NCBI GenBank assembly: GCA_943736015.1
Contig: OX031065.1
Location: forward strand, 38,082,427 to 38,146,426
Direction of reading: 5' to 3'
Source: Tridacna crocea
Taxonomy: Eukaryota; Mollusca; Bivalvia; Cardiida; Cardiidae
DNA: 64,000 nt
In this document: one piece after another, positions 1 to 64,000 of the stretch
How positions within the stretch are numbered: the first letter of the stretch is position 1
Layout: each line of letters begins with the position of its first letter
Made by a program: the position numbers and the translations under genes
The notes under the pieces: model-generated
Told to the model about the DNA's origin: nothing
Database searches by the model: none
Seen by the model: the letters and a program-made list of their open reading frames with translations, nothing else

Positions 1-84
1 TTTCTCAAAGATGACCCTACATCTTTCTTTACTTCATAGATTATCTTTTAGATTAATACTTTGCCGCACTGTTGAAATCAACTC

Positions 85-176
85 TTAACTACACAATCCC
101 GACTTTTTACGAACCTGAGAAAGAAGCCCTTTGAAAACAATGTGGGAAAAGCATTTTCTCCTTTTCCCACAATATT
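85..176 (+). mobile_element. Hairpin TTAA element, left part only
   Basis: Starts TTAACTACACAATCCCGAC and reaches the central palindrome, which is shortened (its inner part is missing); the right third is absent. Confidence 0.7.
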
Positions 177-1300
177 TTATTACAGGAATGTTTATATTAT
201 ATAGTGGAGATTTTTTTTTCATATTTTATCATTTATTTTGGTCATAGAATGTCAAATTCCTGTGGTTTTATATACTTCCAAGTTAAATTTTCGGCGGTCG
301 CCTTGTTTACAAATGTGACGAAATACAAGGGAGACTACCACCTGTTTACAAAATAGTAACCACGTCTGCAATTGGTTTTTCTTTCTTTTGTCTTCTGTCA
401 TGATATATTCAGAAGTAGCACCATCTGCAATCTTAAACTTTACCAGAGATAATGACAGCTCTACGAACATTTTTTTCCCGATACAGATCGTCTTCACAAG
501 CTGCAACGATGTTTATTCGTCTTCGGTTTTATGGCGTCTATAAATGTAAGGGAAGTAACTCTGTCATAAAAAAAGTGATGTCAATAAATACGAATTTTCT
601 CCCTTTGACCATAGAATTGCTCTTATTTTTGCCTGTCTTGGTTCGTGCCACACACAACTGTAAATCAGTGTGAACAGAGTGGAGAGGAAGTAAAAATGTT
701 AAAATACAGGAACTTCTAAAAGTCCCACAAATTAATATGTAAATAGGCAAAGCCTAGAAACGGGCAAAAAAGACTTTTTTTCTCCCAAGACATACACAAC
801 CATAATCCGTACAACAACGAATTTGTGCAGATATATTTATTTGACACTGCCCAGCAAATTTTTTATGGCAGCAGATACATGTATAGGCCTACTGCTTTAG
901 CAACCAAACGACGAATTCTACACTCATCTTAATTGAAAACTTCTGCAAAACACATTCGAAAGTGAGACAAATGAAACAATAGCCCTCAACAGGGTCGAAA
1001 ACATTTGGAAAATGGAAAAAAAAAAAAAACGCTGGTTACCAGAATTTCCTCCTTTCCCTGCAAGGTCTTAAGAATCCTTCTCCTTCAGGAGAAAACGAGT
1101 AAAATTTAAAAAAAAAAAAGCCAAAAGGTGCCCAATGGCGCCCAATAAAAACCCCGAGTTACTTAGATCTAGTCTAGTCCCGAGCAAGAAGGTTGATTAC
1201 GATCTGAACATGAAACTCAGTCACATCTAGATCTCTCAGCCTCCATGTAGCCTTGCCAAAACATTGACAAGACCGCGAGGAACTAGATCTCATTCTAGGC
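177..1300. other. No gene or clear repeat recognised
   Basis: AT-rich DNA with short A-runs (1015-1030, 1108-1119). No exon with matching splice sites was found on either strand; the vWA gene's intron or missing exons could lie here. Confidence 0.4.
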
Positions 1301-1529
1301 TTAATCTATTACCACACAATCCCTACTTTTGACCATCCTGAGAAGGAAGCCTGTAGAAAACATTGTGGGAAAAGGAGAAAATGCTGGTAACCAGCATTTT
1401 CTCCATTTCCCACAACGTTTTCTACCCTTCACAAAACAAATTTCAAATTGTCATTCACTTTTATTTTGCTGTCTGCAAATGCTTTCAATATGGACAAGCC
1501 TAAAATTTTGTCGTTTGGTAAAGGGTTAA
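1301..1529 (+). mobile_element. Hairpin TTAA element, complete
   Basis: Reference-quality copy: TTAA at both ends, inner ends TCTATTACCACAC and GGTAAAGGG, and a central ~70-bp palindrome whose arms read CATTGTGGGAAAAGGAGAAA and its reverse complement around GGTAACC. Orientation '+' here and below means the ACCACACAATCCC end is on the left. Confidence 0.9.
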
Positions 1530-1625
1530 TTCTTATCCTGGTAAATGACTTAACTTTTCAATTCGATATTAATAACTCAAATATTGCAGTTTCAAAGTCA
1601 TCTTTTTGAGGAAAAAATCTCCATA

Positions 1626-1724
1626 TCGGACAGTGTAGATCAAAAATTAGACTGAGCGTTCTATATAGTCTGATCTTGATCTACACTGTCCGCCAAAGGT
1701 CAGCTAGTTGCGCTTAGCAGCCAA
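1626..1724. repeat. GATCTACACTGTCCGC palindrome repeat
   Basis: Imperfect inverted repeat, arms GGACAGTGTAGATC and GATCTACACTGTCC, followed by the tail AAAGGTCAGCTAGTTGCGC found in other copies (4806-4916, 47069-47165, 57797-57892, 59357-59463). Confidence 0.75.
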
Positions 1725-1845
1725 ATGGTTAATATACAAAGCTAAATCTGGCCTAGACGTAACGTTTGCTGGCTGAATTTCCGTCGTTTTACGCAGACGT
1801 AACGTTATTTGTTTGAAAAATCTTTTTAACAAACCATCTCAAGTT

Positions 1846-2371
1846 TTAAAGGTGGGTATCTAGAATTTTCACATCCCACCGAATTAAAATATATTTATAT
1901 CACTGAAATTTACATGAAAAAACAATACAAATCATCAATAATTAAGAATCATAAATTACAAAAAAAAAAAGTTTTTGATGGTATTCCCTTAAAAGGCTAC
2001 GTAGCCTTATAAGCTATTTTTAGATTTCCCGCCAAAATAAAGAAAAAGCATTGTGGGAATGTTAAGTGACTGGCACGTGACATATGATGCTGAAATTCCA
2101 TAACATAACAAACATGTAATTATTTTCCACAATGTCTTCTTCGGACACTATGTTTGAAGCTTCGTCTGCATATTTCCAATATGTAGATGAGCGAGTTGCT
2201 CATGTAAAAATAGACCGTGTTTCCCGTCGGTGTCGATCTGGGCTGTAGTAAATCTCTAATTTCTCTAGTTGTCGGATGGTTTTCGACTACTGGGGTTTTA
2301 TAAATTACAATTATACGGATTTTGGAGTATAAGGAAGATTTTGGTACCAAAATCTGAAGGGCCACCTTTAA
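1846..2371 (+). mobile_element. TTAAAGGTGG-ended DNA element, ~526 bp
   Basis: Ends TTAAAGGTGG and CCACCTTTAA. The internal landmark GGCTACGTAGCC and the late segment GTTGTCGGATGG are shared with copies at 11265, 13126, 15323 and 33518. Non-coding. A TTAA target is likely but overlaps the inverted ends. Confidence 0.85.
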
Positions 2372-2699
2372 CCACCATGACGAAGAAGGCTTCTGGAAAT
2401 ACTGTCGAAGGAGCCTCGGAGCTTTTCTGGTTTCCAGGATTGAAGAAACTTAGATAAAACTTACTTTCATGGACTCAAAAGAGAAATGCATAGTTTAGAA
2501 TAAATGTGAAAAAAATATAAATAAATCGCTAGGGGACTGTAAAAAAAGGGGTTTAGTCATAATTGGTCCATCAAATATATCAGCGAGAAGCGACAGGCGT
2601 GGCGTTGGTCACTGACCCCTACTGGCCCATTTCTTCTTCGCCCCTTTTCCACCTATATACATGTATTATAAAACTACAACTTTTGATATCTGAGTTTTC

Positions 2700-2925
2700 A
2701 ATGACTCGAATTTTCGAGGGTGTCTATGTTTGTGGGGAAAAGCGTCCGTCTCTCAACCATAAGACCCCGACTCGATACCTGGGAGCGGGTGTCAACTTTG
2801 GGATTTTTCATTGGCCCACATATCAGCGCGAGTACTGGTGTAGTTCCCAAGAAGCAGAATATTGATAGATCGGTGTAAGTTGTAAGAACTTGTTTCTTAA
2901 TTGATGTAAAATAAATATGTGACCC
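2700..2925 (+). mobile_element. tRNA-derived SINE, family 1
   Basis: A Pol III B-box-like GACTCGATACC within a tRNA-like head, then GGGATTTTTCATTGGCCCAC and a tail ending AATTGATGTAAAATAAAT. The same unit recurs in reverse at 8494-8720 and 59938-60135. Confidence 0.65.
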
Positions 2926-3067
2926 ATCGCGCAAGCAGGGACAATCTGGGAATTCTGTACATCAATTAGATGAAATTAGATCAACGATAGTACAGATCAG
3001 TTTAAGTTGATAATTGAAAAATGATTGTATAACAAAGTACAATGACCACTTTTCATATACAAAATGT

Positions 3068-3172
3068 CATTAAAAGCGAAAAGTGTCAATCTGGTCAGCC
3101 TGCGCAATTCGCGCAGTCTGACCAGGATTGACACTTTTCGCAGTTCCCAGGTCTCTTTTTGCCTGACGGGTC
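3068..3172. repeat. Palindrome repeat CAGCCTGCGCAATTCGCGCA
   Basis: GCGAAAAGTGTCAATC and its complement flank a GTCAGCCTGCGCAATTCG core, then GTTCCCAGG and a GGGTCACAT tail. A second copy is at 52597-52695. It lies just downstream of the vWA exon 2 donor, inside that gene's next intron. Confidence 0.65.
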
Positions 3173-3243
3173 ACATATGTTTAAACTCAAAGAATTCTCG
3201 AAGGGGATAAAACCATTTGGTAAAAAGTTATGAACATACTCAC

Positions 3244-3478
3244 TTGATTTTATTAATTCCTGCCAAGAGATCGTGCTTGTTTGCGAAGGTGTTGAGATTA
3301 AACTCATTATGTGGCGTGGAAGCGAATGTTACAGCTCCGATTTGAACTTTCTGAGGGCCAATATCGAAGGTTTGAGCAAATCTCTCCACAAAGTCTAACT
3401 GTTTCTGAAAGTTGGAGGAACCCACCGACCCAGAGGAGTCGAGGAGAAATACTATATCTGCTGGATTAGATCCACAGT
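3244..3478 (-). CDS. vWA protein exon 2: N-terminal half of vWA domain
   Basis: 235 bp between TTCTTTTCAG and TCAA|GTGAGT (minus strand), phase 2 out. Encodes CGSNPADIVFLLDSSGSVG, then SNFQKQLDFVERFAQTFDIG, VQIGAVTFAS and KHDLLAGINKI. The MIDAS serines and aspartate are intact. Confidence 0.88.
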
Positions 3479-6133
3479 CTGAAAAGAATATATCTCATGA
3501 GTGATACCCGAAGATTTGTATTTGGGGTAGATCTACTAATTTTAAGGCAGATGAAGATCGGATTGCACAGAATACACCATCTGATCTAGGATCTACAATG
3601 TTCTCAAAAAGGTTCGATCAGATGAGAAATTAACCCGTCAAGCTGATAGGTGCGTCTTGGGGTACTGAAATTCTTGACGGTGCATATCAAAATTAGACTG
3701 CACCGGACGTAGAGCCTGATCTTTAATTCACAGTGTCCGATATAAACAACTCTGAATATTTTTGAATCCTTACCATCGGTTGTAAATAATTTATTAATCA
3801 GTATAACCCTTTACCTGACGACAAAATTTTAGCCCCGTCCAAATTCAAAGCATTTGAAGACGACAATTTCAATGTGGCTCAAACGGTGCAGTTTGTTTAG
3901 TGATTGGGTAGAAAATATTGTGGGAAAAGGAGAAAATGCTGGTTACCAGCATTTCCTCCTTTTCCCACAATGTTTTCAAAAGGCTTTTTTTCCCAAAAGG
4001 ACGACAAAAGTCCTCATTGCGTGGTAAAGAGTTAAGGCGACTATCTAGACTGTAATTTGTACGAACTATTTACTAGACTGGTTCCGTATTCACCAACCAT
4101 TCTTCAGAATACCAGTCTTCTTGGTTTAAATCTGGATTTTCAGAAAGAAACACAACTCCTGATTGGCGCAACCATTTGGTTTAGCCAATCAGATGACGTG
4201 TTACTTTCAAACTTTAAAAAAAATCTTTAGAATAAGACTAAGAATGGTTTATGAATCCAGATCCTAGAACCGTCTTCAGCAACCAGTCCTGATCAAACAT
4301 ACAGTCAGACATAAGTTAAGCACCACTCGACCAAATTTAGTCGCAATTTTTTTTAATGGATAACCTTTTATATGTTAAATTTTCCAGCTATCCATGCACC
4401 CACTAGACAAGTAACAGGCTGCTTTATGAGCCAAATGAAAGGACGGCTACGAGAAAACTTTTCGAAGCACAGAAATGGCAAATTGAGGGTATGAGTAATG
4501 CTGGTCTAAGCACATGGGATATTGATGGTCAGTTTTGGTGATGCTTAACTTATGTCTGACTGTATATTAAGTCAACTACTATATTTAGAAAGAAACGCAA
4601 AACCATCGCGTTTAGCCAAAAAGAAAAGTGTTTTCCTATTGAAGTTAAAAAAAGAAGGTTGACAATTACACTAAGATTACCGGTTTCTTTTAAAATTTGA
4701 ATGCAAGGCAGTGTCTGACTGGCGAAAACAAATGGTTTATCCAATCAGAAACTATTTTACTTTCAAGTTTAGAAAAGTCTTGAGCTGAAGAATGATATTA
4801 ATCCTTAGGCTGCTAAGTGCGACACACTGACCTTTTGCGGCCAGTGTAGATCAAGATCAGACTGCACAGAACGTGCAGTCTGATCTTTGGTCTACACTGT
4901 CCGATAAGAGGATAATAGTCACCAAAAAAGTAAGTTTGAAATACATGTATCATAATCATAAATCGGATTTTTCTTATTGGCTTGACAAATTATTTTCAAT
5001 TCATTAGCAGGATACGAGTTAAGAATGATTGGTGAATCCAAGCCATGGTGTTTATTTCATCAGGTTGTGGTTAATATGGGGAAATATTTGCCGAAAAAGG
5101 GAAAGGTCCGCGAAAATAAAAAGTGCCGTTATTTTCGCGGACCTTTCCTTTTTGAGGCAAATATATAGAGGCAAATATATACAGGATATTTGTTTTTTAT
5201 TTTCGGTGAAAGATCGAAATTTATTTCATCAAGTGAAGATCATCGGTAATATTTTCACGAGTGGTACAGCCACGAGTGAAAATATTACCGATGGCGTTCA
5301 CGAGATGAAATAAATTTCGATCTTTCACCTAAAAAAAACTAAATATTCTATTTATTTCATGCTTTTGGTTTCTGGGAGGAGCTTTATCAAAATCCAGTAC
5401 AGTTCTTTTCCGTTATTCACTGTGTCGTACCCCTCCCGCATAGCAACGCATTACAATATTACGTCAAGCGCGAGAAATGTGATGTAAATGGCATCATATT
5501 TCCGGCATCTGGTTGCAAGGCACGCGCAAAATTTTAACTTAGGCAACAAGAGCATGAAAATCGGTATTTTCACTGGTAGTACCAGTGTAGGATCGAAAAA
5601 TATTTTCACTGCTATTTCTCGAAATTAATGTTTTTTCTCTTTGCTGAGTTAACTGATCAAATATTTCACAGGACTGAAAAAAAAAGAAAAAGGATTTTGT
5701 TGCTTGACTTTTATTGAGGAGTATATATATTGAGGGCTATGAAGTCGGTGAAAACATTGAAAAAAAAAACATATTTGGGTTAGTTAGAAGTTTCCACAGG
5801 AAAGTGAGTTGATGTTATCGCTGTGAGATTTGCAGAAGGACAAAATCGTATTGAAAAGACAAATAATAATAATGATAATTATAATAAAAATCTGTCCAAA
5901 GGGCTCATATAATACAAAGTTCTACTTTTGAATACAACATAAAATGATTTTAGTAACTGACTAACAAGTGTTTTCGAAGGTTTCGGCCTGTTAAAAGATA
6001 TACATGTACATGTATATAGAACTGAAAAAAAACTAAAATTGGGTTTCTTACTTGGAGCAGCGGTTGTTGCAGCGCTCTGGGCCTCTTGGAGGCCCACTAG
6101 CACTAACACTGAAAGTAGTACGTTCCGAAACAT
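3244..6133 (-). CDS. Secreted vWA-domain protein, first two coding exons (partial)
   Basis: Minus-strand gene with exon 1 at 6133-6052 and exon 2 at 3478-3244 joined by a 2.57-kb intron; phases agree (1 then 2 nt) and form an AAC codon. Residues 1-27 are a signal peptide and a short Thr/Ala linker. Residues 28-105 are the first half of a von Willebrand factor A domain with DIVFLLDSSGSVG, that is the first part (DxSxS) of a metal-ion-dependent adhesion site, and VQIGAVTFAS, the second vWA strand. The product is therefore exported, probably as a matrix, adhesion or immune-type protein; vWA chains of this kind are numerous in bivalves (matrilin- and collagen-like). The second half of the domain (TDG strand) was not found down to position 1 and is expected to the left. 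The specific family cannot be named. Confidence 0.85.
3645..3730. repeat. Decayed GATCTACACTGTCCGC-family palindrome
   Basis: TTAGACTGCACCGGACGTAG and CACAGTGTCCGAT match the family, with many differences. Confidence 0.45.
3803..4035 (-). mobile_element. Hairpin TTAA element, complete, reversed
   Basis: ATAACCCTTTACC to GTGGTAAAGAGTTAA with an almost perfect central hairpin. It sits in vWA intron 1. Confidence 0.88.
4081..4265. mobile_element. CCAAT-bearing palindromic element
   Basis: CCGTATTCACCAACCATTCTT at the left and its rough complement at the right, with TTGGTTTAGCCAATCAGA in the middle. The whole element is an inverted repeat; related copies are at 16418, 17174, 17391 and 19492. 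Confidence 0.7.
4700..5042. mobile_element. Broken CCAAT palindrome holding another repeat
   Basis: ATGGTTTATCCAATCAGAAA near 4732-4751 and AGAATGATTGGTGAATCCAA near 5023-5042 look like the middle and right end of one CCAAT element, split by a GATCTACACTGTCC palindrome (4806-4916) and about 100 bp more. Confidence 0.45.
4806..4916. repeat. GATCTACACTGTCCGC palindrome, complete
   Basis: GCTGCTAAGTGCGACACACTGACC, then CAGTGTAGATCAAGATCAGA, GTGC, and the complementary arm to CTACACTGTCCGATAAG. Same layout as 59357-59463. Confidence 0.75.
5104..5150. repeat. Short hairpin, GGTCCGCGAAAATAA arms
   Basis: GAAAGGTCCGCGAAAATAA pairs with TTATTTTCGCGGACCTTTCC around an AAAGTGCCG loop. Confidence 0.6.
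5206..5328. repeat. 123-bp near-perfect palindrome
   Basis: GTGAAAGATCGAAATTTATT at the left, its complement at the right, and a second inner pair GGTAATATTTTCACGAGTGG / CCACGAGTGAAAATATTACC. A related unpaired segment (TTTTCACTGGTAGTACCAGTG) lies at about 5568-5590, suggesting a repeat family. Confidence 0.7.
5329..5878. other. vWA intron sequence, no feature
   Basis: AT-rich with A-runs. Apart from the short segment near 5570 nothing is recognised. Confidence 0.4.
6052..6133 (-). CDS. vWA protein exon 1: signal peptide
   Basis: Encodes MFRNVLLSVLVLVGLQEAQS followed by AATTAAP: one basic residue, an 11-residue hydrophobic core and a likely cut after QAQS or nearby. The donor is CCAA|GTAAGA read on the minus strand, phase 1. 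The start is supported by a TATA box about 50 bp upstream. Confidence 0.8.
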
Positions 6134-6181
6134 AGTCCGCGCACCACCGAAAGTTTTTGCGGGGGGACCGAAGAATTAAGG

Positions 6182-6189
6182 TTTTTATA
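6182..6189 (-). promoter_or_regulatory. TATA box of the vWA gene
   Basis: TATAAAAA on the minus strand, 49 bp before the ATG, preceded by GGGG. Transcription would start near 6155, giving a 5' UTR of about 20 bp. A TATA promoter fits a strongly regulated secreted-protein gene. Confidence 0.55.
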
Positions 6190-6514
6190 CCCCATGAATA
6201 TTCGGCATTACTGTGAAGCCAAGATATGGTGCAATTTGGGTCAAATTTGGGACGGTTATCAGAAATTTGGATGAGGACATCCTGCTGATTAGATGTTTTA
6301 TTTGTAGAATATTTTGTAAGACAGTCAGTAGTCTGTTTGAGAGGTGATTGATGGGAAGAAATTATCTGTTGAGGTCAAGTGTCACTGAAGTAAAGGCTAT
6401 TTTTGAAGCACGTCCTCGATTTTCAAATTTGGAACAATCATGACAGCGGACTTTTTTTTTAAATCATAACGTTAATTACACGAATTCAAAGCAATTTTCG
6501 AGGTTGTCTTATAG

Positions 6515-6745
6515 TTAACCCTTTACCACACAATCCCTGGCTTTTACGACCCTGGGATAGAAGCCTTTTGAAAACATTGTGGGAAAAGGAGAAAATGCTG
6601 GTAACCAGCATTTTCTCCTTTTCCCACAATGTTTTCTACCCTGCTGGAAATAAATTTCAACTTTTCACTTACGTTTAATTTGTCGTCTACAATGGCTTTC
6701 AAATTGAACCAGTATAAAATTCTGTCGTTCGGTAGAAAGAGTTAA
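6515..6745 (+). mobile_element. Hairpin TTAA element, complete
   Basis: GTTAACCCTTTACCACACAA to GAAAGAGTTAAC, with a perfect 35-bp-arm hairpin at its centre. It lies about 330 bp upstream of the vWA TATA box. Confidence 0.9.
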
Positions 6746-6837
6746 CATGAGCAGATTAAAATATAACATCGATAAATATGTGCCATTTTGAATAACGGCA
6801 ACCTTTTTGTTAAGTCTTGAAATCGGTTCTGCATTAC

Positions 6838-7024
6838 GGGTCCCTATAAAGTAAGAAACGGAACCGAAACGAAACGCAACGAAACGGAACGAAACGTTAC
6901 GAAACGGAACGAAACGCAACGAAACGAAACGAAACGCAACGAAACGGAACGAAACGAAACGAAATAGAACGAAACGGAATATAACGAGAACGAAACGAAA
7001 CGGAACGAAACGAAATGAAATCTA
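6838..7024 (+). repeat. Left inverted end: GAAACG-type pentamer array
   Basis: About 35 degenerate 5-bp units (GAAAC, GGAAC, GCAAC, GTTAC). The right copy keeps the same variant units, such as GAAATAGAACGAAACGGAAT. Confidence 0.9.
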
Positions 7025-7339
7025 GCAGCGTTTTTTTTTTTTAACTTATCTTTTTGTCTCAATTTATCGTTTTTCTGTTGTACTGTTTCCAATTGTTTTA
7101 TCCCACAGTGTATGTAAGGCACAAAAGGATTATGTCGCCGATTTTTTGCGATTATTTTGCATTGAAAATCTGGTCAAAGTCAAGATTAAGCACTTAAAAC
7201 GATAATCCTCTACAAGGGAGTGTGGTTTTAAGGTTGCACAAAAAACATATTAGGTGCAATTTTAAATATTTGACGTGTAGAGAAAATTTAATTTTGTTCT
7301 GTCACTATGGTATCAGAGTATTATCACAGGGCGCCGGAA

Positions 7340-7560
7340 TATGGCGAGCCTGGGTAGCACAGTTGGTAGCGTACAGGACTTCAAAACATGGGTCGCCAGT
7401 TCAAATATCCATTCGACAAATTTCTTTCCAAAGATTGATGATAGTCATTGCGACAGGATTCATTCCTCTCTTTTTCCAGTGATCACCGATAGTAAGCAAT
7501 TAAAAGCAGCCAGTGGCTTGGGAAGAATATTACTCTCGAAGTACTCGTAAAAAGAACTGC
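7340..7560 (+). mobile_element. tRNA-derived SINE, family 2
   Basis: GGGTAGCACAGTTGGTAGCG (A-box region) and GTCGCCAGTTCAAATATCC (B-box-like), then GATTGATGATAGTCATTGCG and ACAGGATTCATTCCTCT. The copy at 9850-10060 shares these tail segments. Confidence 0.65.
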
Positions 7561-7619
7561 AGGAAAACACAGATGGGTGTAATGCAGCGATTTTGTTTGG
7601 TTTGAATTAGAGTTTAATG

Positions 7620-7765
7620 CCTTTTTAACAGCGTAGGTCATATCATGGCGGTCAGTGTCGCACTAATGTGTTTCCTGGCTTTTTCACACTAGTACTGACC
7701 AGGTCCAGGTCACGAATCTGATGCGCTAACCACTGAGCTATCCGGCCGGGCCCAATGTAGCGATG
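7620..7765 (-). mobile_element. tRNA-derived SINE, family 3, reversed
   Basis: On the minus strand: GGATAGCTCAGTGGTTAGCG, then AAAAAGCCAGGAAACACATT, ACTGACCGCCATGAT and GGCATTAAACTC. These tail blocks match the SINE at 43815-44092. Confidence 0.7.
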
Positions 7766-7790
7766 CATGCAACGATACAACTCATGTTGT

Positions 7791-7880
7791 AAAGGGCTTT
7801 AAATCTTAAGACATTGAAGTAAAGAGAGAAAATGCTGGTAACGAACATTTTATCCTTTTCTTAAAACATTTTCAAAAGTA
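7791..7880 (+). mobile_element. Decayed hairpin element fragment
   Basis: GAGAAAATGCTGGTAACGAA and CATTTTATCCTTTTC recall the palindrome core. Confidence 0.4.
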
Positions 7881-7984
7881 CTAGTATTCTCCTTTAGGGG
7901 CGGTGAAACTCATGATTTTGTAACAAGGGGTTTGTTTCTTTCATGTTTAAATCGAAAACTGAGGTCATATCTGTTCTGCAATGA

Positions 7985-8240
7985 GAGCTGTGATCGTATG
8001 GTGGTTAGTGCTTTGCGAAGTAGCCGACATTTCCGGTTCGAATCCTGGTCACGGCAGGTCTGTGACCGTCGCTATCTCGGCACAGCTTAACAATGTTTGG
8101 CTGGCCTTTGGGTTGTAAGGCGTCTTACACCACTTTTCATACAATTCAATTCCATGACTGCATCGGTTGACTCTGCTGACGTTTTTTATTGTTTTTACCA
8201 CCCAAGCAATTTCATCTCTTTCCTCTTTGTTGTGCATATT
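7985..8240 (+). mobile_element. tRNA-derived SINE, family 4
   Basis: ATGGTGGTTAGTGCTTTGCG and CCGGTTCGAATCCTGGTCA, a textbook B-box, followed by a 150-bp unrelated body. It cannot fold as a full tRNA, so it is a SINE head rather than a tRNA gene. Confidence 0.6.
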
Positions 8241-8493
8241 GTTGAAAATGTAACACTACGATTAGATACGAGCCTTGCTTTTGGCAAAAGGGGGTTTAAT
8301 GCCTCGCAGTTATGCATGATACCAAGTAGGTCATCATATTATTATGGATACATAATTTCCCTCTTTGTTTAAAAGCCGCCTGAATCACGAGGTACACTGG
8401 TCCTTTGACAGGTAGAATATTGACTAACTAGCAAACATTTTCAACTAAGATCAGCCTGAACAGATTGCGACATGCAGATATACAACTGATATA

Positions 8494-8720
8494 ATGTTTA
8501 GTTTAAACATTTTTATCTTACATCGATTGAAAAACAAGTTCTTACAACTTGTACTTATCTCTCGCTATTCTGCTTCCTCGGAACTAAACCAGTACTCGCG
8601 CCAAATGTGTGGGCTAATGAAAAATCCCAAAGCTGACACCTGCTCCCGTGTATCGAACTCGGGACCTGATGATTATGAGGCCGACGCTCAACCCTACGGC
8701 CACGGACACCACACAATAAT
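8494..8720 (-). mobile_element. tRNA-derived SINE, family 1, reversed
   Basis: Minus-strand B-box-like CGAGTTCGATACACGGGAG, then GGGATTTTTCATTAGCCCAC and a tail to AAAATGTTTAAACT. Confidence 0.65.
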
Positions 8721-9334
8721 GTTGAAAAGGGTGTTAGACACTATACAGTCAATAAAATCAAGCGTTGGAATATTTCAAGTATGTTTTTTTCCCAGGGTTT
8801 TAATTCTTAATTTGAACTATATTCTGTAAAAGAGAGCTTAACGAATCCGTAAACAGTATCCACCCAGGTCAGCCTGCGTGAGCCGAAACCTTTCCCTATT
8901 GGTCACTTTTCTGCATGTCAAAGGACCAGAGTACTTCATGTTACAGTGTAAAGTTACACACAAAAAAGACTTCATGGATCTAAAATTGTTTGAGGACCTA
9001 CTTGGTATTGTGCATCACGGAGATCTATTAAGCCCCCTTTTGCCGGAGCATGGTTCATTGTATATTTTGTGAACTGTAAGTTAGTATTAACTTATTTTAA
9101 AGTCGTCTTTTGGGGCTACTGTTAGTTAAAATTTCTTTATATAGTTTTTAAGAAACCTCTATTTCTATTTAAAATGAACTAGGACAGAGCAAACTGGAAG
9201 GTTTCAAATAGTGACTGAAAAGGAAAAATAGTGCATAAAACTTTTGATGTATCCAGAAACCTTAAAATGAATTGTACATATGCCGCAGACATAATTTCTC
9301 TTAGAAAAATAATTTCAAACCTAACATTTTCCAG

Positions 9335-9560
9335 GGTCTTGAGTTGCTCAGTAGTAAAGTGTAGGACTTATGACCTGGAGGCTTTGGGCTCAATCCTCAC
9401 TGGATCCACTGGCTTTTTTTGTGGCAAGATCATTCAGAACCCTAGCCAAGTACTGGAGGAACTCACAATACATAAATCTGTGAGCTGTTGCCTTGATATA
9501 ACTGAAAAATTGTTGAAAGCGGTGTTTAATCTAGAATCAGTGAATCAATCAAAATCGTCT
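9335..9560 (+). mobile_element. Decayed tRNA-derived SINE
   Basis: TTGCTCAGTAGTAAAGTG and GGGCTCAATCCTCACTGG are A- and B-box-like at the right spacing. The body is unlike the other families. Confidence 0.45.
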
Positions 9561-9849
9561 GTCCCGGTCTCGACGATTTTTTATGTATGTCTGTTTTATG
9601 CAAAAAAAAAGACGTTCAATATATTTAGCCATGTTCAGTGACATAAGGTCTTCGAGGCTTCTATTTGGGATAGAAATCAAAGTGATTGAAAAACAGACAG
9701 TGCATGAAGAAAGGTGATATCTGCACAAATGTACAAAATTTAAATAAAGACTCAAAACCGGCATTCTAATTCGCCTGATATAAATGGATTATTTTTCTAA
9801 AGTATCTTGTAAGAATCCAAACCGGTTTCATTACCGGCAGTAGGTGTTA

Positions 9850-10060
9850 TCAAAAGGTCTCGGTAGCTCAGTCAGCACTGTACAGGACTTGAGAACAGAT
9901 AGTCGCTGGTTCGATTCCCTACTCTGCCAATTTCTTTTCGACGACTGATGATAGTCATTGCAGTAAGATTCATTCCTCTTTCGTCGAAGGCCGTTGTGTC
10001 GGCGAGGGTTATGTAGAAAAGCAGAAAAATGGCATGTAAACAACGTTATGTTAAAAACTT
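9850..10060 (+). mobile_element. tRNA-derived SINE, family 2, second copy
   Basis: CTCGGTAGCTCAGTCAGCAC and GGTTCGATTCCCTACTCTGC, then the tail block GATGATAGTCATTGCAGTAA shared with 7340-7560. Confidence 0.65.
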
Positions 10061-10296
10061 TTGTAAGAAATTCCAGGAAAGCACCGATAGACCTGCACTG
10101 GCAGCTGCTTTGTAATTGAAATTATGTTGAAATCTGCGTTTAACGCCATACAAAATCAATCATTCATAATCGGATATCAGTGCATTCAACCTTGCTGTAT
10201 TTGGACATGAATTTTTAATCACAGTATTTATGGAAACAATAAACAAAATATCAACAGGACTGCGACGTATTTGCAGTACTGATGGCTGCCAAAAAC

Positions 10297-10676
10297 CATC
10301 TTTGCCAGTCAAGGCTGACGATTCACTACGCCACTCTATCCTTGGCGGGATGTTTACATTTCCCCCAATACGCTTTTTCATTGGATGCAGCCAGCCCTAA
10401 CTGCAACGGATGAAATCGCTCGTAGCATTTCATCTTTGATAAAAATAGATCAAGATCACTACCTTTCGAATAGAAGGCAAACATGGAAACCCACGTGGAT
10501 GTCTGCTTATCGCTTTCATGTGTATTCGTAAGCGGTTTGTAAACCGATATTTCATTGGCTTTTAGAAATATGATGTAAAGGGTGTAATAGAGGGCGCATC
10601 GCAGGAATCTCGAAATCGGGCTCAATCAGCCAAGGTAAGATCCACGTAGTGATCGTAACCTTGGCTCCCGGAGATG
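10297..10676 (-). mobile_element. CATCTTCGC-ended element with 9-bp duplication (1 mismatch)
   Basis: Ends CATCTTTGCCAGTCAAGG and CCTTGGCTCCCGGAGATG; flanks GCCAAAAAC and GCCAGAAAC. The interior matches copies at 14107, 16749 and 31853. It is nested inside the 4.29-kb element, so it inserted later. Confidence 0.85.
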
Positions 10677-10929
10677 GCCAGAAACATGAAGAACATTTTA
10701 TTGGAGATTTATGTCATAACAAAGTAAACAATAGTCTAAGTTCACACAAACCAAAATTAAAATAAAATGTCTTCATTTAAATTGTCAAAATTCACCAAAG
10801 TATCACGATCATAGTGCGCCGTCAAAATTTTAAGTCTTACTTCGTAACAATTTCGGCAATCAAAAGGAGGGTTATTTACAAAAACAAATTATGTTTTCCT
10901 TCTGCTTGATTTTGTACCAAAAATAGCAC

Positions 10930-11126
10930 TCCGTTTCGTTTCGTTCCGTTTCGTTCTCGTTCCATTCCGTTTCGTTCTATTTCGTTTCGTTTCGTTCCGT
11001 TTCGTTGCGTTTCGTTCCGTTTCGTTGCGTTTCGTTTCGTTTCGTAACGTTTCGTTCCGTTTCGTTGCGTTTCGTTTCGTTTCGTTGCGTTTCGTTTCGG
11101 TTCCGTTTCTCAGTTTATAGGGACCC
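10930..11126 (-). repeat. Right inverted end: CGTTTC-type pentamer array
   Basis: Reverse complement of the left array with small unit-number differences, ending TTTATAGGGACCC. Confidence 0.9.
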
Positions 11127-11264
11127 CTGCATTACTTCCATTTATCAAACTGATTACTTAGATTCATAAATAGGATTTATAATTCAGGTTATACGACGTC
11201 TTGCCATAGACTGGACCCATTTAGGTTCGAAACTTGATTTAAACAATTGCTATGCGAACAGCTG

Positions 11265-11788
11265 TTAAAGGTGGGTTTAGAATTTTCACATCACACCAAA
11301 TTGAAAAATATATGTCACTGAGATTTATATGAAAAAACAATACAAATCATCAATAATTAAGAATCATAAAATATAAAAAAAAAAAAAGAATTGTGGTATT
11401 CCCTTAAAAGGCTACGTAGCATCTTAAGCTATTTTTAGATTTCCCGCCAAAATCGAAAAAAACATTGTGGGAATGTTAAGTGACTTGCACATGACTAATG
11501 ACTGTTTAATTCCATAACATAACAAACATGTAATTATTTTCCATGGTGTCTTGAAGCTTCGTCTGTATATTTCTGGTGTGTAAATAAGCGAGTTGCTTAT
11601 GTAAAAATAGACCTTGTTTCCCTTCAGTGTCAACCTGGGCTGTAGTTAATCTCTAATTTATCTTGTTGTCGGATGGTTTCGACTACTGGGGTTTAATAAA
11701 TGAAAATTATAAGGCTCTGGGAGTACAAGGATGATTTTTTTGTATTTTTGTAAAATTTTCGTCCCAAAATCTGAAGGGCCAGCTTTAA
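11265..11788 (+). mobile_element. TTAAAGGTGG-ended DNA element
   Basis: TTAAAGGTGG to CAGCTTTAA, 524 bp, with the GGCTACGTAGC landmark near 11411. Inserted about 140 bp right of the 4.29-kb element. Confidence 0.83.
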
Positions 11789-12599
11789 GTGGTAGGTTGT
11801 CTTGGTCAACAGGTTTCTGTAACTAATTTGGTCTATACAGGTGTCCATAAACTACTGTGACGATGTCCTGACTTATTTTCTAAGTCTGGGACATTAACAA
11901 TCTGTCTTGTAGCTAAGTTTGTGGGGTAGCTCGATAGCTTACTGGAAAGGTCATCAGACCTCTCCAACAGTGGTGAGTTTAAAAGGCAGACTGCCACAGA
12001 ATGTGCTGTCTAAATCCATTTCTCTTGCGAAATTGTACTGATACACAGTCTGTTTCATCATGGTTTTGTAAATAAAGCGAAATCAAAAAAACGAAACACG
12101 AAATAGGCATGGTTTATTTTTATATGACGAATATCAGAAAAATATTTGTTAAATCAATTTTCCCTGTATACAAATGACCCCTCAAATAATTGTAATTTTT
12201 CAAATAAATCTAAGCAGCAGAAAAAAAAAGAGAAGAATTTCGTTAAAGAAAAGAAAGAAGACTGACAAGATCATGCGACTTGAAAAAGCGAAAGGCCAAA
12301 TGACCGTCATGAAAAGCATAATTATGAGGTTTCTACGCGGCAGCTTTTTTACTTGTTTGTTTACATGTACCAAAATGTATTGAAATTGAAGGCCAATAAA
12401 CCATTTGAAAACATTGGTGCTGATCCCTCCTGGCTTCTTTTTTAAAGAAGCCAACTTGTCGGTAGTTTGCCCAATTACTGTACATTCAGCAAAGTGGCTT
12501 TGTGTGATCGTTGACAATTTCTAATCGGCAAGATTTGGGTTAATAGATTTTTTCCACAGCTTTATACAGAACATGATAAGGAAGTAGCTATAGGAATGA
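11789..12599. other. Mostly unassigned; possible SINE head near 11925
   Basis: GGGTAGCTCGATAGCTTACTG with TGGTGAGTTTAAA about 40 bp later is weakly tRNA-like. The remainder is AT-rich with no splice-bounded exon. Confidence 0.35.
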
Positions 12600-12832
12600 T
12601 TAACCCTTAACGTTAAAACTTAGGACTCGACTATGTATAAACTGTAATAAGCTGAAAGTATTTGCAGACAGCAAATCAAATGTAACTTATATTATCATTT
12701 CTGTCCTTGATAGCGCATAAAAGATGTTTTTGGAAAAAGAGAAAATACAAGCAACAGGCATTTTCTCCTTTTCTCTCAATGTGTTCAAAAGCCCTCTATC
12801 TTCGGGTCGTTAAAACTCGGGCCCGGTTTAAG
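12600..12832 (-). mobile_element. Decayed hairpin TTAA element
   Basis: TTAACCCTTAACG ... GTATTTGCAGACAGCAAAT ... GAGAAAATACAAGCAACAGG ... CGGTTTAA. The hairpin arms are only partly paired. Confidence 0.6.
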
Positions 12833-13125
12833 TTGAAAAAGAGTAAAAGACTAATATTGCCACATTGACATTTTTTATCTTGATATATTGTATAACTGTA
12901 ATTTGTCAACAAAAAAACTAGAAGAAAGAGTTTAGCCTCAGACTGAAGGAAAACACATACATGTTGGTTATTACGACCTTTCCGTAGCACAAGCGTTATT
13001 TATCGCTTTCAGATTACTTCGAGAACACTAGGAGTGGACTTATCGTACTTAATGTGATAATAGCTTGTTTGTTATCTAGCGTAATCACCGATCAAAACTC
13101 CGTATTACGTGTTTTGTATTGTGTA

Positions 13126-13659
13126 TTAAAGGTGGGTATTTAGATTTTTCACATCACACCAAATTAAAAATAATATATATCACTTAAATTTATATGAAAA
13201 AACAATATAAATCATCAATAACTAAGACTTATAAAATTACCAGAAAAAAATATGGTATTCCCTTAAAAGGCTACGTAGCCTCTTAAGCTATTCTTAGATT
13301 TCCAAAATCAAAAAAGCATTGTAGGAATGTTAAGTGACTGGCAAGTGACTTATGACTTTTAAATTCCATAACATAACAAACATGTAGGTATTTTCCATAA
13401 TGTCTTCTTCGGGCGCTATGTTTGAAGCTTCGTATGTGTATTTCCGGTATACAAATGAGCGAAATGCTCATCTAAAAATAGACCGTGTTTCCCGTCGGTA
13501 TCGAGCTGGGCTGTAGTGAATCTCTAATTTCTCTTGTTGTCGGATGGTTTTCGACCATTAGGGTTTTATGAAAGGAAATTATAGGGCTTTGGAAGTATAA
13601 GGATGACATTCTGTACTTATGTAAAATTTTCGTCCCAGAATCTGAAGGGCCAACTTTAA
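13126..13659 (+). mobile_element. TTAAAGGTGG-ended DNA element
   Basis: 534 bp, TTAAAGGTGG to CCAACTTTAA, with GGCTACGTAGCC near 13268. Confidence 0.85.
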
Positions 13660-13815
13660 AAGTAGCCATTCAGATTTCTATAATTTCGCTGAACTTTGAA
13701 AAAAAAAAAGTTTTACTATTGAATTCGTTAGGTTGATGGCTCGCAAATGATTAGTAAAGGGGAAACACAAAAGTATGAAAATAATTGTTTCGATGGTGTA
13801 GCTTGTAAAGGTATC

Positions 13816-13892
13816 GTCGGTTTACTTCGAAAGCATCGTAACTACAGCTTGTTTAACAAGCTGTAGTTACGAGGTTTTCAAAGTAAACCGAC
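13816..13892. repeat. 77-bp hairpin
   Basis: GTCGGTTTACTTCGAAAGCA... pairs with ...AAAGTAAACCGAC; the inner stem is CGTAACTACAGCTTGTT / AACAAGCTGTAGTTACG, 17 bp and perfect. Confidence 0.7.
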
Positions 13893-14035
13893 AGTATGTT
13901 TAGATTTCGTGTCAGAGTTTCGCGAAGACATGTATACAGGATTTTTTTCAAGTGATCAATAATGTGCGTCATTGAGAGGATTCCTGGTCAAATATGTAGG
14001 TCCTATGATGACAACATATACCTGTATGTACTGAA

Positions 14036-14731
14036 AATATACTAGGACGAAAAAGAAACGAAGAGTACCATACGAGATATTGAACAAGCTTTGAGTCTCC
14101 ATATGCCATCTTCGCGAGCCAAGGTTACGATCACTACGTGGATCTTACCTTGGCTGATTGAGCCCGATTTCGAGATTCCTGCGATGCGCCCTCTATTGAA
14201 TGCTGGTTATTACCCCCCTTTACATAATATTCTAAAAGCCAATGCAATATCGTTTTACAAACCGCTTACGAATACACATGAAGCGATAAGCAGACATCCA
14301 CGTGGGTTTCCCTGTTTACCTTCTATTTGAAAAGTAGCGACTTTATTCTATTTTTATCAAAGATGAATGCTACGAGCGATTTCATTCGTTGCAGTTAGAG
14401 CTGGCTGCATCCAATGAAAAAGCGTATCGGGGGAATGTAAAAATCAAGCTCGGTCCGCCAAGGGTAGAGTAGCGTTGTAAATCGTCAGCCTTGGCTTGCG
14501 AAGATGCCATGTGCAGTAAATCACGACATTTTTCACTGAAGAGGGGTCACTTTCAATAAGAAGCCATTTTCTCATTTCTTTTCAGCCACAATGAAATTAG
14601 ATTTCGTCAAAATATTCAAAACTTATCAGTGCTAAACATAAACTCATAATTTAGAATTCCCAATCAAGTTATACACCTCTAAACTACCTTGAAAGGTTAC
14701 ACTGCGTTTCTTTTTCGTCTTAGTATATATG
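14036..14731. mobile_element. Element with 24-bp inverted ends, holding a nested element
   Basis: ATATACTAGGACGAAAAAGA (14036 on) and its complement ending AGTATATAT (to 14731) are inverted, one mismatch in the shared core. A CATCTTCGC-ended element (14107-14506) lies inside, so the original element was about 300 bp. Confidence 0.6.
14107..14506 (+). mobile_element. CATCTTCGC-ended element, ~400 bp
   Basis: CATCTTCGCGAGCCAAGG to CCTTGGCTTGCGAAGATG, 18-bp inverted ends; flanks CCATATGC and CCATGTGC (8 bp, 1 mismatch). Orientation opposite to 10297-10676. Confidence 0.88.
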
Positions 14732-14764
14732 GAGGTACCAATGCCAAGGCGACCAACCCAGTAT

Positions 14765-14974
14765 TTAAGCCTGTACCAGGCGACAAAGTCTTAGCCTTGT
14801 CCAAATTGAAAGCATTTACATAAGACAATTTCAGTGTTGCTCAAATGATTTACTTTTTCTTTGATAGAATAGAAAACATTGTTGGAAAAGGGGAAAATGC
14901 TGGTTACCACAATATTTTCAAAGGGCTTCTTTTCCAGGAGCGTCAAAAGTCGGCATTGTGTGGCAAAGGATCAA
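14765..14974 (-). mobile_element. Hairpin TTAA element, palindrome shortened
   Basis: Left end TTAAGCCTGTACCAGGCGAC, and GCTGGTTACC directly followed by ACAATATTTTC: about half of the second arm has been lost, the kind of loss expected when a hairpin is skipped in replication. Confidence 0.75.
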
Positions 14975-15127
14975 AGGCTCATAATTGTAATGTAATCTTA
15001 CTGAGTGTACGAAATACAAAGAAAAGTATGATCTTGCTGTATTAAGCGATGTTGTGAAAGACATTTTGATTTGTGGTATATAAACTAAACTAGGCCCCTT
15101 TAAATATAGTGCAGATGTACGAGTAGT

Positions 15128-15232
15128 GGTTTTGTACTAGCCGCTCCAGTATCATGTTCTCCTTCTTCAACAAAGTTTTCAAAAGTCTCCTTCCTCGGGA
15201 TTTTTAAACCACGGGTAGTTTGGTAAAGGGTA
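15128..15232 (-). mobile_element. Half of a hairpin element
   Basis: GTTCTCCTTCTTCAACAAAG to TTTGGTAAAGGGTAA; the other half is gone. Confidence 0.5.
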
Positions 15233-15322
15233 ATTGGGTTAAACCTACAAGATGTTTATCAATTTGAAACAATATAAATATGTAAAGAAATTCTGGATTC
15301 TCGAGAAATGATTGCTCTCCGT

Positions 15323-15853
15323 TTAAAGGTGGGTATTTAGAATTTTTACATCTCACCAAATTAAAAAAATATATATATCACTGAAATTCATATGAAAAAA
15401 TAATACAAATCATCAATAATTAAGATTCATTAAAAAAAAAAAAAGAATTCTTTGATGGTATTCCCTTAAAAGGCTACGTAGCCTCTTAAGCTATTTTTTA
15501 GATTTCGCGCCAAAAATCAATAAAGCATATTGGGAATGTCAAGTGACTGGCACGTGACTCATAACAAACATGTAATAATTATTTTCCATAATGTCTTCTT
15601 TGGACGCTATGTTTGAAGCTTCTTCTGTGTATTCCTGTAAGTTAATGAGCGAATTGATCATCTAAAAATAGAATGTGTTGTCTCCCGTTGGTGTCAACCT
15701 GAGCCGTAGTAAATCTCTCATTGCTCGTGTTGTCGGACGGATTTCGACTACTTGGGTTTTATGAATGAAAATTAAAAGGCTTTTGGAGTATAAGGATGAT
15801 TTTTTTGCACTTTTGTAAAATTTTCGTCCCAAAATCTAAAGGACCACCTTTAA
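15323..15853 (+). mobile_element. TTAAAGGTGG-ended DNA element
   Basis: 531 bp, TTAAAGGTGG to CCACCTTTAA, with GGCTACGTAGCC near 15473. Confidence 0.86.
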
Positions 15854-16020
15854 AGTAAGTCCTAACCAAACGGCATTTTGAAAATTACAAAGTTTTTTGT
15901 TTGTTTTAATTCTAAAATCCATGCCTTAATCCTATGTAAATATTGAACCTGACTGTTCATTTTAAATTTCTCCGCTGTTTTGTCAAAACCACGATGACAA
16001 CTAGAAGATTGTCTGAAAGG

Positions 16021-16330
16021 CAACATGTCGAACATGCCTTGGGCGAATGACCTTTAAACGTGACCTTGACCTTGGGCCTACCTTACCAAAAGTTTCAAAT
16101 GGCACTCCTACTCATGAAACAGAACAGTTGTACCAAACATTTCGGAATCCATTAAAAAAATCAAGTTCTGATTCGGAGAAAATCCGCACGCACGCACGCG
16201 CGCACGGATGAAGATACACCGAAGCCACATTCTGACAATTATGTCTCGCGTAGAACAAGCGGGCTCTACAAAAGTGATCCATGCTCTTGACAGAAGGGGG
16301 TTCAATGTATCTCCGTAAAGTATTATAGGC
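16021..16330. repeat. Dispersed repeat with ACGTGACCTTGACCTTGGGC
   Basis: A GACCTT-rich block and an ACGC-rich microsatellite (16190-16205) of a type common in invertebrate repeats; no coding support. Confidence 0.35.
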
Positions 16331-16417
16331 TTACCGAGCAAGTTATCACAGTTGTGTGCATCCACAACATTCAACAAGTCTAAGCACTGGCTGAATGCTG
16401 AGATTGAATAGTCCTCT

Positions 16418-16613
16418 GGACCCGTATTTACCAACCATTTATGAGAATATTCTTAGTCTTATTCTCCAAGATTTTCTATATTTTTAAGTAACACAACTTC
16501 TGATTGGCTAAACCGAATGGTTTAGCCAATCAGAAGTTATGTTACTTTCAAATATAGAAAAATCTGAAGAATAAGACTAGTAACGTTCATAAGAACAGTT
16601 GAATACGGACCCT
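16418..16613. mobile_element. CCAAT-bearing palindromic element
   Basis: GGACCCGTATTTACCAACCA to TTGAATACGGACCCT, centre TGGCTAAACCGAATGGTTTAG flanked by CCAATCAGAAGT in both arms. Confidence 0.8.
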
Positions 16614-16748
16614 AAGAAATGCAGAAAAATTACCGAAGCAGTATATCTCACAGTATATTTTCTTTGCCAGGGATCTTCTTAGGTAAGAAAGTGTACAGGT
16701 ATGGACAGATAAAGAAATAGAACAAAATAGCATATGTCCACTATCGCG

Positions 16749-17141
16749 CATCTTCGCAAGCCAAGGCTGACGATTCACTACGCTACTCTACCCTTGGCGG
16801 ATCGAGCTTGATTTTTACATTCCCCCGATACGCTTTTTCATTGGATGCAGCCAGCTCTTAACTACAACGAATAAAATCACTCGTAGCATTAAAAATAGAA
16901 TAAGGTCGCTACCTTTCGAAAAGAAGGTAAACATGAAAACCCACGTGGATGTCTGCTTATCGCTTAATCTGTATTCGTAAGCGATTTGTAAAACGATATG
17001 TCATTGGCTTTTAGAAATATGAAGTAAAGGGGGATAATAACCAGTATCCAATAGAGGGCGCATTGCAGGAATCTCGAAATCGGGCTCAATCAGCCAAAGT
17101 AAGATCCACGTAGTGATCGTAACCTTGGCTCGCGAAGATGA
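16749..17141 (-). mobile_element. CATCTTCGC-ended element with perfect 9-bp duplication
   Basis: CATCTTCGCAAGCCAAGG to CCTTGGCTCGCGAAGATG. The flanks ACTATCGCG (16740-16748) and ACTATCGCG (17142-17150) are identical, fixing the ends to the base. Confidence 0.92.
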
Positions 17142-17173
17142 CTATCGCGGGGCCGCTCCGAAAATATTTATCC

Positions 17174-17391
17174 TGGGCCTGTATTCACCGACCATTCTTA
17201 GTTGGTGAGAAAAATTAAAATATTCTTAATTTTAATCTCCAGGATTTTCTATATTTGTAAGAAACTCAACTTCTGATAGGCTAAGCCGAATGGTTTAGCC
17301 GATTAGAAGTTGTCTTACTTTCAAATATAGAAATTTCTTGAGAAAAAGACAAAGACTGGTGTTAGGAATGATTGGTGAATACGACTCCTGG
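17174..17391. mobile_element. CCAAT-bearing palindromic element
   Basis: GGGCCTGTATTCACCGACCA to GATTGGTGAATACGACTCCTG; both arms carry the TTGGCTAA/TTTAGCC block. It abuts the next copy. Confidence 0.75.
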
Positions 17392-17526
17392 GTCTGTATT
17401 CACCAACCATTCTTAAGAACGTTCTTTGTCTTATTCTGCAAGATTTTCGGACTCTGAAAGTAACAGAACATCTGATTGGCTAAACCAATGGTTTAGCCAA
17501 TCAGATATTCTGTTACTTTCACACTG
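17391..17526. mobile_element. CCAAT-bearing palindromic element, truncated
   Basis: GGTCTGTATTCACCAACCAT through the middle GATTGGCTAAACCAATGG and AGCCAATCAGATATTCTG, then similarity stops. Confidence 0.7.
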
Positions 17527-18199
17527 ACTTTTTGTTCTGGTAGCTGCTACAATACCGTGCTCACACCTCTCCTGTCTTCAGGTTATCTAACATGGATGTA
17601 CGCCTAGTTAATGTCCCATGGAATAAATGTTTCCCTTTTTGGTTCTACAAGAAACGGGAATCTATTTCAAAGATATTCATATGGAACAAGATATCAAAAT
17701 TTTCGTGTCTTTAAACCTTTTTTGATTTTCTAATCTATGTTGCCTTTAATCTTGATTGATCTGAGAAATATATATGTACATGTACATGTATACGAGTATA
17801 TACTGGCGTGATTATATTACGATAAAACGATAGGATAAAATCCAAACTTTTTGTCGGATATCATCAATATATAGTTTGAATCCGATTGACTTAGAAAACA
17901 ATGTAACAAACAGTAAGAAGGAAACAGTAGCCATCAAGTTGAGTTTGAAAACACTTGTGTCTTATTAACGTGATTATATCTGCATGTTTTGGTTCAGTTT
18001 TTATGAAACGTGCACTAATCATTTATGTCATCAAGGGTTTGAACCCTATCAGAAAAAAAAAATCAGGTTATCTGTTTAGGTAAAGCAGCTGTTTTATAGC
18101 CAATTCTTATATACTTAAAACTTAACATTATTATAAGTTACATCTCTGAAATTTACAGAGATTGTTTTGCACATTGAGTATCGGTTGAAACCTATTAAT

Positions 18200-19475
18200 T
18201 ATGCCCCCCTTCGAAGAAGTGGGGGTATATTGCTTTGCACTTGTCGGTTGGTCCGTCGGTCTGTCGGTCCGTCGGTCGGTCCATAGACCATATTTTTGTC
18301 CGGAGCATAACTCAAAAAGTATTTCAGGTATCATCTTGAAACTACATAGGTGGATAGATCTCATGTAGAAGAAGTGCAGTGCTCAAGAATCATAACTCTG
18401 CCCATCATATTTTTGGAGTTATTGCCCTTTGTTGATTTTCATACTTAATTTTTGTCCGGAGCATAACTCTAAAAGTATTTCAGGTATCATCTTGAAACCT
18501 CATAGGTGGATAGATCTCATTTAGGACAAGTGCAGTGCGCAAGTACCATAACTCTGCCCATCATATTTTTGGAGTTATTGCTCTTTGTTGATTTTCATAC
18601 TTAATTTTTGTCCGGAGCATAACTCTAAAAGTATTTCAGTTATCATCTTGAAACCTCATAGGTGGATAGATCTCATTAAGGAGAAGTGTAGTGTACAAGT
18701 ACCATAACTCTGCCCAACATATTTTTGGAGTTATTGCCCTTTGCTGATTTTCATACTTAATTTTTGTCCGGAGCATAACTCTAAAACTATTTCAGGTATC
18801 ATCTTGAAACTACATAGGTAAATAGATCTCATTAAGGACAAGTGCAGTACACAAGAATCATAACTCTGCCCGTCATACTTTTGGAGTTATTGCCCTTTGT
18901 TGATTTTCATACTTAATTTTTGTCCGGAGCGTAACTCAAAAAAGTATTTCAGGTATCACCTTGAAACCTCATAGGTGGATTAATCTTATTAAGGAGAAGT
19001 GCAGTGCACAAGAACCATAACTCTGCCCATCATATTTTTGGAGTTATTGCCCTTTGTTGATTTTCATACTTAATTTTTGTCCGAAGCATAACTCAAAAGG
19101 TTTTTCAGATATCATCTTGAAACTTTATATGTGAATAGATCTTATTCAGAAGAAGTTCATTGCACAAGATCCAGAACTCTGCCCATTATATTTTTGCAGT
19201 TATTGCCCTTTGTTGATTTTCGTACTTATTTTTTTTTCCGGAGCATAACTCAAAAAGTATGTGAGGTAAAATCATGAAACTTTAAAAGTTGATAGTTCAC
19301 ATAAATGGGAAGTGCAGTGCCCAAGAATTGTTAATTTATCATTAATAATTTTTGAGTAATTGCCCTTTGTTCGTTTTTACACTTTGAACTTAACATTTTA
19401 TAATCACATGTTATATTTAGAATTGGATGCCATTAGGAGGGGGGGCATACATGTTTTACAAACATCTCTTGTTTC
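18200..19475 (+). repeat. Tandem-core element: ~7 monomers of ~156 bp
   Basis: Head TATGCCCCCCTTCGAAGAAG with a GTCGGT-rich microsatellite, then monomers starting TTTTTGTCCGGAGCATAACT at about 18291, 18448, 18604, 18761, 18917, 19072 and 19228, and an end GGGGGGCATACATG, ATGTTTTACAAACAT hairpin and CTCTTGTT. The layout recalls the bivalve pearl elements, often linked to Helitrons. Confidence 0.8.
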
Positions 19476-19491
19476 ACTGGATTCTGAAGTC

Positions 19492-19677
19492 CAGGGCCCG
19501 CATTCACCAACCATTCTTGAGAATATTCTTAGTCTTATTCTCCAAGGGTTTCTATACATGCATTTGTAAGTAACCGAATGGTTTAGCCAATCAGAAGTTG
19601 TCTTACTTACAAATGTAGAAAATTCTGGAGAATAAAACAAAGAACGTTCTTAAGAATGGTTGGTGAATACGGCCCCT
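19492..19677. mobile_element. CCAAT-bearing palindromic element, CAGGG-type ends
   Basis: CAGGGCCCGCATTCACCAAC to GGTTGGTGAATACGGCCCCTG. The ends look hAT-like (CAGGG), but no 8-bp duplication is visible. Confidence 0.78.
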
Positions 19678-20084
19678 GAATTTCAGTTATTTCATAATTT
19701 GATTAGTTCACTCTGCCCTCTTATTGTTTTAGTAACTTTAAGTTCAGATAAAAATGAATCCCGCACCTCTTTTGTAATATGTGTGGATGTGTTTTTCATA
19801 AACTAATGATGTAAACTAGAAAATAAACAAATTCCCTGTCAGTACAGAGCGATTCAGACCCTCAAAGGCCTCTGGTTCATTTAATTAACCGACAGAAAAC
19901 AGTACCAACCATGTAATGCTAATTTTGTAATGTTAGTTTGACCTCTTTAAAGGAGAGATATCCTTTTTATCAGGTTGTCACAAGTGTACCGGTCTCGTAC
20001 TCTTTTAACCTTTCATATTTTTTCGCCCGCGACGTAAATATCAAATGACCATACGGTATGAGAACCGCAATATCAAGTTATGCT

Positions 20085-20596
20085 TTATTTTGAGAAATCA
20101 GAAATACACACTGATATAAAAATTCTAAGATTTGGTTTAGCCAATCAGATTACGTGTTACTTTCAAATATTGAAAATCTTGAAGAATAAGACAAGGAAAG
20201 TCCTTAATGTATAGTAGATCCGTAATTACTTCAAGTGCAGCAGGGCATAAACTTCCTTGATAGTTGATAAATACGGATTCATACAGATATAATACTTTTT
20301 GCACATTTTTAACCTACCATAAATTCCTTTGATGTCTATCTTGAAATCATTTGTCGATGCTGTTGTTAGTTTCCAGAAAAGGGAGGTAATCATCACCATT
20401 TGTAATGAGAATATTGTGGTTTTAGATTCATAAATGATAATTCTAAAAAGAACAAAAAGAAAAAACAGTGGCTCGGCGAACGTAGAACAATAACAGTCAT
20501 TTTTATCAGAGCAAATTATGTTCAATAATAGTCTAGTGGAAATAATGTTTTCTATTTCGGGTGCACTACCTTAAGAATGGTTGGTGAATACAGATG
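20085..20596. mobile_element. CCAAT element split by a TTAA insertion
   Basis: The left part ends ...AATAAGACAAGGAAAGTCCTTAA (20207) and the right part resumes TTAAGAATGGTTGGTGAATA (20571 on). Intact relatives read CTTAAGAATGG here, so the insertion duplicated TTAA. Confidence 0.75.
20208..20570 (-). mobile_element. TAGTAGACC-ended element, TTAA duplication
   Basis: 363 bp between TTAA at 20204-20207 and 20571-20574; worn ends TGTATAGTAGATCC and GGGTGCACTACC. Related to 20920-21289 and 32984-33347. Confidence 0.8.
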
Positions 20597-20919
20597 ACAA
20601 ATCAAACGCTGTTCAAAGGATAGACACGGTCATTGAAAGGGAAGGTTTGTGTTCACAGATGTGATTGTTCAGACGTTTTCGAGATTTCCGTCACATATAA
20701 AAGCAATTTTCCAGGATGCTTTGAAATAATACTTTCGAGGACGTACATTTCGGGATACGATGTATGATTCAACCCTTAACCTACTAAATAAGTTAAGGAT
20801 GTGGTACCTAAATGGCATTCGTGTAACACCGCTTTTCATCGTCAAAAAACGTAAATATTCGGCCAGGACTCGGGTAATCCGGAATCAATCGGCCGATAGA
20901 CGCTACTGCCCTGCACCAA

Positions 20920-21289
20920 TCAACGTAGTAGACCCCTGATAGAAAACAGCTATTTCCACAATAATGTTGTCCTACAAAATTTGCTGTGATTAAAAAAGAG
21001 TGTTATTGTACTGCTTTAACCAAGCTACTTTTCCCTTTTTGTCTTTTCTAGAATTATCATTTATAAATCTAAAACCACTATATTTTCATTATAAAGAGAG
21101 ATAGTAATTGCCTCCCTTTTCTGGAAACTAAGAAAAGTATCTACAAATAATTTCAAGATATGCATAAAGAAATTTCTGGTCGGTTAAAAATGTTCAAAAG
21201 TATTACACATCTATAAATGCGTATTTATCAACTATCAAGAAAACTTTATGCAATGCAGCACTAGAGGTATTAGGGATCTACTACCGTAA
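20920..21289 (+). mobile_element. TAGTAGACC-ended element, second copy
   Basis: CGTAGTAGACCCCTGATAG to TAGGGATCTACTACCG, opposite orientation to 20208-20570. Non-coding. Confidence 0.8.
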
Positions 21290-21373
21290 GGATTACTTGA
21301 GTCTGACCCGAGTCCATGCGATTTTGGCGAAAAAAAGGCTATGTTACACGAAACCCATGAGAGTATCCTATCT

Positions 21374-21594
21374 TTAACCTTTTACCACACAATGACGACT
21401 TTTGACGACTCTGAGAAAGAAGCCTTTGAAAACATTGTGGGAAAAGAAGAAAATGCTGGTAACCAGCATTTTCTCCTTTTCCCACAAAGTTTTCTAACCT
21501 CTCAAAGAAAAATTCCGTAATTTCAGCCATTATTGAATTCTCATCTGTTTATGCTTTCAATTTGGATAGGTCTAAAATGTAGTAAAGGGGTAAA
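21374..21594 (+). mobile_element. Hairpin TTAA element
   Basis: TTTAACCTTTTACCACACAA to AGTAAAGGGGTAAA, palindrome almost intact. Confidence 0.85.
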
Positions 21595-21652
21595 TAAAAC
21601 TTTCCAGCTAATGGTAGAGAACCAAAATATTGTAATTAAAAAGAAAACAATT

Positions 21653-21677
21653 GTTTGTGTGTGTGTGTGTGTGTGTG
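21653..21677. repeat. (GT)n microsatellite
   Basis: About 12 GT units followed by a GAGAGGGGGAGAG purine tract. Confidence 0.9.
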
Positions 21678-21691
21678 AGAGGGGGAGAGGG

Positions 21692-21775
21692 GGTGCACGT
21701 TCTGTGCAGTCTGATCTTAATCTACGCTGAGTGCAAAAGGTCGTTGAAGCACGCTTATATTGCTGTCGAAGGGTT
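21692..21775. repeat. Half of a GATCTACACTGTCCGC palindrome
   Basis: GCACGTTCTGTGCAGTCTGA to AAAAGGTCG and CGCTTATATTGC; one arm only. Confidence 0.5.
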
Positions 21776-22265
21776 AAATCTCGGGTACTGAAGTACGAGT
21801 ACTGGTGTTAAACTTTTTTTCTGACTCTCCTGACTTTAACATCTATGCACATATAAGTTATAGTTTGCACGACGGCAACTTTGATCCATAGCCTCGTGAC
21901 TTATAAAATATTCGCGTTTTTTAATACAGAAGTTTTGTATTTTAGCATTAACCTTAAAGGCCCAATAGCAGTCAAAAGTAAATAAATATTGGTATTTAAA
22001 TGTATTTGGAAATAAACCGCCCCGTTCAATAATTAACAGTCAGACGATGAAAATCAGTTATTGTACGGACGTTCCGAGTGTATACGCCACTTGCAGAAAA
22101 ATCTATTTAAAACTAGGTAAAGTATTCAGGTTGCTATCTTTTGTTTACTTCTTACTGGCTTGATGTTAGATTTCATTTTTCTGCCTGCTACTTTCACTTG
22201 GACCGACAATACAACACCAGATTGTCATCTTCACAATAATTTGCATACTTTTAAAAAGTATGATT

Positions 22266-22494
22266 TTAACTCATTACCAAACGACAATATATTAGGCTTG
22301 TCCAAATCGAAAGCGTTTGCAGATAACAAAATAAAAGTGACTGAAATTTTTAAATTTGTTTTGTGAAGGGTAGAAAACATTGTGGGAAAAGGAGAAAATG
22401 CTGGTTACCAGCATTTTCTCCTTTTCCCACAATGTTTTCTTAAGGCTTCTTTCTATGGGTCGTCAAAAGTAGGGTTTAAGTGGTAATGGGTTAA
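22266..22494 (-). mobile_element. Hairpin TTAA element, complete
   Basis: TTAACTCATTACCAAACGAC to GTGGTAATGGGTTAA, 229 bp, with perfect arms around GGTTACC. Confidence 0.92.
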
Positions 22495-23760
22495 TTGAAA
22501 TGCATTTTGACACCGACGTCGGTTACTTTTGGTCGCCACTGGGCCTTTAACTTATTCATCTTATGTCATGTATTGAATTGGCGGTCCTCTGCATGAATTC
22601 CTTTTTCAATGCAATACGGCCTACTTCTTGATTACTGAAGTGCAAAACCAGTGTACATGTAATGTATTTCATGTTACTGCTTTCTACTTTTGATGCCAAT
22701 TTACAATGTTGAACAGAAAACATTTGTCCTTGCATTTTGTATTGCAGATTCAGCCTTGCAAACTTTTTGCATTCATTGTCAAAGTATTCTAACCTAAAAA
22801 CTGTAAATGTCCTCTTGATAGTTTTTATGATTTCTTCGGTGATTAACAGCTCTTCTTTTATGAATTAAATCCGCATATGAATGAAATCTACATGTCTAAT
22901 TCTTTAGAAAATACTGTCGTCGGGTATTTTGAAGTTTTATTTACGTTTCTTTCTCCAATTATTTCGTCAACAAGAAAAGCAAGGGTACGATTTTTTTCAG
23001 ACTCTATGTGCCAATTTCACTCATCATTAACGTGGCCAACTTTGAACCAAGCAAGACCTGGTATATGTGGCCGACAAAGCGGACAAGAAACTGCTTTCTG
23101 TTATATCTTTGTAAAAGAGATGGTCAATAAAACGTGCAAAAGCTTTTTTTTCCTTTTAAACAAGTCGTTGCTCCTTTTCCCTTACGTTTTCTAAAGATCT
23201 CTGTTAAAGGAAGTTGAAAATAATATTTGTGTTGTAATTGATTTAGTTGCATGAACCACTGGTACGTCTAAAAGGTACTTTGTGAACTTTGCGTAGAGTC
23301 TGCTTGCATTCCTCGGCATTCCTGTGGTTGCCAGTGGCAGAGGGGTTTACATAAATACAGACTTGTTTAATGTTGACATTAATCAGATAAGATGAAATGT
23401 TTACCTGTTTTTGAACTTGACACAAATATGACCTTATTTTAGTGTCAATTTTACAATGTTCTAAAAAAGAAATACTTTAGTTAATCATAACTTCATTGGT
23501 CTGTTTTTTCTTTGCGAATTACAGACGGTTTTGTTGATATGAAAGTATATATTCTACATAGGAATACTTCATTCAAAAGGCGACAGGCGCTGCGGTGAGA
23601 TAGGAGTATAAATGAATTTTCGTCGAAGCTAAATGCGCTGGCGTTTGACCTACTTCTTGGTTCTGAAAGAATAGATGGTAATTCACGATTGGTCAAAAAT
23701 ATCAATATGTATATCCGGCGGGTCCCTGCTGCCGTATTTGCTAACACATTTACTATTTAC
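22495..23760. other. No supported gene or repeat
   Basis: AT-rich single-copy-looking DNA. Short open frames on both strands (for example a Cys-containing one at 23425-23243, minus) lack convincing splice sites or a family match. Confidence 0.4.
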
Positions 23761-23814
23761 AAGTTTTGCAACCGCTACTCGATTCCCCGGGATAAAGATG
23801 AGTACCATGAAAAA

Positions 23815-24150
23815 ATTATATAATCTGACCGAAAATACAGACTTTATCGCGTAAACAAGAAATTTTCAACTTGAATGGCTACTTTTCCCATTCTGTTTGA
23901 TGGTTTTTTTTTTTTTTCAAAATCGATAGGGTTAAAGCTATTGATAACATAAACAAACTGTTTTCACGAAAATCTGACCTCAAATGCAGACTTTATCGCG
24001 TAAACAAGAAATGAAAGTTTTCCACTTGAAATGGCTACTTTTCCTACACTGTTTGTTGGATTTTTATCAAAATCACTAGAGCTAAAGCTTTTGATAAGAT
24101 AATAAACATACTCTGCACGTTTCATGGAAATATGACCACAATTACAGACT
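23815..24150. repeat. Imperfect tandem duplication, ~165 bp unit
   Basis: GACTTTATCGCGTAAACAAG, CACTTGAAATGGCTACTTTTCC-like and AAAATC...AAAGCT.TTGATAA blocks occur twice in order, with a further partial match near 24145. Confidence 0.65.
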
Positions 24151-24525
24151 TTATTAAACAAGGGTTTATTCGTCCCATGATTGCACGCCACTCATTTGAT
24201 TGTGAATTAATATTTTCAGGTACAAAAGTTATGTGTAATGTTGGGAATTAGATCCTTACGACCAAAGACATCTCAAAATCATAGTATCCAGGTATAAAAT
24301 TAATTGAATTCAATGTATTTACATGGGTTCTCTATCTTCCCATCCGAAATGAATGCATCCTTCCGTCGAGGGACGTTACTCCTGACTCTTAAAAGATCAA
24401 AGAGAGACTATCAATACACAAATGATGCAGACTTAGGCACCAGTAATCTCCCTTTAAGCAAAGAAACATATTAATTTGCTTAGGAGGTTGATTTTCAAGT
24501 TAATATTTAAACAACATTTCTCTTT

Positions 24526-24810
24526 TGGTTCACCTGAGCACTTAGTGCTAGGGAGAGGAATTGTGAATGGTCATTGTTCGGCGTACATCTGTCCGTCTGT
24601 CCTTTAAACATCTTCTCCTCCAATCTTGATGAAACTTGGTAGGGATGTTCCTTTGGTGAAGTTCTACCAAACTTATTCAGTAGATTGAATTCAACCCTTA
24701 ACTCTGGTTGTAACTGGTCTTCGCACACACTGGTCTGCGAAGACCAGTCACAATAAGAGCATCGGAGCAGACCCTTCAGACTGAAGGTAGGCTCAAATAG
24801 GCTACTGATA
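24526..24810 (+). repeat. TTCACCTGAGCAC-type dispersed repeat
   Basis: GGTTCACCTGAGCACTTAG, GTCCGTCTGTCCTTT and AATCTTGATGAAACTTGG, resembling the repeat starting TTTTTAGCTCACCTGAGC at 53754. A small hairpin GACCAGT...ACTGGTC is at about 24714-24748. Confidence 0.5.
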
Positions 24811-24864
24811 GGCATTTGCCTTAATGGTCATTAATAGGAAGATACATGCATTTGTGGTGAGAGT

Positions 24865-24955
24865 TTAACCCATTACCCTACAATGTTGTACCTTAGCGGC
24901 CCTGAAAAAGCAGCCTCTTGTAAACATTTTAGGAAAAGGAGAAAACGCTGATCAC
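24865..24955 (+). mobile_element. Hairpin element, left part only
   Basis: TTAACCCATTACCCTACAAT to GGAAAAGGAGAAAACGCTG; broken off at the palindrome centre. Confidence 0.6.
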
Positions 24956-26160
24956 AGTTTCGAAATGACTCAGTGTCGAATGATCCGGTGTGGCTATGAC
25001 TGGGTACCAGTAATCTAGATACACCGATTATTTTTAGCAAACAAATACGATTACGCCTACCTAAATCAACCAAAATGACCGTTGTCTGCGCATGTCATAT
25101 TCTTCGAAGATTCGACTGTCTTATATGACGCATCACTACCAGCCCCGAAAGCGGGCTGACTGTAATATTACACTCAATAAAGTAGCAATGTTGAAAATAG
25201 CTTTTACGTATCAATACGTTTGAGGAGAAATGAGACCTGCTTTAGCAACAGATTTCTCTAAACTGGTGATCATAGGTGAGTGAATTGCACGAGGTAGCGT
25301 TTTATTGGGTAAAGCTTTTTTTTTTTGTTTTTTAAATTCAAAGTAACGGTTGTCGCGTAGGAAAGTGCTTCGGTTCTGTACCCAGGATGCCCATATCAGA
25401 TAGATGAGTATTTATAGAATGCCATCTAGCGGGAGATAATGCCAAAATGACAATATTGTCAATAAGAAGGTGACAACACTCAGCCTGTTCGTCACATCTG
25501 TATCAAGTCGTTTCGACACTCTGTCATTTCGACACCCAATGAATTTTTACTCTCCAAAATAAACGGAGAAATTCGAACCATTGCTGTGCAGTATATATGT
25601 GTCGCAGTATGTTGCTGATCATCGTGTTTAAAGACTTTGGTTATTAAATTAAGTTCTTAAGTTTAACTGTGATGAGGAAACAGGTCACTATTTTCACACG
25701 CTGGTAACAAACGTTTCGTAACGAAAAGCAGTATCAGTGTCACAAAGCGATAATGACTGTCAAAATGTTTGAACACGTAAAGAAACCCGAGTAGAAAACC
25801 TTTCCACCCTTTTAATTTGATGTATTAATCGCAGTTTCAAAAAACTTTTTGATAAAATTACATGTATTTCAAGTAAAACAACAAAATAACAATTTCTTCA
25901 TTATTTGCATTATTATTTGTTTGTTTGTTTGTTTGTTTGTTTGTCTCTTTGTTTTGACAACGACATTCAATATGTATATTTTACAGAGTAATCTGTTCAG
26001 GCTACATAATATGGAAACGAAAAAGATGTAGATGTACAAAAAGCACACACACAAAAAGAATCAGAGATATGGATTACCTAAGATAAAGTATCAAAGTTTG
26101 AAGTGTCTTTCAATCTGCCCAATTGTCCAGCAGAACTACTTTAATTATCTGTTACTATTA
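24956..26160. other. No supported gene; one tetranucleotide microsatellite
   Basis: (TTTG)7 at 25916-25943. Nothing else stands out. Confidence 0.4.
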
Positions 26161-26166
26161 CAGGCA

Positions 26167-26365
26167 TTAAAGGTGGCCTTTCAGATTTTAGGACGAAAGT
26201 TTTACAAAAATACAAAAAAAAAAAATCACCCTTTTTACTCCCAAAGCCTTTAAATCTTAACTCATAAATTCCAAGTGATCGAAAACTATCCGACATCAAG
26301 AGAAATTAGAGATTTACTACAGCCAAGGTCGACACCGTCGGGAAACACGGTCTATTTTTACGTGA
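26167..26365 (-). mobile_element. TTAAAGGTGG-ended element, one end only
   Basis: TTAAAGGTGGCCTTTCAGA through ACTATCCGACATCAAGAG to GGAAACACGGTCTATTTTTA: the terminal ~200 bp of the family in reverse. Confidence 0.7.
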
Positions 26366-26474
26366 CTTATACCCCCACTCTCTTGCACTCCGGATCATTA
26401 CATTCACCTCTGTAATGGGCTCAGAAAGTAGTCCGTCATTACGTCATATTTTTGTCACATGACCATAACTCAAA

Positions 26475-26714
26475 ATGGCTACACAAACGCCGGTGAAAGA
26501 AAGACCAATATCGATTGTTTCGTGTGCTGTTCAAACAGCATGGGACCAATCAGACTTAGTGATAGGAAATGAACAAAAGATGCATTTTTTGAAAAGCCTA
26601 AATATCTTTAAAGGACGATTACTTGATTTTAATCGTACAAACTTAGATCCAGCTGTGTGTCAAATCAGTTGTCATCATTCATGGGCGCAGCCATTTTTGT
26701 TAAAATCGGCGTAA
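26475..26714 (+). CDS. Unrecognised 79-codon open frame with promoter-like upstream
   Basis: MATQTPVKERPISIVSCAVQ to FLLKSA. No family recognised. Upstream are a CRE-like TTACGTCA (26433-26440) and a TCACATGACC E-box (26455-26464). It could be a first exon or a chance frame; no good donor was confirmed. Confidence 0.2.
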   Translation: MATQTPVKERPISIVSCAVQTAWDQSDLVIGNEQKMHFLKSLNIFKGRLLDFNRTNLDPAVCQISCHHSWAQPFLLKSA

Positions 26715-27161
26715 GATTCTGAAAAGTGAAGAGGCTCGAAAAAAAATAGTTCCATTTTATACAGGTAAATTCATCAGTTTGAACGCACCTATAATGTATC
26801 CAGAATCATATTTCCTTTATCTAACTTTCAATTTTACATCTGAAACAGTTAAACAATAACAAAACATCTTTTCCTCGGTTTGACAAGATTCTTGTCATTT
26901 AGCCCATCGCAGAGATGTATGTGAGGTAACGAACGACAACTCTGCTCGGAGATTGTTATACCCCTATTCCACGAGGCTGCGCTCTACGGCGCTCTGTGAG
27001 AGCGCCGTAGATCGCCATGCAGAGCGCCAAGAACGCTAACAGATCTTTAGCGGATCGCAAAGATCGCCACCGGTCTACTCCCTTGCACAAAGATCCGTGG
27101 CGCTCTTTTCAGAACGCCGTCACATTGCTACTTATCATGACTTATGCTACACTGGCGGATC

Positions 27162-27174
27162 GGGGGGGGGGGGG
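27162..27174. repeat. 13-bp G run
   Basis: Uninterrupted G tract in a GC-rich stretch; its length may be an assembly approximation. Confidence 0.8.
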
Positions 27175-27745
27175 CTCGGGGCGTTCGTATACGATCCATT
27201 ACGATCCGGTAAGATTATCCCGTTCTAGTCTGCGTGTGAAGACTAATTATTGAGGAAAGTGATAATGTGATTTATCTCATAAAACCTCCTTCGGTAGTGT
27301 ATTAAACCCATGACCTATTTTTGATAATACACTAGTGTATCATCGTTTTTTGTGTCCCGGTTCTGATCAGTTTTCAGTCACGAGCGCGTGAAGCCAGAGA
27401 AACCAACCATAGTTTGTGCGGGAATTTGTGCCGTTACGCCCTTTCGGGGGAAAAATGACGTCACTGTGGAAAGTTTTTGATTTTCGTGTATTATAAAACC
27501 CAAGAAATGCAGCGAAAGTCTCTTAAAATCCATCTTGTTGCAGAAATAGATGAACTTAACCTATCTATAAACTATTTAACTCTTTTTCGGTGCAAATGTC
27601 ATAGAGTTATCTGGTTGTGTATATACACATTTGAAACCAAACTACGACTGTAAACATGGACCCGTGAACGATAAAGAGATTGAGGGTGATGATGCGGGAT
27701 ATTTTACTGTCTTTCATTCGTTTTATGTGATAAATAGAATTTCAC

Positions 27746-28397
27746 ATTCGTGTTCATGTATTATCATTTTTATCAAACTCGTTGTCTAAAATGTATTTGA
27801 CGCTCGCCAAGGCTCGCGTCATACAATTTTAAGGAGCCGCCACACCATGACGTTCTGGTCAACGTTTTCTGACGTTTTAGGAAACGTTGCTAGTCGCCCA
27901 TGGTCGCTGGGATAGCGCCAGCAGAGCGTTGAACGCTAGTGAACGTCGGTGAAAATCGGTGATCGCAGGGAATCGGAAGAGAACGCTAGTCCGGAAAAAA
28001 AGTTTTGAACATGCACCAACGTTCTTCAACGTTTAATTTTAAACGCTGAAGATCGTTGAGAACGGTCTCCTAGCGCACGCAGCGTGAGACTAAAGTGAAA
28101 CAAACGTCCTTTGGCGTCCATTAGCGTCATTCGAGCGTTTTCCGAACGTCCATGCGTATGGAGCTATCAGAGGTATTTTACTTGGTCGCTGTTACACGCT
28201 TCTCGTGCGTTAGATATATACACTAGTCATGCGTTAGGCACACGTTAATAACACGCCAGATGTGCCATCCTCATTCTAGATCGCTCAAAAATCGAACGAT
28301 TGAAATGCTCAGTCAGAGAACGTTGACCAGAACGTCATGGTGTGATGGCTCCTTTAGTCAACTCGTTTGATAAAAACGATAATACATGAACACTATT
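27746..28397. repeat. Inverted repeat whose loop received the Harbinger-like element
   Basis: GTTCATGTATTATCATTTTT (from about 27749) and AAAACGATAATACATGAACAC (to about 28396) are complementary along ~36 bp and bracket the 27832-28353 element. Confidence 0.65.
27832..28353. mobile_element. Harbinger-like non-autonomous element, 522 bp, TTA duplication
   Basis: AGGAGCCGCCACACCATGAC and GTCATGGTGTGATGGCTCCT are inverted, extending to about 36 bp with few mismatches. TTA flanks both sides (27829-27831, 28354-28356), the 3-bp TWA target of PIF/Harbinger. The interior is rich in AACGTT/GAACG words and non-coding. Confidence 0.82.
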
Positions 28398-29540
28398 GTA
28401 AGATCCTCTATATCTGCAGTATGCAGACATTATATCACCTGAGAGGACGGAGACGAGTAGTTGCCAGACAAGCAACAAACACAACCCGCAAGGGTCAGGA
28501 GAGCGGTAGTCAGACAATTCTGGGTGTGATCATGGCTCACAGAAGAAAGAAACCAATAATTCGGTTAGTTTTCTAGCCTCCTCGACACATCATACAGAAA
28601 GATTGAAGTTGCCTTGATGATAGATAAAATAGATATAAACATGTTGTTTAGTTGGCCTAAGGATACACAATGATATACTTTTATTTTGGATTTAAATTAA
28701 ATTCTTGTTTTCAGAATGTTCTTTTTTATCTTTCTCTCTCACCATAGAAAAATGCGGTAATCGGTTCTCTGAAATTATCTATTTTTGACCTCCCCTTTCG
28801 GCCCAACCAACCAGGCTTGCAGGCTTTCGGGAAGGCTTCTGGTTTTATTTCCAGAATTCTTGGTGTTGGAAAGCTGCTACGAGTAGAATCTGAATGTTCC
28901 GTGTTGTAGGGAGTATGTTCCTATTAAACACCATGTACTGTTGCTGCAAAGGATGCCGCATTTCTTACGTCGATTGTCTCGATGTGAGGGATCAAAAAGG
29001 AGAACTTACTCTATCTTATCATCCAGCGAATCGAACCAGAGTTTTACCTTTGCCTAGGCCAAGATTGGTCCCGATAAAAACGATTCAGAAGTACGAGTTC
29101 TGATACGTCCTGATAGGATCATCACGACTTGCTCAAGATCAAGACCACGATTTCAATCGTGGCGCGAAACGTGATAGTGGGAACGTAGCATTAACCGCTG
29201 AAATCGCTATTGAAACGCAACTTGAACGTAAACATTGTAAATGGAGCGCTATCGGTTCGCTCAAGAGCGCAAATGTTCCTCCACTATGCCGGTCATTGCG
29301 CTCCTATGTGATTCGATAGCGACCATTAGAGATGCAGTACTTATATAGCGCTCCGTTGCGATCAAGTGGCGATATGATCGCGCACCCATGGATACGATCA
29401 AGTGGCGATAAGATCTACCGCTCTGTTACGATCAAGTGGCGATAGAATAGCGCTCCATTACGATCAAGTAGTGATATGATGGCGCTCCGATCTCGCTTTT
29501 GGAGGACTATATAAAACTGTCTGTTTCTCAGAACTGTAGG
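28398..29540. other. Interior of the 4.4-kb candidate: no recognised gene
   Basis: Open frames at 28419-28576 (Arg-rich) and 28894-29103 match nothing I know. 29180-29500 carries at least five GCGATCAAGTGGCGATA-like repeats. Confidence 0.35.
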
Positions 29541-29544
29541 ACCA

Positions 29545-29965
29545 GCCCGCATAGCTCAGTTGGTAGAGCGTTAGACTCGTGATCATGAGGGTGTGGGTTG
29601 GATCCCCACGGCAGACCAACTAAAATTACTAATAGTCTTTCGGATGAGACTTTAAACCGAGGTCCCGTGTGACGGTGCTATCCACCTAGGATGGGTTTCA
29701 TCCTGTATGCACTATCCCCCGTAACAATACTAATAGCCTTCACCCATATGGGCTACGATATATAAGGTTCGATACCCGGCCAAACCAGGATTTTTCTGAG
29801 ACACCTTGTGTGTCCCACTCAACTAGAGGTGAACTGGTTTGGAACCTAGAGGCAGTCTCGCGTGTATCGGTGCTTTACACTGGGCACGTTAAGGAACCAG
29901 GGAGGTATATTCGAAGAAGAGCTCGGGGTTTGTACCCGGATTTCCTTGTATCCGATTTTTTTTAT
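29545..29965 (+). mobile_element. tRNA-derived SINE with conserved central domain
   Basis: CCCGCATAGCTCAGTTGGTA (A box) and GGGTTGGATCCCCAC (B box), then CTTTCGGATGAGACTTTAAA and CCGAGGTCCCGTGT, a block that resembles the Meta domain of bivalve SINEs. The right part, with CACGTTAAGGAACCAGGGAG, may be a second unit. The acceptor stem does not pair, so it is not a tRNA gene. Confidence 0.65.
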
Positions 29966-30925
29966 ACGCCCGAAGGGTCGTATTATGTTATACCCCCGGT
30001 CGTCCGTCCGTCTGTCCGTTAGCAATTTCTTGTGTGTGCAACTCCTCCTACAGTTTTCATCTGAATTATTTGAAACTTGCCACAATGAATCTCCATGATG
30101 TCTAGTTGTGCACCTGGGTCTTATAATTTTTATCGCTGTTTGCGTTCCAAAATTATCTGCCCTTGAAATAACAAACTTTTCACTTTGAATTTTTGTTCAG
30201 GCCATAACTTCCATACTATTAAAGGTGTCAAATTGAAACTACATACACTGATAGAACACATTATGGAGAAGTGCAGTGCACATGAAACATAACTCTGCCA
30301 CTTTTTTTTTTGAGTTATTGCCCTTTGTTAATTTTCAGTTTGAATTTTTGTCCAGGCCATAACTTCCAAACTATAAAAGCTAATAACTTGTTACTTCATA
30401 CGCTGATAGAACACATAATGGAAAAGTGCAGTGGATATGAACCATAACTCTGCGACCTTTACTTTTTTAGTTATTGCCCTTCGTTTATTTTCAGTTTGAA
30501 TTTTTGTCCAGGCCATAACTTCCAAACTTTAAAACCTATCATCTTGAAACTTCAAAGACTAATAGAACACATTATGAAGAAGTGCACTGCACAAGAACCA
30601 TAACTCTGCCATCCTTCTTTTTGAATTTTTGCCCTATGTTAGTTTTCTCTTTGAATTTTCGTCTGGGCCATAATTTCTAAAATGTAAAAGCTATGATCTT
30701 GAACCTTTCAAGACTGATAGAACACCTTGTGTAGAACAGCAACTCTTGAAATTCGTAACTGTGCCACCCTTTTTTTTTTTTTTTTTTTTCTTTGCCCTTT
30801 AATATTTTTCACATATCATGGATATTAACTACTCTTCATTCATGGCCCTTCCGTCATTTCAACTCATTTCACTGACAACCCCTTCGAGCGTATATGCGCC
30901 GCTTTGCGAAGCTCTTGTTCTCTAT
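29966..30925 (+). repeat. Tandem-core element, TATACGCCC head
   Basis: TTATACGCCCGAAGGGTCG head with a GTCCGTCC microsatellite, about four ~156-bp monomers (each with GGCCATAACTTCCA and TGAACCATAACTCTG-like blocks), then CGAGCGTATATGCGCC and CTTTGCGAAGCTCTTGTT. Its tail matches that at 55018-55152. Confidence 0.8.
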
Positions 30926-31737
30926 TAGCCCATAGCATATATGCCTCAAGCACAGAGGGACCTTAATCTTACAAAGTCACCATATTATCATTTTGCATTT
31001 GAGACCACCTGGTGTAGTTACAATAAATTCTTTAGTCAACTATAGTATGCCATCCAGGGGAAAGAGTGAAAGGAGAGTCAAAACCTCGGGTCGCTAACGG
31101 AGCGAAAACAGGTCGTATAAGATCGCAACTTCTAGCGAGGCTACAATAGTGACCATGTACAGTTCAATCGCTATCGGATCTCAATGGTCGTTACTTGATC
31201 GCCAGCGGAGCGTCATCTGGATGTTATCTGAGCGTGAGGGTCCTCATAATCACCACTCCGGCAGCGATCTGAGGCGATCTACGGCGCTCAGTAGAAGCAC
31301 ACAGACCGCCCTAGATCGCGGGCTAGTGGAATGAGGGTATAATATTAATTTACCTTAAATAGCCCAAACCAAGAAGATATTGATTCTGACCATTTACATG
31401 GACCCGCTAAGTTTTGATGAACCTAGCTGACAGCAGGTTGTAATCCATTATAATTGTGATTTCAGAGTTCTTTTTAATGATAAAATCTCTGAAGTATTGT
31501 CCACTATCCATAGCATGTGCCTTGAGTCACACTCGGTAGCCAAGAGGTGAATAACATACCAGCCATTGGCGACGTTTTTCACGCATTTCTCTATAGAGTG
31601 CTTTCAAAAAAAAAATCAACTCGTGCTAAATACAGTAATTGAAATGAAACTTTAATTCCCATTCAAAAATAAGAATAATGCCATTTTAAACTTTACTTTT
31701 ATGGAGGAAAATACGGCCTTGTCGGACTTGGTAGATT
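30926..31737. other. Right flank of the 4.4-kb candidate and unassigned DNA
   Basis: 31080-31337 repeats the GCGATC/CGATC words of the left end. 31338-31737 shows no feature. Confidence 0.35.
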
Positions 31738-31818
31738 CAAGATCATACGGTGCAATCTGATCTTGATCTGTACTGTCTGCGAAAGGTCAGTGACTCACAC
31801 TTGCAGCCTCAGTGTTAA
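31738..31818. repeat. Half of a GATCTACACTGTCCGC palindrome
   Basis: TCTGATCTTGATCTGTACTG to AAAGGTCAGTGACTCAC. Confidence 0.5.
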
Positions 31819-31852
31819 GATCATTCATTCTTGATCTATTCACTTACACAAT

Positions 31853-32256
31853 CATCTTCGCGAGCCAAGTTTACGGTCACTACGTGGATCTTACCTTGGC
31901 TGATTTGAGCCCGATTTCGAGATTCCTGCGATGCACCCTCTATTGGATGCTGGTTATTATCCCCCATTACATTGTATCTCTGAAAGCCAATACTATATCG
32001 TTTTACAAACCGCTTACGAATACAACATGAAGCGATAAGCAGACATCCACGTGGGTTTCCATGGTCACCTTCTATTCGAAAGGTCGCGACCTTATTCTAT
32101 TTCTATCAAAGATGAAATGCTACGATGGAATTTCATTCGTTGCAGATAGAGCTGGCTGGATCCAATGAAAAAGCGTATCGGGGGAATGTTAAAATCAAGC
32201 TCGATCTGCCAAGGGTAGAGTAGCGTAGTGAATCTCAGCCTTGGCTTGCGAAGATG
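31853..32256 (+). mobile_element. CATCTTCGC-ended element with perfect 9-bp duplication
   Basis: CATCTTCGCGAGCCAAG to CCTTGGCTTGCGAAGATG, flanked by TTACACAAT on both sides (31844-31852, 32257-32265). Confidence 0.92.
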
Positions 32257-32506
32257 TTACACAATATATTTCATGAGAATTTGTGAATTCATGTATGAAA
32301 CTAATTCTGAAAGTTGGTTGTCGATGGCTTGTTACCCGTATGGGCATTGTTTCTTAGATTATCAGCAGCTAAAACAACAAAATTTTCAAATGGTCAAAGA
32401 CGAAAAGTTGGTAGTAGAAAAACCTTGGAACAATTTGTGAGATTTGTATCTGAAAGGTTATAAAGCTTTACCATGGCATTTTCAGTTGCCTTCTCCATCA
32501 GGGTCA

Positions 32507-32735
32507 TTAACTCATTACCAAACGACAATATCTTAGTCTGGTCCAAATTGAAAGCATTTGCAGACGACAAAATGAAAGTGACTGAAAATTTAACATTTGT
32601 TTTGTGAAGGGTAGAAAACATTATGGGAAAAGGAGAAAATGCTGGTAACCAGCATTTTCTCCTTTTCCCACAATGTTTTCTAAAGGCTTCATTCTCAGGG
32701 TCATTTAGAGTATGGATTGTGTGGTAATGGGTTAA
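32507..32735 (-). mobile_element. Hairpin TTAA element, complete
   Basis: 229 bp, TTAACTCATTACCAAACGAC to GTGGTAATGGGTTAA; one arm has ATTATGGG, the other CCCACAAT. Confidence 0.92.
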
Positions 32736-32833
32736 AACAAAGACTTGTTTGCTATTTTAAATATTTCTTCATGTCACAGAATAGAAAAAAAGGATCTTGT
32801 TTGAAATTCATGCTGCTGCTGTGCAACATATTT

Positions 32834-32910
32834 CGATGGGTGAATGCAACACTATCCTAAGTGCCTATACTTTGGATAGGCACTTAGGATAGTGTTGCAC
32901 TCAGCCATCG
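32834..32910. repeat. 77-bp hairpin, nearly perfect
   Basis: CGATGG.TGA.TGCAACACTATCC... with a perfect inner stem from TGCAACACTATCCTAAGTGC to its complement around a 7-nt loop ACTTTGG. Confidence 0.75.
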
Positions 32911-32983
32911 AATTAGTTTAATGGCTAAAATTTACACAATATGTCCCAGGACAGATATGAAAAAGCAGATCTATCTGTTTTAA

Positions 32984-33347
32984 GGTAGTAGACCCCTAAT
33001 ACCTCTAGAGCTTCATTGTATAAAGTTTTCTTGATAGTTGATAAATAGAGATTTATATAGGTATAATACTTTTGAACATTTTTTACCGACCAGAAATTTC
33101 TTTACGCCTATCTAGAAATTATTTGTAGATACTTTTGTTAGTTTCCAAAGAAAGGGAGGTAATTACTATCTCTCTTTGTAATGAAAATATAGTGGTTTTA
33201 GATTTATAAATGATAATTCTAGAAAAGACAAAATGGGAAAAGTGGCTTGGATTAAAGCAGTACAATAATACTCTTTTTTAATCTTAGCAAATTTTGTAGT
33301 ATAATATTATTGTGGAAATAGCTGTTTTCTATTGGGGGTCTACTACG
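32984..33347 (-). mobile_element. TAGTAGACC-ended element, TTAA at both ends
   Basis: GGTAGTAGACCCCTAATACC to GGGGGTCTACTACG, with TTAA at 32980-32983 and 33348-33351. Best-preserved copy. Confidence 0.86.
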
Positions 33348-33517
33348 TTAAGTATAGATCTATGTGCTTTTGTGTAAACTTAGGCGGTATGATCAGCAGA
33401 TCTGCTTGGAATTATGTAGTTGCAGCAGGGTGTGAACCACCAATTTTAGGTCATCTGTATCTTTTTGTCTGTGTCTCCACAGCATTTCATTTGTCTTATA
33501 CATATTCAATAAAATTC

Positions 33518-34052
33518 TTAAAGGAGGGTATTTAGATTTTTCACATAACACCAAATTAAAAAATATATACATCACTGAAATTAATATGAAAAAACAATAC
33601 AAATCATCAATAATTAAGAATCATAATTTTTTTTATGGTATTCCCTTAAAGGCTACGTAGCCTCTTAAGCTATTTTTAGATTTCGTGCAAAAAATCAAAA
33701 AAAGCATTGTGGGAATAATAAGTGACTGGCACGGGACTAATGATGCTTAAATTCCATAACATAACAAACATGTAATTATTTTCCATAGTGTCTTCTGCGG
33801 ACAACATGTTTAAAGCTTCGCATGTGTATTTCCGGAATATAAATTAGCGAGTTGCTCATGTAAAATTAGACCGTGTTTCCCATAGGTGTTGACCTGGGCT
33901 GTAGAGAATCTTCAGTTTCTCTTGTTGTCGGATGGTTTTCGACTACTGGGATTTTATATATGAAAAAAAAAAATAAGGTTTTAGGAGTATAAGGATGTTT
34001 ATTTTTTACCTTTGTAAAATTTTCGTCCCACAATCTGAAGGGCCACCTTTAA
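33518..34052 (+). mobile_element. TTAAAGGTGG-ended DNA element
   Basis: TTAAAGGAGG to CCACCTTTAA, 535 bp. Confidence 0.86.
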
Positions 34053-34184
34053 ACATGTATGTTTAAACCTCTGAGTATAACAGAAATGAGCCTTTTCAAT
34101 CAGTAAATAGTAATGAATTTTCCAGATTGTTTTGATTAGAATATACATGTATTACAAAGTAGAAGAAAGACCTTACTTGAGATT

Positions 34185-34390
34185 CAGTGCAGTCTGATCT
34201 TGACTTATGCAGTCCACAATAGCAGTAAATTTTGTGTTTGGTAGTCGAGAGTAAACCCTTTTACTATTCAGTGTACTTTGAAGACAATGTAGATCTGACT
34301 ACACAGAATGTTCAGTCCGATCAGAGATCATAGATCTTATAGGCCTACAACCCTTGGTATGATCTTTGATCTACTTTATTCAATAAGGTG
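34185..34390. repeat. Decayed GATCTACACTGTCC palindromes
   Basis: Blocks CAGTGCAGTCTGATCTTGAC and ATGATCTTTGATCTACTTTA match arms of the family. Confidence 0.4.
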
Positions 34391-34507
34391 AGATTTTTCT
34401 GACAAGAAGATCATCATGATCATTAAAATTGCAACATGAGACTTTTTACTAATTTGATCATTTAGCAGCAGCAGTACTTAGATCTAAAAAGATTCATTCA
34501 TTCATTG

Positions 34508-34742
34508 TTAACTCTTTACCAAACCACAAAATTTTAGACTGGTCCAAAATGAAAGTACTTGCAGATGACAAAATAAATGTAACTCAAAAATTGAAATTTG
34601 TTTTATAAGATAGAAAACATTATGGGAAAAGGAGAAAATGCTGGTTAACAGCATTTTCTCCTTTCACCACAATGTTTTCAAAAGGCATCTAGAATCTACA
34701 TCTCAAGGTCGTAAAAACCAGGGATTGTTTGGTAAAGAGTTA
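34508..34742 (-). mobile_element. Hairpin TTAA element
   Basis: TTAACTCTTTACCAAACCAC to TTGGTAAAGAGTTAG; hairpin core intact with one changed arm segment. Confidence 0.88.
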
Positions 34743-34773
34743 GCCTAAATAACATGCCCTCGGGACCATAGGG

Positions 34774-35214
34774 GGAATAAGAACACCTATTAAGACTTCC
34801 ATCTGATGGTTATAACTTTAAATTTACTATGTTGGCATCTCTTCTTTATAGAGGGCCGTAGGGGCTAGGGGGGCTCAGCCACCCAATAATTTTGAAAATC
34901 ATAGTAACTAAAACTTAAGTTAATGCAATGCAACAACCATGCAAAAAATCTCAGCATTTCGAAGTTAGCTCCTCCCCTCCCCTCCTCCCAATCTTGAAAT
35001 GCTTCCTACGTGCCTGTTATACATATATGCCAGATAATTTTGTCCATTTTGCTTTTTCAGATGATCACCGCGCATTATTATGGTTCTACCCAAACTTTGC
35101 CTTCCAAGAACCCGTTTTCGAAATGCGTAGATCTATAAAGTTATAAAAAGAAGAGATGCCAACATAGTAAAGCCATAACCATCAGATGGACGGCTTCATG
35201 GGTGTTCTTATTCC
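34774..35214. mobile_element. Element with ~80-bp inverted ends, 270 bp upstream of WRNIP1
   Basis: GGAATAAGAACACCTATTAA and the complementary GGTGTTCTTATTCC, continuing inward through CATCTGATGGTTATAA and ATGTTGGCATCTCTTCTTT on both arms. The interior (34855-35140) shows no gene. Family unknown; no clear target duplication. Confidence 0.75.
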
Positions 35215-35435
35215 ACTGTTTTTCAGGTCTGCTAGCAATTTCCCCAGTTAAAAATAGTTAAGGCAATGTGTTTTGGTACATGTGCCACAGGAGATGTGAA
35301 AATGCAGACCACATTCATCGACTGTGATTTGATACTGATTGCAGGATTTCATGATACGAATACTTGTATTACTTTGATCCCAGAAAAACGAACATTTTCG
35401 CAGGTATTAAATTTACTATGACACCGGTAAATATT

Positions 35436-35443
35436 GCGGGAAA
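35436..35443 (-). promoter_or_regulatory. E2F-like site upstream of WRNIP1 (candidate)
   Basis: TTTCCCGC on the minus strand, about 41 bp before the WRNIP1 ATG. The match to the E2F half-site is seen; its use is inferred only from the gene's replication role. There is no TATA box in the 200 bp upstream, and the transcription start is unknown. Confidence 0.25.
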
Positions 35444-35483
35444 GATGTAATCTGAGAAACGCAAAAACAAGAAACTGCTGACT

Positions 35484-36017
35484 ATGGAAACTAAAGGGTT
35501 AATTCAATGTCCCGTTTGTAATAAACGATATCCAAGAGGACAGATTGATTCACACGTGAATTTGTGTCTAAGTGAACCAGACGATGTAACTGTTGTCGAC
35601 GTTCAACCTTCTGTAATTCTAAAAAAACGCAAATCCGACTCTCTCACTTCACATGGGGATGGTTGGGCTTTCATGATGGCAAGTAGCAGCGCGAAAAGGA
35701 CAAAACAAGCAGCCAGTAACAATGACACTGTTGTCATTAATGACAGTGAAAACAGCGAAAGCACATCAAATGAAAATTCTGTGGAAAACCATCGCCCTAA
35801 GCGCAAGGACATGGATAGAGACAAACACTTAGAAAACTCAAAAACTGTTGGCATTGAAGATTTGACAGTTCCATTAGCTGAGTACATGCGTCCAAAAACT
35901 TTTGATACTTATGTGGGACAAGAAAAAGCTGTTGGTTCAACTAGCATACTAAGATCACTGATAAATTCCAAACATCTCCCATCACTGATTTTGTGGGGAC
36001 CACCTGGGTGTGGGAAG
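35484..36017 (+). CDS. WRNIP1: WRNIP1 exon 1: start, UBZ zinc finger, linker, Walker A
   Basis: 178 codons, phase 0 donor (AAG|GTAAGA). Holds the whole UBZ finger, a hydrophilic linker with basic KRK/KR patches (possible nuclear localisation) and the start of the AAA+ domain ([19 protein letters not shown], the usual RarA/WRNIP1 entry). The intron splits the P-loop exactly after the Walker A lysine. Confidence 0.95.
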
Positions 36018-39000
36018 GTAAGAAACTCGTAATGAATGTGTTCTAATGTTACATACTGTAAGTAGGGCCTACATGTATATAGTAGGTTGTTCAGATAGTG
36101 GATCATAGGGACGATCCTAAGTGAGGATTAATTGCTATTTTGTCTCATCTAGCAGAAACCACATGTTTGCTACTGTTTTTAGGTTACTGATTTAATGCTT
36201 TGATAGGCTTTAGTGTGAGACCAATGCAATTTAATTTTCGCTTTGTATAGAGGTAACATTGGAATTTCTGAAAATTATAATATTGAATACTGAGTTTAAC
36301 TCGTTACCACACAATCCCGACTTTTAACGACCCTGAGAAAGAAGCCTTTTGAAAAAATTGTTCGAAAAAGAGAAAATGCTGGTAACCAGCATTTTCTCCT
36401 TTTCCCACAATGTTTGCTATCCTTCCCTGACCAAATTTCAACATTTCAATCACATTTATTTGTTGTCTTTAAATGTTTTTGATTTGGACTGTTCTAAATT
36501 TTCTTGTGTGGTAAAGAGTTAATTTTTTATTTGTTTTCAGACCACTCTTGCTAAAATATTAGCTAATAGATTTAAAGACAAGATGGTCTTCAAGAAACTT
36601 TCTGCTGTCAACTCTGGTGTTAAAGATGTTTCCGATGTGGTGAAACAGGCCAAAAATGATCGAAAAATGTTTCAGAAAGCTACTGTTCTATTTCTTGATG
36701 AAATTCACAGATTTAATAAACTGCAGCAGGTAAGTAACTTAATTCTGAAGCAGGCATCAGAATTACAGGTCTGTCCAAATTAAAAAGAAATACAAAACAT
36801 TTGCAGACAGCATTATCTAATGTGGCTCAAATGACAAAGTTGTCTCAGGTTCCAAACATCCTGGAAAGAGTAGAACCTGCATTAACTATTAGTACACATC
36901 TTCTTCTCTGAAACTACTCGACCATTTTTTTTATGAAACTGCATGCCATAGTCCTCTAGAAGTTTCTCATAGAATTTAACTCTAATATTGTAATCTCTGG
37001 TTGCCAAGACTACAATACTGAAAAAAATATCTAAAATCTTTAAAAAATCATAATTGTCCCAAAGCATAAAACCTTGGACTAACAAGTTTGGCATGTAGCT
37101 TCACCTGATAGACCTGTGCCAAAGTTCTTCAAATTAACCCTTCAGCAATCAGTCCCTGGTTTTTATGGGCCTGAGATAGAAACCTTTTGAAAAAATTGTG
37201 GGAAAAGGAGAAAATGCTAGCATTTTCTCCTTTTTCCAAAATGTTTTCTACCCTTCTGTTAACAAGTTTCAATTTTTGAGTTTTGTGTAATTTGTTGTCT
37301 TCAAGTCCTTTCAACTTGGACCAGTCTAAAATTTTGCCGTTTGGTAAAGAGTAAAGCCCTGGGGCCAATTTGGCCTGCAACTTTGGGGTCACAAGTTTTA
37401 CATGGGTTTATATATTGGAAAACATGAAGTCAGTATGACTCAAGGTCTTAATTCTGATCAAGGAAAATAGCTCCTGTTATAGTAGATATATCTCAATTTA
37501 GTTTGTTACCTCCCTTGATTATCAGACTAGTCTAATACATTATATGTTGCTGGGTATTCGAGATTTTGGGTTAGAAAATGTTCAATTTGAAGTTCGAGGG
37601 ATTTGTTTTAATGTTACACTCAGACAGGTTTAACCCTATACTACACAATGACAAGTTTTGACGCCCCTGAGAATGAAGTCTTCTAAAAACATTGTTGGCA
37701 AAGTAGAAAATGCTGGTAACCAGCATTTTCTGCTTTGCCTACAAATGTTTCTTCTCCATCAAAAGATAAATGGAGCATTTGATCCAGATTGAAATTGTCG
37801 TCTGCAGCTGCTTTCAATTTGGATAAGGCTAGAATCATGTCTTGTGGTAAAAGGTTAATACTTGATATAAAGTAAGGTTTCTGTCATTCAGTTTTTATAT
37901 GTTTGAACTCCTTTGAATAATGCGCAAATACCTCTTTCCTGGTTTCTCAGTATGAGGCTTCATCTTGGAAAAAGGGGGCCTTATGTAAAAAATTGTTTTT
38001 CACTAATACATGTATCTCCTACATCAGTGCTCAAAACTTTGTGAAATTTCAAACCTGAATTTGTTGTAACATTGCCCAGATACCTCTTTCCCGGTTTCTC
38101 AATTACAGCCTGCATCGTGGAAAAAGGGGCTTCTTGTAAAAAATTGTTATAACTTCGTATTTGAACTCCTTGGAACAATGCGCGAATATCTCTTTCTCAG
38201 TTTCTCAGTTTGAGGCTGCATCACGGAAAAAGGGGGCCTCATGTATAAAATTATTTTTCACTGATATCTCCTACATTAGGGGTCACAAGTTCATGAAATT
38301 TCAAATCTGAATTCATTGGAACATTGCCCAGATACTTCTTTCCTGGTTTCAGGCTGCGTCATGGAAAAAGGGGCTTCATGTAAAAAATCATTTTATGATA
38401 CTTATTTTCCGGTTTCTCAATTACAGGCTGCGTCGCGGAAAATGGAGGCTTCATGTAAAAATCATTTTATGTAATATCTCCCACATTACTGCTCAAAATT
38501 TCAGGAAATTTCAAATTTGAATTTTTATTGAAAAATGCCACAAACCACGCACCCTTTGTATTTATTCCTATTATGCAATATTGTCTTATGGGAAAAGGGG
38601 CTTAAAGCAGGCTTAGTGGGCTTAGTGTCCTCTACAAGTTTGTGATGGCTATTACTCAAAAAGTTAAAGTATTACAGCTGTTAATGTAAAAATTCAGATA
38701 TATCTTATTGATTAATAAAAAATGTAATTTTTCCATGTTTCAAGACGTTTAAGGGGAAAAGGGGGCTTCATGGTAGAGTTAGAATCAATTTTTCTCCATT
38801 ATCTTGCTGGTCATAATTTCACATTTCATTTTCAGTTACTATCCTCCCCAAAGAATTTTGCTGTCAGTCTGTCCATTTGTCTGTCCATTTAAATATATAT
38901 TGGGAACATCTCTAAGATAGTAATTGCCTTTTCACTTCAATTTTTGGGGGCATCCTTTTAGAATAAAAGAAGTGAATTTATATTAATTTTATACATTTTA

Positions 39001-42000
39001 TGACAAGCACTTGTTCTGGGAGCAGAACCCATCTCTCATGGCTATTGTCTTTATTTATTCTTTCTCGCATGACAATATTTTGGGATTGACCATATTCAAA
39101 GCATCTTCAGTCAATGAATTAAATCTTGTTAATGTGATGATTTCTGAGTGTGATAGCGTAGAATATATTGTGGGGAAAGGAGAAAATGCTGGTTACCAGC
39201 ATTTTCTCCTTTTCCCACAGTGTTTTCTATAGGCTTCCTTCTCAAGCTATCTAAAGATCTGGACTATGTACTAAAAGAGTTACCGTAAAAGAAAATACCC
39301 TGTTAACCCTTTACTAGACAGCAAAATTTTCGACCTGTCCAAATCAAAAGCATTTGCAGACTACAATTTCATTGTGGCCCAAATGATACCATTTTTCTTT
39401 GATAGGATAGAAAACCTTGTAGGAAAAGTAGAAAATGCTGGTTACAAGCATTTCTTCCTTTTCCCAAAATGTTTTCTAAAGCCTTCTTCTTCAGGATCAT
39501 TAATAATCGGCATTGTATGATAACTCTTTACCACATAGTCCCGACATTTAAAGACTCTGAGAAAAAAAGCCTTTGAAAACATTGTGTGAAAAGGAGAAAA
39601 TGCTGGTTACCAGCATTTTCTCCTTTTCACACAACGTTTTCTACCCTATCCAAATCAAATTTTAATTTTAATTCACATGTATTATGTTGTCTGAAAATGC
39701 TTTCAATTTGGACTGCTTTATATTTTTGTCATTTGCTATAGACTTAACTCATTACCAAACGACAAAATTTTAGGTTTGTCCAAATTGAAAGCATTTGCAG
39801 ACAACAAAATAAAAGTGACTGAAAATCTAAAATTTGTTTTCTGAAGGATAGCAAACATTGTGGGAAAAGGAGAAAATGCTGGTTACCGGCATTTTCTCCT
39901 CTTCCCACAATGTTTGCAAAAGGCTTCTACCTCAGGGTCATTAAAAGTAGGGATTGTGTGGTAATGGGTTAAAGGGTTTTTATGTCATGGTTGTCTGTTC
40001 AAAATTCACTTTACTGTACATTTCTATTGCCTAACTTTCAGGATTCCCTTTTACCACACATAGAGGATGGTACAATCACATTAATAGGAGCTACAACAGA
40101 AAATCCATCATTCCAAGTGAACAATGCCCTTCTGAGTCGGTGCAAGGTCATCATCCTAGAGAAGCTAGACTGTGAAGGGATTAGTAAAATTTTGATCAAT
40201 ACTGTGGAAAAGCTTGGATACCATTTATTTGATACAGAGGAGGAAATCCATTGTGAGAGGAAACATCACCCAAGGTACTGTTGTTGATGTCTGTTCAAAA
40301 ACACAAATTTTAGTCCTTTCAAATATAAGAATTTTAATGCATCTGCAGGCAACAAGTTCGCAATTTTTACAAATTAATTTAAGTTGGCTGATATGGAAAA
40401 AAAGCAATGTGGGAAAAGGAGAAAATGCTGGTTACCAGTATTTTCTCCTTTTCCCACAGTGCATTTGAAAAGCTGTTTTCTCAGGGTTGTTAAAACTTTG
40501 TTAGGTGTGGTAAAGGGTAAGGTCTTTGCCATATGCCAATACTGTATTTTAGATTTGTCCATTTAGAAGTATATACAGAAGAGAATAATTAAATAGCTAT
40601 GATTTAACTCTTTATCAGATGACAAAATTTTGGACTGGTCCAAGCTGAATGCACTTGCATACGACAAAATAAACGTAACTCAATAATTAAAATTTGTTTC
40701 CAGCAGGCTAGAAAACATGGGAAAAGGAGAAAATGCTGGTTACCAGCAATTTCTCCTTTTCCAATAATATTTTCAAAAGGCCTCAATCTCAGGGTTGTAA
40801 AAACCAGGGGTTGTTTAGGAAAGAGTTTATTTATTAGATTTATTAGATATGTCTGTGAAAGGTAGAAAATGTGATGGAAGAAGAGCAAAAAAAGCAGAAT
40901 GTACTCTTTTTCTCAAAGTATTTTTCAAAGGCCTTCTTCCTTAGAGTCATGTGGTAGCACTGTTTGATAGACGTAACTTACTTACTTCTGTAACAAGTTT
41001 ACCACAGCATACTTACACAATCAATGCATTTTAGAATATGGATAAGCAATACTGTTACAAATTCAGAGATGTAGGTGACAGTGATATAGGGCAAGAGTGT
41101 TGGACTTTGATTTTGCTCAGAGGTCAGCATTTGCTATTGTGTGATGTAGATCAAAGATCTGACTGCATATTTTTCTCAGTTTAATCTTGATCTTTGCCAT
41201 CTACAAAAGTTATCTAGGACCAAATTTGACAGGGAAAGAGTTAAATATTAATTCAGTCTAGTGCATGAATACAAATATTAACATTTTTGCAAAAGGAGAA
41301 ACTGACTTTTACTTTTTTCACAATGGTTTAATTGAACTCTGTTAAAAGGCAAAAAATGTTGTTTGCAGAAGTTAATGAGTTAACTCTTTAAAAAATGATA
41401 GAATCTTTGACAAGTTCAAATTGAAAGCTTTTGTAGACAACAAAATAAATTTGACTCAAAAATTGAAATTTGTTTTGGAAACGGTAGAAAACATATTGGG
41501 GGAAAAAGAGGAAATACTGGTTTTCAAAGACCCTTCTATCTGGGTTGTCATAAAATAATTTAAGTGACTCAAAAATTGAAATTTGTTTGGAAAGGGCAGA
41601 AAAGATTGTGGGAAAAGGAGAAAATGCTGGTTTCCAGCATTTTCTCTTTTTTCTACAATGTTTTCAAAAGCTGTCTTTCTCAGGGTTGTTAAAAATCGGG
41701 ATTGTGTGTTGAAGAGTTAAATGAAATGAAACTTGCCTTTCTAAATGCAGAAAACATGGAGGGAAAAAGGGAAATGCTGAACAGCATTTTCTTCTTTCCC
41801 TCAATATTTTCAAAAGCCTTCTTCTCCGGTTTGTTAACACTTTTGCCTGTGTGGTAAAAGATTAAGAACCTTTTCATATTTTTCATTTGATATTTTGAAG
41901 TTCAAAACCAGTTTGGATACAAAAGTCAGCCATAGACCTTCTGACACAGATCTGTGATGGAGATGCAAGGATAGCTCTGAATGGTCTACAAATGGCAGTA

Positions 42001-45000
42001 CAGTCCCAAATTTCAGCTTCCAGCCAATCAGATCCTTCCTATGAAAAAACAAAAGATGCTGTTGCCGGAAGTCTATCAAAAAAAGACTTGAAAGTTGTTG
42101 TTGTGAAGGCAGATGAAGTGAAGCAAAGCTTGCAGAAATCTCATCTGGCTTATGATAAAACAGGTAATGGATATATGTTTATATACATTGAGCTTTTAAC
42201 CCATTACCAAACGACAAAATTTTAGACTGGTCCAAATTGAAAGCATTTGCAGACGACAAAATAAAGGTTACTGAAAAACTGAAATTTGTTCTGGGAAGGA
42301 TAGAAAACACTGTGGGAAAAGGAGAAAATGCTGGTTACCAGCATTTTCTCCTTTTCCCACAGTGTTTTCAAAAGGCTTCTTTCTCAGGGGCGTCAAAAGT
42401 AGGAATTGTGTGGTAATGGGTTAACCCTTTACCACACAATCCCAACTTTTAATGATCCTGAGGAGGAAGGCTCTTCAAAACATTGTGGGAAAAGAGGAAA
42501 ATGCTGGTAACAAGTACTTTCTCCTTATCCCACAATGTTTTCTTCCCTTAGAAAGACAGGCCCAATAATTTGAGTAATATTCAATTTATTGTTTGCAAAT
42601 GCTTTCAATTTAGACAGGTTTAAAATTTTGTTTTTTGGTAACGAGTTAACATTAGAATATACAATAACCCCTAACCAAGCAATCTTGTGTATGAATGACC
42701 CTAATTGTAGAAGACTTAATCCTTTACTCCATAGATACTCATTTCTACGCATTGCTTGTAGGAGCCTTTGGAAAACATTGTGGCAAAAGGTGAAATTGCT
42801 CGTGACGAGCAATTTCACCTTTTGCCACAATGTTTTCTACACTATCAAAAGGTGTCATATACACATAAGAAAAGGCTTCATCCTTGCTGTTATTGTTGAG
42901 GGTCAATTAGAGATACCATAGAAATGCCTTAACGGGTAAAGGGTTTAGAAAATGCTGTGAATTAAATTTAGGAAAATAGACTTTTTATATGTCCGAAGGG
43001 TAATGTTATAGCCCTGGTCATGTGTCCGTCTGTCTGCCTGTCAGTTCGTTTGCAATTTCTTTTGTGCATAACTCCTCCTTAAGTTTTTATCGGAATAATG
43101 TTCTTTCAGCACAAAGCAGAAAAAATATGAATTAGGAGAAAATGCTATTTACCAACATTTTTACTTTATCTTGCAATGTTTGCCATAGCTTTCTCCAATG
43201 TTGTAAAAACATGGGATTATCTTCTAATTTTTGTATAAGCAGAAAATGGAACATTTTCTTCTGTACATGCTATAATGCTGGAAATAGAAATTTCTCAGTG
43301 AACTGAAGCCTTATCATTCCATTGCAAGTTACAATTTTTATGTACGATTAGAAGATTATAGTGTTTTTTTTTTTTTTCAGTACTAAACTTGTCAAGTTTC
43401 AACTAATGCGATAATCACTTTCTTTCTAATAACTTTCTTTCAAAGGACAAGAAGTTAATCTTTTAACCCATTACCTCACAGTCCCTTCTTTTGATGACCC
43501 TGGGAGAGAAGCCTTTTGAAAACATTGTGGGAAAAGGAGAAAATGTTGGTAACCAGCATTTTCCCCTTTTACCACAATGTTTTCTATCCTTCACAGAACA
43601 AATTCAATTTTTTTAAGTCACTTTTATTTTGTCATCTGCAAATGCTTTGAATTTTGACCAGACTAAAATTTGGTAAAGAGTTAATGTTTTTAGAAAGGAA
43701 AATTCATGCAAGGATCTAGACATACTTGGTATTTCATTCTTGAACATCTGGATTTAATATATTCACTCTATTTTTTTGTAATGTTCTAAAAAGTCAAGTC
43801 TGATTTCGCTCTGTTTAGCCCGCCCGGGTGGCTCAGTGGTGAGCGTGTCAGACTCATGACCTGGTGGTTGTGAGTTCGATACCCGGTTGAGGCGAACTTT
43901 CTTTCCGGCGTATTTTCGCCTGTCACCTCTGCTGAAGCATGTGAGAAAAGTAGTCGGTGGCTTTGGAAAGAAAGTAGTGTAAGTACCGGTGTGAGAAAGC
44001 CAGGAAACACATGTGCGTCACCGACCGCCATGATTTGACCCTAGCTGTTAAAGTGGCGTTAAACCCCAATACAACCAACCAACCAACATCGCTCTGTTAC
44101 TCACCAAAATAATACCTTGTCTATCTTCTTTATTTTTCAGGAGAAGAGCACTATAACATGCTGTCTGCCTTTCATAAGTCGATTCGTGGATCAGCTGACA
44201 GTGCTGCCCTCTACTGGCTAGCAAGAATGTTGGAGGGTGGGGAGTCCCCAACAGTAGTAGCTCGTTGTTTAGTTGCATGTGCCACAGAGGATATAGGTAT
44301 GATACTATTATGTGATTTTTTAAAATTTCTTTTGGTCTTTTTTTCTTTGAGAAAAATTACAACCATTATATTGAAATACAATTGTTTAGTGGACAGCCAT
44401 AGAAATCATCAAATAGTTATGGATAAGTAAAATCCATTTAGTATAACAATGGACTGGATCTAGAAGTAGAATGATCTAGAAGTATACTTGCAGAAAATTG
44501 ATTTGTAGCAAAAAGTTAAACTCTTTACCACTCGAGAAAATTTTAGACTGGTCCAAATTGAAAGCATTTGCAGACGACAAAATAAAGGTGACTACAAAAT
44601 AGAAATTTGTTATGGAAAGGGTAGAAAACACTGTGGGAAAAGGAGAAAATGCTGGTTACCAGCATTTTCTCCTTTTCCCATAGTGTTTTCAAAAGGCTTC
44701 TTTCTCAGGGGCGTCAAAAGTAGAGGTTGTGTGGTAATGGGCTAAATTAATGTCAGCCAGTGTACACTGTGCAGGCTGACATGGGTTGATACTTTTTGCA
44801 AATGCATTAAGTCCCCTTTTCAAAGAGCATGACTCATATACAATTATACATGTATTTTGTAGGTTTGGCTGACCCACAGGCTTTGGTTATGGCTATTGCA
44901 GCATTTCAGGCATGCCAGTTTCTTGGGATGCCAGAGTGTGAGGTATGTTTATGTCTTTTGTTCTCTTTTATATATACTTCTCAAAGTTTGATAGGGATCA

Positions 45001-48000
45001 TTTGGATTTTTTAACTTGGGTATTTGTTACAGCAGTGCTGTTTTGCATCAAAAACATCCATTTCCACAAGTGGTTTATTTCATCTGTGCGGCACTGTATC
45101 ACATGTCACACTTTATATCTATCGAATCTAATATGGTCATCGCTAGTAAATTTTGAGTAGGATACTTAATTACGATTTCATGAATGATTCTTTGGATTTG
45201 GATGTTCACTCTTTCACAAAATGATTCTTTGTTCACAAACCTGGGAAGACAGCTTTGGAAAATATTTTAGAAAAAGAAAATGCATGTAAGCAGCACTTTC
45301 TTTATTCCCCAAATATGCATTTTACCTTTTCCCACATCCTTTATTATACCCTCACAAAACAAATGTTTTCGGGGGTATACTGGAATCTGCCTGTCCATGT
45401 GTCTGTCCGTCTGTATGTCTGTCAGTGTGTCTGTCTGTGTACAAAATACTAGCAAGTTTGTGTCACAAACTCCTCCTACAGTTTGCCTTCGATTGCTTTG
45501 AAAGTTTGCATATATTTTGATCAAATACCGAAGATTGCAAGATGTAGTTTTCAAGTGTCAGCTCCTCCTAGTTGAGGAATAATCTCCCCTTGAACTTGAC
45601 ACCTTTTGTCTGTCAAAATGATAGTCACTTTCAGTGATAACTCAAGTTGAATTTGTCATCAGCAAATGCTTCTGGGATGGACTAGACTGAAATTTGGTTG
45701 TTTGATGCAGAGACAATCCTTTAACCCTTCACCTGCTGGATAAATTAAGTGAAACTTTTCAAGCCAATAGCAAAAACCCAAACTATGCTATTTCAAGTGC
45801 ATTTTATACGCCCGTCGAAGACAGGACGTATTATGGGATCACCCGTGGCGGGCGGGCGTCCGGGCAGGCGGGCGGCATCCAGTTCTTTGTCAGGAGCATA
45901 TCTCCAAAACTATTCTAAATAGGGTTATGAAATTTCATGGGTGGATAGATCTCACCGAGGGGGAGTGCAGTGCACAGGAACCATAACTCTTGTTCGCTTA
46001 ATTTTTGAGTTATTGCCCTTTGTTGTTTTTCATACTTGAATTTATTCCGGAGCATATCTCCAAAACTATACTAGCTAGGGTTATGAAATTTCGTGGGTGG
46101 ATAGGTCTCACTGAGGGGGAGTGCATTGCACAGGAACCATAACTCTTGCTTGCTTAATTTTTGAGTTAATGCCCTTTGTCGTTTTTCATACTTGAATTTT
46201 GTCCGAAGCATATCTCCAAAACCATACTAGCTAGGGTTATGAAATTTCATGGTCAGATAGATCTCACCGAGGGGTAGTGCAGTGCACAGGAATCATAACT
46301 CTTGTTTGCTTAATTTTTGAGTTATTGCCATTTGTCGTTTTTATACTTGAATTTTGTCCGATGAATATCTCCAAAACTATACTACCTAGGGTTATGAAAT
46401 TCCATGGGTAAATAGATCTCATCAAGGGGGAGTGCAGTGCACAGGAATCATAACTCTTGCTTGCTTAATTTTTGAGTTATTGCCCTTTGTCGTTTTTCAT
46501 ACTTGAATTTTGTCCGGAGCATATCTCCAAAAGTATACTAGCTAGGGTTATGAAATTTCATGGGTGGATAGATCTCATCGAGGGGGAGTGCAGTGCACAG
46601 GAACCATAACTTGTTTGCTTAATTTTTGAGTTATTGCCCTTTGTCGTTTTTCATACTTGAATTTTGTCCGGTTAATTTCTCCATAATTATACTAGCTAGG
46701 GTTATGAAATTTCATGGTTGGATAGATCTCATCAAGGGGTAGTGCAGTGCACAGGAAGCATAACTCTTGCTTGCTTAATTTTTGAGTTAGTGCCCTTTGT
46801 CGTTTTTCATACTTGAATTTTGTCCGGAGCATATCTCCAAAAGTATACTAGCTAGGGTTATGAAATTTCATGGGTGGATAGATCTCATCAAGGGGGAGTG
46901 TAGTGCACAGGAATCACAACTCTTGCTTGCTTAATTTTTGAGTTATTGTCCTTTGTCGTTTTTCATACTTGAATTTTGTCCGGTGCATGTCCCAGCTTTA
47001 CAACTTGGGGTAAGACGGGCGTATCTTGCAATAATTTGCCGCTCTTGTTTTAAGAAAAATATCTCTTTATTGGACAGTGTAGATCCAAGATCAGACTGCA
47101 CGTTCTGTGCAGTCTGATCTTGATCTACGCTGTCCGCAAAACGTCAGCAAGTCGCGATAAGTAGATTAAGGATTAACATACAGTCAAGATATATAACGAC
47201 CATAAAGGAAAGGGCTTTAGTAAATAATGTTGGAAAAGGAGAAATATTGGCATTTATCCTATACCACACAATCTCAACTTTTAACAACCCTAGTTTTTGA
47301 AAACTTTATAAGGCAAAAGGAAAAAAATCTTGTAACCAGCATTTTCTCCTTATCCTACAATGTTTTCTAAACTTTCAAAGACATATCACATCATTTAAGC
47401 AACATTTTATTGATATTCAGCAATTCTTCAAATATGGACAAAGCCAAAACTCAACCTTTTACCACAAAAACTCAAGTTTAACAACCCTGAAGAAGTAGAT
47501 ATTTGGAAAAATTGTGGAAAAAAGAGAAAATGCTGGTAACATCATAGATTTCCTCATTTGAGCTGCATTTAATTTTCTGTCTGCAAATGCTTTCAATTCA
47601 GTCAAGTCAAAAGTTTTTTAACCCTTTCCCAAACGACAAATTTTGGGCTCTTCCAAACTCAAAGAGTTTGCAGATGACAATTTCAAATTTGATAAAAATG
47701 GCAGAAAGTTCTGCAAATGGGTAGAAAACACTGTGGGAAAAGGAGAAATTGCTCGTTATGAGCAATTTCTCCTTTTCCCACAGTGTTTTCAGAAGACTTG
47801 TACTGTAGACACGTAAAAACAAGGGCTTGTTTGGGAAAGGGTTTAATCTAGATTTTCTTGATTAGAAAATCTGTTAGAGAATTTGACAAAATAGCCCAAG
47901 ATCAAACCGCACATTTTGTGGTTTTTGATCTATGTTTATACTGTCATAACAGTACATAATGTTGCCCATAGGTTGCGAGAAATGTGAACAATTTTTTCAG

Positions 48001-50166
48001 GCGTAAAGTTCATATTTTTTTTCCATTTCAGAAAGCCCTTGCAGAATGTACAGTTTACCTTGCAAGGGCCCCAAAATCAGTGGAGGTTTACATGGCATAC
48101 AACAAGGCAAAAGCTTGTGTGTGGGAACACAAAGGACCTTTACCATCTGTACCTCTTCATTTGCGAAATGCTTCTAATAAATTCATGAGAAATCTTGGTA
48201 AAAGTTTATTTCTATGTTTCAACTTATCCCAACAAGTAAGGTACCTTCTTAACTCTTTACCAGATGACAAAATTTTAGCCTCGTCCAAATTTAAAGCATT
48301 TGCAGATGACAATTTCATTGAGGCTCAAATGGTGCAATTTTTTATTGATAGGGTAGAAAACATTGTGGGAAAAGGAGAAAATGCTGATAACCAGCATTTT
48401 CTCCTTTTTCCACAATGTTTTCAAAAGGCTTCTTTCCCGGGCTCGTTTAAAGTCAGGATCATGTGGTAATAGGTTAAATGGCTTCAGATTTTTGAGAGTT
48501 TGTCTTTTATCTTCCTCCGTTTGAAACTACAATATTTTTTGAGCATCTAGAAACAAGCTTTTTAAAACAATGTGGAAAAGAAGAAAATGCTGGTGAACAT
48601 TATTTTCTCCTATTTTCTCCTTTTGTATTTCTTTTATCTTCCAAAGATTTTTTGGGGTTTTCCAAGGTAAATCCTATCCTAGAACCTATCATTTAAGTCT
48701 ATCATTAAAACTCTTCATTTATAGTTGAGAAAAAGTAAAATTATATTTTTTGTTTCTGTGAGTAATTTCAAAACCAGACATATGATAACTGTAAGCTAAT
48801 TTTGGTAAAGTGTCACTGTTTTTGATGTCTCATAGATGTTATTAAGTTTAACTTTTTACCAAGCAGCAAAATTTTGGACAAATCCAAATTGAAAGCATTT
48901 GCAGATGACAGAATAAAATTTATTGTGAATCAGAACTTGAATTTTGACTTTAGAAGGGAAGAAAATATTGTTGGAAAAAGGGAAACTGCTAGTTACCAGC
49001 GTTTTCTCCTTTTCCCTCAATGTTTTCCAAAGGCTTCTTTCCCAGGGATGTTAAAAGTCAGGGTTGTGTGGTAAAGAGTTAATAGCAAACAGCTGATTTT
49101 GCTGCAAAATCTTAATAGCATTGTCAAAATTGAAAATATTTGCAGATGACAAATTCAAAGCAGTTAAGTGATTGTACTTGCTTTCAAACGGGTAGAAAAA
49201 TTGTTGTTAAAAGAGAAAATGCTGGTTACTAGTATCTTTTCCTTTTTCTCAGAACTCTATTCCCATATGTTGGTTTAACCTCTTTTTCCCTCAAAGTTTT
49301 CACAATCTTATATTGATAGGTAAACCTAGAAATCATACAGTAAAGGGTTAACAAATTTTTCTTGACATATTGCCTTGTGATCACCATGATTGATGTTGTA
49401 CAGAGTATGGTGAAAGAATTGTGCTTGGGGTCCATATATACCAAACAATCTTAATAAAATTGTTAGTCTGGAACTCAAGAATTATCTAAATTTCTAAGTA
49501 ACGCGATGTCTGATTGCCTATCCCTTTAGTATAATTCTTTAGCAAACCACAAAACTTTAGACATGTCCAAATAGGAAGCATTTTGCAGACAACAAAATGA
49601 AGATGACTGAAAAATTGAAATTTGATTTGGAACGGGAAGAAAACATTGCGGGAAAAGGAGAAAATGCTGGTTACCAGCATTTTCTCTTTTTCTCACTATG
49701 TTTTCAAAGGGCTTCTTTTTTTTGGCATCATTTAAAGTTGGGGTTGTGTGGTAAAGGGTTGACCCATTACCACACAGTCCCTACTTTTGACGCCCCTAAG
49801 AAAGAAGCCTTTTGAAAACACTGTGGGAAAAGGAGAAAATGCTGGTACCCAGCATTTTCTCCTTTTCCCACATTGTTTTCTACCCTTTCAAGAACAAATT
49901 TTAATTTTTCAGTAACCTTTATTTTGTCGTCTGCAAATGCTTTCAAGTTGGGCCAGTCTAAAATTTTCTCGTGTGGTAAATGTTAAGACACATTTAGAAT
50001 GATTGTTGAATAGGTGATTACATACCCAGATATACATTGTATGTTCAGTAAAAATATTTGTTGTTTGTTTACAGGATATGGTAAGGGCTATACATACTAT
50101 GCAGAGGATCAGAAATATTTACCAGAGTGTCTGGAGGGAACAAACTTCTTCTGGAAAACCAAATAA
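35484..50166 (+). CDS. WRNIP1: WRNIP1, eight coding exons: AAA+ ATPase of replication-fork protection
   Basis: Spliced gene. Proposed exons are 35484-36017, 36541-36729, 40042-40274 (or -40252), 41901-42163 (or 41912-), 44141-44296, 44863-44942, 48032-48197 and 50075-50166, all with AG/GT borders and matching phases. The product is 570 or 559 residues; human WRNIP1, recalled at 665, has a longer N-terminal part. Order of parts: a UBZ4-type ubiquitin-binding zinc finger (C9, C12, H24, C28), an acidic Ser/Asn-rich linker, an AAA+ core with Walker A GPPGCGKT (172-179), Walker B LFLDE (228-232), sensor 1 TTEN (259-262), arginine finger in LLSRC (R274) and sensor 2 in GDAR, then the conserved C-terminal oligomerisation domain ending PLHLRNA and GYGKGY. 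In animals the protein is nuclear, binds ubiquitinated factors at stalled forks and works with WRN, RAD18 and polymerase eta. No catalytic residue is missing. The ATG is the first in frame, directly before the zinc finger. Family call is very secure; only the exon 3/4 junction is open. Confidence 0.96.
36296..36522 (+). mobile_element. Hairpin TTAA element in WRNIP1 intron 1
   Basis: TTTAACTCGTTACCACACAA to GTGGTAAAGAGTTAA. One arm has ATTGTTCGAAAAAG against CTTTTCCCACAAT. Confidence 0.9.
36541..36729 (+). CDS. WRNIP1: WRNIP1 exon 2: end of Walker A to Walker B
   Basis: 63 codons, phase 0 at both ends (TTTTCAG|ACC, CAGCAG|GTAAGT). Encodes [11 protein letters not shown] through [14 protein letters not shown]. 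The acceptor's pyrimidine tract lies directly after the TTAA end of a hairpin element (36296-36522), only 18 bp before the exon. Confidence 0.95.
36890..37130 (-). repeat. Dispersed repeat related to the GCTCACCTGAGC family
   Basis: The minus strand reads GAAGAACTTTGGC... and CCAAGGTTTTATGCTTTGGG; the unit includes AGCTTCACCTGATAGACCTG. It resembles 53754-54150 and 55225-55900. Confidence 0.4.
37134..37355 (+). mobile_element. Hairpin TTAA element, loop lost
   Basis: TTAACCCTTCAGCAATCAGT to TTGGTAAAGAGTAAA. The palindrome lacks its centre: AAAATGCTAGCATTTT without GGTAACC. Confidence 0.85.
37630..37858 (+). mobile_element. Hairpin TTAA element
   Basis: TTAACCCTATACTACACAAT to GTGGTAAAAGGTTAA. 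Both arms share the variant GGCAAAGTAGAAAA / TTTTCTGCTTTGCC. Confidence 0.88.
37905..38800. repeat. Irregular tandem repeats in WRNIP1 intron 2
   Basis: Units containing AATGCGC.AATA.CTCTTTC, TGAGGCTGCATC.CGG and AAAAAGGGGGCCTCATGTA alternate with CTCCTACAT...GTGAAATTTCAAA; at least five partial units. Confidence 0.65.
39050..39972. mobile_element. Four abutting hairpin TTAA elements
   Basis: Copies at about 39050-39283 (-), 39303-39523 (-), 39520-39747 (+) and 39744-39972 (-). Neighbours 2/3 and 3/4 share the boundary TAA or TTAA. Copy 3 has the variant ATTGTGTGAAAAGG in one arm and CCTTTTCACACAA in the other. The last ends 69 bp before WRNIP1 exon 3. Confidence 0.88.
40042..40274 (+). CDS. 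WRNIP1: WRNIP1 exon 3: sensor 1 and arginine finger
   Basis: Starts after TTTCAG with [21 protein letters not shown] and runs through [13 protein letters not shown] to a poorly conserved loop. Two donors fit: CCAAG|GTACTG at 40275 (phase 2) or CATT|GTGAGA at 40253 (phase 1). Each has a matching acceptor in front of exon 4, so both give an open frame. GTGAGA is the better donor by consensus. The loop is poorly conserved in the family, so homology does not decide. Confidence 0.85.
40285..40531 (-). mobile_element. Hairpin element directly after WRNIP1 exon 3
   Basis: CAAAAACACAAATTTTAG to GTGTGGTAAAGGGTAA. The left end is worn; it begins about 10 bp past the later of the two possible donors. 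Confidence 0.65.
40604..40829 (-). mobile_element. Hairpin TTAA element
   Basis: TTAACTCTTTATCAGATGAC to TTAGGAAAGAGTTTA. Confidence 0.82.
40850..40975 (-). mobile_element. Hairpin element fragment, decayed
   Basis: GTGAAAGGTAGAAAATGTG to TTCCTTAGAGTCATGTGGTA; palindrome poorly kept. Confidence 0.5.
41140..41230. repeat. Decayed GATCTACACTGTCC palindrome
   Basis: GTGATGTAGATCAAAGATCT and TTTAATCTTGATCTTTGCCA. Confidence 0.4.
41380..41865 (-). mobile_element. Chain of three hairpin elements before WRNIP1 exon 4
   Basis: A first copy (41380-41560) lacks its second arm; a second (41561-41720) starts in mid-element; a third (41717-41865) shares the TTAA of the second and is shortened. The chain ends 35 bp before the exon. 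Confidence 0.75.
41901..42163 (+). CDS. WRNIP1: WRNIP1 exon 4: sensor 2 and lid
   Basis: Encodes [25 protein letters not shown] and the following helical region to SHLAYDKTG, matching the WRNIP1 sensor 2/lid segment. The acceptor is TTGAAG|TTC (exon from 41901) or ACCAG|TTTGG (from 41912), pairing with the two exon 3 donors. The donor is ACAG|GTAATG, phase 1. Hairpin elements end 35 bp before and start 32 bp after this exon. Confidence 0.88.
42196..42424 (-). mobile_element. Hairpin TTAA element, complete
   Basis: TTAACCCATTACCAAACGAC to GTGGTAATGGGTTAA. Both arms carry the same change (CACTGTGGG / CCCACAGTG). Confidence 0.93.
42421..42649 (+). mobile_element. Hairpin TTAA element sharing its TTAA with the previous copy
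   Basis: TTAACCCTTTACCACACAAT to GGTAACGAGTTAA. TTAA 42421-42424 serves both elements. Confidence 0.92.
42716..42946 (+). mobile_element. Hairpin element, subfamily with GGCAAAAGGTG arms
   Basis: CTTAATCCTTTACTCCATAG to CGGGTAAAGGGTTTA. The palindrome is TGGCAAAAGGTGAAATTGCT with a perfect complement around CGTGACG; the flanks also differ from the main family. Sister copy reversed at 57436. Confidence 0.88.
43000..43110 (+). repeat. Head fragment of a tandem-core element
   Basis: TATGTCCGAAGGGTAATGTT, a GTCCGTCTGTCTGCCTGTC microsatellite and GCATAACTCCTCCT; no monomers follow. Confidence 0.55.
43463..43684 (+). mobile_element. Hairpin TTAA element
   Basis: TTAACCCATTACCTCACAGT to TTGGTAAAGAGTTAA. 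Confidence 0.9.
43815..44092 (+). mobile_element. tRNA-derived SINE, family 3, full length
   Basis: GGGTGGCTCAGTGGTGAGCG (A box), GTGAGTTCGATACCCGGTTG (B box), body with GTAAGTACCGGTGTGAG and GACCGCCATGATTTGACC, tail GGCGTTAAACCCCAAT and a CAAC-repeat end. It sits in WRNIP1 intron 4. Confidence 0.8.
44141..44296 (+). CDS. WRNIP1: WRNIP1 exon 5: C-terminal domain, part 1
   Basis: Phase 1 in, phase 1 out (TTTTTCAG|GAGAAG, ATAG|GTATGA). Encodes [18 protein letters not shown], then the family hallmark [11 protein letters not shown] and [14 protein letters not shown], part of the tetramer-forming C-terminal region shared with bacterial RarA. A SINE sits about 50 bp upstream. Confidence 0.95.
44516..44745 (-). 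mobile_element. Hairpin TTAA element, complete
   Basis: TTAAACTCTTTACCACTCGAG to GTGGTAATGGGCTAA, with CACTGTGGG/CCCATAGTG arms; 117 bp before WRNIP1 exon 6. Confidence 0.9.
44747..44800. repeat. Fragment of the CAGCCTGCGCA palindrome family
   Basis: TGTCAGCCAGTGTACACTGT, then GCAGGCTGACATGGGTTGA. Confidence 0.4.
44863..44942 (+). CDS. WRNIP1: WRNIP1 exon 6: C-terminal domain, part 2
   Basis: 80 bp between TTTTGTAG and GAG|GTATGT, completing the split glycine codon. Encodes [17 protein letters not shown], then QFLGMPECE. The following intron (3.1 kb) carries a tandem-core repeat array and several hairpin elements. Confidence 0.94.
45200..45345 (+). mobile_element. Decayed hairpin element
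   Basis: CACTCTTTCACAAAATGATT to GCATTTTACCTTTTCCCAC. Confidence 0.45.
45346..45640 (+). repeat. Tandem-core element head and single monomer
   Basis: TATACCCTCACAAAACAAAT, a hairpin TGTTTTCGGGGGTATA, a GTCTGTCCGTCTGTATGTCTG microsatellite-like tract and ACAAACTCCTCCTACAG. Confidence 0.55.
45803..47051 (+). repeat. Tandem-core element: 8 monomers of ~155 bp in WRNIP1 intron 6
   Basis: Head TTTATACGCCCGTCGAAGAC, a GGCGGGCGG microsatellite, monomers beginning GTCCGGAGCATATCTCC at about 45889, 46046, 46199, 46355, 46509, 46665, 46819 and 46976, end GACGGGCGTATC ... GCCGCTCTTGTTTTA. The head and tail GGGCGTAT blocks are inverted. Confidence 0.85.
47069..47165. repeat. GATCTACACTGTCCGC palindrome, complete
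   Basis: GGACAGTGTAGATCCAAGAT, then GCACGTTCTGTGC and the complementary arm to CGCTGTCCGCAAAACGTCAG. Confidence 0.8.
47256..47846. mobile_element. Chain of three hairpin elements
   Basis: A worn copy (+, about 47256-47455), a second with its right arm lost (+, 47452-47621), and a complete third (-, 47618-47846) of a distinct subfamily whose palindrome is GGAGAAATTGCTCG around TTATGAG. Joints fall at CTCAACC and TTTTTTAACCC. Confidence 0.82.
48032..48197 (+). CDS. WRNIP1: WRNIP1 exon 7: C-terminal domain, part 3
   Basis: Phase 0 in, phase 1 out (CATTTCAG|AAAGCC, CTTG|GTAAAA). Encodes [20 protein letters not shown] through [22 protein letters not shown], among the best conserved segments of the family. 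A hairpin element begins 51 bp after the donor. Confidence 0.95.
48249..48477 (-). mobile_element. Hairpin TTAA element, complete
   Basis: TTAACTCTTTACCAGATGAC to GTGGTAATAGGTTAA; 51 bp past the exon 7 donor. Confidence 0.92.
48540..48660. mobile_element. Decayed hairpin element fragment
   Basis: AACAATGTGGAAAAGAAGAA and TTATTTTCTCCTATTTTC. Confidence 0.4.
48848..49082 (-). mobile_element. Hairpin TTAA element
   Basis: TTAACTTTTTACCAAGCAGC to GTGGTAAAGAGTTAA; hairpin arms imperfect. Confidence 0.87.
49110..49350 (-). mobile_element. Decayed hairpin element
   Basis: GTCAAAATTGAAAATATTTG and AAAGAGAAAATGCTGGTTAC, then a worn tail to AGTAAAGGGTTAAC. Confidence 0.5.
49530..49986. mobile_element. 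Two abutting hairpin elements before WRNIP1 exon 8
   Basis: Copy 49530-49762 (-) and copy 49759-49986 (+) share TTGA (a mutated TTAA). The second has CACTGTGGG in one arm and CCCACATTG in the other. It ends 88 bp before exon 8. Confidence 0.88.
50075..50166 (+). CDS. WRNIP1: WRNIP1 exon 8: C-terminus and stop
   Basis: After TTTACAG, completes a glycine codon and encodes [20 protein letters not shown], then GTNFFWKTK and TAA. This matches the GYGKGY...YLPE.L.G..F ending of WRNIP1/RarA proteins. Confidence 0.95.
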
Positions 50167-50690
50167 TCATCTGTTTCCTGACAGAGTTTGCTAGGTCTCT
50201 TTGTATGCAGAATTTCAACCCTTTTGGAAGCGTGGACATTGACTGAATTGGTCAACGTTTTACAAACAGATACACTTAGCTATGATACTATTTGACAACC
50301 ATCATGAATACAGTCTATGTCCTGCAAAATTATATATGGCAAGAGTAGCCATAGAATTGGCAGAGATTTTCTGTCTTCACTGATACAATAGCTAGTCTCA
50401 GAATTCAGAATTAGAATGGTATGAAGGAATGCAAACACTGTTAGAATTAAGCAAGATGTTAAAAAAGACATTTGCTAGGCTGTCATAGCACAAACTTTCA
50501 TGGCTGAAACATTGTGAATATTTCATTAACATGAATTTCACAAAAGCGCTCTTAGAGGTTTTTTCTCAGTTCTGTGCAAAATATGTTTGTTTTTCAAGCC
50601 AATAGATGCTGTGTGACAGAGACAATGTTGGGGAGTATTGAATACTGCCATAGTGACTTTATCCTGCATATGCCACAGACCTACCAGCGT
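50167..50690 (+). other. Likely WRNIP1 3' UTR
   Basis: The 520 bp after the stop contain no repeat recognised here and no AATAAA that I noticed. The transcript end is not fixed. Confidence 0.4.
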
Positions 50691-50694
50691 AATG

Positions 50695-50885
50695 TCCCAT
50701 CTTTTTATCAAACAACTGAATTTTAACTGGTCCAAATTGAGAGAGTTCGTAGATGACAAATCATAATTATGTGATTCAAATGATAGTTTTGTATTTGAAA
50801 GCATTGAAAATATTTTGGAGAAAGGAAAAAAAGCTGTTTTACATTGTCTTCTTTTCCCACAATGTTTTGCAAACTTTTTGCGTAG
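50695..50885 (-). mobile_element. Decayed hairpin element
   Basis: CATCTTTTTATCAAACAACTG to TTTTCCCACAATGTTTTGC. Confidence 0.55.
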
Positions 50886-51007
50886 CCATGGCTAAAGTAC
50901 ATGTGTCATCTGTCTTGGACAGTAAATGACAAGTCTTGGGGGTATTATATAAACAGAATTCAGAAAGGCAGGTGAACTGCAACTATGTTGTGATTTGTTA
51001 GTCAAGC

Positions 51008-51214
51008 TTAACCCTTTACCACACAATCCCTACTTTTGACGCCTCTGAGAAAGAAGCCTTTATAAAACATTGTAGGAAAAGGAGAAAATGCTGGTAACAT
51101 TGTTTTCTACCCTTCATAACACAAGTTTCAAATTTTCAGTCACTTTTAATTTGTCGTCTGCAAATGCTTTCAATTTGGACCAGTCTAAAATATTGTTATT
51201 TGGTAAAGAGTTAA
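51008..51214 (+). mobile_element. Hairpin TTAA element, second arm deleted
   Basis: TTAACCCTTTACCACACAAT to TTGGTAAAGAGTTAA, but GCTGGTAAC runs straight into ATTGTTTTCTACC: one arm of the palindrome is gone while both ends are intact. Confidence 0.88.
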
Positions 51215-51317
51215 TGCACAAAATTGTGCATGTGATGCATCAAATTTGAAGGAATTTGTGTGATTTACCATAAAATGGGTAGAAAAATTTTTTAGATGAT
51301 AAAGTATTATACAATGT

Positions 51318-51798
51318 CCTCTTTACCACACAAGTTTTTTAATTCATCCAAACAGAAGAATTTGCAGGTAACAAATTAAATAAGACTAAAGTATTAAGAT
51401 TTGCTGAGGGATGGTCAGAAAACATTGTGGGAAAAGAGAGAAAATGCTGTTTACCAGTATTTTCTTCTTCTCTTACAGTGTTTTTTAAAGGCTTCAACCT
51501 CTTTAGGGACATTAAGTTTTGAGATTTTGTGGTTCAGGCATAATTTGTTATCCTGAGATTTCCATGTTAAACCTTTACAAAGGGTAAAATCTCAACTTTT
51601 AACGACCCTGAGAAAGAATCCTTTTGAATACATTATGGAAAAAGGAGAAAATGCTGCTAACAGCATTTTCTCCTTTTTCCACTATGTTTTCCACTATATC
51701 AAAGCAAACTTCCAAAATTTCAGATATATTTCATTTGTTATCTGCTAATGCTTTAGAATTGGACATGTATAAATTTTTGTCATTTGGTAAAGGGTTAA
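51318..51798. mobile_element. Two hairpin elements, one worn (-), one complete (+)
   Basis: 51318-51540 is degenerate. 51567-51798 has TTAAACCTTTACAAAGGG to TTGGTAAAGGGTTAA with arms GGAAAAAGGAGAAAATGCT / AGCATTTTCTCCTTTTTCC, where both arms gained the same extra A/T. Confidence 0.82.
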
Positions 51799-51868
51799 AA
51801 GATCCTTATGACGAAAGCTTTGGAAAATGTTATTGATAACGATAAAATAATGGTAACCAAAAGTCTAT

Positions 51869-52590
51869 GCTTTTTATACGCCCAAAGGGTCGTATTATGT
51901 TATACCCCCGGTCGTCCGTCCGTTAGCAATTTCTTGTGTGTGCAACACCTCCTACAGTTTTCATCGTTAGAATTTTTATCGCTGTTTGCGTTCCAAAATT
52001 ATCTGCCCCTGATTTCTGAAATAACCAACTTTTCACTTTGAAGTTTTGTTCCGGCCATAACTTCCATACCATAAAAGGTATCAAATTGAAACTACATACA
52101 CTGATAGAACCCATTATGGAGAAGTGTAGTGCACATGAACCATAACTGTACCACCATTATTTTTTTGAGTTACAGCCCTTTGTTAATTTTCAGTTTGAAT
52201 TTTTGTCCAGGCCATAACTTCCAAACTATAAAAGTTAATAACTTGCAACTTCATACACTGATAGAACCCATTATGGAGAAGTGCAGTGCACATGAACCAT
52301 AACTCTGTGACCTTTATTTTCTTAGTTATTGCCCTTTGTTAATTTCCAGTTTGAATTTTTGTCCAGGCCATAACTCCCAAACTTTAAAACCTGTCATCTT
52401 GAAACTTCAAAGACTAATAGAACACATTATGAAGAAGTGCACTGCACAAGTACCATAACTCTGCCATCCTTCTTTTTTAGTTATTGCCCTTTGTTAGTTT
52501 TCTCTTTGAATTTTCGTCTGGGCCATAATTTCTAAAATATAAAAGCTATGATCTTGAACCTTTCAAGACTGATAGAACACCTTGTGGAGA
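51869..52590 (+). repeat. Tandem-core element, right part lost
   Basis: Head TTTATACGCCCAAAGGGTCG, GTCGTCCGTCCG, then about four monomers like those at 29966-30925, breaking off within CACCTTGTGGAGAACAGCAA. Confidence 0.8.
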
Positions 52591-52596
52591 ACAGCA

Positions 52597-52695
52597 AAGT
52601 GTCAACCCTAGTCAGCCTGCGCAATTCATGCAGTCTGACGAGGGCTGACACTTTTCGCTGTTCCCAGAAGATCCCTGTTAGTGTGATGGGTCACA
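52597..52695. repeat. CAGCCTGCGCA palindrome, second copy
   Basis: AAAGTGTCAACCCTAGTCAG to TGACGAGGGCTGACACTTTT, then GCTGTTCCCAG and GGGTCACAT as at 3068-3172. It marks the break in the preceding tandem-core element. Confidence 0.7.
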
Positions 52696-53078
52696 TTTTT
52701 GGAAAAGGAGAAAATACTGGCAACCAGCATTCTTTCCTCTACCCGCAATGTTTTGTATCCTTTCACAAACAAATTACAACTTTTAAGTCATAATTATGTT
52801 GTTGTCTCGACATGTTTTCAATTTGGAAAAATCCAAAATTTTGTTTTTTGTTAAGCCATTACCACACAATCCCTACTTTTGACAACCCTGAGAAAGAAGT
52901 CTTTAGAAAATATTGTGGGAAAAGGAGAAAATGCTGGTGACCAGCATTTTCTCCTTTTCCAACAATTTTTTCTACCCGTCACAAAACCAATTTCAAATTT
53001 TCAGTCACTTTTATTTTGTCGTCTGCAAATGCTTTCAATTTGGACAAGTCTAAAATATTGTTGTTTGGGAATGTGTTG
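52693..53078 (+). mobile_element. Two abutting hairpin elements
   Basis: A right part (52693-52854) joined at TTAA 52851-52854 to a complete copy ending TTTGGGAATGTGTTGA (53078). Confidence 0.82.
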
Positions 53079-53195
53079 AAATGTACAATAAGCAGATGAA
53101 TGAAAGGTGGGTTGTTGAGTTTCACTCAGTGACTGATATTTCTGGGCAGCCTCATAATGATATCTCACAAATACAGAAAGAAAGTGAACAGTGTA

Positions 53196-53262
53196 CATCC
53201 ACAATCAGACTGCACATTTTTTCAAGTCTGACCTTGGCTCCCACTGTCTAAGAGAACACAAT
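53196..53262. repeat. Half GATCTACACTGTCC palindrome
   Basis: ATCAGACTGCACATTTTTTC and AGTCTGACCTTGGCTCCCAC. Confidence 0.35.
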
Positions 53263-53308
53263 GCAATTTTGAATAGCGGTCTTGGAGTGAACGCTCTCGG
53301 GCACCACT

Positions 53309-53534
53309 TTTAACCCTTTACCAGACAAAATTTTAGCCTTGTCCAAATTGAAAGCATTTGCAGATGACAATTTAAATGTGACTCAAATAATGGAATTGAC
53401 TTTGATAGGGTAGAAAACATTGTGGGAAAAGGAGAAAATGCTGTTTACCAGCATTTTCTCCTTTTTCCACAATGTTACCAAAAGATTTCTTCCTCACTGA
53501 TGTTAAAATGTGTCATTGAGTAGTAAGGGATAAA
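53309..53534 (-). mobile_element. Hairpin TTAA element
   Basis: TTTAACCCTTTACCAGACAA to GTAGTAAGGGATAAA. Confidence 0.85.
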
Positions 53535-53710
53535 CTCTTCTGTATCGAAAGGGATTGAAATTACAAATTTCACTGAAGAAATGGGATTAGTCTTTTTCAG
53601 AGGAAAAATGATGGAATTCAGAGAAAACTTCAAATTCCTAAATTTATCTAATGTTATTTCAGTATATGGAATGATTTGACTCTGTTACCTTTTATAATGT
53701 TGATTTGATG

Positions 53711-53716
53711 AATAAA
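53711..53716 (+). terminator. Candidate poly(A) signal for WRNIP1
   Basis: AATAAA followed by a GT-rich stretch (TGTGTATTTTGTT). It is the clearest such pair I noticed after the stop codon, but it lies 3.5 kb downstream and would put several hairpin elements in the 3' UTR. I saw no AATAAA in the first 500 bp after the stop. Weak call. Confidence 0.2.
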
Positions 53717-53753
53717 ATGTGTATTTTGTTAAAAGGTTGTTACTGTATCCCTT

Positions 53754-54150
53754 TTTTAGCTCACCTGAGCACAAGTACTCAGGATGAACTACTGTGATCA
53801 CTCATCATCTGTCCTTGTGTCTGTCCGTTCATGTGTGCGTGAAATAAATTTTAGTTCAAACATCCCTTAAATTACCGATCCAATTTTAATGAAACTTTGC
53901 AGAAATTATCCTGCCATGATCCTCTTCTTAGTTTCTTGAAAGAATTTGATTCCTTCAAAAAACTGGTTGCCATGGCAGCAAAAATGAAAAATATTGTAAA
54001 GCTTTAAAAAAGATTCGTCTGAAACAATAAGACATGGGGCTGCCAAATTTGGCGTTTAGCTTTATCTAGGAGACCTCTACCAAGTGTTTTCAAATTATAG
54101 CCTTGGGATCAAAGTTTGCCCCTCTCAGAGGGTCACAAGTTTTTATTACG
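53754..54150 (+). repeat. GCTCACCTGAGC dispersed repeat
   Basis: TTTTTAGCTCACCTGAGCAC, GTCCTTGTGTCTGTCCGTTC, AATTTTAATGAAACTTTGC and a distal GGGTCACAAGTTTTTATTA block; the same distal units occur at 55225-55900. Confidence 0.55.
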
Positions 54151-54154
54151 GACT

Positions 54155-55221
54155 TCACTCATTACCAAACGACAATGTTTTAGGCTTGTCCAAATCGAAA
54201 GCATTTGCAGACGACAAAATGAAAGTGACTGAAAATTTGAAATTTGTTTTGTGAAGGGTAGAAAACATTGTGGGAAAAGGAGAAAATGCAGGCGGGCGGG
54301 TGGGCGGTGTCCAGTTCTTTGTCCGGAGCATATCTCCAAAACTATTCTAGCTAGGGTTTTTGAAATTTCATGGGTGGATAGATCTCATCAAGGGGGAGTG
54401 CAGTACGCAGGAATCAGAACTCTTGCTTGCTTAATTTTTGAGTTATTGCCCTTTGTTGTTTTTCATACTTGAATTTTGTCCGGAGCATATCTCCAAAACT
54501 ATACTAGCTAGGGTTATGAAATGTCATGGGTGGATAGATCTCATCAAAGGGGAGTGCAGTGCATAGGAATTATAACTCTTGCTTGCTTATTTTTTGAGTT
54601 ATTGCTTTTTGTTGTTTTTCATACTTGCATTTTGTCCGGTGCATATCTCAAAAACTATTCTAGATAGGGTTGTGAAATTTCATGGGTGGATAGATCTCAT
54701 CAAGGGGGAGTGCAGTGCACAGGAATCATAACTCTTGCTTGCTTAATTTTTTAGTTAGTGCCATTTTTGTTGTTTTTCATACTTGAATTTTGTCAGGAGC
54801 ATATCTCCAAAATTATACTAGATAGGGTTATGAAATTTCATGGGTGGATAGATCTCATCAAAGGGGAGTGCAGTGCACAGGAATCATAACTCTTGCTCAC
54901 TTAATTTTGAGTTAGTGCCCTTTGTCATTTTTCATACTTGAATTTTGTCCGGTGCATGCCCTAGCTTTACAACTTGGGGTAAGAAGGGCATATCTTGCGA
55001 CAATTTGCCGCTCTTGTTTAGTTATTGCCCTTTAATATTTTTCACACATCATGGAGAATAACTACTCTTCATTCATGGCCCATCCATCAATGCAACTCAT
55101 TTCATTGACAAGCCCCTTCGGGCGTATATGCACCGCTCTGCGAAGCTCTTGTTCCACAATGTTTTCTAAAGGCTTCTTTCTTAGAGGCATCAAAAGTAGG
55201 GATTGTGTGGTAATGAGTTAA
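54155..55221 (-). mobile_element. Hairpin TTAA element split by an 863-bp insertion
   Basis: Left piece 54155-54289 (CATTACCAAACGACAATG to GGAAAAGGAGAAAATG) and right piece 55153-55221 (CCACAATGTTTTCTAAAGGC to GTGGTAATGAGTTAA). The break is in the palindrome. Confidence 0.88.
54290..55152 (+). repeat. Composite tandem-core insertion inside a hairpin element
   Basis: Five ~156-bp monomers like those at 45803-47051, starting in the GGCGGGCGGG tract and ending GCCGCTCTTGTTTAG (about 55020), followed by the tail type of 29966-30925 (GGGCGTATATGCACC, CTCTGCGAAGCTCTTGTT). Two different element types are fused or nested. Confidence 0.8.
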
Positions 55222-55224
55222 TAT

Positions 55225-55900
55225 ATAGTGAAAACTTTAGAAATCTTCTTGTACCTAGCCATAGGGCCCAGGGCTTCCAAATTACACATGTAGCTTTATC
55301 TAGTGAGTCTCTACCAAGAGTCTCCAAATTGTAGTCCTTAAATCTAATTTGGCCCTCTAGGGTTCATATAATTTACTAAGGCTTATATAGGGAAAACTTT
55401 AACCCTTTACCAGATGACAAAACTTTAGCCTTGTCCAAATTGAAAGCCATTGCAGATAACAATTTCAGTGTGGCTTCAAATGGTGCAATTGTTTAGTGAT
55501 AGGATAGAAAACATTGTGGAAAAAGGAGAAAATGGTGGTTACCAGCATTTATCTTATTTTCCCACGTAGTCAAAAGTCGTCATTGTGTGGTAAAGGGTTA
55601 AAATCTTCTTGTACCTAACCATAAAGCCTAGAGCTACTAAATTTTTTGCACATATCTTTGTCTACTGAGCCTTTACCAATAGGGCCTAAGGTATAGCTTC
55701 CTGGGGTCAAGTTTTGCCTCACTCAAGGAGTCGGCAGTTTTACGTGAGCTTATATGGTGAAAATTTAAGAAATCTCCTTATTACTATTCATAAGACTTAC
55801 AGCTACCAAATTTAGTTCTGCCTTTGGGGTCTCATGTTTTGCAAGGCCTTTTATTTAGGAAACTTTGAAAATCTTTTGTAGACCAGTATAATTTGGTATA
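55225..55900 (+). repeat. GCTCACCTGAGC-type units, split by a hairpin element
   Basis: ATCTTCTTGTACCTAGCCAT at 55244 and ATCTTCTTGTACCTAACCAT at 55602 begin two ~190-bp units (TAGCTTTATCTAGTGAGTCT, GGTCA.GTTTT.C). A hairpin element (55399-55601) lies between them; a third worn unit follows. Confidence 0.55.
55399..55601 (-). mobile_element. Hairpin TTAA element, second arm shortened
   Basis: TTAACCCTTTACCAGATGAC to GTGGTAAAGGGTTAA, inserted in the surrounding tandem units. Confidence 0.87.
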
Positions 55901-56261
55901 GGTTTTTTTTTTCTTTTTGACCTCTAACAGGATTAAACTAATTTTAGGTTGGTGGTCAAATATGGCTTTGTTGTGGAATGATAACTTTTTCGTAAAAAAA
56001 AAAAAATCTGCATATCTTCTATTTACAAACCACTTTGGCAAGTACTGTTGTTTTTGGCTTGTAGGATTTTACATTAAATCCAGTGGAGACTATCAGGGCC
56101 ATCTTGGCCCTCTTGTTAAAGATTTGTTAGATGATGTACAAAACATGGAGGTGATAAAAAAAATTATAACAATTTGAAAATAAGAATGAGTATTTACATA
56201 GAAAAAAAAGGTTCTATTTTGTTATACTTGAATATGGGTACCAAGAGGTCAAGCTTTTACA

Positions 56262-56470
56262 GCAGTGGGGTAGGTAGAAAGTATAGTGGGGGGGGGGGGG
56301 GGGGGGTGGAATTTGGTAACCAAGATTTTTTTCTCCTTTTCCAATGTTTTGTTCGTTTTTAAAAAAAAACAAATCTCATCAGTAAAGTCATATTAGATTT
56401 GTCATCTGCAAATATCTTTGATATTGACTGGTCTAAAATTGTGTTATTTGCTGAAAGAAATCCTTTTATG
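56262..56470 (+). mobile_element. Decayed hairpin element carrying a 19-bp G run
   Basis: TAGGTAGAAAGTATAGTGGG, G19 at 56288-56306, GGTAACCAAGATTTTTTTCT and CATCTGCAAATATCTTTG. The G run lies where normal copies have GTGGGAAAAGG. Confidence 0.5.
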
Positions 56471-56688
56471 AGGCTGCATCATGACCGCAACAGAAATCCC
56501 TGATAACAAAATAGTCAATATACTATACAAAGGGAGTTAAATATACTTTATTGTAATTCGAAGTTTTCTACTAGTTATTTCCCTTACTTCTTAGTCAGAA
56601 AAGTAATAATAGTTACCTCCCTTAACGTCAAAGCAAATGAGATGCGACAACAACTCTCATAATCGTGTTTGTAAAGGCAGACGAAAAC

Positions 56689-56959
56689 ATGGCAGAAACG
56701 AGTGCGGTTCGTAATTCCAATTCAAATGTGGATTATGTGAATTTACAGGATGTTTTATATTCATTTAACAACAGTATAAGTGAGGAACAAGCCTGGGCTG
56801 TTTGTTACCAATGTGCTCAGTATTTATTACTGTCGGATAATTCCCAAGATCGATTTCGGGATATTTATTACTATGGAATTACTGCTATTCAATTATCGCC
56901 AGAAGGGGAGGTTAAAATCGAAATGAATTTTAATCAAGGGTCGGGCAAGGGACCTCCTA
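56689..56959 (+). CDS. SPIRE: Spire-type actin nucleator, first coding exon (KIND domain, partial)
   Basis: 90 codons plus 1 nt to the donor CCTA|GTAAGT. The sequence VNLQDVLYSFNNSISEEQAWAVCYQCAQ aligns with the opening helices of the KIND domain, and EEQAWAVCYQC is characteristic of Spire proteins (PTPN13/FRMPD2 KIND domains differ here). KIND binds the tail of formins; complete Spire proteins follow it with four WH2 actin-binding motifs, a spire box and an FYVE-like zinc finger that recruits them to Rab11/Rab27 vesicles. None of those later parts was found in the 7 kb to the right, so the gene probably continues beyond the window with a long first intron. The ATG is preceded by AAAC and is the first in frame; a short in-frame stretch upstream has no ATG. 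Confidence 0.85.
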
Positions 56960-57007
56960 GTAAGTTAATTTCGTATCATTTTTCTTTTTACATTTAAAAT
57001 TGCGGTT

Positions 57008-57371
57008 TCCACATACCAGATGACAAAATTTAAAGACTTACAAGTTCAAATTGAAAATACTTGCAGACGACAAATTATGATGTAAATTTAACTCGAATGA
57101 TTGGATATTTCTTTGAAAAGGTAGAAAACTTTGTGTGAAAGGATAACCCTTTGCCACACATTCTGTTGTTTTAGGACTCCGAGAAAGAAGCTTTTTTTGA
57201 AACATTGTGGGAAAAGGAGAAAATGCTGGTTACCAGCATTTTCTCCTTTGCCCACAATATTTTCTATCCTTATCAAAGTCAGAAATCATCATAATAGTAA
57301 GATTTAATTCATTGTCTGTGGATGTTTTAAATTTGGACCAGTCCAAAAATTTGTAGTTTTGTAGAGAGTTA
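57008..57371. mobile_element. Half hairpin element (-) joined to a complete one (+)
   Basis: 57008-57145 stops after GGTAGAAAACTTTGTGTGAA; 57143-57371 runs ATAACCCTTTGCCACAC to TTTGTAGAGAGTTAGA. The second appears to have gone into the first's palindrome. Confidence 0.75.
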
Positions 57372-57435
57372 GATCTAACCAGTAGTTTCTCCTCTCTGCA
57401 TAACAGTTGGGAAAGAAAAACAGGAATGTATAGAG

Positions 57436-57664
57436 CTAACCCTTTATCCCATAAGGCATTTCTATGGTATCTCTAATTGACCCTTAATAACAGCAAGGAT
57501 GAAGCCATTTCTTATATGTATATGACACCTTTTGATAGTTTAGAAAACATTGTGGCAAAAGGTGAAATTGCTCGTCACGAGCAATTTCACCGTTTGCCAC
57601 AATGTTTTCCAAAGGCTCCTACAGGCAATGCATAGAAATGAGTATCTATGGAGTAAAGGGTTAA
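57436..57664 (-). mobile_element. Hairpin element, GGCAAAAGGTG-arm subfamily
   Basis: Reverse-complement sister of 42716-42946 (CTAACCCTTTATCCC to GGAGTAAAGGGTTAA), nearly identical along its length, so both moved recently relative to the rest. Confidence 0.88.
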
Positions 57665-57796
57665 AATTAAAACCTATTGAAAACACAGTTACACCAATAG
57701 ATCCTGCAAAATAGCTGAAACGAGTGTTTCAGTTTGATAGTTAAAACTCAGATGTTGTTATTTCAAATGTTTCTTTTGAGGAATACTATCTCCTTA

Positions 57797-57892
57797 AAGG
57801 ACAGTGTAGATCCAAGATCAGACTGCACCTTCTGTGCAGTCTGATTTTGATCTACATTATCCGCAAAAGGTATGTGAGTCAGCCGTAGGTTT
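57797..57892. repeat. GATCTACACTGTCCGC palindrome
   Basis: AAGGACAGTGTAGATCCAAG to GATCTACATTATCCGCAAAA. Confidence 0.75.
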
Positions 57893-57962
57893 ATATGTAT
57901 GTGAATGAGACAAAATTTTGGACTGCCATTTAAGCATTTGCAGGTGACAAATTGTCATTGGC

Positions 57963-58196
57963 TTAACTCTTTACCACATAATCCCCACTTTTAACGGCCC
58001 TGAGAAAGAAGCCTATAATAGAAAACACTGTGGGAAAAGGAGAAAATACTAGTAACCAGCATTTTCTCCTTTGCCCACAATATTTCCTACCACATCAAAG
58101 TCAGAAATCATCATATTAACAAGATTAAATTGTTTGTTTGCAGAATGATGGTTTGAATTTGGTTGTCCAAAATTTTGAAGTTTGGTAAAGTGTTAA
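57963..58196 (+). mobile_element. Hairpin TTAA element
   Basis: TTAACTCTTTACCACATAAT to TTGGTAAAGTGTTAA. Confidence 0.87.
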
Positions 58197-58199
58197 ATA

Positions 58200-58560
58200 T
58201 TTATTTTGTAAAGTATGGAAAACATGGCAGGCAAAGGAGAATTTCCTTTTTACCAGTATTTGAAATACTGAATAATGGAATATATTGTAGGAAAAGGAGA
58301 AAGTACTGCTTCCTTTTCTCACATGTTTTTCAAAAGCATTCTTCACTCAGGGACTTTAAAAGTCTGGATTCAGTGTGGTGAAGAGTTGTAGTTTCTCCTT
58401 TGCAAACAATCTGAGTTTGAAGACATTCATTTGAAAATGGTTTTGGAAAGGAGAAAATGCTGGTATTAACCAGTATTTTTTATCCTTTTCCCTCAATGTT
58501 TTCTAAAGGCTTCTTCCCTAGGTCATTAATACATAGTTGTTTGGTAAAGAGTTAAAGATA
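58200..58560 (-). mobile_element. Two decayed hairpin elements
   Basis: About 58200-58388 (GTAGGAAAAGGAGAAAGTAC to GTGTGGTGAAGAGTT) and 58400-58553 (GGAAAGGAGAAAATGCTGGT to TTTGGTAAAGAGTTAAA). Confidence 0.55.
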
Positions 58561-58735
58561 AATATGCCATCAGCAATGCTAAATCAGCTTGGACAAGTTT
58601 AAAATTTGTCAGTTGGTTTAGTATTTGTTTTTTTAATTCTGGCTGTCTATGTAACAATCCAATCCAGTATATATGGATAGAGTTTCATTTGCTTTAGGTT
58701 TTAATTTTTTGGGGAGTGGTGTATAACAATATGTT

Positions 58736-59201
58736 TTAACTCATTACCACACGAGACAATTTTGGACTGGTCCAAATTGAAAGTATTTGCAGACGACAAA
58801 ATAAAGGTGACTGAAAAATAGAAATTTGTTCTGGAAAGGGTAGAAAACACTGTGGGAAAAGGAGAAAATGCTGGTTACCAGCATTTTCTCCTTTTCCCAC
58901 AGTGTTTTCAAAAGGCTTCTTTCTCAGGGGCGTCAAAAGTAGGGATTGAGTGGTAATGGGTTAACCCTTCAACAAACAACAGAATCTGAGACTTGTCCTA
59001 GTTGAAAGCATTTTCAGACTGCAAAATCAGTTTGTGACTCAGAAATTTGTTTTGCAGTGGGTAGAAAACATTGTGGAGATTATAACAATCAAGGAGAAAA
59101 TGTAGGCTTAGTAACCAGTATTTTCTTCTTTTTCCACAATGTTTTCATAAGCATTCTTTCTCAGGGTTGTCAAAAGTCTGGATAGTGTGGTAAAAGGTGA
59201 A
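58736..59201 (-). mobile_element. Two abutting hairpin elements sharing TTAA 58961-58964
   Basis: 58736-58964 is complete with co-varying CACTGTGGG/CCCACAGTG arms. 58961-59201 is worn, with an extra GGAGATTATAACAATC segment in one arm. Confidence 0.88.
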
Positions 59202-59356
59202 ATACTGCAATAAACAGCTAGTGAAAACTATTTTGATTAGCGTTGCCTTTGCTTATGTATGTGTATACCTAGCGATTTCTGCTTATTCCATCATTTTTTG
59301 TCACTCAAAACTACAAGAAAAGAAGGCAAATGTCAGACCGTGGATGATGTTACCTT

Positions 59357-59463
59357 TGGCTGCTAAGCGCGACTAGCTGACCTTTTGTGGACAGTGTAGG
59401 TCAAGATCAGACTGCACAGAACATGCAGTCTGATCTTTGATCTACACTTTCGGATAAGGAGAT
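59357..59463. repeat. GATCTACACTGTCCGC palindrome, complete
   Basis: GGCTGCTAAGCGCGACTAGC to GATCTACACTTTCGGATAAG. Confidence 0.75.
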
Positions 59464-59510
59464 ATTATTCCTAAAAACATAAATTTGTAACAACAATATT
59501 GGGTTATTAA

Positions 59511-59742
59511 TTAACTCTTTCCCAAACAAGCCCTTGTTTTTACGTGCCTGCAGTAAGAGTCTTTTGAAAACACTGTGGGAAAAGGAGAAAATGCTCGGAA
59601 CGAGCAATTTCTCCTTTTCCCACAGTGTTTTCTACCCTTTTTGAGAACTTTCTGCCATTTTCTCCAAATCTAAAATTTGTCGTCTGCAAACTCTTTTGGT
59701 TTGGAAGGGTCCAAATTTTGTTGTTTAATGTGAAAGGTTTAA
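59511..59742 (+). mobile_element. Hairpin element, GGAGAAATTGCTCG subfamily
   Basis: TTAACTCTTTCCCAAACAAG to GTGAAAGGTTTAA; reverse-orientation sister of 47618-47846. One arm keeps the main-family AAAATGCTCG, the other has CGAGCAATTT. Confidence 0.88.
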
Positions 59743-59937
59743 CATGGCATTGAAAATTTAATTGTAGTTATACAGCAGGATAAGGGTTAAGACTTGGCAG
59801 AAAGGATTGAATTCTTTACAAAATTACATTGATTTTATCTATCACTGGAGCTGGAAACTGCACCAGAAAACCCAAGGCCAAGCTACATGTCTACAAGAAA
59901 AGATTTTCAGGTTTTATGAAGAGGGAGAGCTAATAAA

Positions 59938-60135
59938 TAGTTTAAACATATTTATTTTACATCGATTGAGAAACAAGTTTGTACAATTTATTTTAATGTC
60001 TCTCGATTCTGCTACCTGGGAAATACAGTATACCAGTACTCGTGCTGATTGTGTGGGCCAATGAAAAATCTCAAAGCAGCTAGACCACTGCTCTCGGGTA
60101 TCAATCTCAGGACCTTTTGGTTGAGGGACCAGACA
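59938..60135 (-). mobile_element. tRNA-derived SINE, family 1, reversed
   Basis: Minus strand: GGTCCTGAGATTGATACCCG, GAGATTTTTCATTGGCCCAC and the tail CTCAATCGATGTAAAATAAA. Confidence 0.62.
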
Positions 60136-60528
60136 CTATATACCTCGCAACCATGGAAACCACACTGATAGAGCTAATAAATTAGAAAAGATGCACTGCC
60201 TTGGAAGACAAACAAAATCATTTATTGTGCCAGACAGAAAATTCCTGTTGATGATTGTATTATAGATAGAATAGTGGTTCTCATGCTTGATGCAATAATG
60301 CTGCAGCAGCCTTTTGCCTTGGTTTCTCTTACTGTATCACTGCAGACATGTTTGCCTCACAGTACATCATACAAAGATGATCTATTGTCATTGTACATTT
60401 ATATGAGGAATTTCTTGGCACCCATAGTTGTAGTTAGTATTCCAGTTTGCAAGCATATTCAGAGCGCCAGATAGAGGGAGTGATTTTAATATCAAAATTG
60501 GAAATATCACTTATTTTCAACTTTACCC
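60136..60528. other. Spire intron or intergenic, no feature
   Basis: An open frame at 60274-60474 lacks homology and splice support. Confidence 0.35.
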
Positions 60529-60597
60529 TATGTTGTGGATACTCAATAGAATTGTCTCAATGAGACAATTCTTATGAGTACCCACAGCATGGGGTTT
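60529..60597. repeat. 69-bp hairpin
   Basis: CCTATGTTGTGGATACTCAA and its rough complement, with a perfect inner stem AGAATTGTCTCA / TGAGACAATTCT. Confidence 0.7.
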
Positions 60598-60687
60598 GGA
60601 AGAGAAATAATGGATTTAGAATACCTTCACCCCCCTCTTATCTGTAGCTCTGATACTGATAGCATGATTTTGAGAAAATTCTGTCTT

Positions 60688-61140
60688 CGTGGCAAATTTT
60701 GGACTTGTCCTATTTGAAAGCATTTGCAGACAACAAATTAAATGTGATTCAAATTATAGCTGCTCTCTGTCTTCAAGATCACATCAGCTTTGCTCTAGAA
60801 CTGATTTTAAAATAAGAATGGAAAAGTACTCTTTTTGTTTCAGTAAGTTTACATCATTTTTTCCTCCTACAAGCAGTTTCAATTTACCATGCAGTTGACA
60901 AAATTTTTGACTTGTCTGAATTAACCTAAAAGCAAATATTGCAGGTAACAATTTACCTTGTTACCAAACGACAATATTTTAGGTTTGTCCATATCGAAAG
61001 CATTTGCAGATGACTAAATAAAAATGACTGAAAATTTGAAATTTGTTTTGTGAAGTGTAGAAAACTTTGCGGGAAAAGGAGAAAATGCTGGTTACCAGCA
61101 ATTTATAGTTTTCCCACAATGTTTTTGAAAGGCTTCAACT
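60688..61140 (-). mobile_element. Two hairpin fragments and one near-complete hairpin element
   Basis: Fragments at 60688-60760 and 60890-60955 (GACTTGTC, GCAGACAACAAATT) and a copy from about 60957 (TTGTTACCAAACGACAAT) to 61140 lacking its right end. Confidence 0.6.
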
Positions 61141-61980
61141 GTTACATAATAATGCACAGCCAACAATCTGAAAACCTTGAAAGAGAATTATTTTATCATT
61201 AATGTCTTGTAATATTTGATTTCTAGGAATTTGATAAATTGTTCGCTTTAGTGAATATCAAAATAGTGCTGTTTGGGAAAAGATTAAAGGTGTTTGGTTT
61301 GTAGATTGTTATTTCATTTGTATTTTTAGCATGACACTCAGTAGAAAGTGTCAAACACGCGCTTACAGTTTGCTCATTTTCACACAATGGTTGAATCAAC
61401 AGAAAACGCTATTGAAATACAAGTAACATTATGTAAAATCTACCATACCACACAGTGGAATTTGTGAGAAGAATGACCACCAGTGTATAATGTCTGTCTC
61501 TGCTCTGAACAGATACTGTGCCCATCAGATGCATCTCTGGAAATAGGGTATACCTCAGGTTCCATTTTCCTTTCTGGGGGAGTCCTCATATAACACATGT
61601 CATAGCCCAAGCCTGGTAGTAATGAAACCCAAAACACAAATAAATGAGCTGTGATAGTTTAGTAAACATGACATTATAAGACAAACCTCAAAGTAGCATA
61701 AAACATCAATTGATCAATCAATTGATCGATCTGTCATTGATCAGTCAATCCAATCAATCAGTCAATAAACCAAATGAACGTTGAAAGAAATTGAGAACAG
61801 GATATAGGAATTTTTTTCAAGGTTAAAGAATCTTTTTATCTGTTCTGTAAGGTTAAAACAAGTCCTTTAGATCGATAGATATCACAAGTGTTCGTCCAAA
61901 GTATGAAACACATTTGCACTTTGTTTGAGGTAATAATATACGATCAGATGAGAAGTTAGGGAGTTCAAGATTACCTTAAA
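61141..61980. other. No supported gene; TCAAT-rich stretch
   Basis: 61708-61770 is a run of TCAAT/GATCAAT words forming several small palindromes. Nothing else is recognised. Confidence 0.4.
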
Positions 61981-61994
61981 ACTCTGCCACATAG

Positions 61995-62668
61995 GTTTTT
62001 ACCAAAGGACAAAAATTTAGTCCAAATTGAAAGGATTTCCAAATAACAAATTCATTGTGACTGAAATGATGAATTTTGTTTTGATCAGGTAGAAAAGTGT
62101 GGGAAAAGAAGAAAATGCTGGTTACCAGCATTTTCTCCTTTTCCCACAATGCTTTCAAACGCCTTCTCTTACAGGGTCATTAAAACTTACGATTGTGTGG
62201 TAATGGGTTGATCATCACTTGTTACAAGATCGAGGGAGATTTGCCTTTTGAAAACACTGTGGGAAAAAAAAATGCTTGTAACTAGCATTTTTCCCTTTTC
62301 TCATAGTATAGATGACGCAGCCTTCAAACACAGATTTTCTATGTCAAAGAAATTCACTTAGTTGTCTGCAAATGCTTTTAAATTAGACTAGTCTGAAATT
62401 TTGTCATAAGGTAATGTGTTGAATACTTCACAACACAACAATTTTTAAAAATGTCCTAATTCACAATGGTAATGCTTTTTATGACAATGTAATAATCAGT
62501 GAAGGTCAAAAGATCATTTCTGTCTATGCAATGGGAGAGAGCATTGTTGGAAAAGAAGAAAAAATGTCGGTTTCCAACTTTTCAGCTTTTTCTTCTGTTC
62601 CCAGCTCTGCTTCACTTGTCTTTTTGTCAGGGACATTAGAACTTGGGTTGTTTAGTAAAGTGTTAAGT
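61995..62668. mobile_element. Chain of three worn hairpin elements
   Basis: 61995-62211 (-, palindrome good), 62230-62422 (+, GGGAAAAAAAAATGC arms) and about 62426-62668 (-, strongly decayed). Confidence 0.65.
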
Positions 62669-62681
62669 GTTTTTTACAACA

Positions 62682-62765
62682 GCAGATGTTGTTGCCCAAG
62701 ATGTGGATCTGATAAGATTTCACAAAATATGCTTCTGATCTTTGATCTACATTGTCTGCTTAGCT
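62682..62765. repeat. Decayed GATCTACACTGTCC palindrome
   Basis: TGTGGATCTGATAAGATTTC and CTGATCTTTGATCTACATTG. Confidence 0.4.
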
Positions 62766-63008
62766 TTTAAATCTTTCACTGAAGCAACAATATTAGCAAG
62801 TATTTGGTTATCGTTCCAAGGTAAAAGGTGACCACAAGTTGTTCAACTGTCTACAAGTTAATCATAAAATTTAACAATTTACTCCACTCGAACATTGGTG
62901 AAATCAAACAGAGGGATTTCCCATAATTTGAAATAATCAAACCCATTATCTAGATCTTCGGCAAGTAGATAGAAGGGTTATTAGCATGTCTGCTCATGCA
63001 CCAACCCA

Positions 63009-63466
63009 TTAATCCTTTACCCTACAATCCAGAGTTTAAAATGACTCGTAATGTAGAAAGCTTTTAAAACATGGTGGAAAAAGAATATGCTGGTTGCTAG
63101 CATTCTTTTTCCATTGTTTCCTATCCTTTAATAATGGAATTTCAGTTTTTGGATCACATGCACCTTGTCCTATGCAAAATGTTTTCAGTATGTAGATGTC
63201 TACAACTTGTTTATTGTTTAATCCATACCGCACAGTCTGATCTTTTTACCAAACAATCCCTGGTTTTTACGACCCAGAGGAAGAAGCCTTCTGAAAACAT
63301 TGTGGGAAAAGGAGAAAATGCTGGTAACCAGCATGTTCACCTGTTACCACAATGTTTTGTACTCTTCTATAGTCTAATATCAATTTTTGAGTCGTGTTAA
63401 TTTTGTTGTTTGCAAATGCTTTCAGTTTGGACTAGTCCAAAATTTTGTCGTCTGGTAAAGCATTAA
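63009..63466 (+). mobile_element. Two hairpin elements
   Basis: 63009-63200 is worn with a shortened palindrome (AAAGAATATGCTGG / CATTCTTTTTCC). 63241-63466 runs CTTTTTACCAAACAATCCC to TCTGGTAAAGCATTAA. Confidence 0.75.
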
Positions 63467-63701
63467 AGACCTTGAAAAGAAGAGGAAGATAGCATGTGTT
63501 GTTTTTGGTCATGTGGTATGGAGTTATTAAGAGAACAGCCTTTGTGGTTTTCTGTTGTCTGGACTATCAGATTGGATTTATTTTGCTCTTTTAACTAATT
63601 AGCACATGACAAATTAGTCCTGTAGATTTATGGCCAAACATTATGCTAAGTTTTCCACTGTCCACTTTTTTAATCCCTTACAAAACAATATTCCAGGTTT
63701 G

Positions 63702-63762
63702 AACCCAGTACCACACAATCTCAAGTTTTAACGACCCTGAGGAAAAAGGCCATTGAAGGTTC
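63702..63762 (+). mobile_element. Left end of a hairpin element cut by another insertion
   Basis: CCAGTACCACACAATCTCAA to GAGGAAAAAGGCCATTGAAG, ending where the next element begins. Confidence 0.6.
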
Positions 63763-63763
63763 T

Positions 63764-64000
63764 GCATCTTCGCAAGCCAAGGGTAACAATCCACAACGCA
63801 ACTCTACCCTTGGCAGATCGAGCTTGATTTCAACATCATCCTGATTTCCAATTTGGTTGCAGCTAGCTCTAATTGCATGAATCAAATTGCTTGTAGCTCT
63901 TCATCTTTGATAAAAACAGAACAAGGTTGCAACCTTTCAGATAAAAATGGAAGGTAAAAATAGATACCTCGATGAATGTGTGCAGGGTCTGTAATGATTT
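63764..64000 (-). mobile_element. CATCTTCGC-ended element, runs off the window
   Basis: CATCTTCGCAAGCCAAGGG, CTCTACCCTTGGCAGATCGA and GGTTGCAACCTTTCAGA match the family; more diverged than the others. The distal end and target duplication lie beyond the window. Confidence 0.8.

Follow-up and report, generated by a model that had tools for sequence, protein, structure and literature searches.

How long hairpins keep perfect pairing is a question of RNA and genome evolution, and changes in matched pairs are expected under compensatory selection as well as under template switching. It is raised by a 64,000-nucleotide stretch of the Tridacna crocea genome (contig OX031065.1, positions 38,082,427 to 38,146,426; hereafter the window, numbered from its first letter), in which copies of a short palindromic element show matched changes in the two arms of the palindrome. 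Are the arms corrected against each other, or is the hairpin selected for?

Structure of the element

A first-pass annotation had described an element of about 228 bp with TTAA ends and a central palindrome of about 70 bp, and the alignments agree closely with this description. The consensus is about 229 bp (227 model positions and the final AA of the second TTAA) and carries at both ends terminal inverted repeats of approximately 14-17 bp, TTAACCC(T/A)TTACCA, as read by eye in alignments. The palindrome measures 67 bp, with 33-bp arms forming 33 complementary consensus pairs around one base, and folds as single-stranded DNA at -37.2 kcal/mol (z -14.45). Among 112 both-ended copies, a set that takes in copies from overlapping or duplicated loci, TTAA was present at the 5' end in 81 and at the 3' end in 76; 54 copies have it at both ends, a further 49 at one end and nine at neither. 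At least one empty site was also found:

17388..17486, no strand: unoccupied paralogue of the L053:1794-2020 insertion site, 77.8% identical across 99 bp, in which one TTAA stands in place of that copy

The ends and this match support TTAA as the target, as had been proposed. The element is short, abundant and uniform in length (the model was built on 146 near-full copies, counting those from duplicated loci) and has both terminal inverted repeats and a target-site duplication. It is best explained as a non-autonomous TTAA transposon (MITE) carrying a 67-bp hairpin. Across the whole window, only two open reading frames of at least 150 aa occur.

The TTAA target and CCYT-type tips are both features of the piggyBac superfamily, CC[C/T]T tips being named as its hallmark in the accessible part of PMC2872659. 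The genome holds 118 listed piggyBac-domain matches, of which 30 loci were read with 1.5 kb flanks. Their ends, where readable (some lie beyond the stretches), were TTAACCCTTTATATA, TTAACCCTTGTCATG/TTAACCCTAGTCATG and TTAACCCATTTATGCC; none of these 30 of 118 loci showed the MITE ends on an autonomous element, the sole free resemblance being a 6-mismatch match in L011. A right end first assigned to the piggyBac locus L021 proved to be a nested subfamily B copy. The element resembles piggyBac transposons and their MITEs in its TTAA target and CCCTTT-type ends, and the genome has many piggyBac genes; the affiliation put forward in the first-pass annotation is thus plausible from the sequence, while the element with the same ends that it led one to expect did not appear in the 30 loci read. 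Kolobok is likewise a TTAA-target superfamily. It also resembles this element in having abundant MITEs, such as T2-MITE of Xenopus (PMC6004289).

Abundance in the window and the genome

Non-overlapping copies or pieces in the window numbered 76 in a profile search and 75 with a refined model, somewhat above an earlier estimate of about 70 (about 55 in the richest stretch). They are concentrated in one part:

34508..63762, no strand: element-rich stretch found in the profile search, with 62 copies or pieces making up 38.6% of bases by the refined model

Before this stretch the element makes up 6.9% of bases (refined model). Elsewhere, 22 stretches (100 kb) chosen by hand at round coordinates contained 120 copies or pieces amounting to 20.0% of bases, with shares from 0 to 42% by stretch, and the region 34508-63762 is therefore not special in kind: the element is genome-wide. 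Indeed, TTAACCCTTTACC occurs 66,634 + 66,849 times in the genome, compared to 28 + 20 times for its reversed control, and a perfect 35-bp stem core is found in 173,858 copies; copies and pieces together number roughly a million. A single MITE family occupying about 20% of the sampled bases is a notable load for a 1.05-Gb genome. An Rfam scan of 34400-63800 returned no family at gathering score. A preference for insertion at the ends of other copies was also considered and dropped: the 195 copies, with 1,295 TTAA sites, include 13 pairs that abut, which by a hand estimate does not exceed chance.

Arm changes among sampled copies

The sampled copies come from the window, the 22 hand-placed stretches, eight tip-match loci and 30 piggyBac-domain loci, and are thus not all random; duplicated loci (L026-L029, L034, L037), overlapping parts of L006 and L007 and one exact duplicate were excluded from pair counts. 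The paired arm changes reported earlier were visible, with the CATTGTGGG and CACTGTGGG types in several copies and GTGTGAAAAGG/CCTTTTCACAC at 39521-39742. Copies of the window referred to here and below are as follows:

6515..6740, plus strand: full copy outside the element-rich stretch, perfect consensus stem (about 6570-6636), flanks 18% off consensus
22268..22494, minus strand: full copy outside the element-rich stretch, perfect consensus stem
36296..36520, plus strand: copy between two open stretches resembling AAA-ATPase gene exons
39521..39742, plus strand: copy with a paired change at 68/110 (GTGTGAAAAGG / CCTTTTCACAC), sole carrier among 178 copies
39746..39972, minus strand: copy with a paired change at 57/121, sole carrier among 178 copies, adjoining 39521..39742 at TTAA
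42198..42424, minus strand: full copy, CACTG/CAGTG subfamily, 33 of 33 stem pairs complementary
42421..42647, plus strand: full copy adjoining 42198..42424 at one common TTAA
42716..42945, plus strand: full subfamily B copy, 33 of 33 pairs intact
57438..57664, minus strand: the other subfamily B copy of the window, one mismatched pair
58738..58964, minus strand: full CACTG/CAGTG subfamily copy with all 33 stem pairs intact

Across the sampled copies, arm-change cells comprised 436 + 447 single-arm changes, 125 complementary doubles and 61 non-complementary doubles. Those paired variants that are common mark subfamilies (63/115 in 15 copies, 69/109 C:G in nine and 76/102 in eight), and CACTG/CAGTG is largely a mark of this kind, since in 14 of its 15 copies the nearest neighbour is also a carrier. 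A stratified test was performed with 20 B/C-like copies and pair 63/115 set aside. Outside these subfamilies (158 copies), the 62 copies with 0-3 mismatched pairs held 11 partner doubles, among which pair 86/92 is probably still a subfamily mark, compared to 0.71 from non-partner positions; copies with seven or more mismatched pairs showed no paired excess (32 partner doubles, 30.35 by chance). The breaking of pairing that the first-pass annotation expected of random decay is mostly what is seen, with most arm changes unpaired and no excess in the most decayed copies; beside it there is a coupling of the arms, early and limited.

Genome-wide excess of paired doubles

Genome-wide counts cover three pairs, all inner-stem transitions, relative to the 173,858 copies in which all other core stem sites are perfect. 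Pair 77/101 gave 4,448 singles and 164 doubles (28 expected, 5.8x), pair 75/103 gave 12,687 singles and 2,196 doubles (231 expected, 9.5x), and pair 78/100 gave 2,899 singles and 144 doubles (12 expected, 11.9x). Two non-partner controls gave 232 doubles compared to 162 expected (1.4x) and 66 compared to 37 (1.8x), an effect too small for age heterogeneity to be the source of the excess. The paired changes described in the first-pass annotation thus stay in excess once the main subfamilies are removed. Doubles relative to singles were uneven (approximately 3% at 77/101, 14% at 75/103 and 4% at 78/100), which a single uniform process would not predict.

Flanks were compared for 40 of the 164 doubles at 77/101 and 20 of the 2,196 at 75/103. 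Below a flank distance of 0.12 lay 15 of 713 pairs of 77/101 doubles; matched against 75/103 doubles they gave eight of 713 (p 0.21), and against non-partner doubles four of 684 (p 0.019). Four of 39 doubles at 77/101 had a copy of the same group within 0.08, and 19 of 39 were nearer another double than any of 32 perfect-core copies. The fetched paired doubles thus have mostly unrelated flanks and little sib structure, with some kinship among those at 77/101.

Timing of the coupling

Mismatches in the outer stem serve as a clock. Paired doubles carried 81 in 894 cells and fetched non-partner doubles 47 in 295 (Fisher p 0.0016), while sampled perfect-core copies and sampled two-hit copies carried 36 in 478 and 49 in 267, respectively; by this measure paired doubles are young, nearly as young as perfect-core copies. 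Flank divergence from consensus did not separate paired from non-partner doubles. A simple simulation was run on an assumed distribution of ages. Even its lowest non-zero rate of lasting correction gave 0.59 (middle age class) and 1.17 (old) paired changes per copy, whereas the observed 0.20 and 0.57 lie close to the 0.18 and 0.49 of a birth-only model. Lasting correction after insertion is disfavoured by the age classes together with this simulation. Duplicated loci (L025-L029, L034, L037) share insertions, and within these six stem changes were read by eye, a number of little power; none was paired. The coupling is likely to act early in the life of a copy and not as lasting repair.

Constraint on the stem across lineages

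Among sampled copies, no other long part of the element is as conserved as the stem. In comparisons leaving out 80 fetched copies, whose selection for near-perfect cores would bias stems to identity, lineages 12-21% apart in their flanks have stems that are identical or differ at a single one of the 66 sites. Two more distant lineages show three and four complementary pair changes and one unpaired site; the subfamily B copy at 42716..42945 has flanks 53-58% different and a stem with four complementary pair changes. Of the five paired changes at the level of lineages, four flip the pair by transversion (A:T to T:A, G:C to C:G), which, few as five are, runs against a mutation-driven process that would favour transitions. 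Stems do decay as flanks diverge, with a stem/flank divergence ratio of 0.39-0.55 for flank distances from 0.02 up and of 1.1 in the closest flank class (29 pairs, duplicated loci included). The interpretation given in the first-pass annotation is thus supported in part: there is an arm coupling, early and limited, plus a lineage-level constraint on the sequence of the stem.

Possible mechanisms

The fetched doubles are mostly unrelated, with little sib structure, and look hardly older than perfect-core copies, so that paired changes arise repeatedly and each behaves like a single event. Matched arm changes in mostly unrelated copies suggest occasional copying of one arm from its partner, and hairpin-templated arm copying in nearly perfect stems is our best reading, with about an even chance of being right. 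From the recurrence, excess and youth of the paired changes and the lack of a late excess, we infer both this cause and the moment of its action. When a copy is born, or shortly afterwards, the hairpin would still be nearly perfect and one arm may sometimes template the other, either by template switching or by fold-back synthesis during repair, in a stem that is extruded or single-stranded. One event would then suffice to remove a change in one arm or to carry it over to the partner; with several mismatches accumulated, the hairpin would stop templating and the arms would decay independently. It is possible, though rather unlikely, that copies are born via a hairpin with one arm rebuilt from the other, new copies starting with re-perfected stems as a step in multiplication; if true, this would explain why perfect stems are so abundant (173,858 exact cores) as well as why changes are paired. 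Alternatively, arm copying may be a repair that depends on pairing, confined to resident copies and independent of transposition, which is fast in a nearly perfect stem and later ceases. This timing variant, which is counted within the arm-copying reading and which we consider unlikely, predicts an about constant paired excess per copy, and the values of 0.17, 0.09 and 0.03 in three classes, with their wide errors, leave room for it; template switching has been proposed to make inverted-repeat arms alike in yeast and to mend the pairing of RNA-gene stems (PMC8604942, PMC8794818, as far as their available text goes). The lack of pairing among the six changes in shared resident insertions speaks against it.

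A serious rival to arm copying is selection acting on the stem, credible although it falls well short of an even chance. If only well-paired stems were moved, chance double hits would restore pairing and a resident copy could found young carriers, offspring that would look young too. The stem identity (0 or 1 of 66) across lineages 12-21% apart, which unbiased arm copying cannot explain, fits such selection at mobilisation, as do the three and four complementary changes in distant lineages and the closer mutual kinship of 77/101 doubles below 0.12. Furthermore, piggyBac and piggyBat transposases bind palindromic sites within their own transposon ends (PMC11707139, in the portion available), although selection on a binding site alone needs no complementary changes. 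From some 41-51 chance doubles at 77/101 (28 x 1.43, 1.78), reaching 164 would require families of three or four, whereas close pairs below 0.08 are equally frequent within the 77/101 doubles and between these and the 75/103 doubles (3/713 each). Ectopic gene conversion between copies, spreading stem variants over unrelated flanks, would account for stems about half as diverged as flanks from 0.02 up and for one stem common to several flank lineages; it should, however, spread non-partner doubles equally, and these are near expectation (1.4x, 1.8x), and stems decay with flank divergence, making this explanation very unlikely. Subfamily inheritance followed by ordinary decay with uncoupled arms accords with the marks at 63/115, 69/109 C:G and 76/102 and with the mostly unpaired arm changes, yet it is highly improbable, and as the whole explanation it is rejected on the excess that persists after removal of the marks and at three genome-wide pairs with mostly unrelated flanks.

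Relation to known systems

In the literature searched, largely without subscription papers, neither this element nor any covarying arms of a MITE were reported. CMITE of Acropora corals, as described in the accessible passages of PMC2872659, is also a short TTAA-flanked MITE tied to piggyBac-like elements and found in arrays, and its internal 75-base region varies less from family to family than do the terminal inverted repeats. In these passages its copies are counted at over a hundred, compared to about a million here, palindrome, hairpin and stem are absent from the main text, and no test of arm covariation appears; in a comparison by eye, no resemblance between its 60-bp internal consensus and our element was seen. 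Single template-switching events can restore the complementarity of stem arms and create compensatory pairs, according to the available text of PMC8794818 and PMC8604942, which concern RNA genes and coding inverted repeats of yeast, respectively, whereas the hairpin here belongs to a mobile element. The string 'transpos' is absent from PMC8794818 as accessible, and the present genome differs in offering about 174,000 equal stem cores with controls built in (non-partner doubles, flank and outer-stem clocks), so that arm-to-arm copying becomes measurable in its rate, tract length and timing. Shared as it is by lineages whose flanks are very different, the stem is a candidate for a part acting in cis in MITE amplification.

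Abundance and architecture of the MITE

A profile made from the window copies of the MITE identified the element 75-76 times in the window without overlap, as copies or pieces, with 62 of these at 34508-63762, compared to the approximately 70 and 55 estimated in the first-pass annotation. In 22 stretches at round coordinates elsewhere in the genome (1.049 Gb in 31 contigs, 18 of which hold 99.96% of bases), the profile identified 120 copies occupying 20.0% of the bases in 100 kb (0 to 42% per stretch), corresponding to about 1.2 million copies and pieces genome-wide if these stretches are representative. Genome-wide, 133,483 exact matches to the 13-base tip are present, compared to 48 for the reversed control. 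MITEs are said to make up a considerable share of bivalve genomes (PMC10294476).

From end to end, the element comprises TTAA, the tip CCC(T/A)TTACCA, a variable segment of ~40 bp, a palindrome whose arms span model positions 56-88 and 90-122, a second variable segment of ~90 bp, and then the tip in inverted form and TTAA. The palindrome measures 67 bp, close to the ~70 bp annotated, and the proposed TTAA ends were also borne out: TTAA is present at 81 5' ends, 76 3' ends and both ends of 54 among 112 copies, and at least one empty insertion site was seen. In the window and the 22 stretches together (195 copies), MITEs abut each other at TTAA or decayed TTAA in 13 cases.

Constraint on the stem between lineages

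Averaged within bins of ten bases, divergence from the consensus is 0.09-0.15 for the stem, compared to 0.10-0.33 for the rest of the MITE. Flank-only clustering (threshold 0.24) was confined to the 135 sampled copies whose flanks were long enough, leaving out those fetched later, and gave six groups of at least six copies. Groups 27, 26 and 28 have flank consensus sequences 12-15% apart and differ at 0 of 66 stem sites, while group 39, with flanks 18-21% from these, departs from them in the stem at a single unpaired position, site 69. Group 8, 29-33% from these four groups in its flanks, carries complementary changes at three pairs (63/115, 81/97 and 86/92), and additionally differs from group 39 at site 69. 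Group 1 (flanks 53-58% from groups 27, 26, 28 and 39) has nine changed stem sites, comprising the complementary pairs 69/109, 76/102, 81/97 and 86/92 and the unpaired site 110. This comparison, totalling five distinct pairs versus two unpaired sites, demonstrated that the stem is conserved in sequence and, in the more changed lineages, altered mostly pairwise.

Paired changes in individual copies

Single-copy counts were made on the 178 copies with both arms out of 275 left after duplicates were dropped; 83.6% of their stem cells are complementary. Changes comprised 436 left-only, 447 right-only, 125 complementary double and 61 non-complementary double, the 125 comparing with 39.6 ± 5.7 after shuffling right arms between copies, a shuffle blind to subfamily and age. 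Removal of 20 B/C-like copies and of pair 63/115 left 158 copies, in which the paired excess stays, with 51 partner doubles versus 35.6 from non-partner positions.

Partner doubles by number of mismatched pairs
0-3 mismatched pairs: n = 62, 11 partner versus 0.71 non-partner
4-6 mismatched pairs: n = 40, 8 versus 4.5
7-20 mismatched pairs: n = 56, 32 versus 30.35

The excess at 0-3 mismatches, with almost none at 7-20, indicates that it belongs to the little-decayed copies. The earlier claim that the arms change together therefore holds for these copies; it does not extend to the most decayed class or to the abundant single-arm changes. The 11 young doubles are spread over ten copies and ten different pairs, of which that at window 59511 (pair 86/92) is probably a leftover subfamily mark. 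Two further copies, L022:3887-4087 (6 paired changes, 5 mismatched pairs) and L038:980-1059 (5 and 4), may represent additional old subfamilies, or else stems in which several sites were corrected.

Genome-wide test at three stem pairs

Exact 35-base patterns, covering both 17-bp inner arms with the centre base free, matched 173,858 perfect stem cores genome-wide. All other core sites were fixed at consensus, and age is thus held roughly constant between the classes compared.

Single and double changes genome-wide
77/101, G:C to A:T: singles 2,257 + 2,191; doubles 164, expected 28; ratio 5.8
75/103, G:C to A:T: singles 6,359 + 6,328; doubles 2,196, expected 231; ratio 9.5
78/100, A:T to G:C: singles 1,455 + 1,444; doubles 144, expected 12; ratio 11.9
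Non-partner control, 77A with 103T and mirror: 111 + 121, expected 162; ratio 1.4
Non-partner control, 78G with 101T and mirror: 32 + 34, expected 37; ratio 1.8

The paired excess is thus confirmed across the genome at the three pairs counted, and there it is specific to partners. Because a pattern cannot be distinguished from its mirror, singles are shared evenly by the two arms. For the same change type, one-arm changes are 2.9 times and doubles 13 times commoner at 75/103 than at 77/101, possibly through an effect of the site itself or because the 75/103 variant is old.

Age and kinship of the doubles

Doubles were fetched in contig order, and hence from the first regions only: 40 of 164 at 77/101 (contigs C1-C4), 20 of 2,196 at 75/103 (first 8.3 Mb of C1) and 20 of 232 non-partner doubles (C1-C2). 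The outer stem, lying outside the selecting pattern, served as a clock. Its mismatched cells in sampled copies number 36/478 with a perfect core, 65/456 with one hit, 49/267 with two and 31/192 with three. Fetched paired doubles gave 81/894 (51/594 + 30/300) versus 47/295 for non-partner doubles (p 0.0016, optimistic because cells of one copy are not independent). By this measure, roughly one event appears to separate the paired doubles from a perfect stem. Mean flank divergence from consensus, at 0.198, 0.192 and 0.190 for 77/101, 75/103 and non-partner doubles (0.157 for perfect-core copies), did not separate paired from non-partner fetched doubles, which weakens the age argument.

Median nearest same-group flank distances are 0.165 (77/101), 0.182 (75/103) and 0.179 (non-partner), with a same-group neighbour within 0.08 for 4/39, 0/19 and 0/18, respectively; for 19/39, 7/19 and 5/18, the nearest member of the same group is closer than any of the 32 perfect-core copies sampled.

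Flank distances of 77/101 doubles, pairs below 0.08 and below 0.12
Mutual: 3/713 and 15/713
Versus 75/103: 3/713 and 8/713
Versus non-partner: 0/684 and 4/684
Versus perfect-core: 22/1,211 and 72/1,211

Below 0.12, mutual pairs exceed those with non-partner doubles (p 0.019), and not clearly those with 75/103 doubles (p 0.21). Some kinship is present, yet these few close pairs indicate that the doubles form no single subfamily and are mostly not close kin.

Origin of the paired changes

Paired changes recur, are partner-specific at three pairs, young by the outer stem and little related, and their excess is absent from the most decayed copies; the stem itself is constrained. Copying of one arm from the other would place a matched change in both, and we regard such copying as about as likely as not to be their cause, the kinship and flank-divergence figures having slightly reduced our confidence. 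A mutational mechanism that could act in this way has already been proposed: template switching can restore pairing in a stem that already exists (PMC8794818) and, in yeast, has been put forward as homogenising inverted-repeat arms (PMC8604942). Selection for pairing at mobilisation probably acts too and accounts for the lineage-level stem facts at least as well as arm copying, but under such selection the doubles should fall into families, and only traces of these were seen. The palindromic transposase-binding sites described in piggyBac and piggyBat ends (PMC11707139) offer a possible reason for conservation of the stem and none for complementary changes.

As to timing within arm copying, repair may act in a stem until it becomes imperfect and then stop. 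Observed paired changes per copy in three mismatch classes are 0.18/0.20/0.57; simulation under an assumed gamma age distribution gave 0.03/0.08/0.41 with no correction, 0.17/0.59/1.17 with lasting correction at a rate double that of mutation and 0.21/0.18/0.49 with paired changes solely at birth. Among insertions common to the duplicated loci L025-L029, L034 and L037, six stem changes were read and none was paired.

Relation to piggyBac and other elements

The proposed piggyBac affiliation is consistent with the TTAA target and with the 118 PF13843 matches listed in the T. crocea genome, many within open frames; matching ends, sought in 30 of these loci, were not found, the sole free resemblance being one 6-mismatch match at locus L011. 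As 30 of 118 were covered, an autonomous partner with MITE ends may exist among the other 88 or may have died out. Of the described elements that were found, the coral CMITEs come closest, being likewise TTAA MITEs whose internal region is conserved (PMC2872659).

A 2,766-bp piggyBac family (L013-L019 and L023) has tips TTAACCCTTTATATA, and other piggyBac loci have TTAACCCTTGTCATG or TTAACCCTAGTCATG, and TTAACCCATTTATGCC. Copies of the 2,766-bp family are 97.8-99.9% alike with transposase frames free of stops, suggesting that it was probably recently active; one, at L017, is located at the terminal TTAA of a MITE copy. Loci L025-L029, L034 and L037 are near-copies of a piggyBac-bearing unit, up to 99.98% alike over 4.1 kb (3.0 kb for L037), which carries several MITE pieces along.

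Other features in the window

At window 35484-36732, two open stretches are divided by a gap with a MITE copy inside. The first gave no Pfam match and the second matched the Pfam model for AAA ATPases (E 6e-4, slightly below its cut-off). The sequence may resemble WRNIP1/MgsA. Five tandem arrays with similar-looking units of ~156 bp are present:

18292-19327, tandem array
30177-30736, tandem array
45886-46988, tandem array
52030-52591, tandem array
54318-54957, tandem array

Three of them have an alternative period of 310-314 bp, and the five presumably resemble satellite-bearing elements of bivalves.
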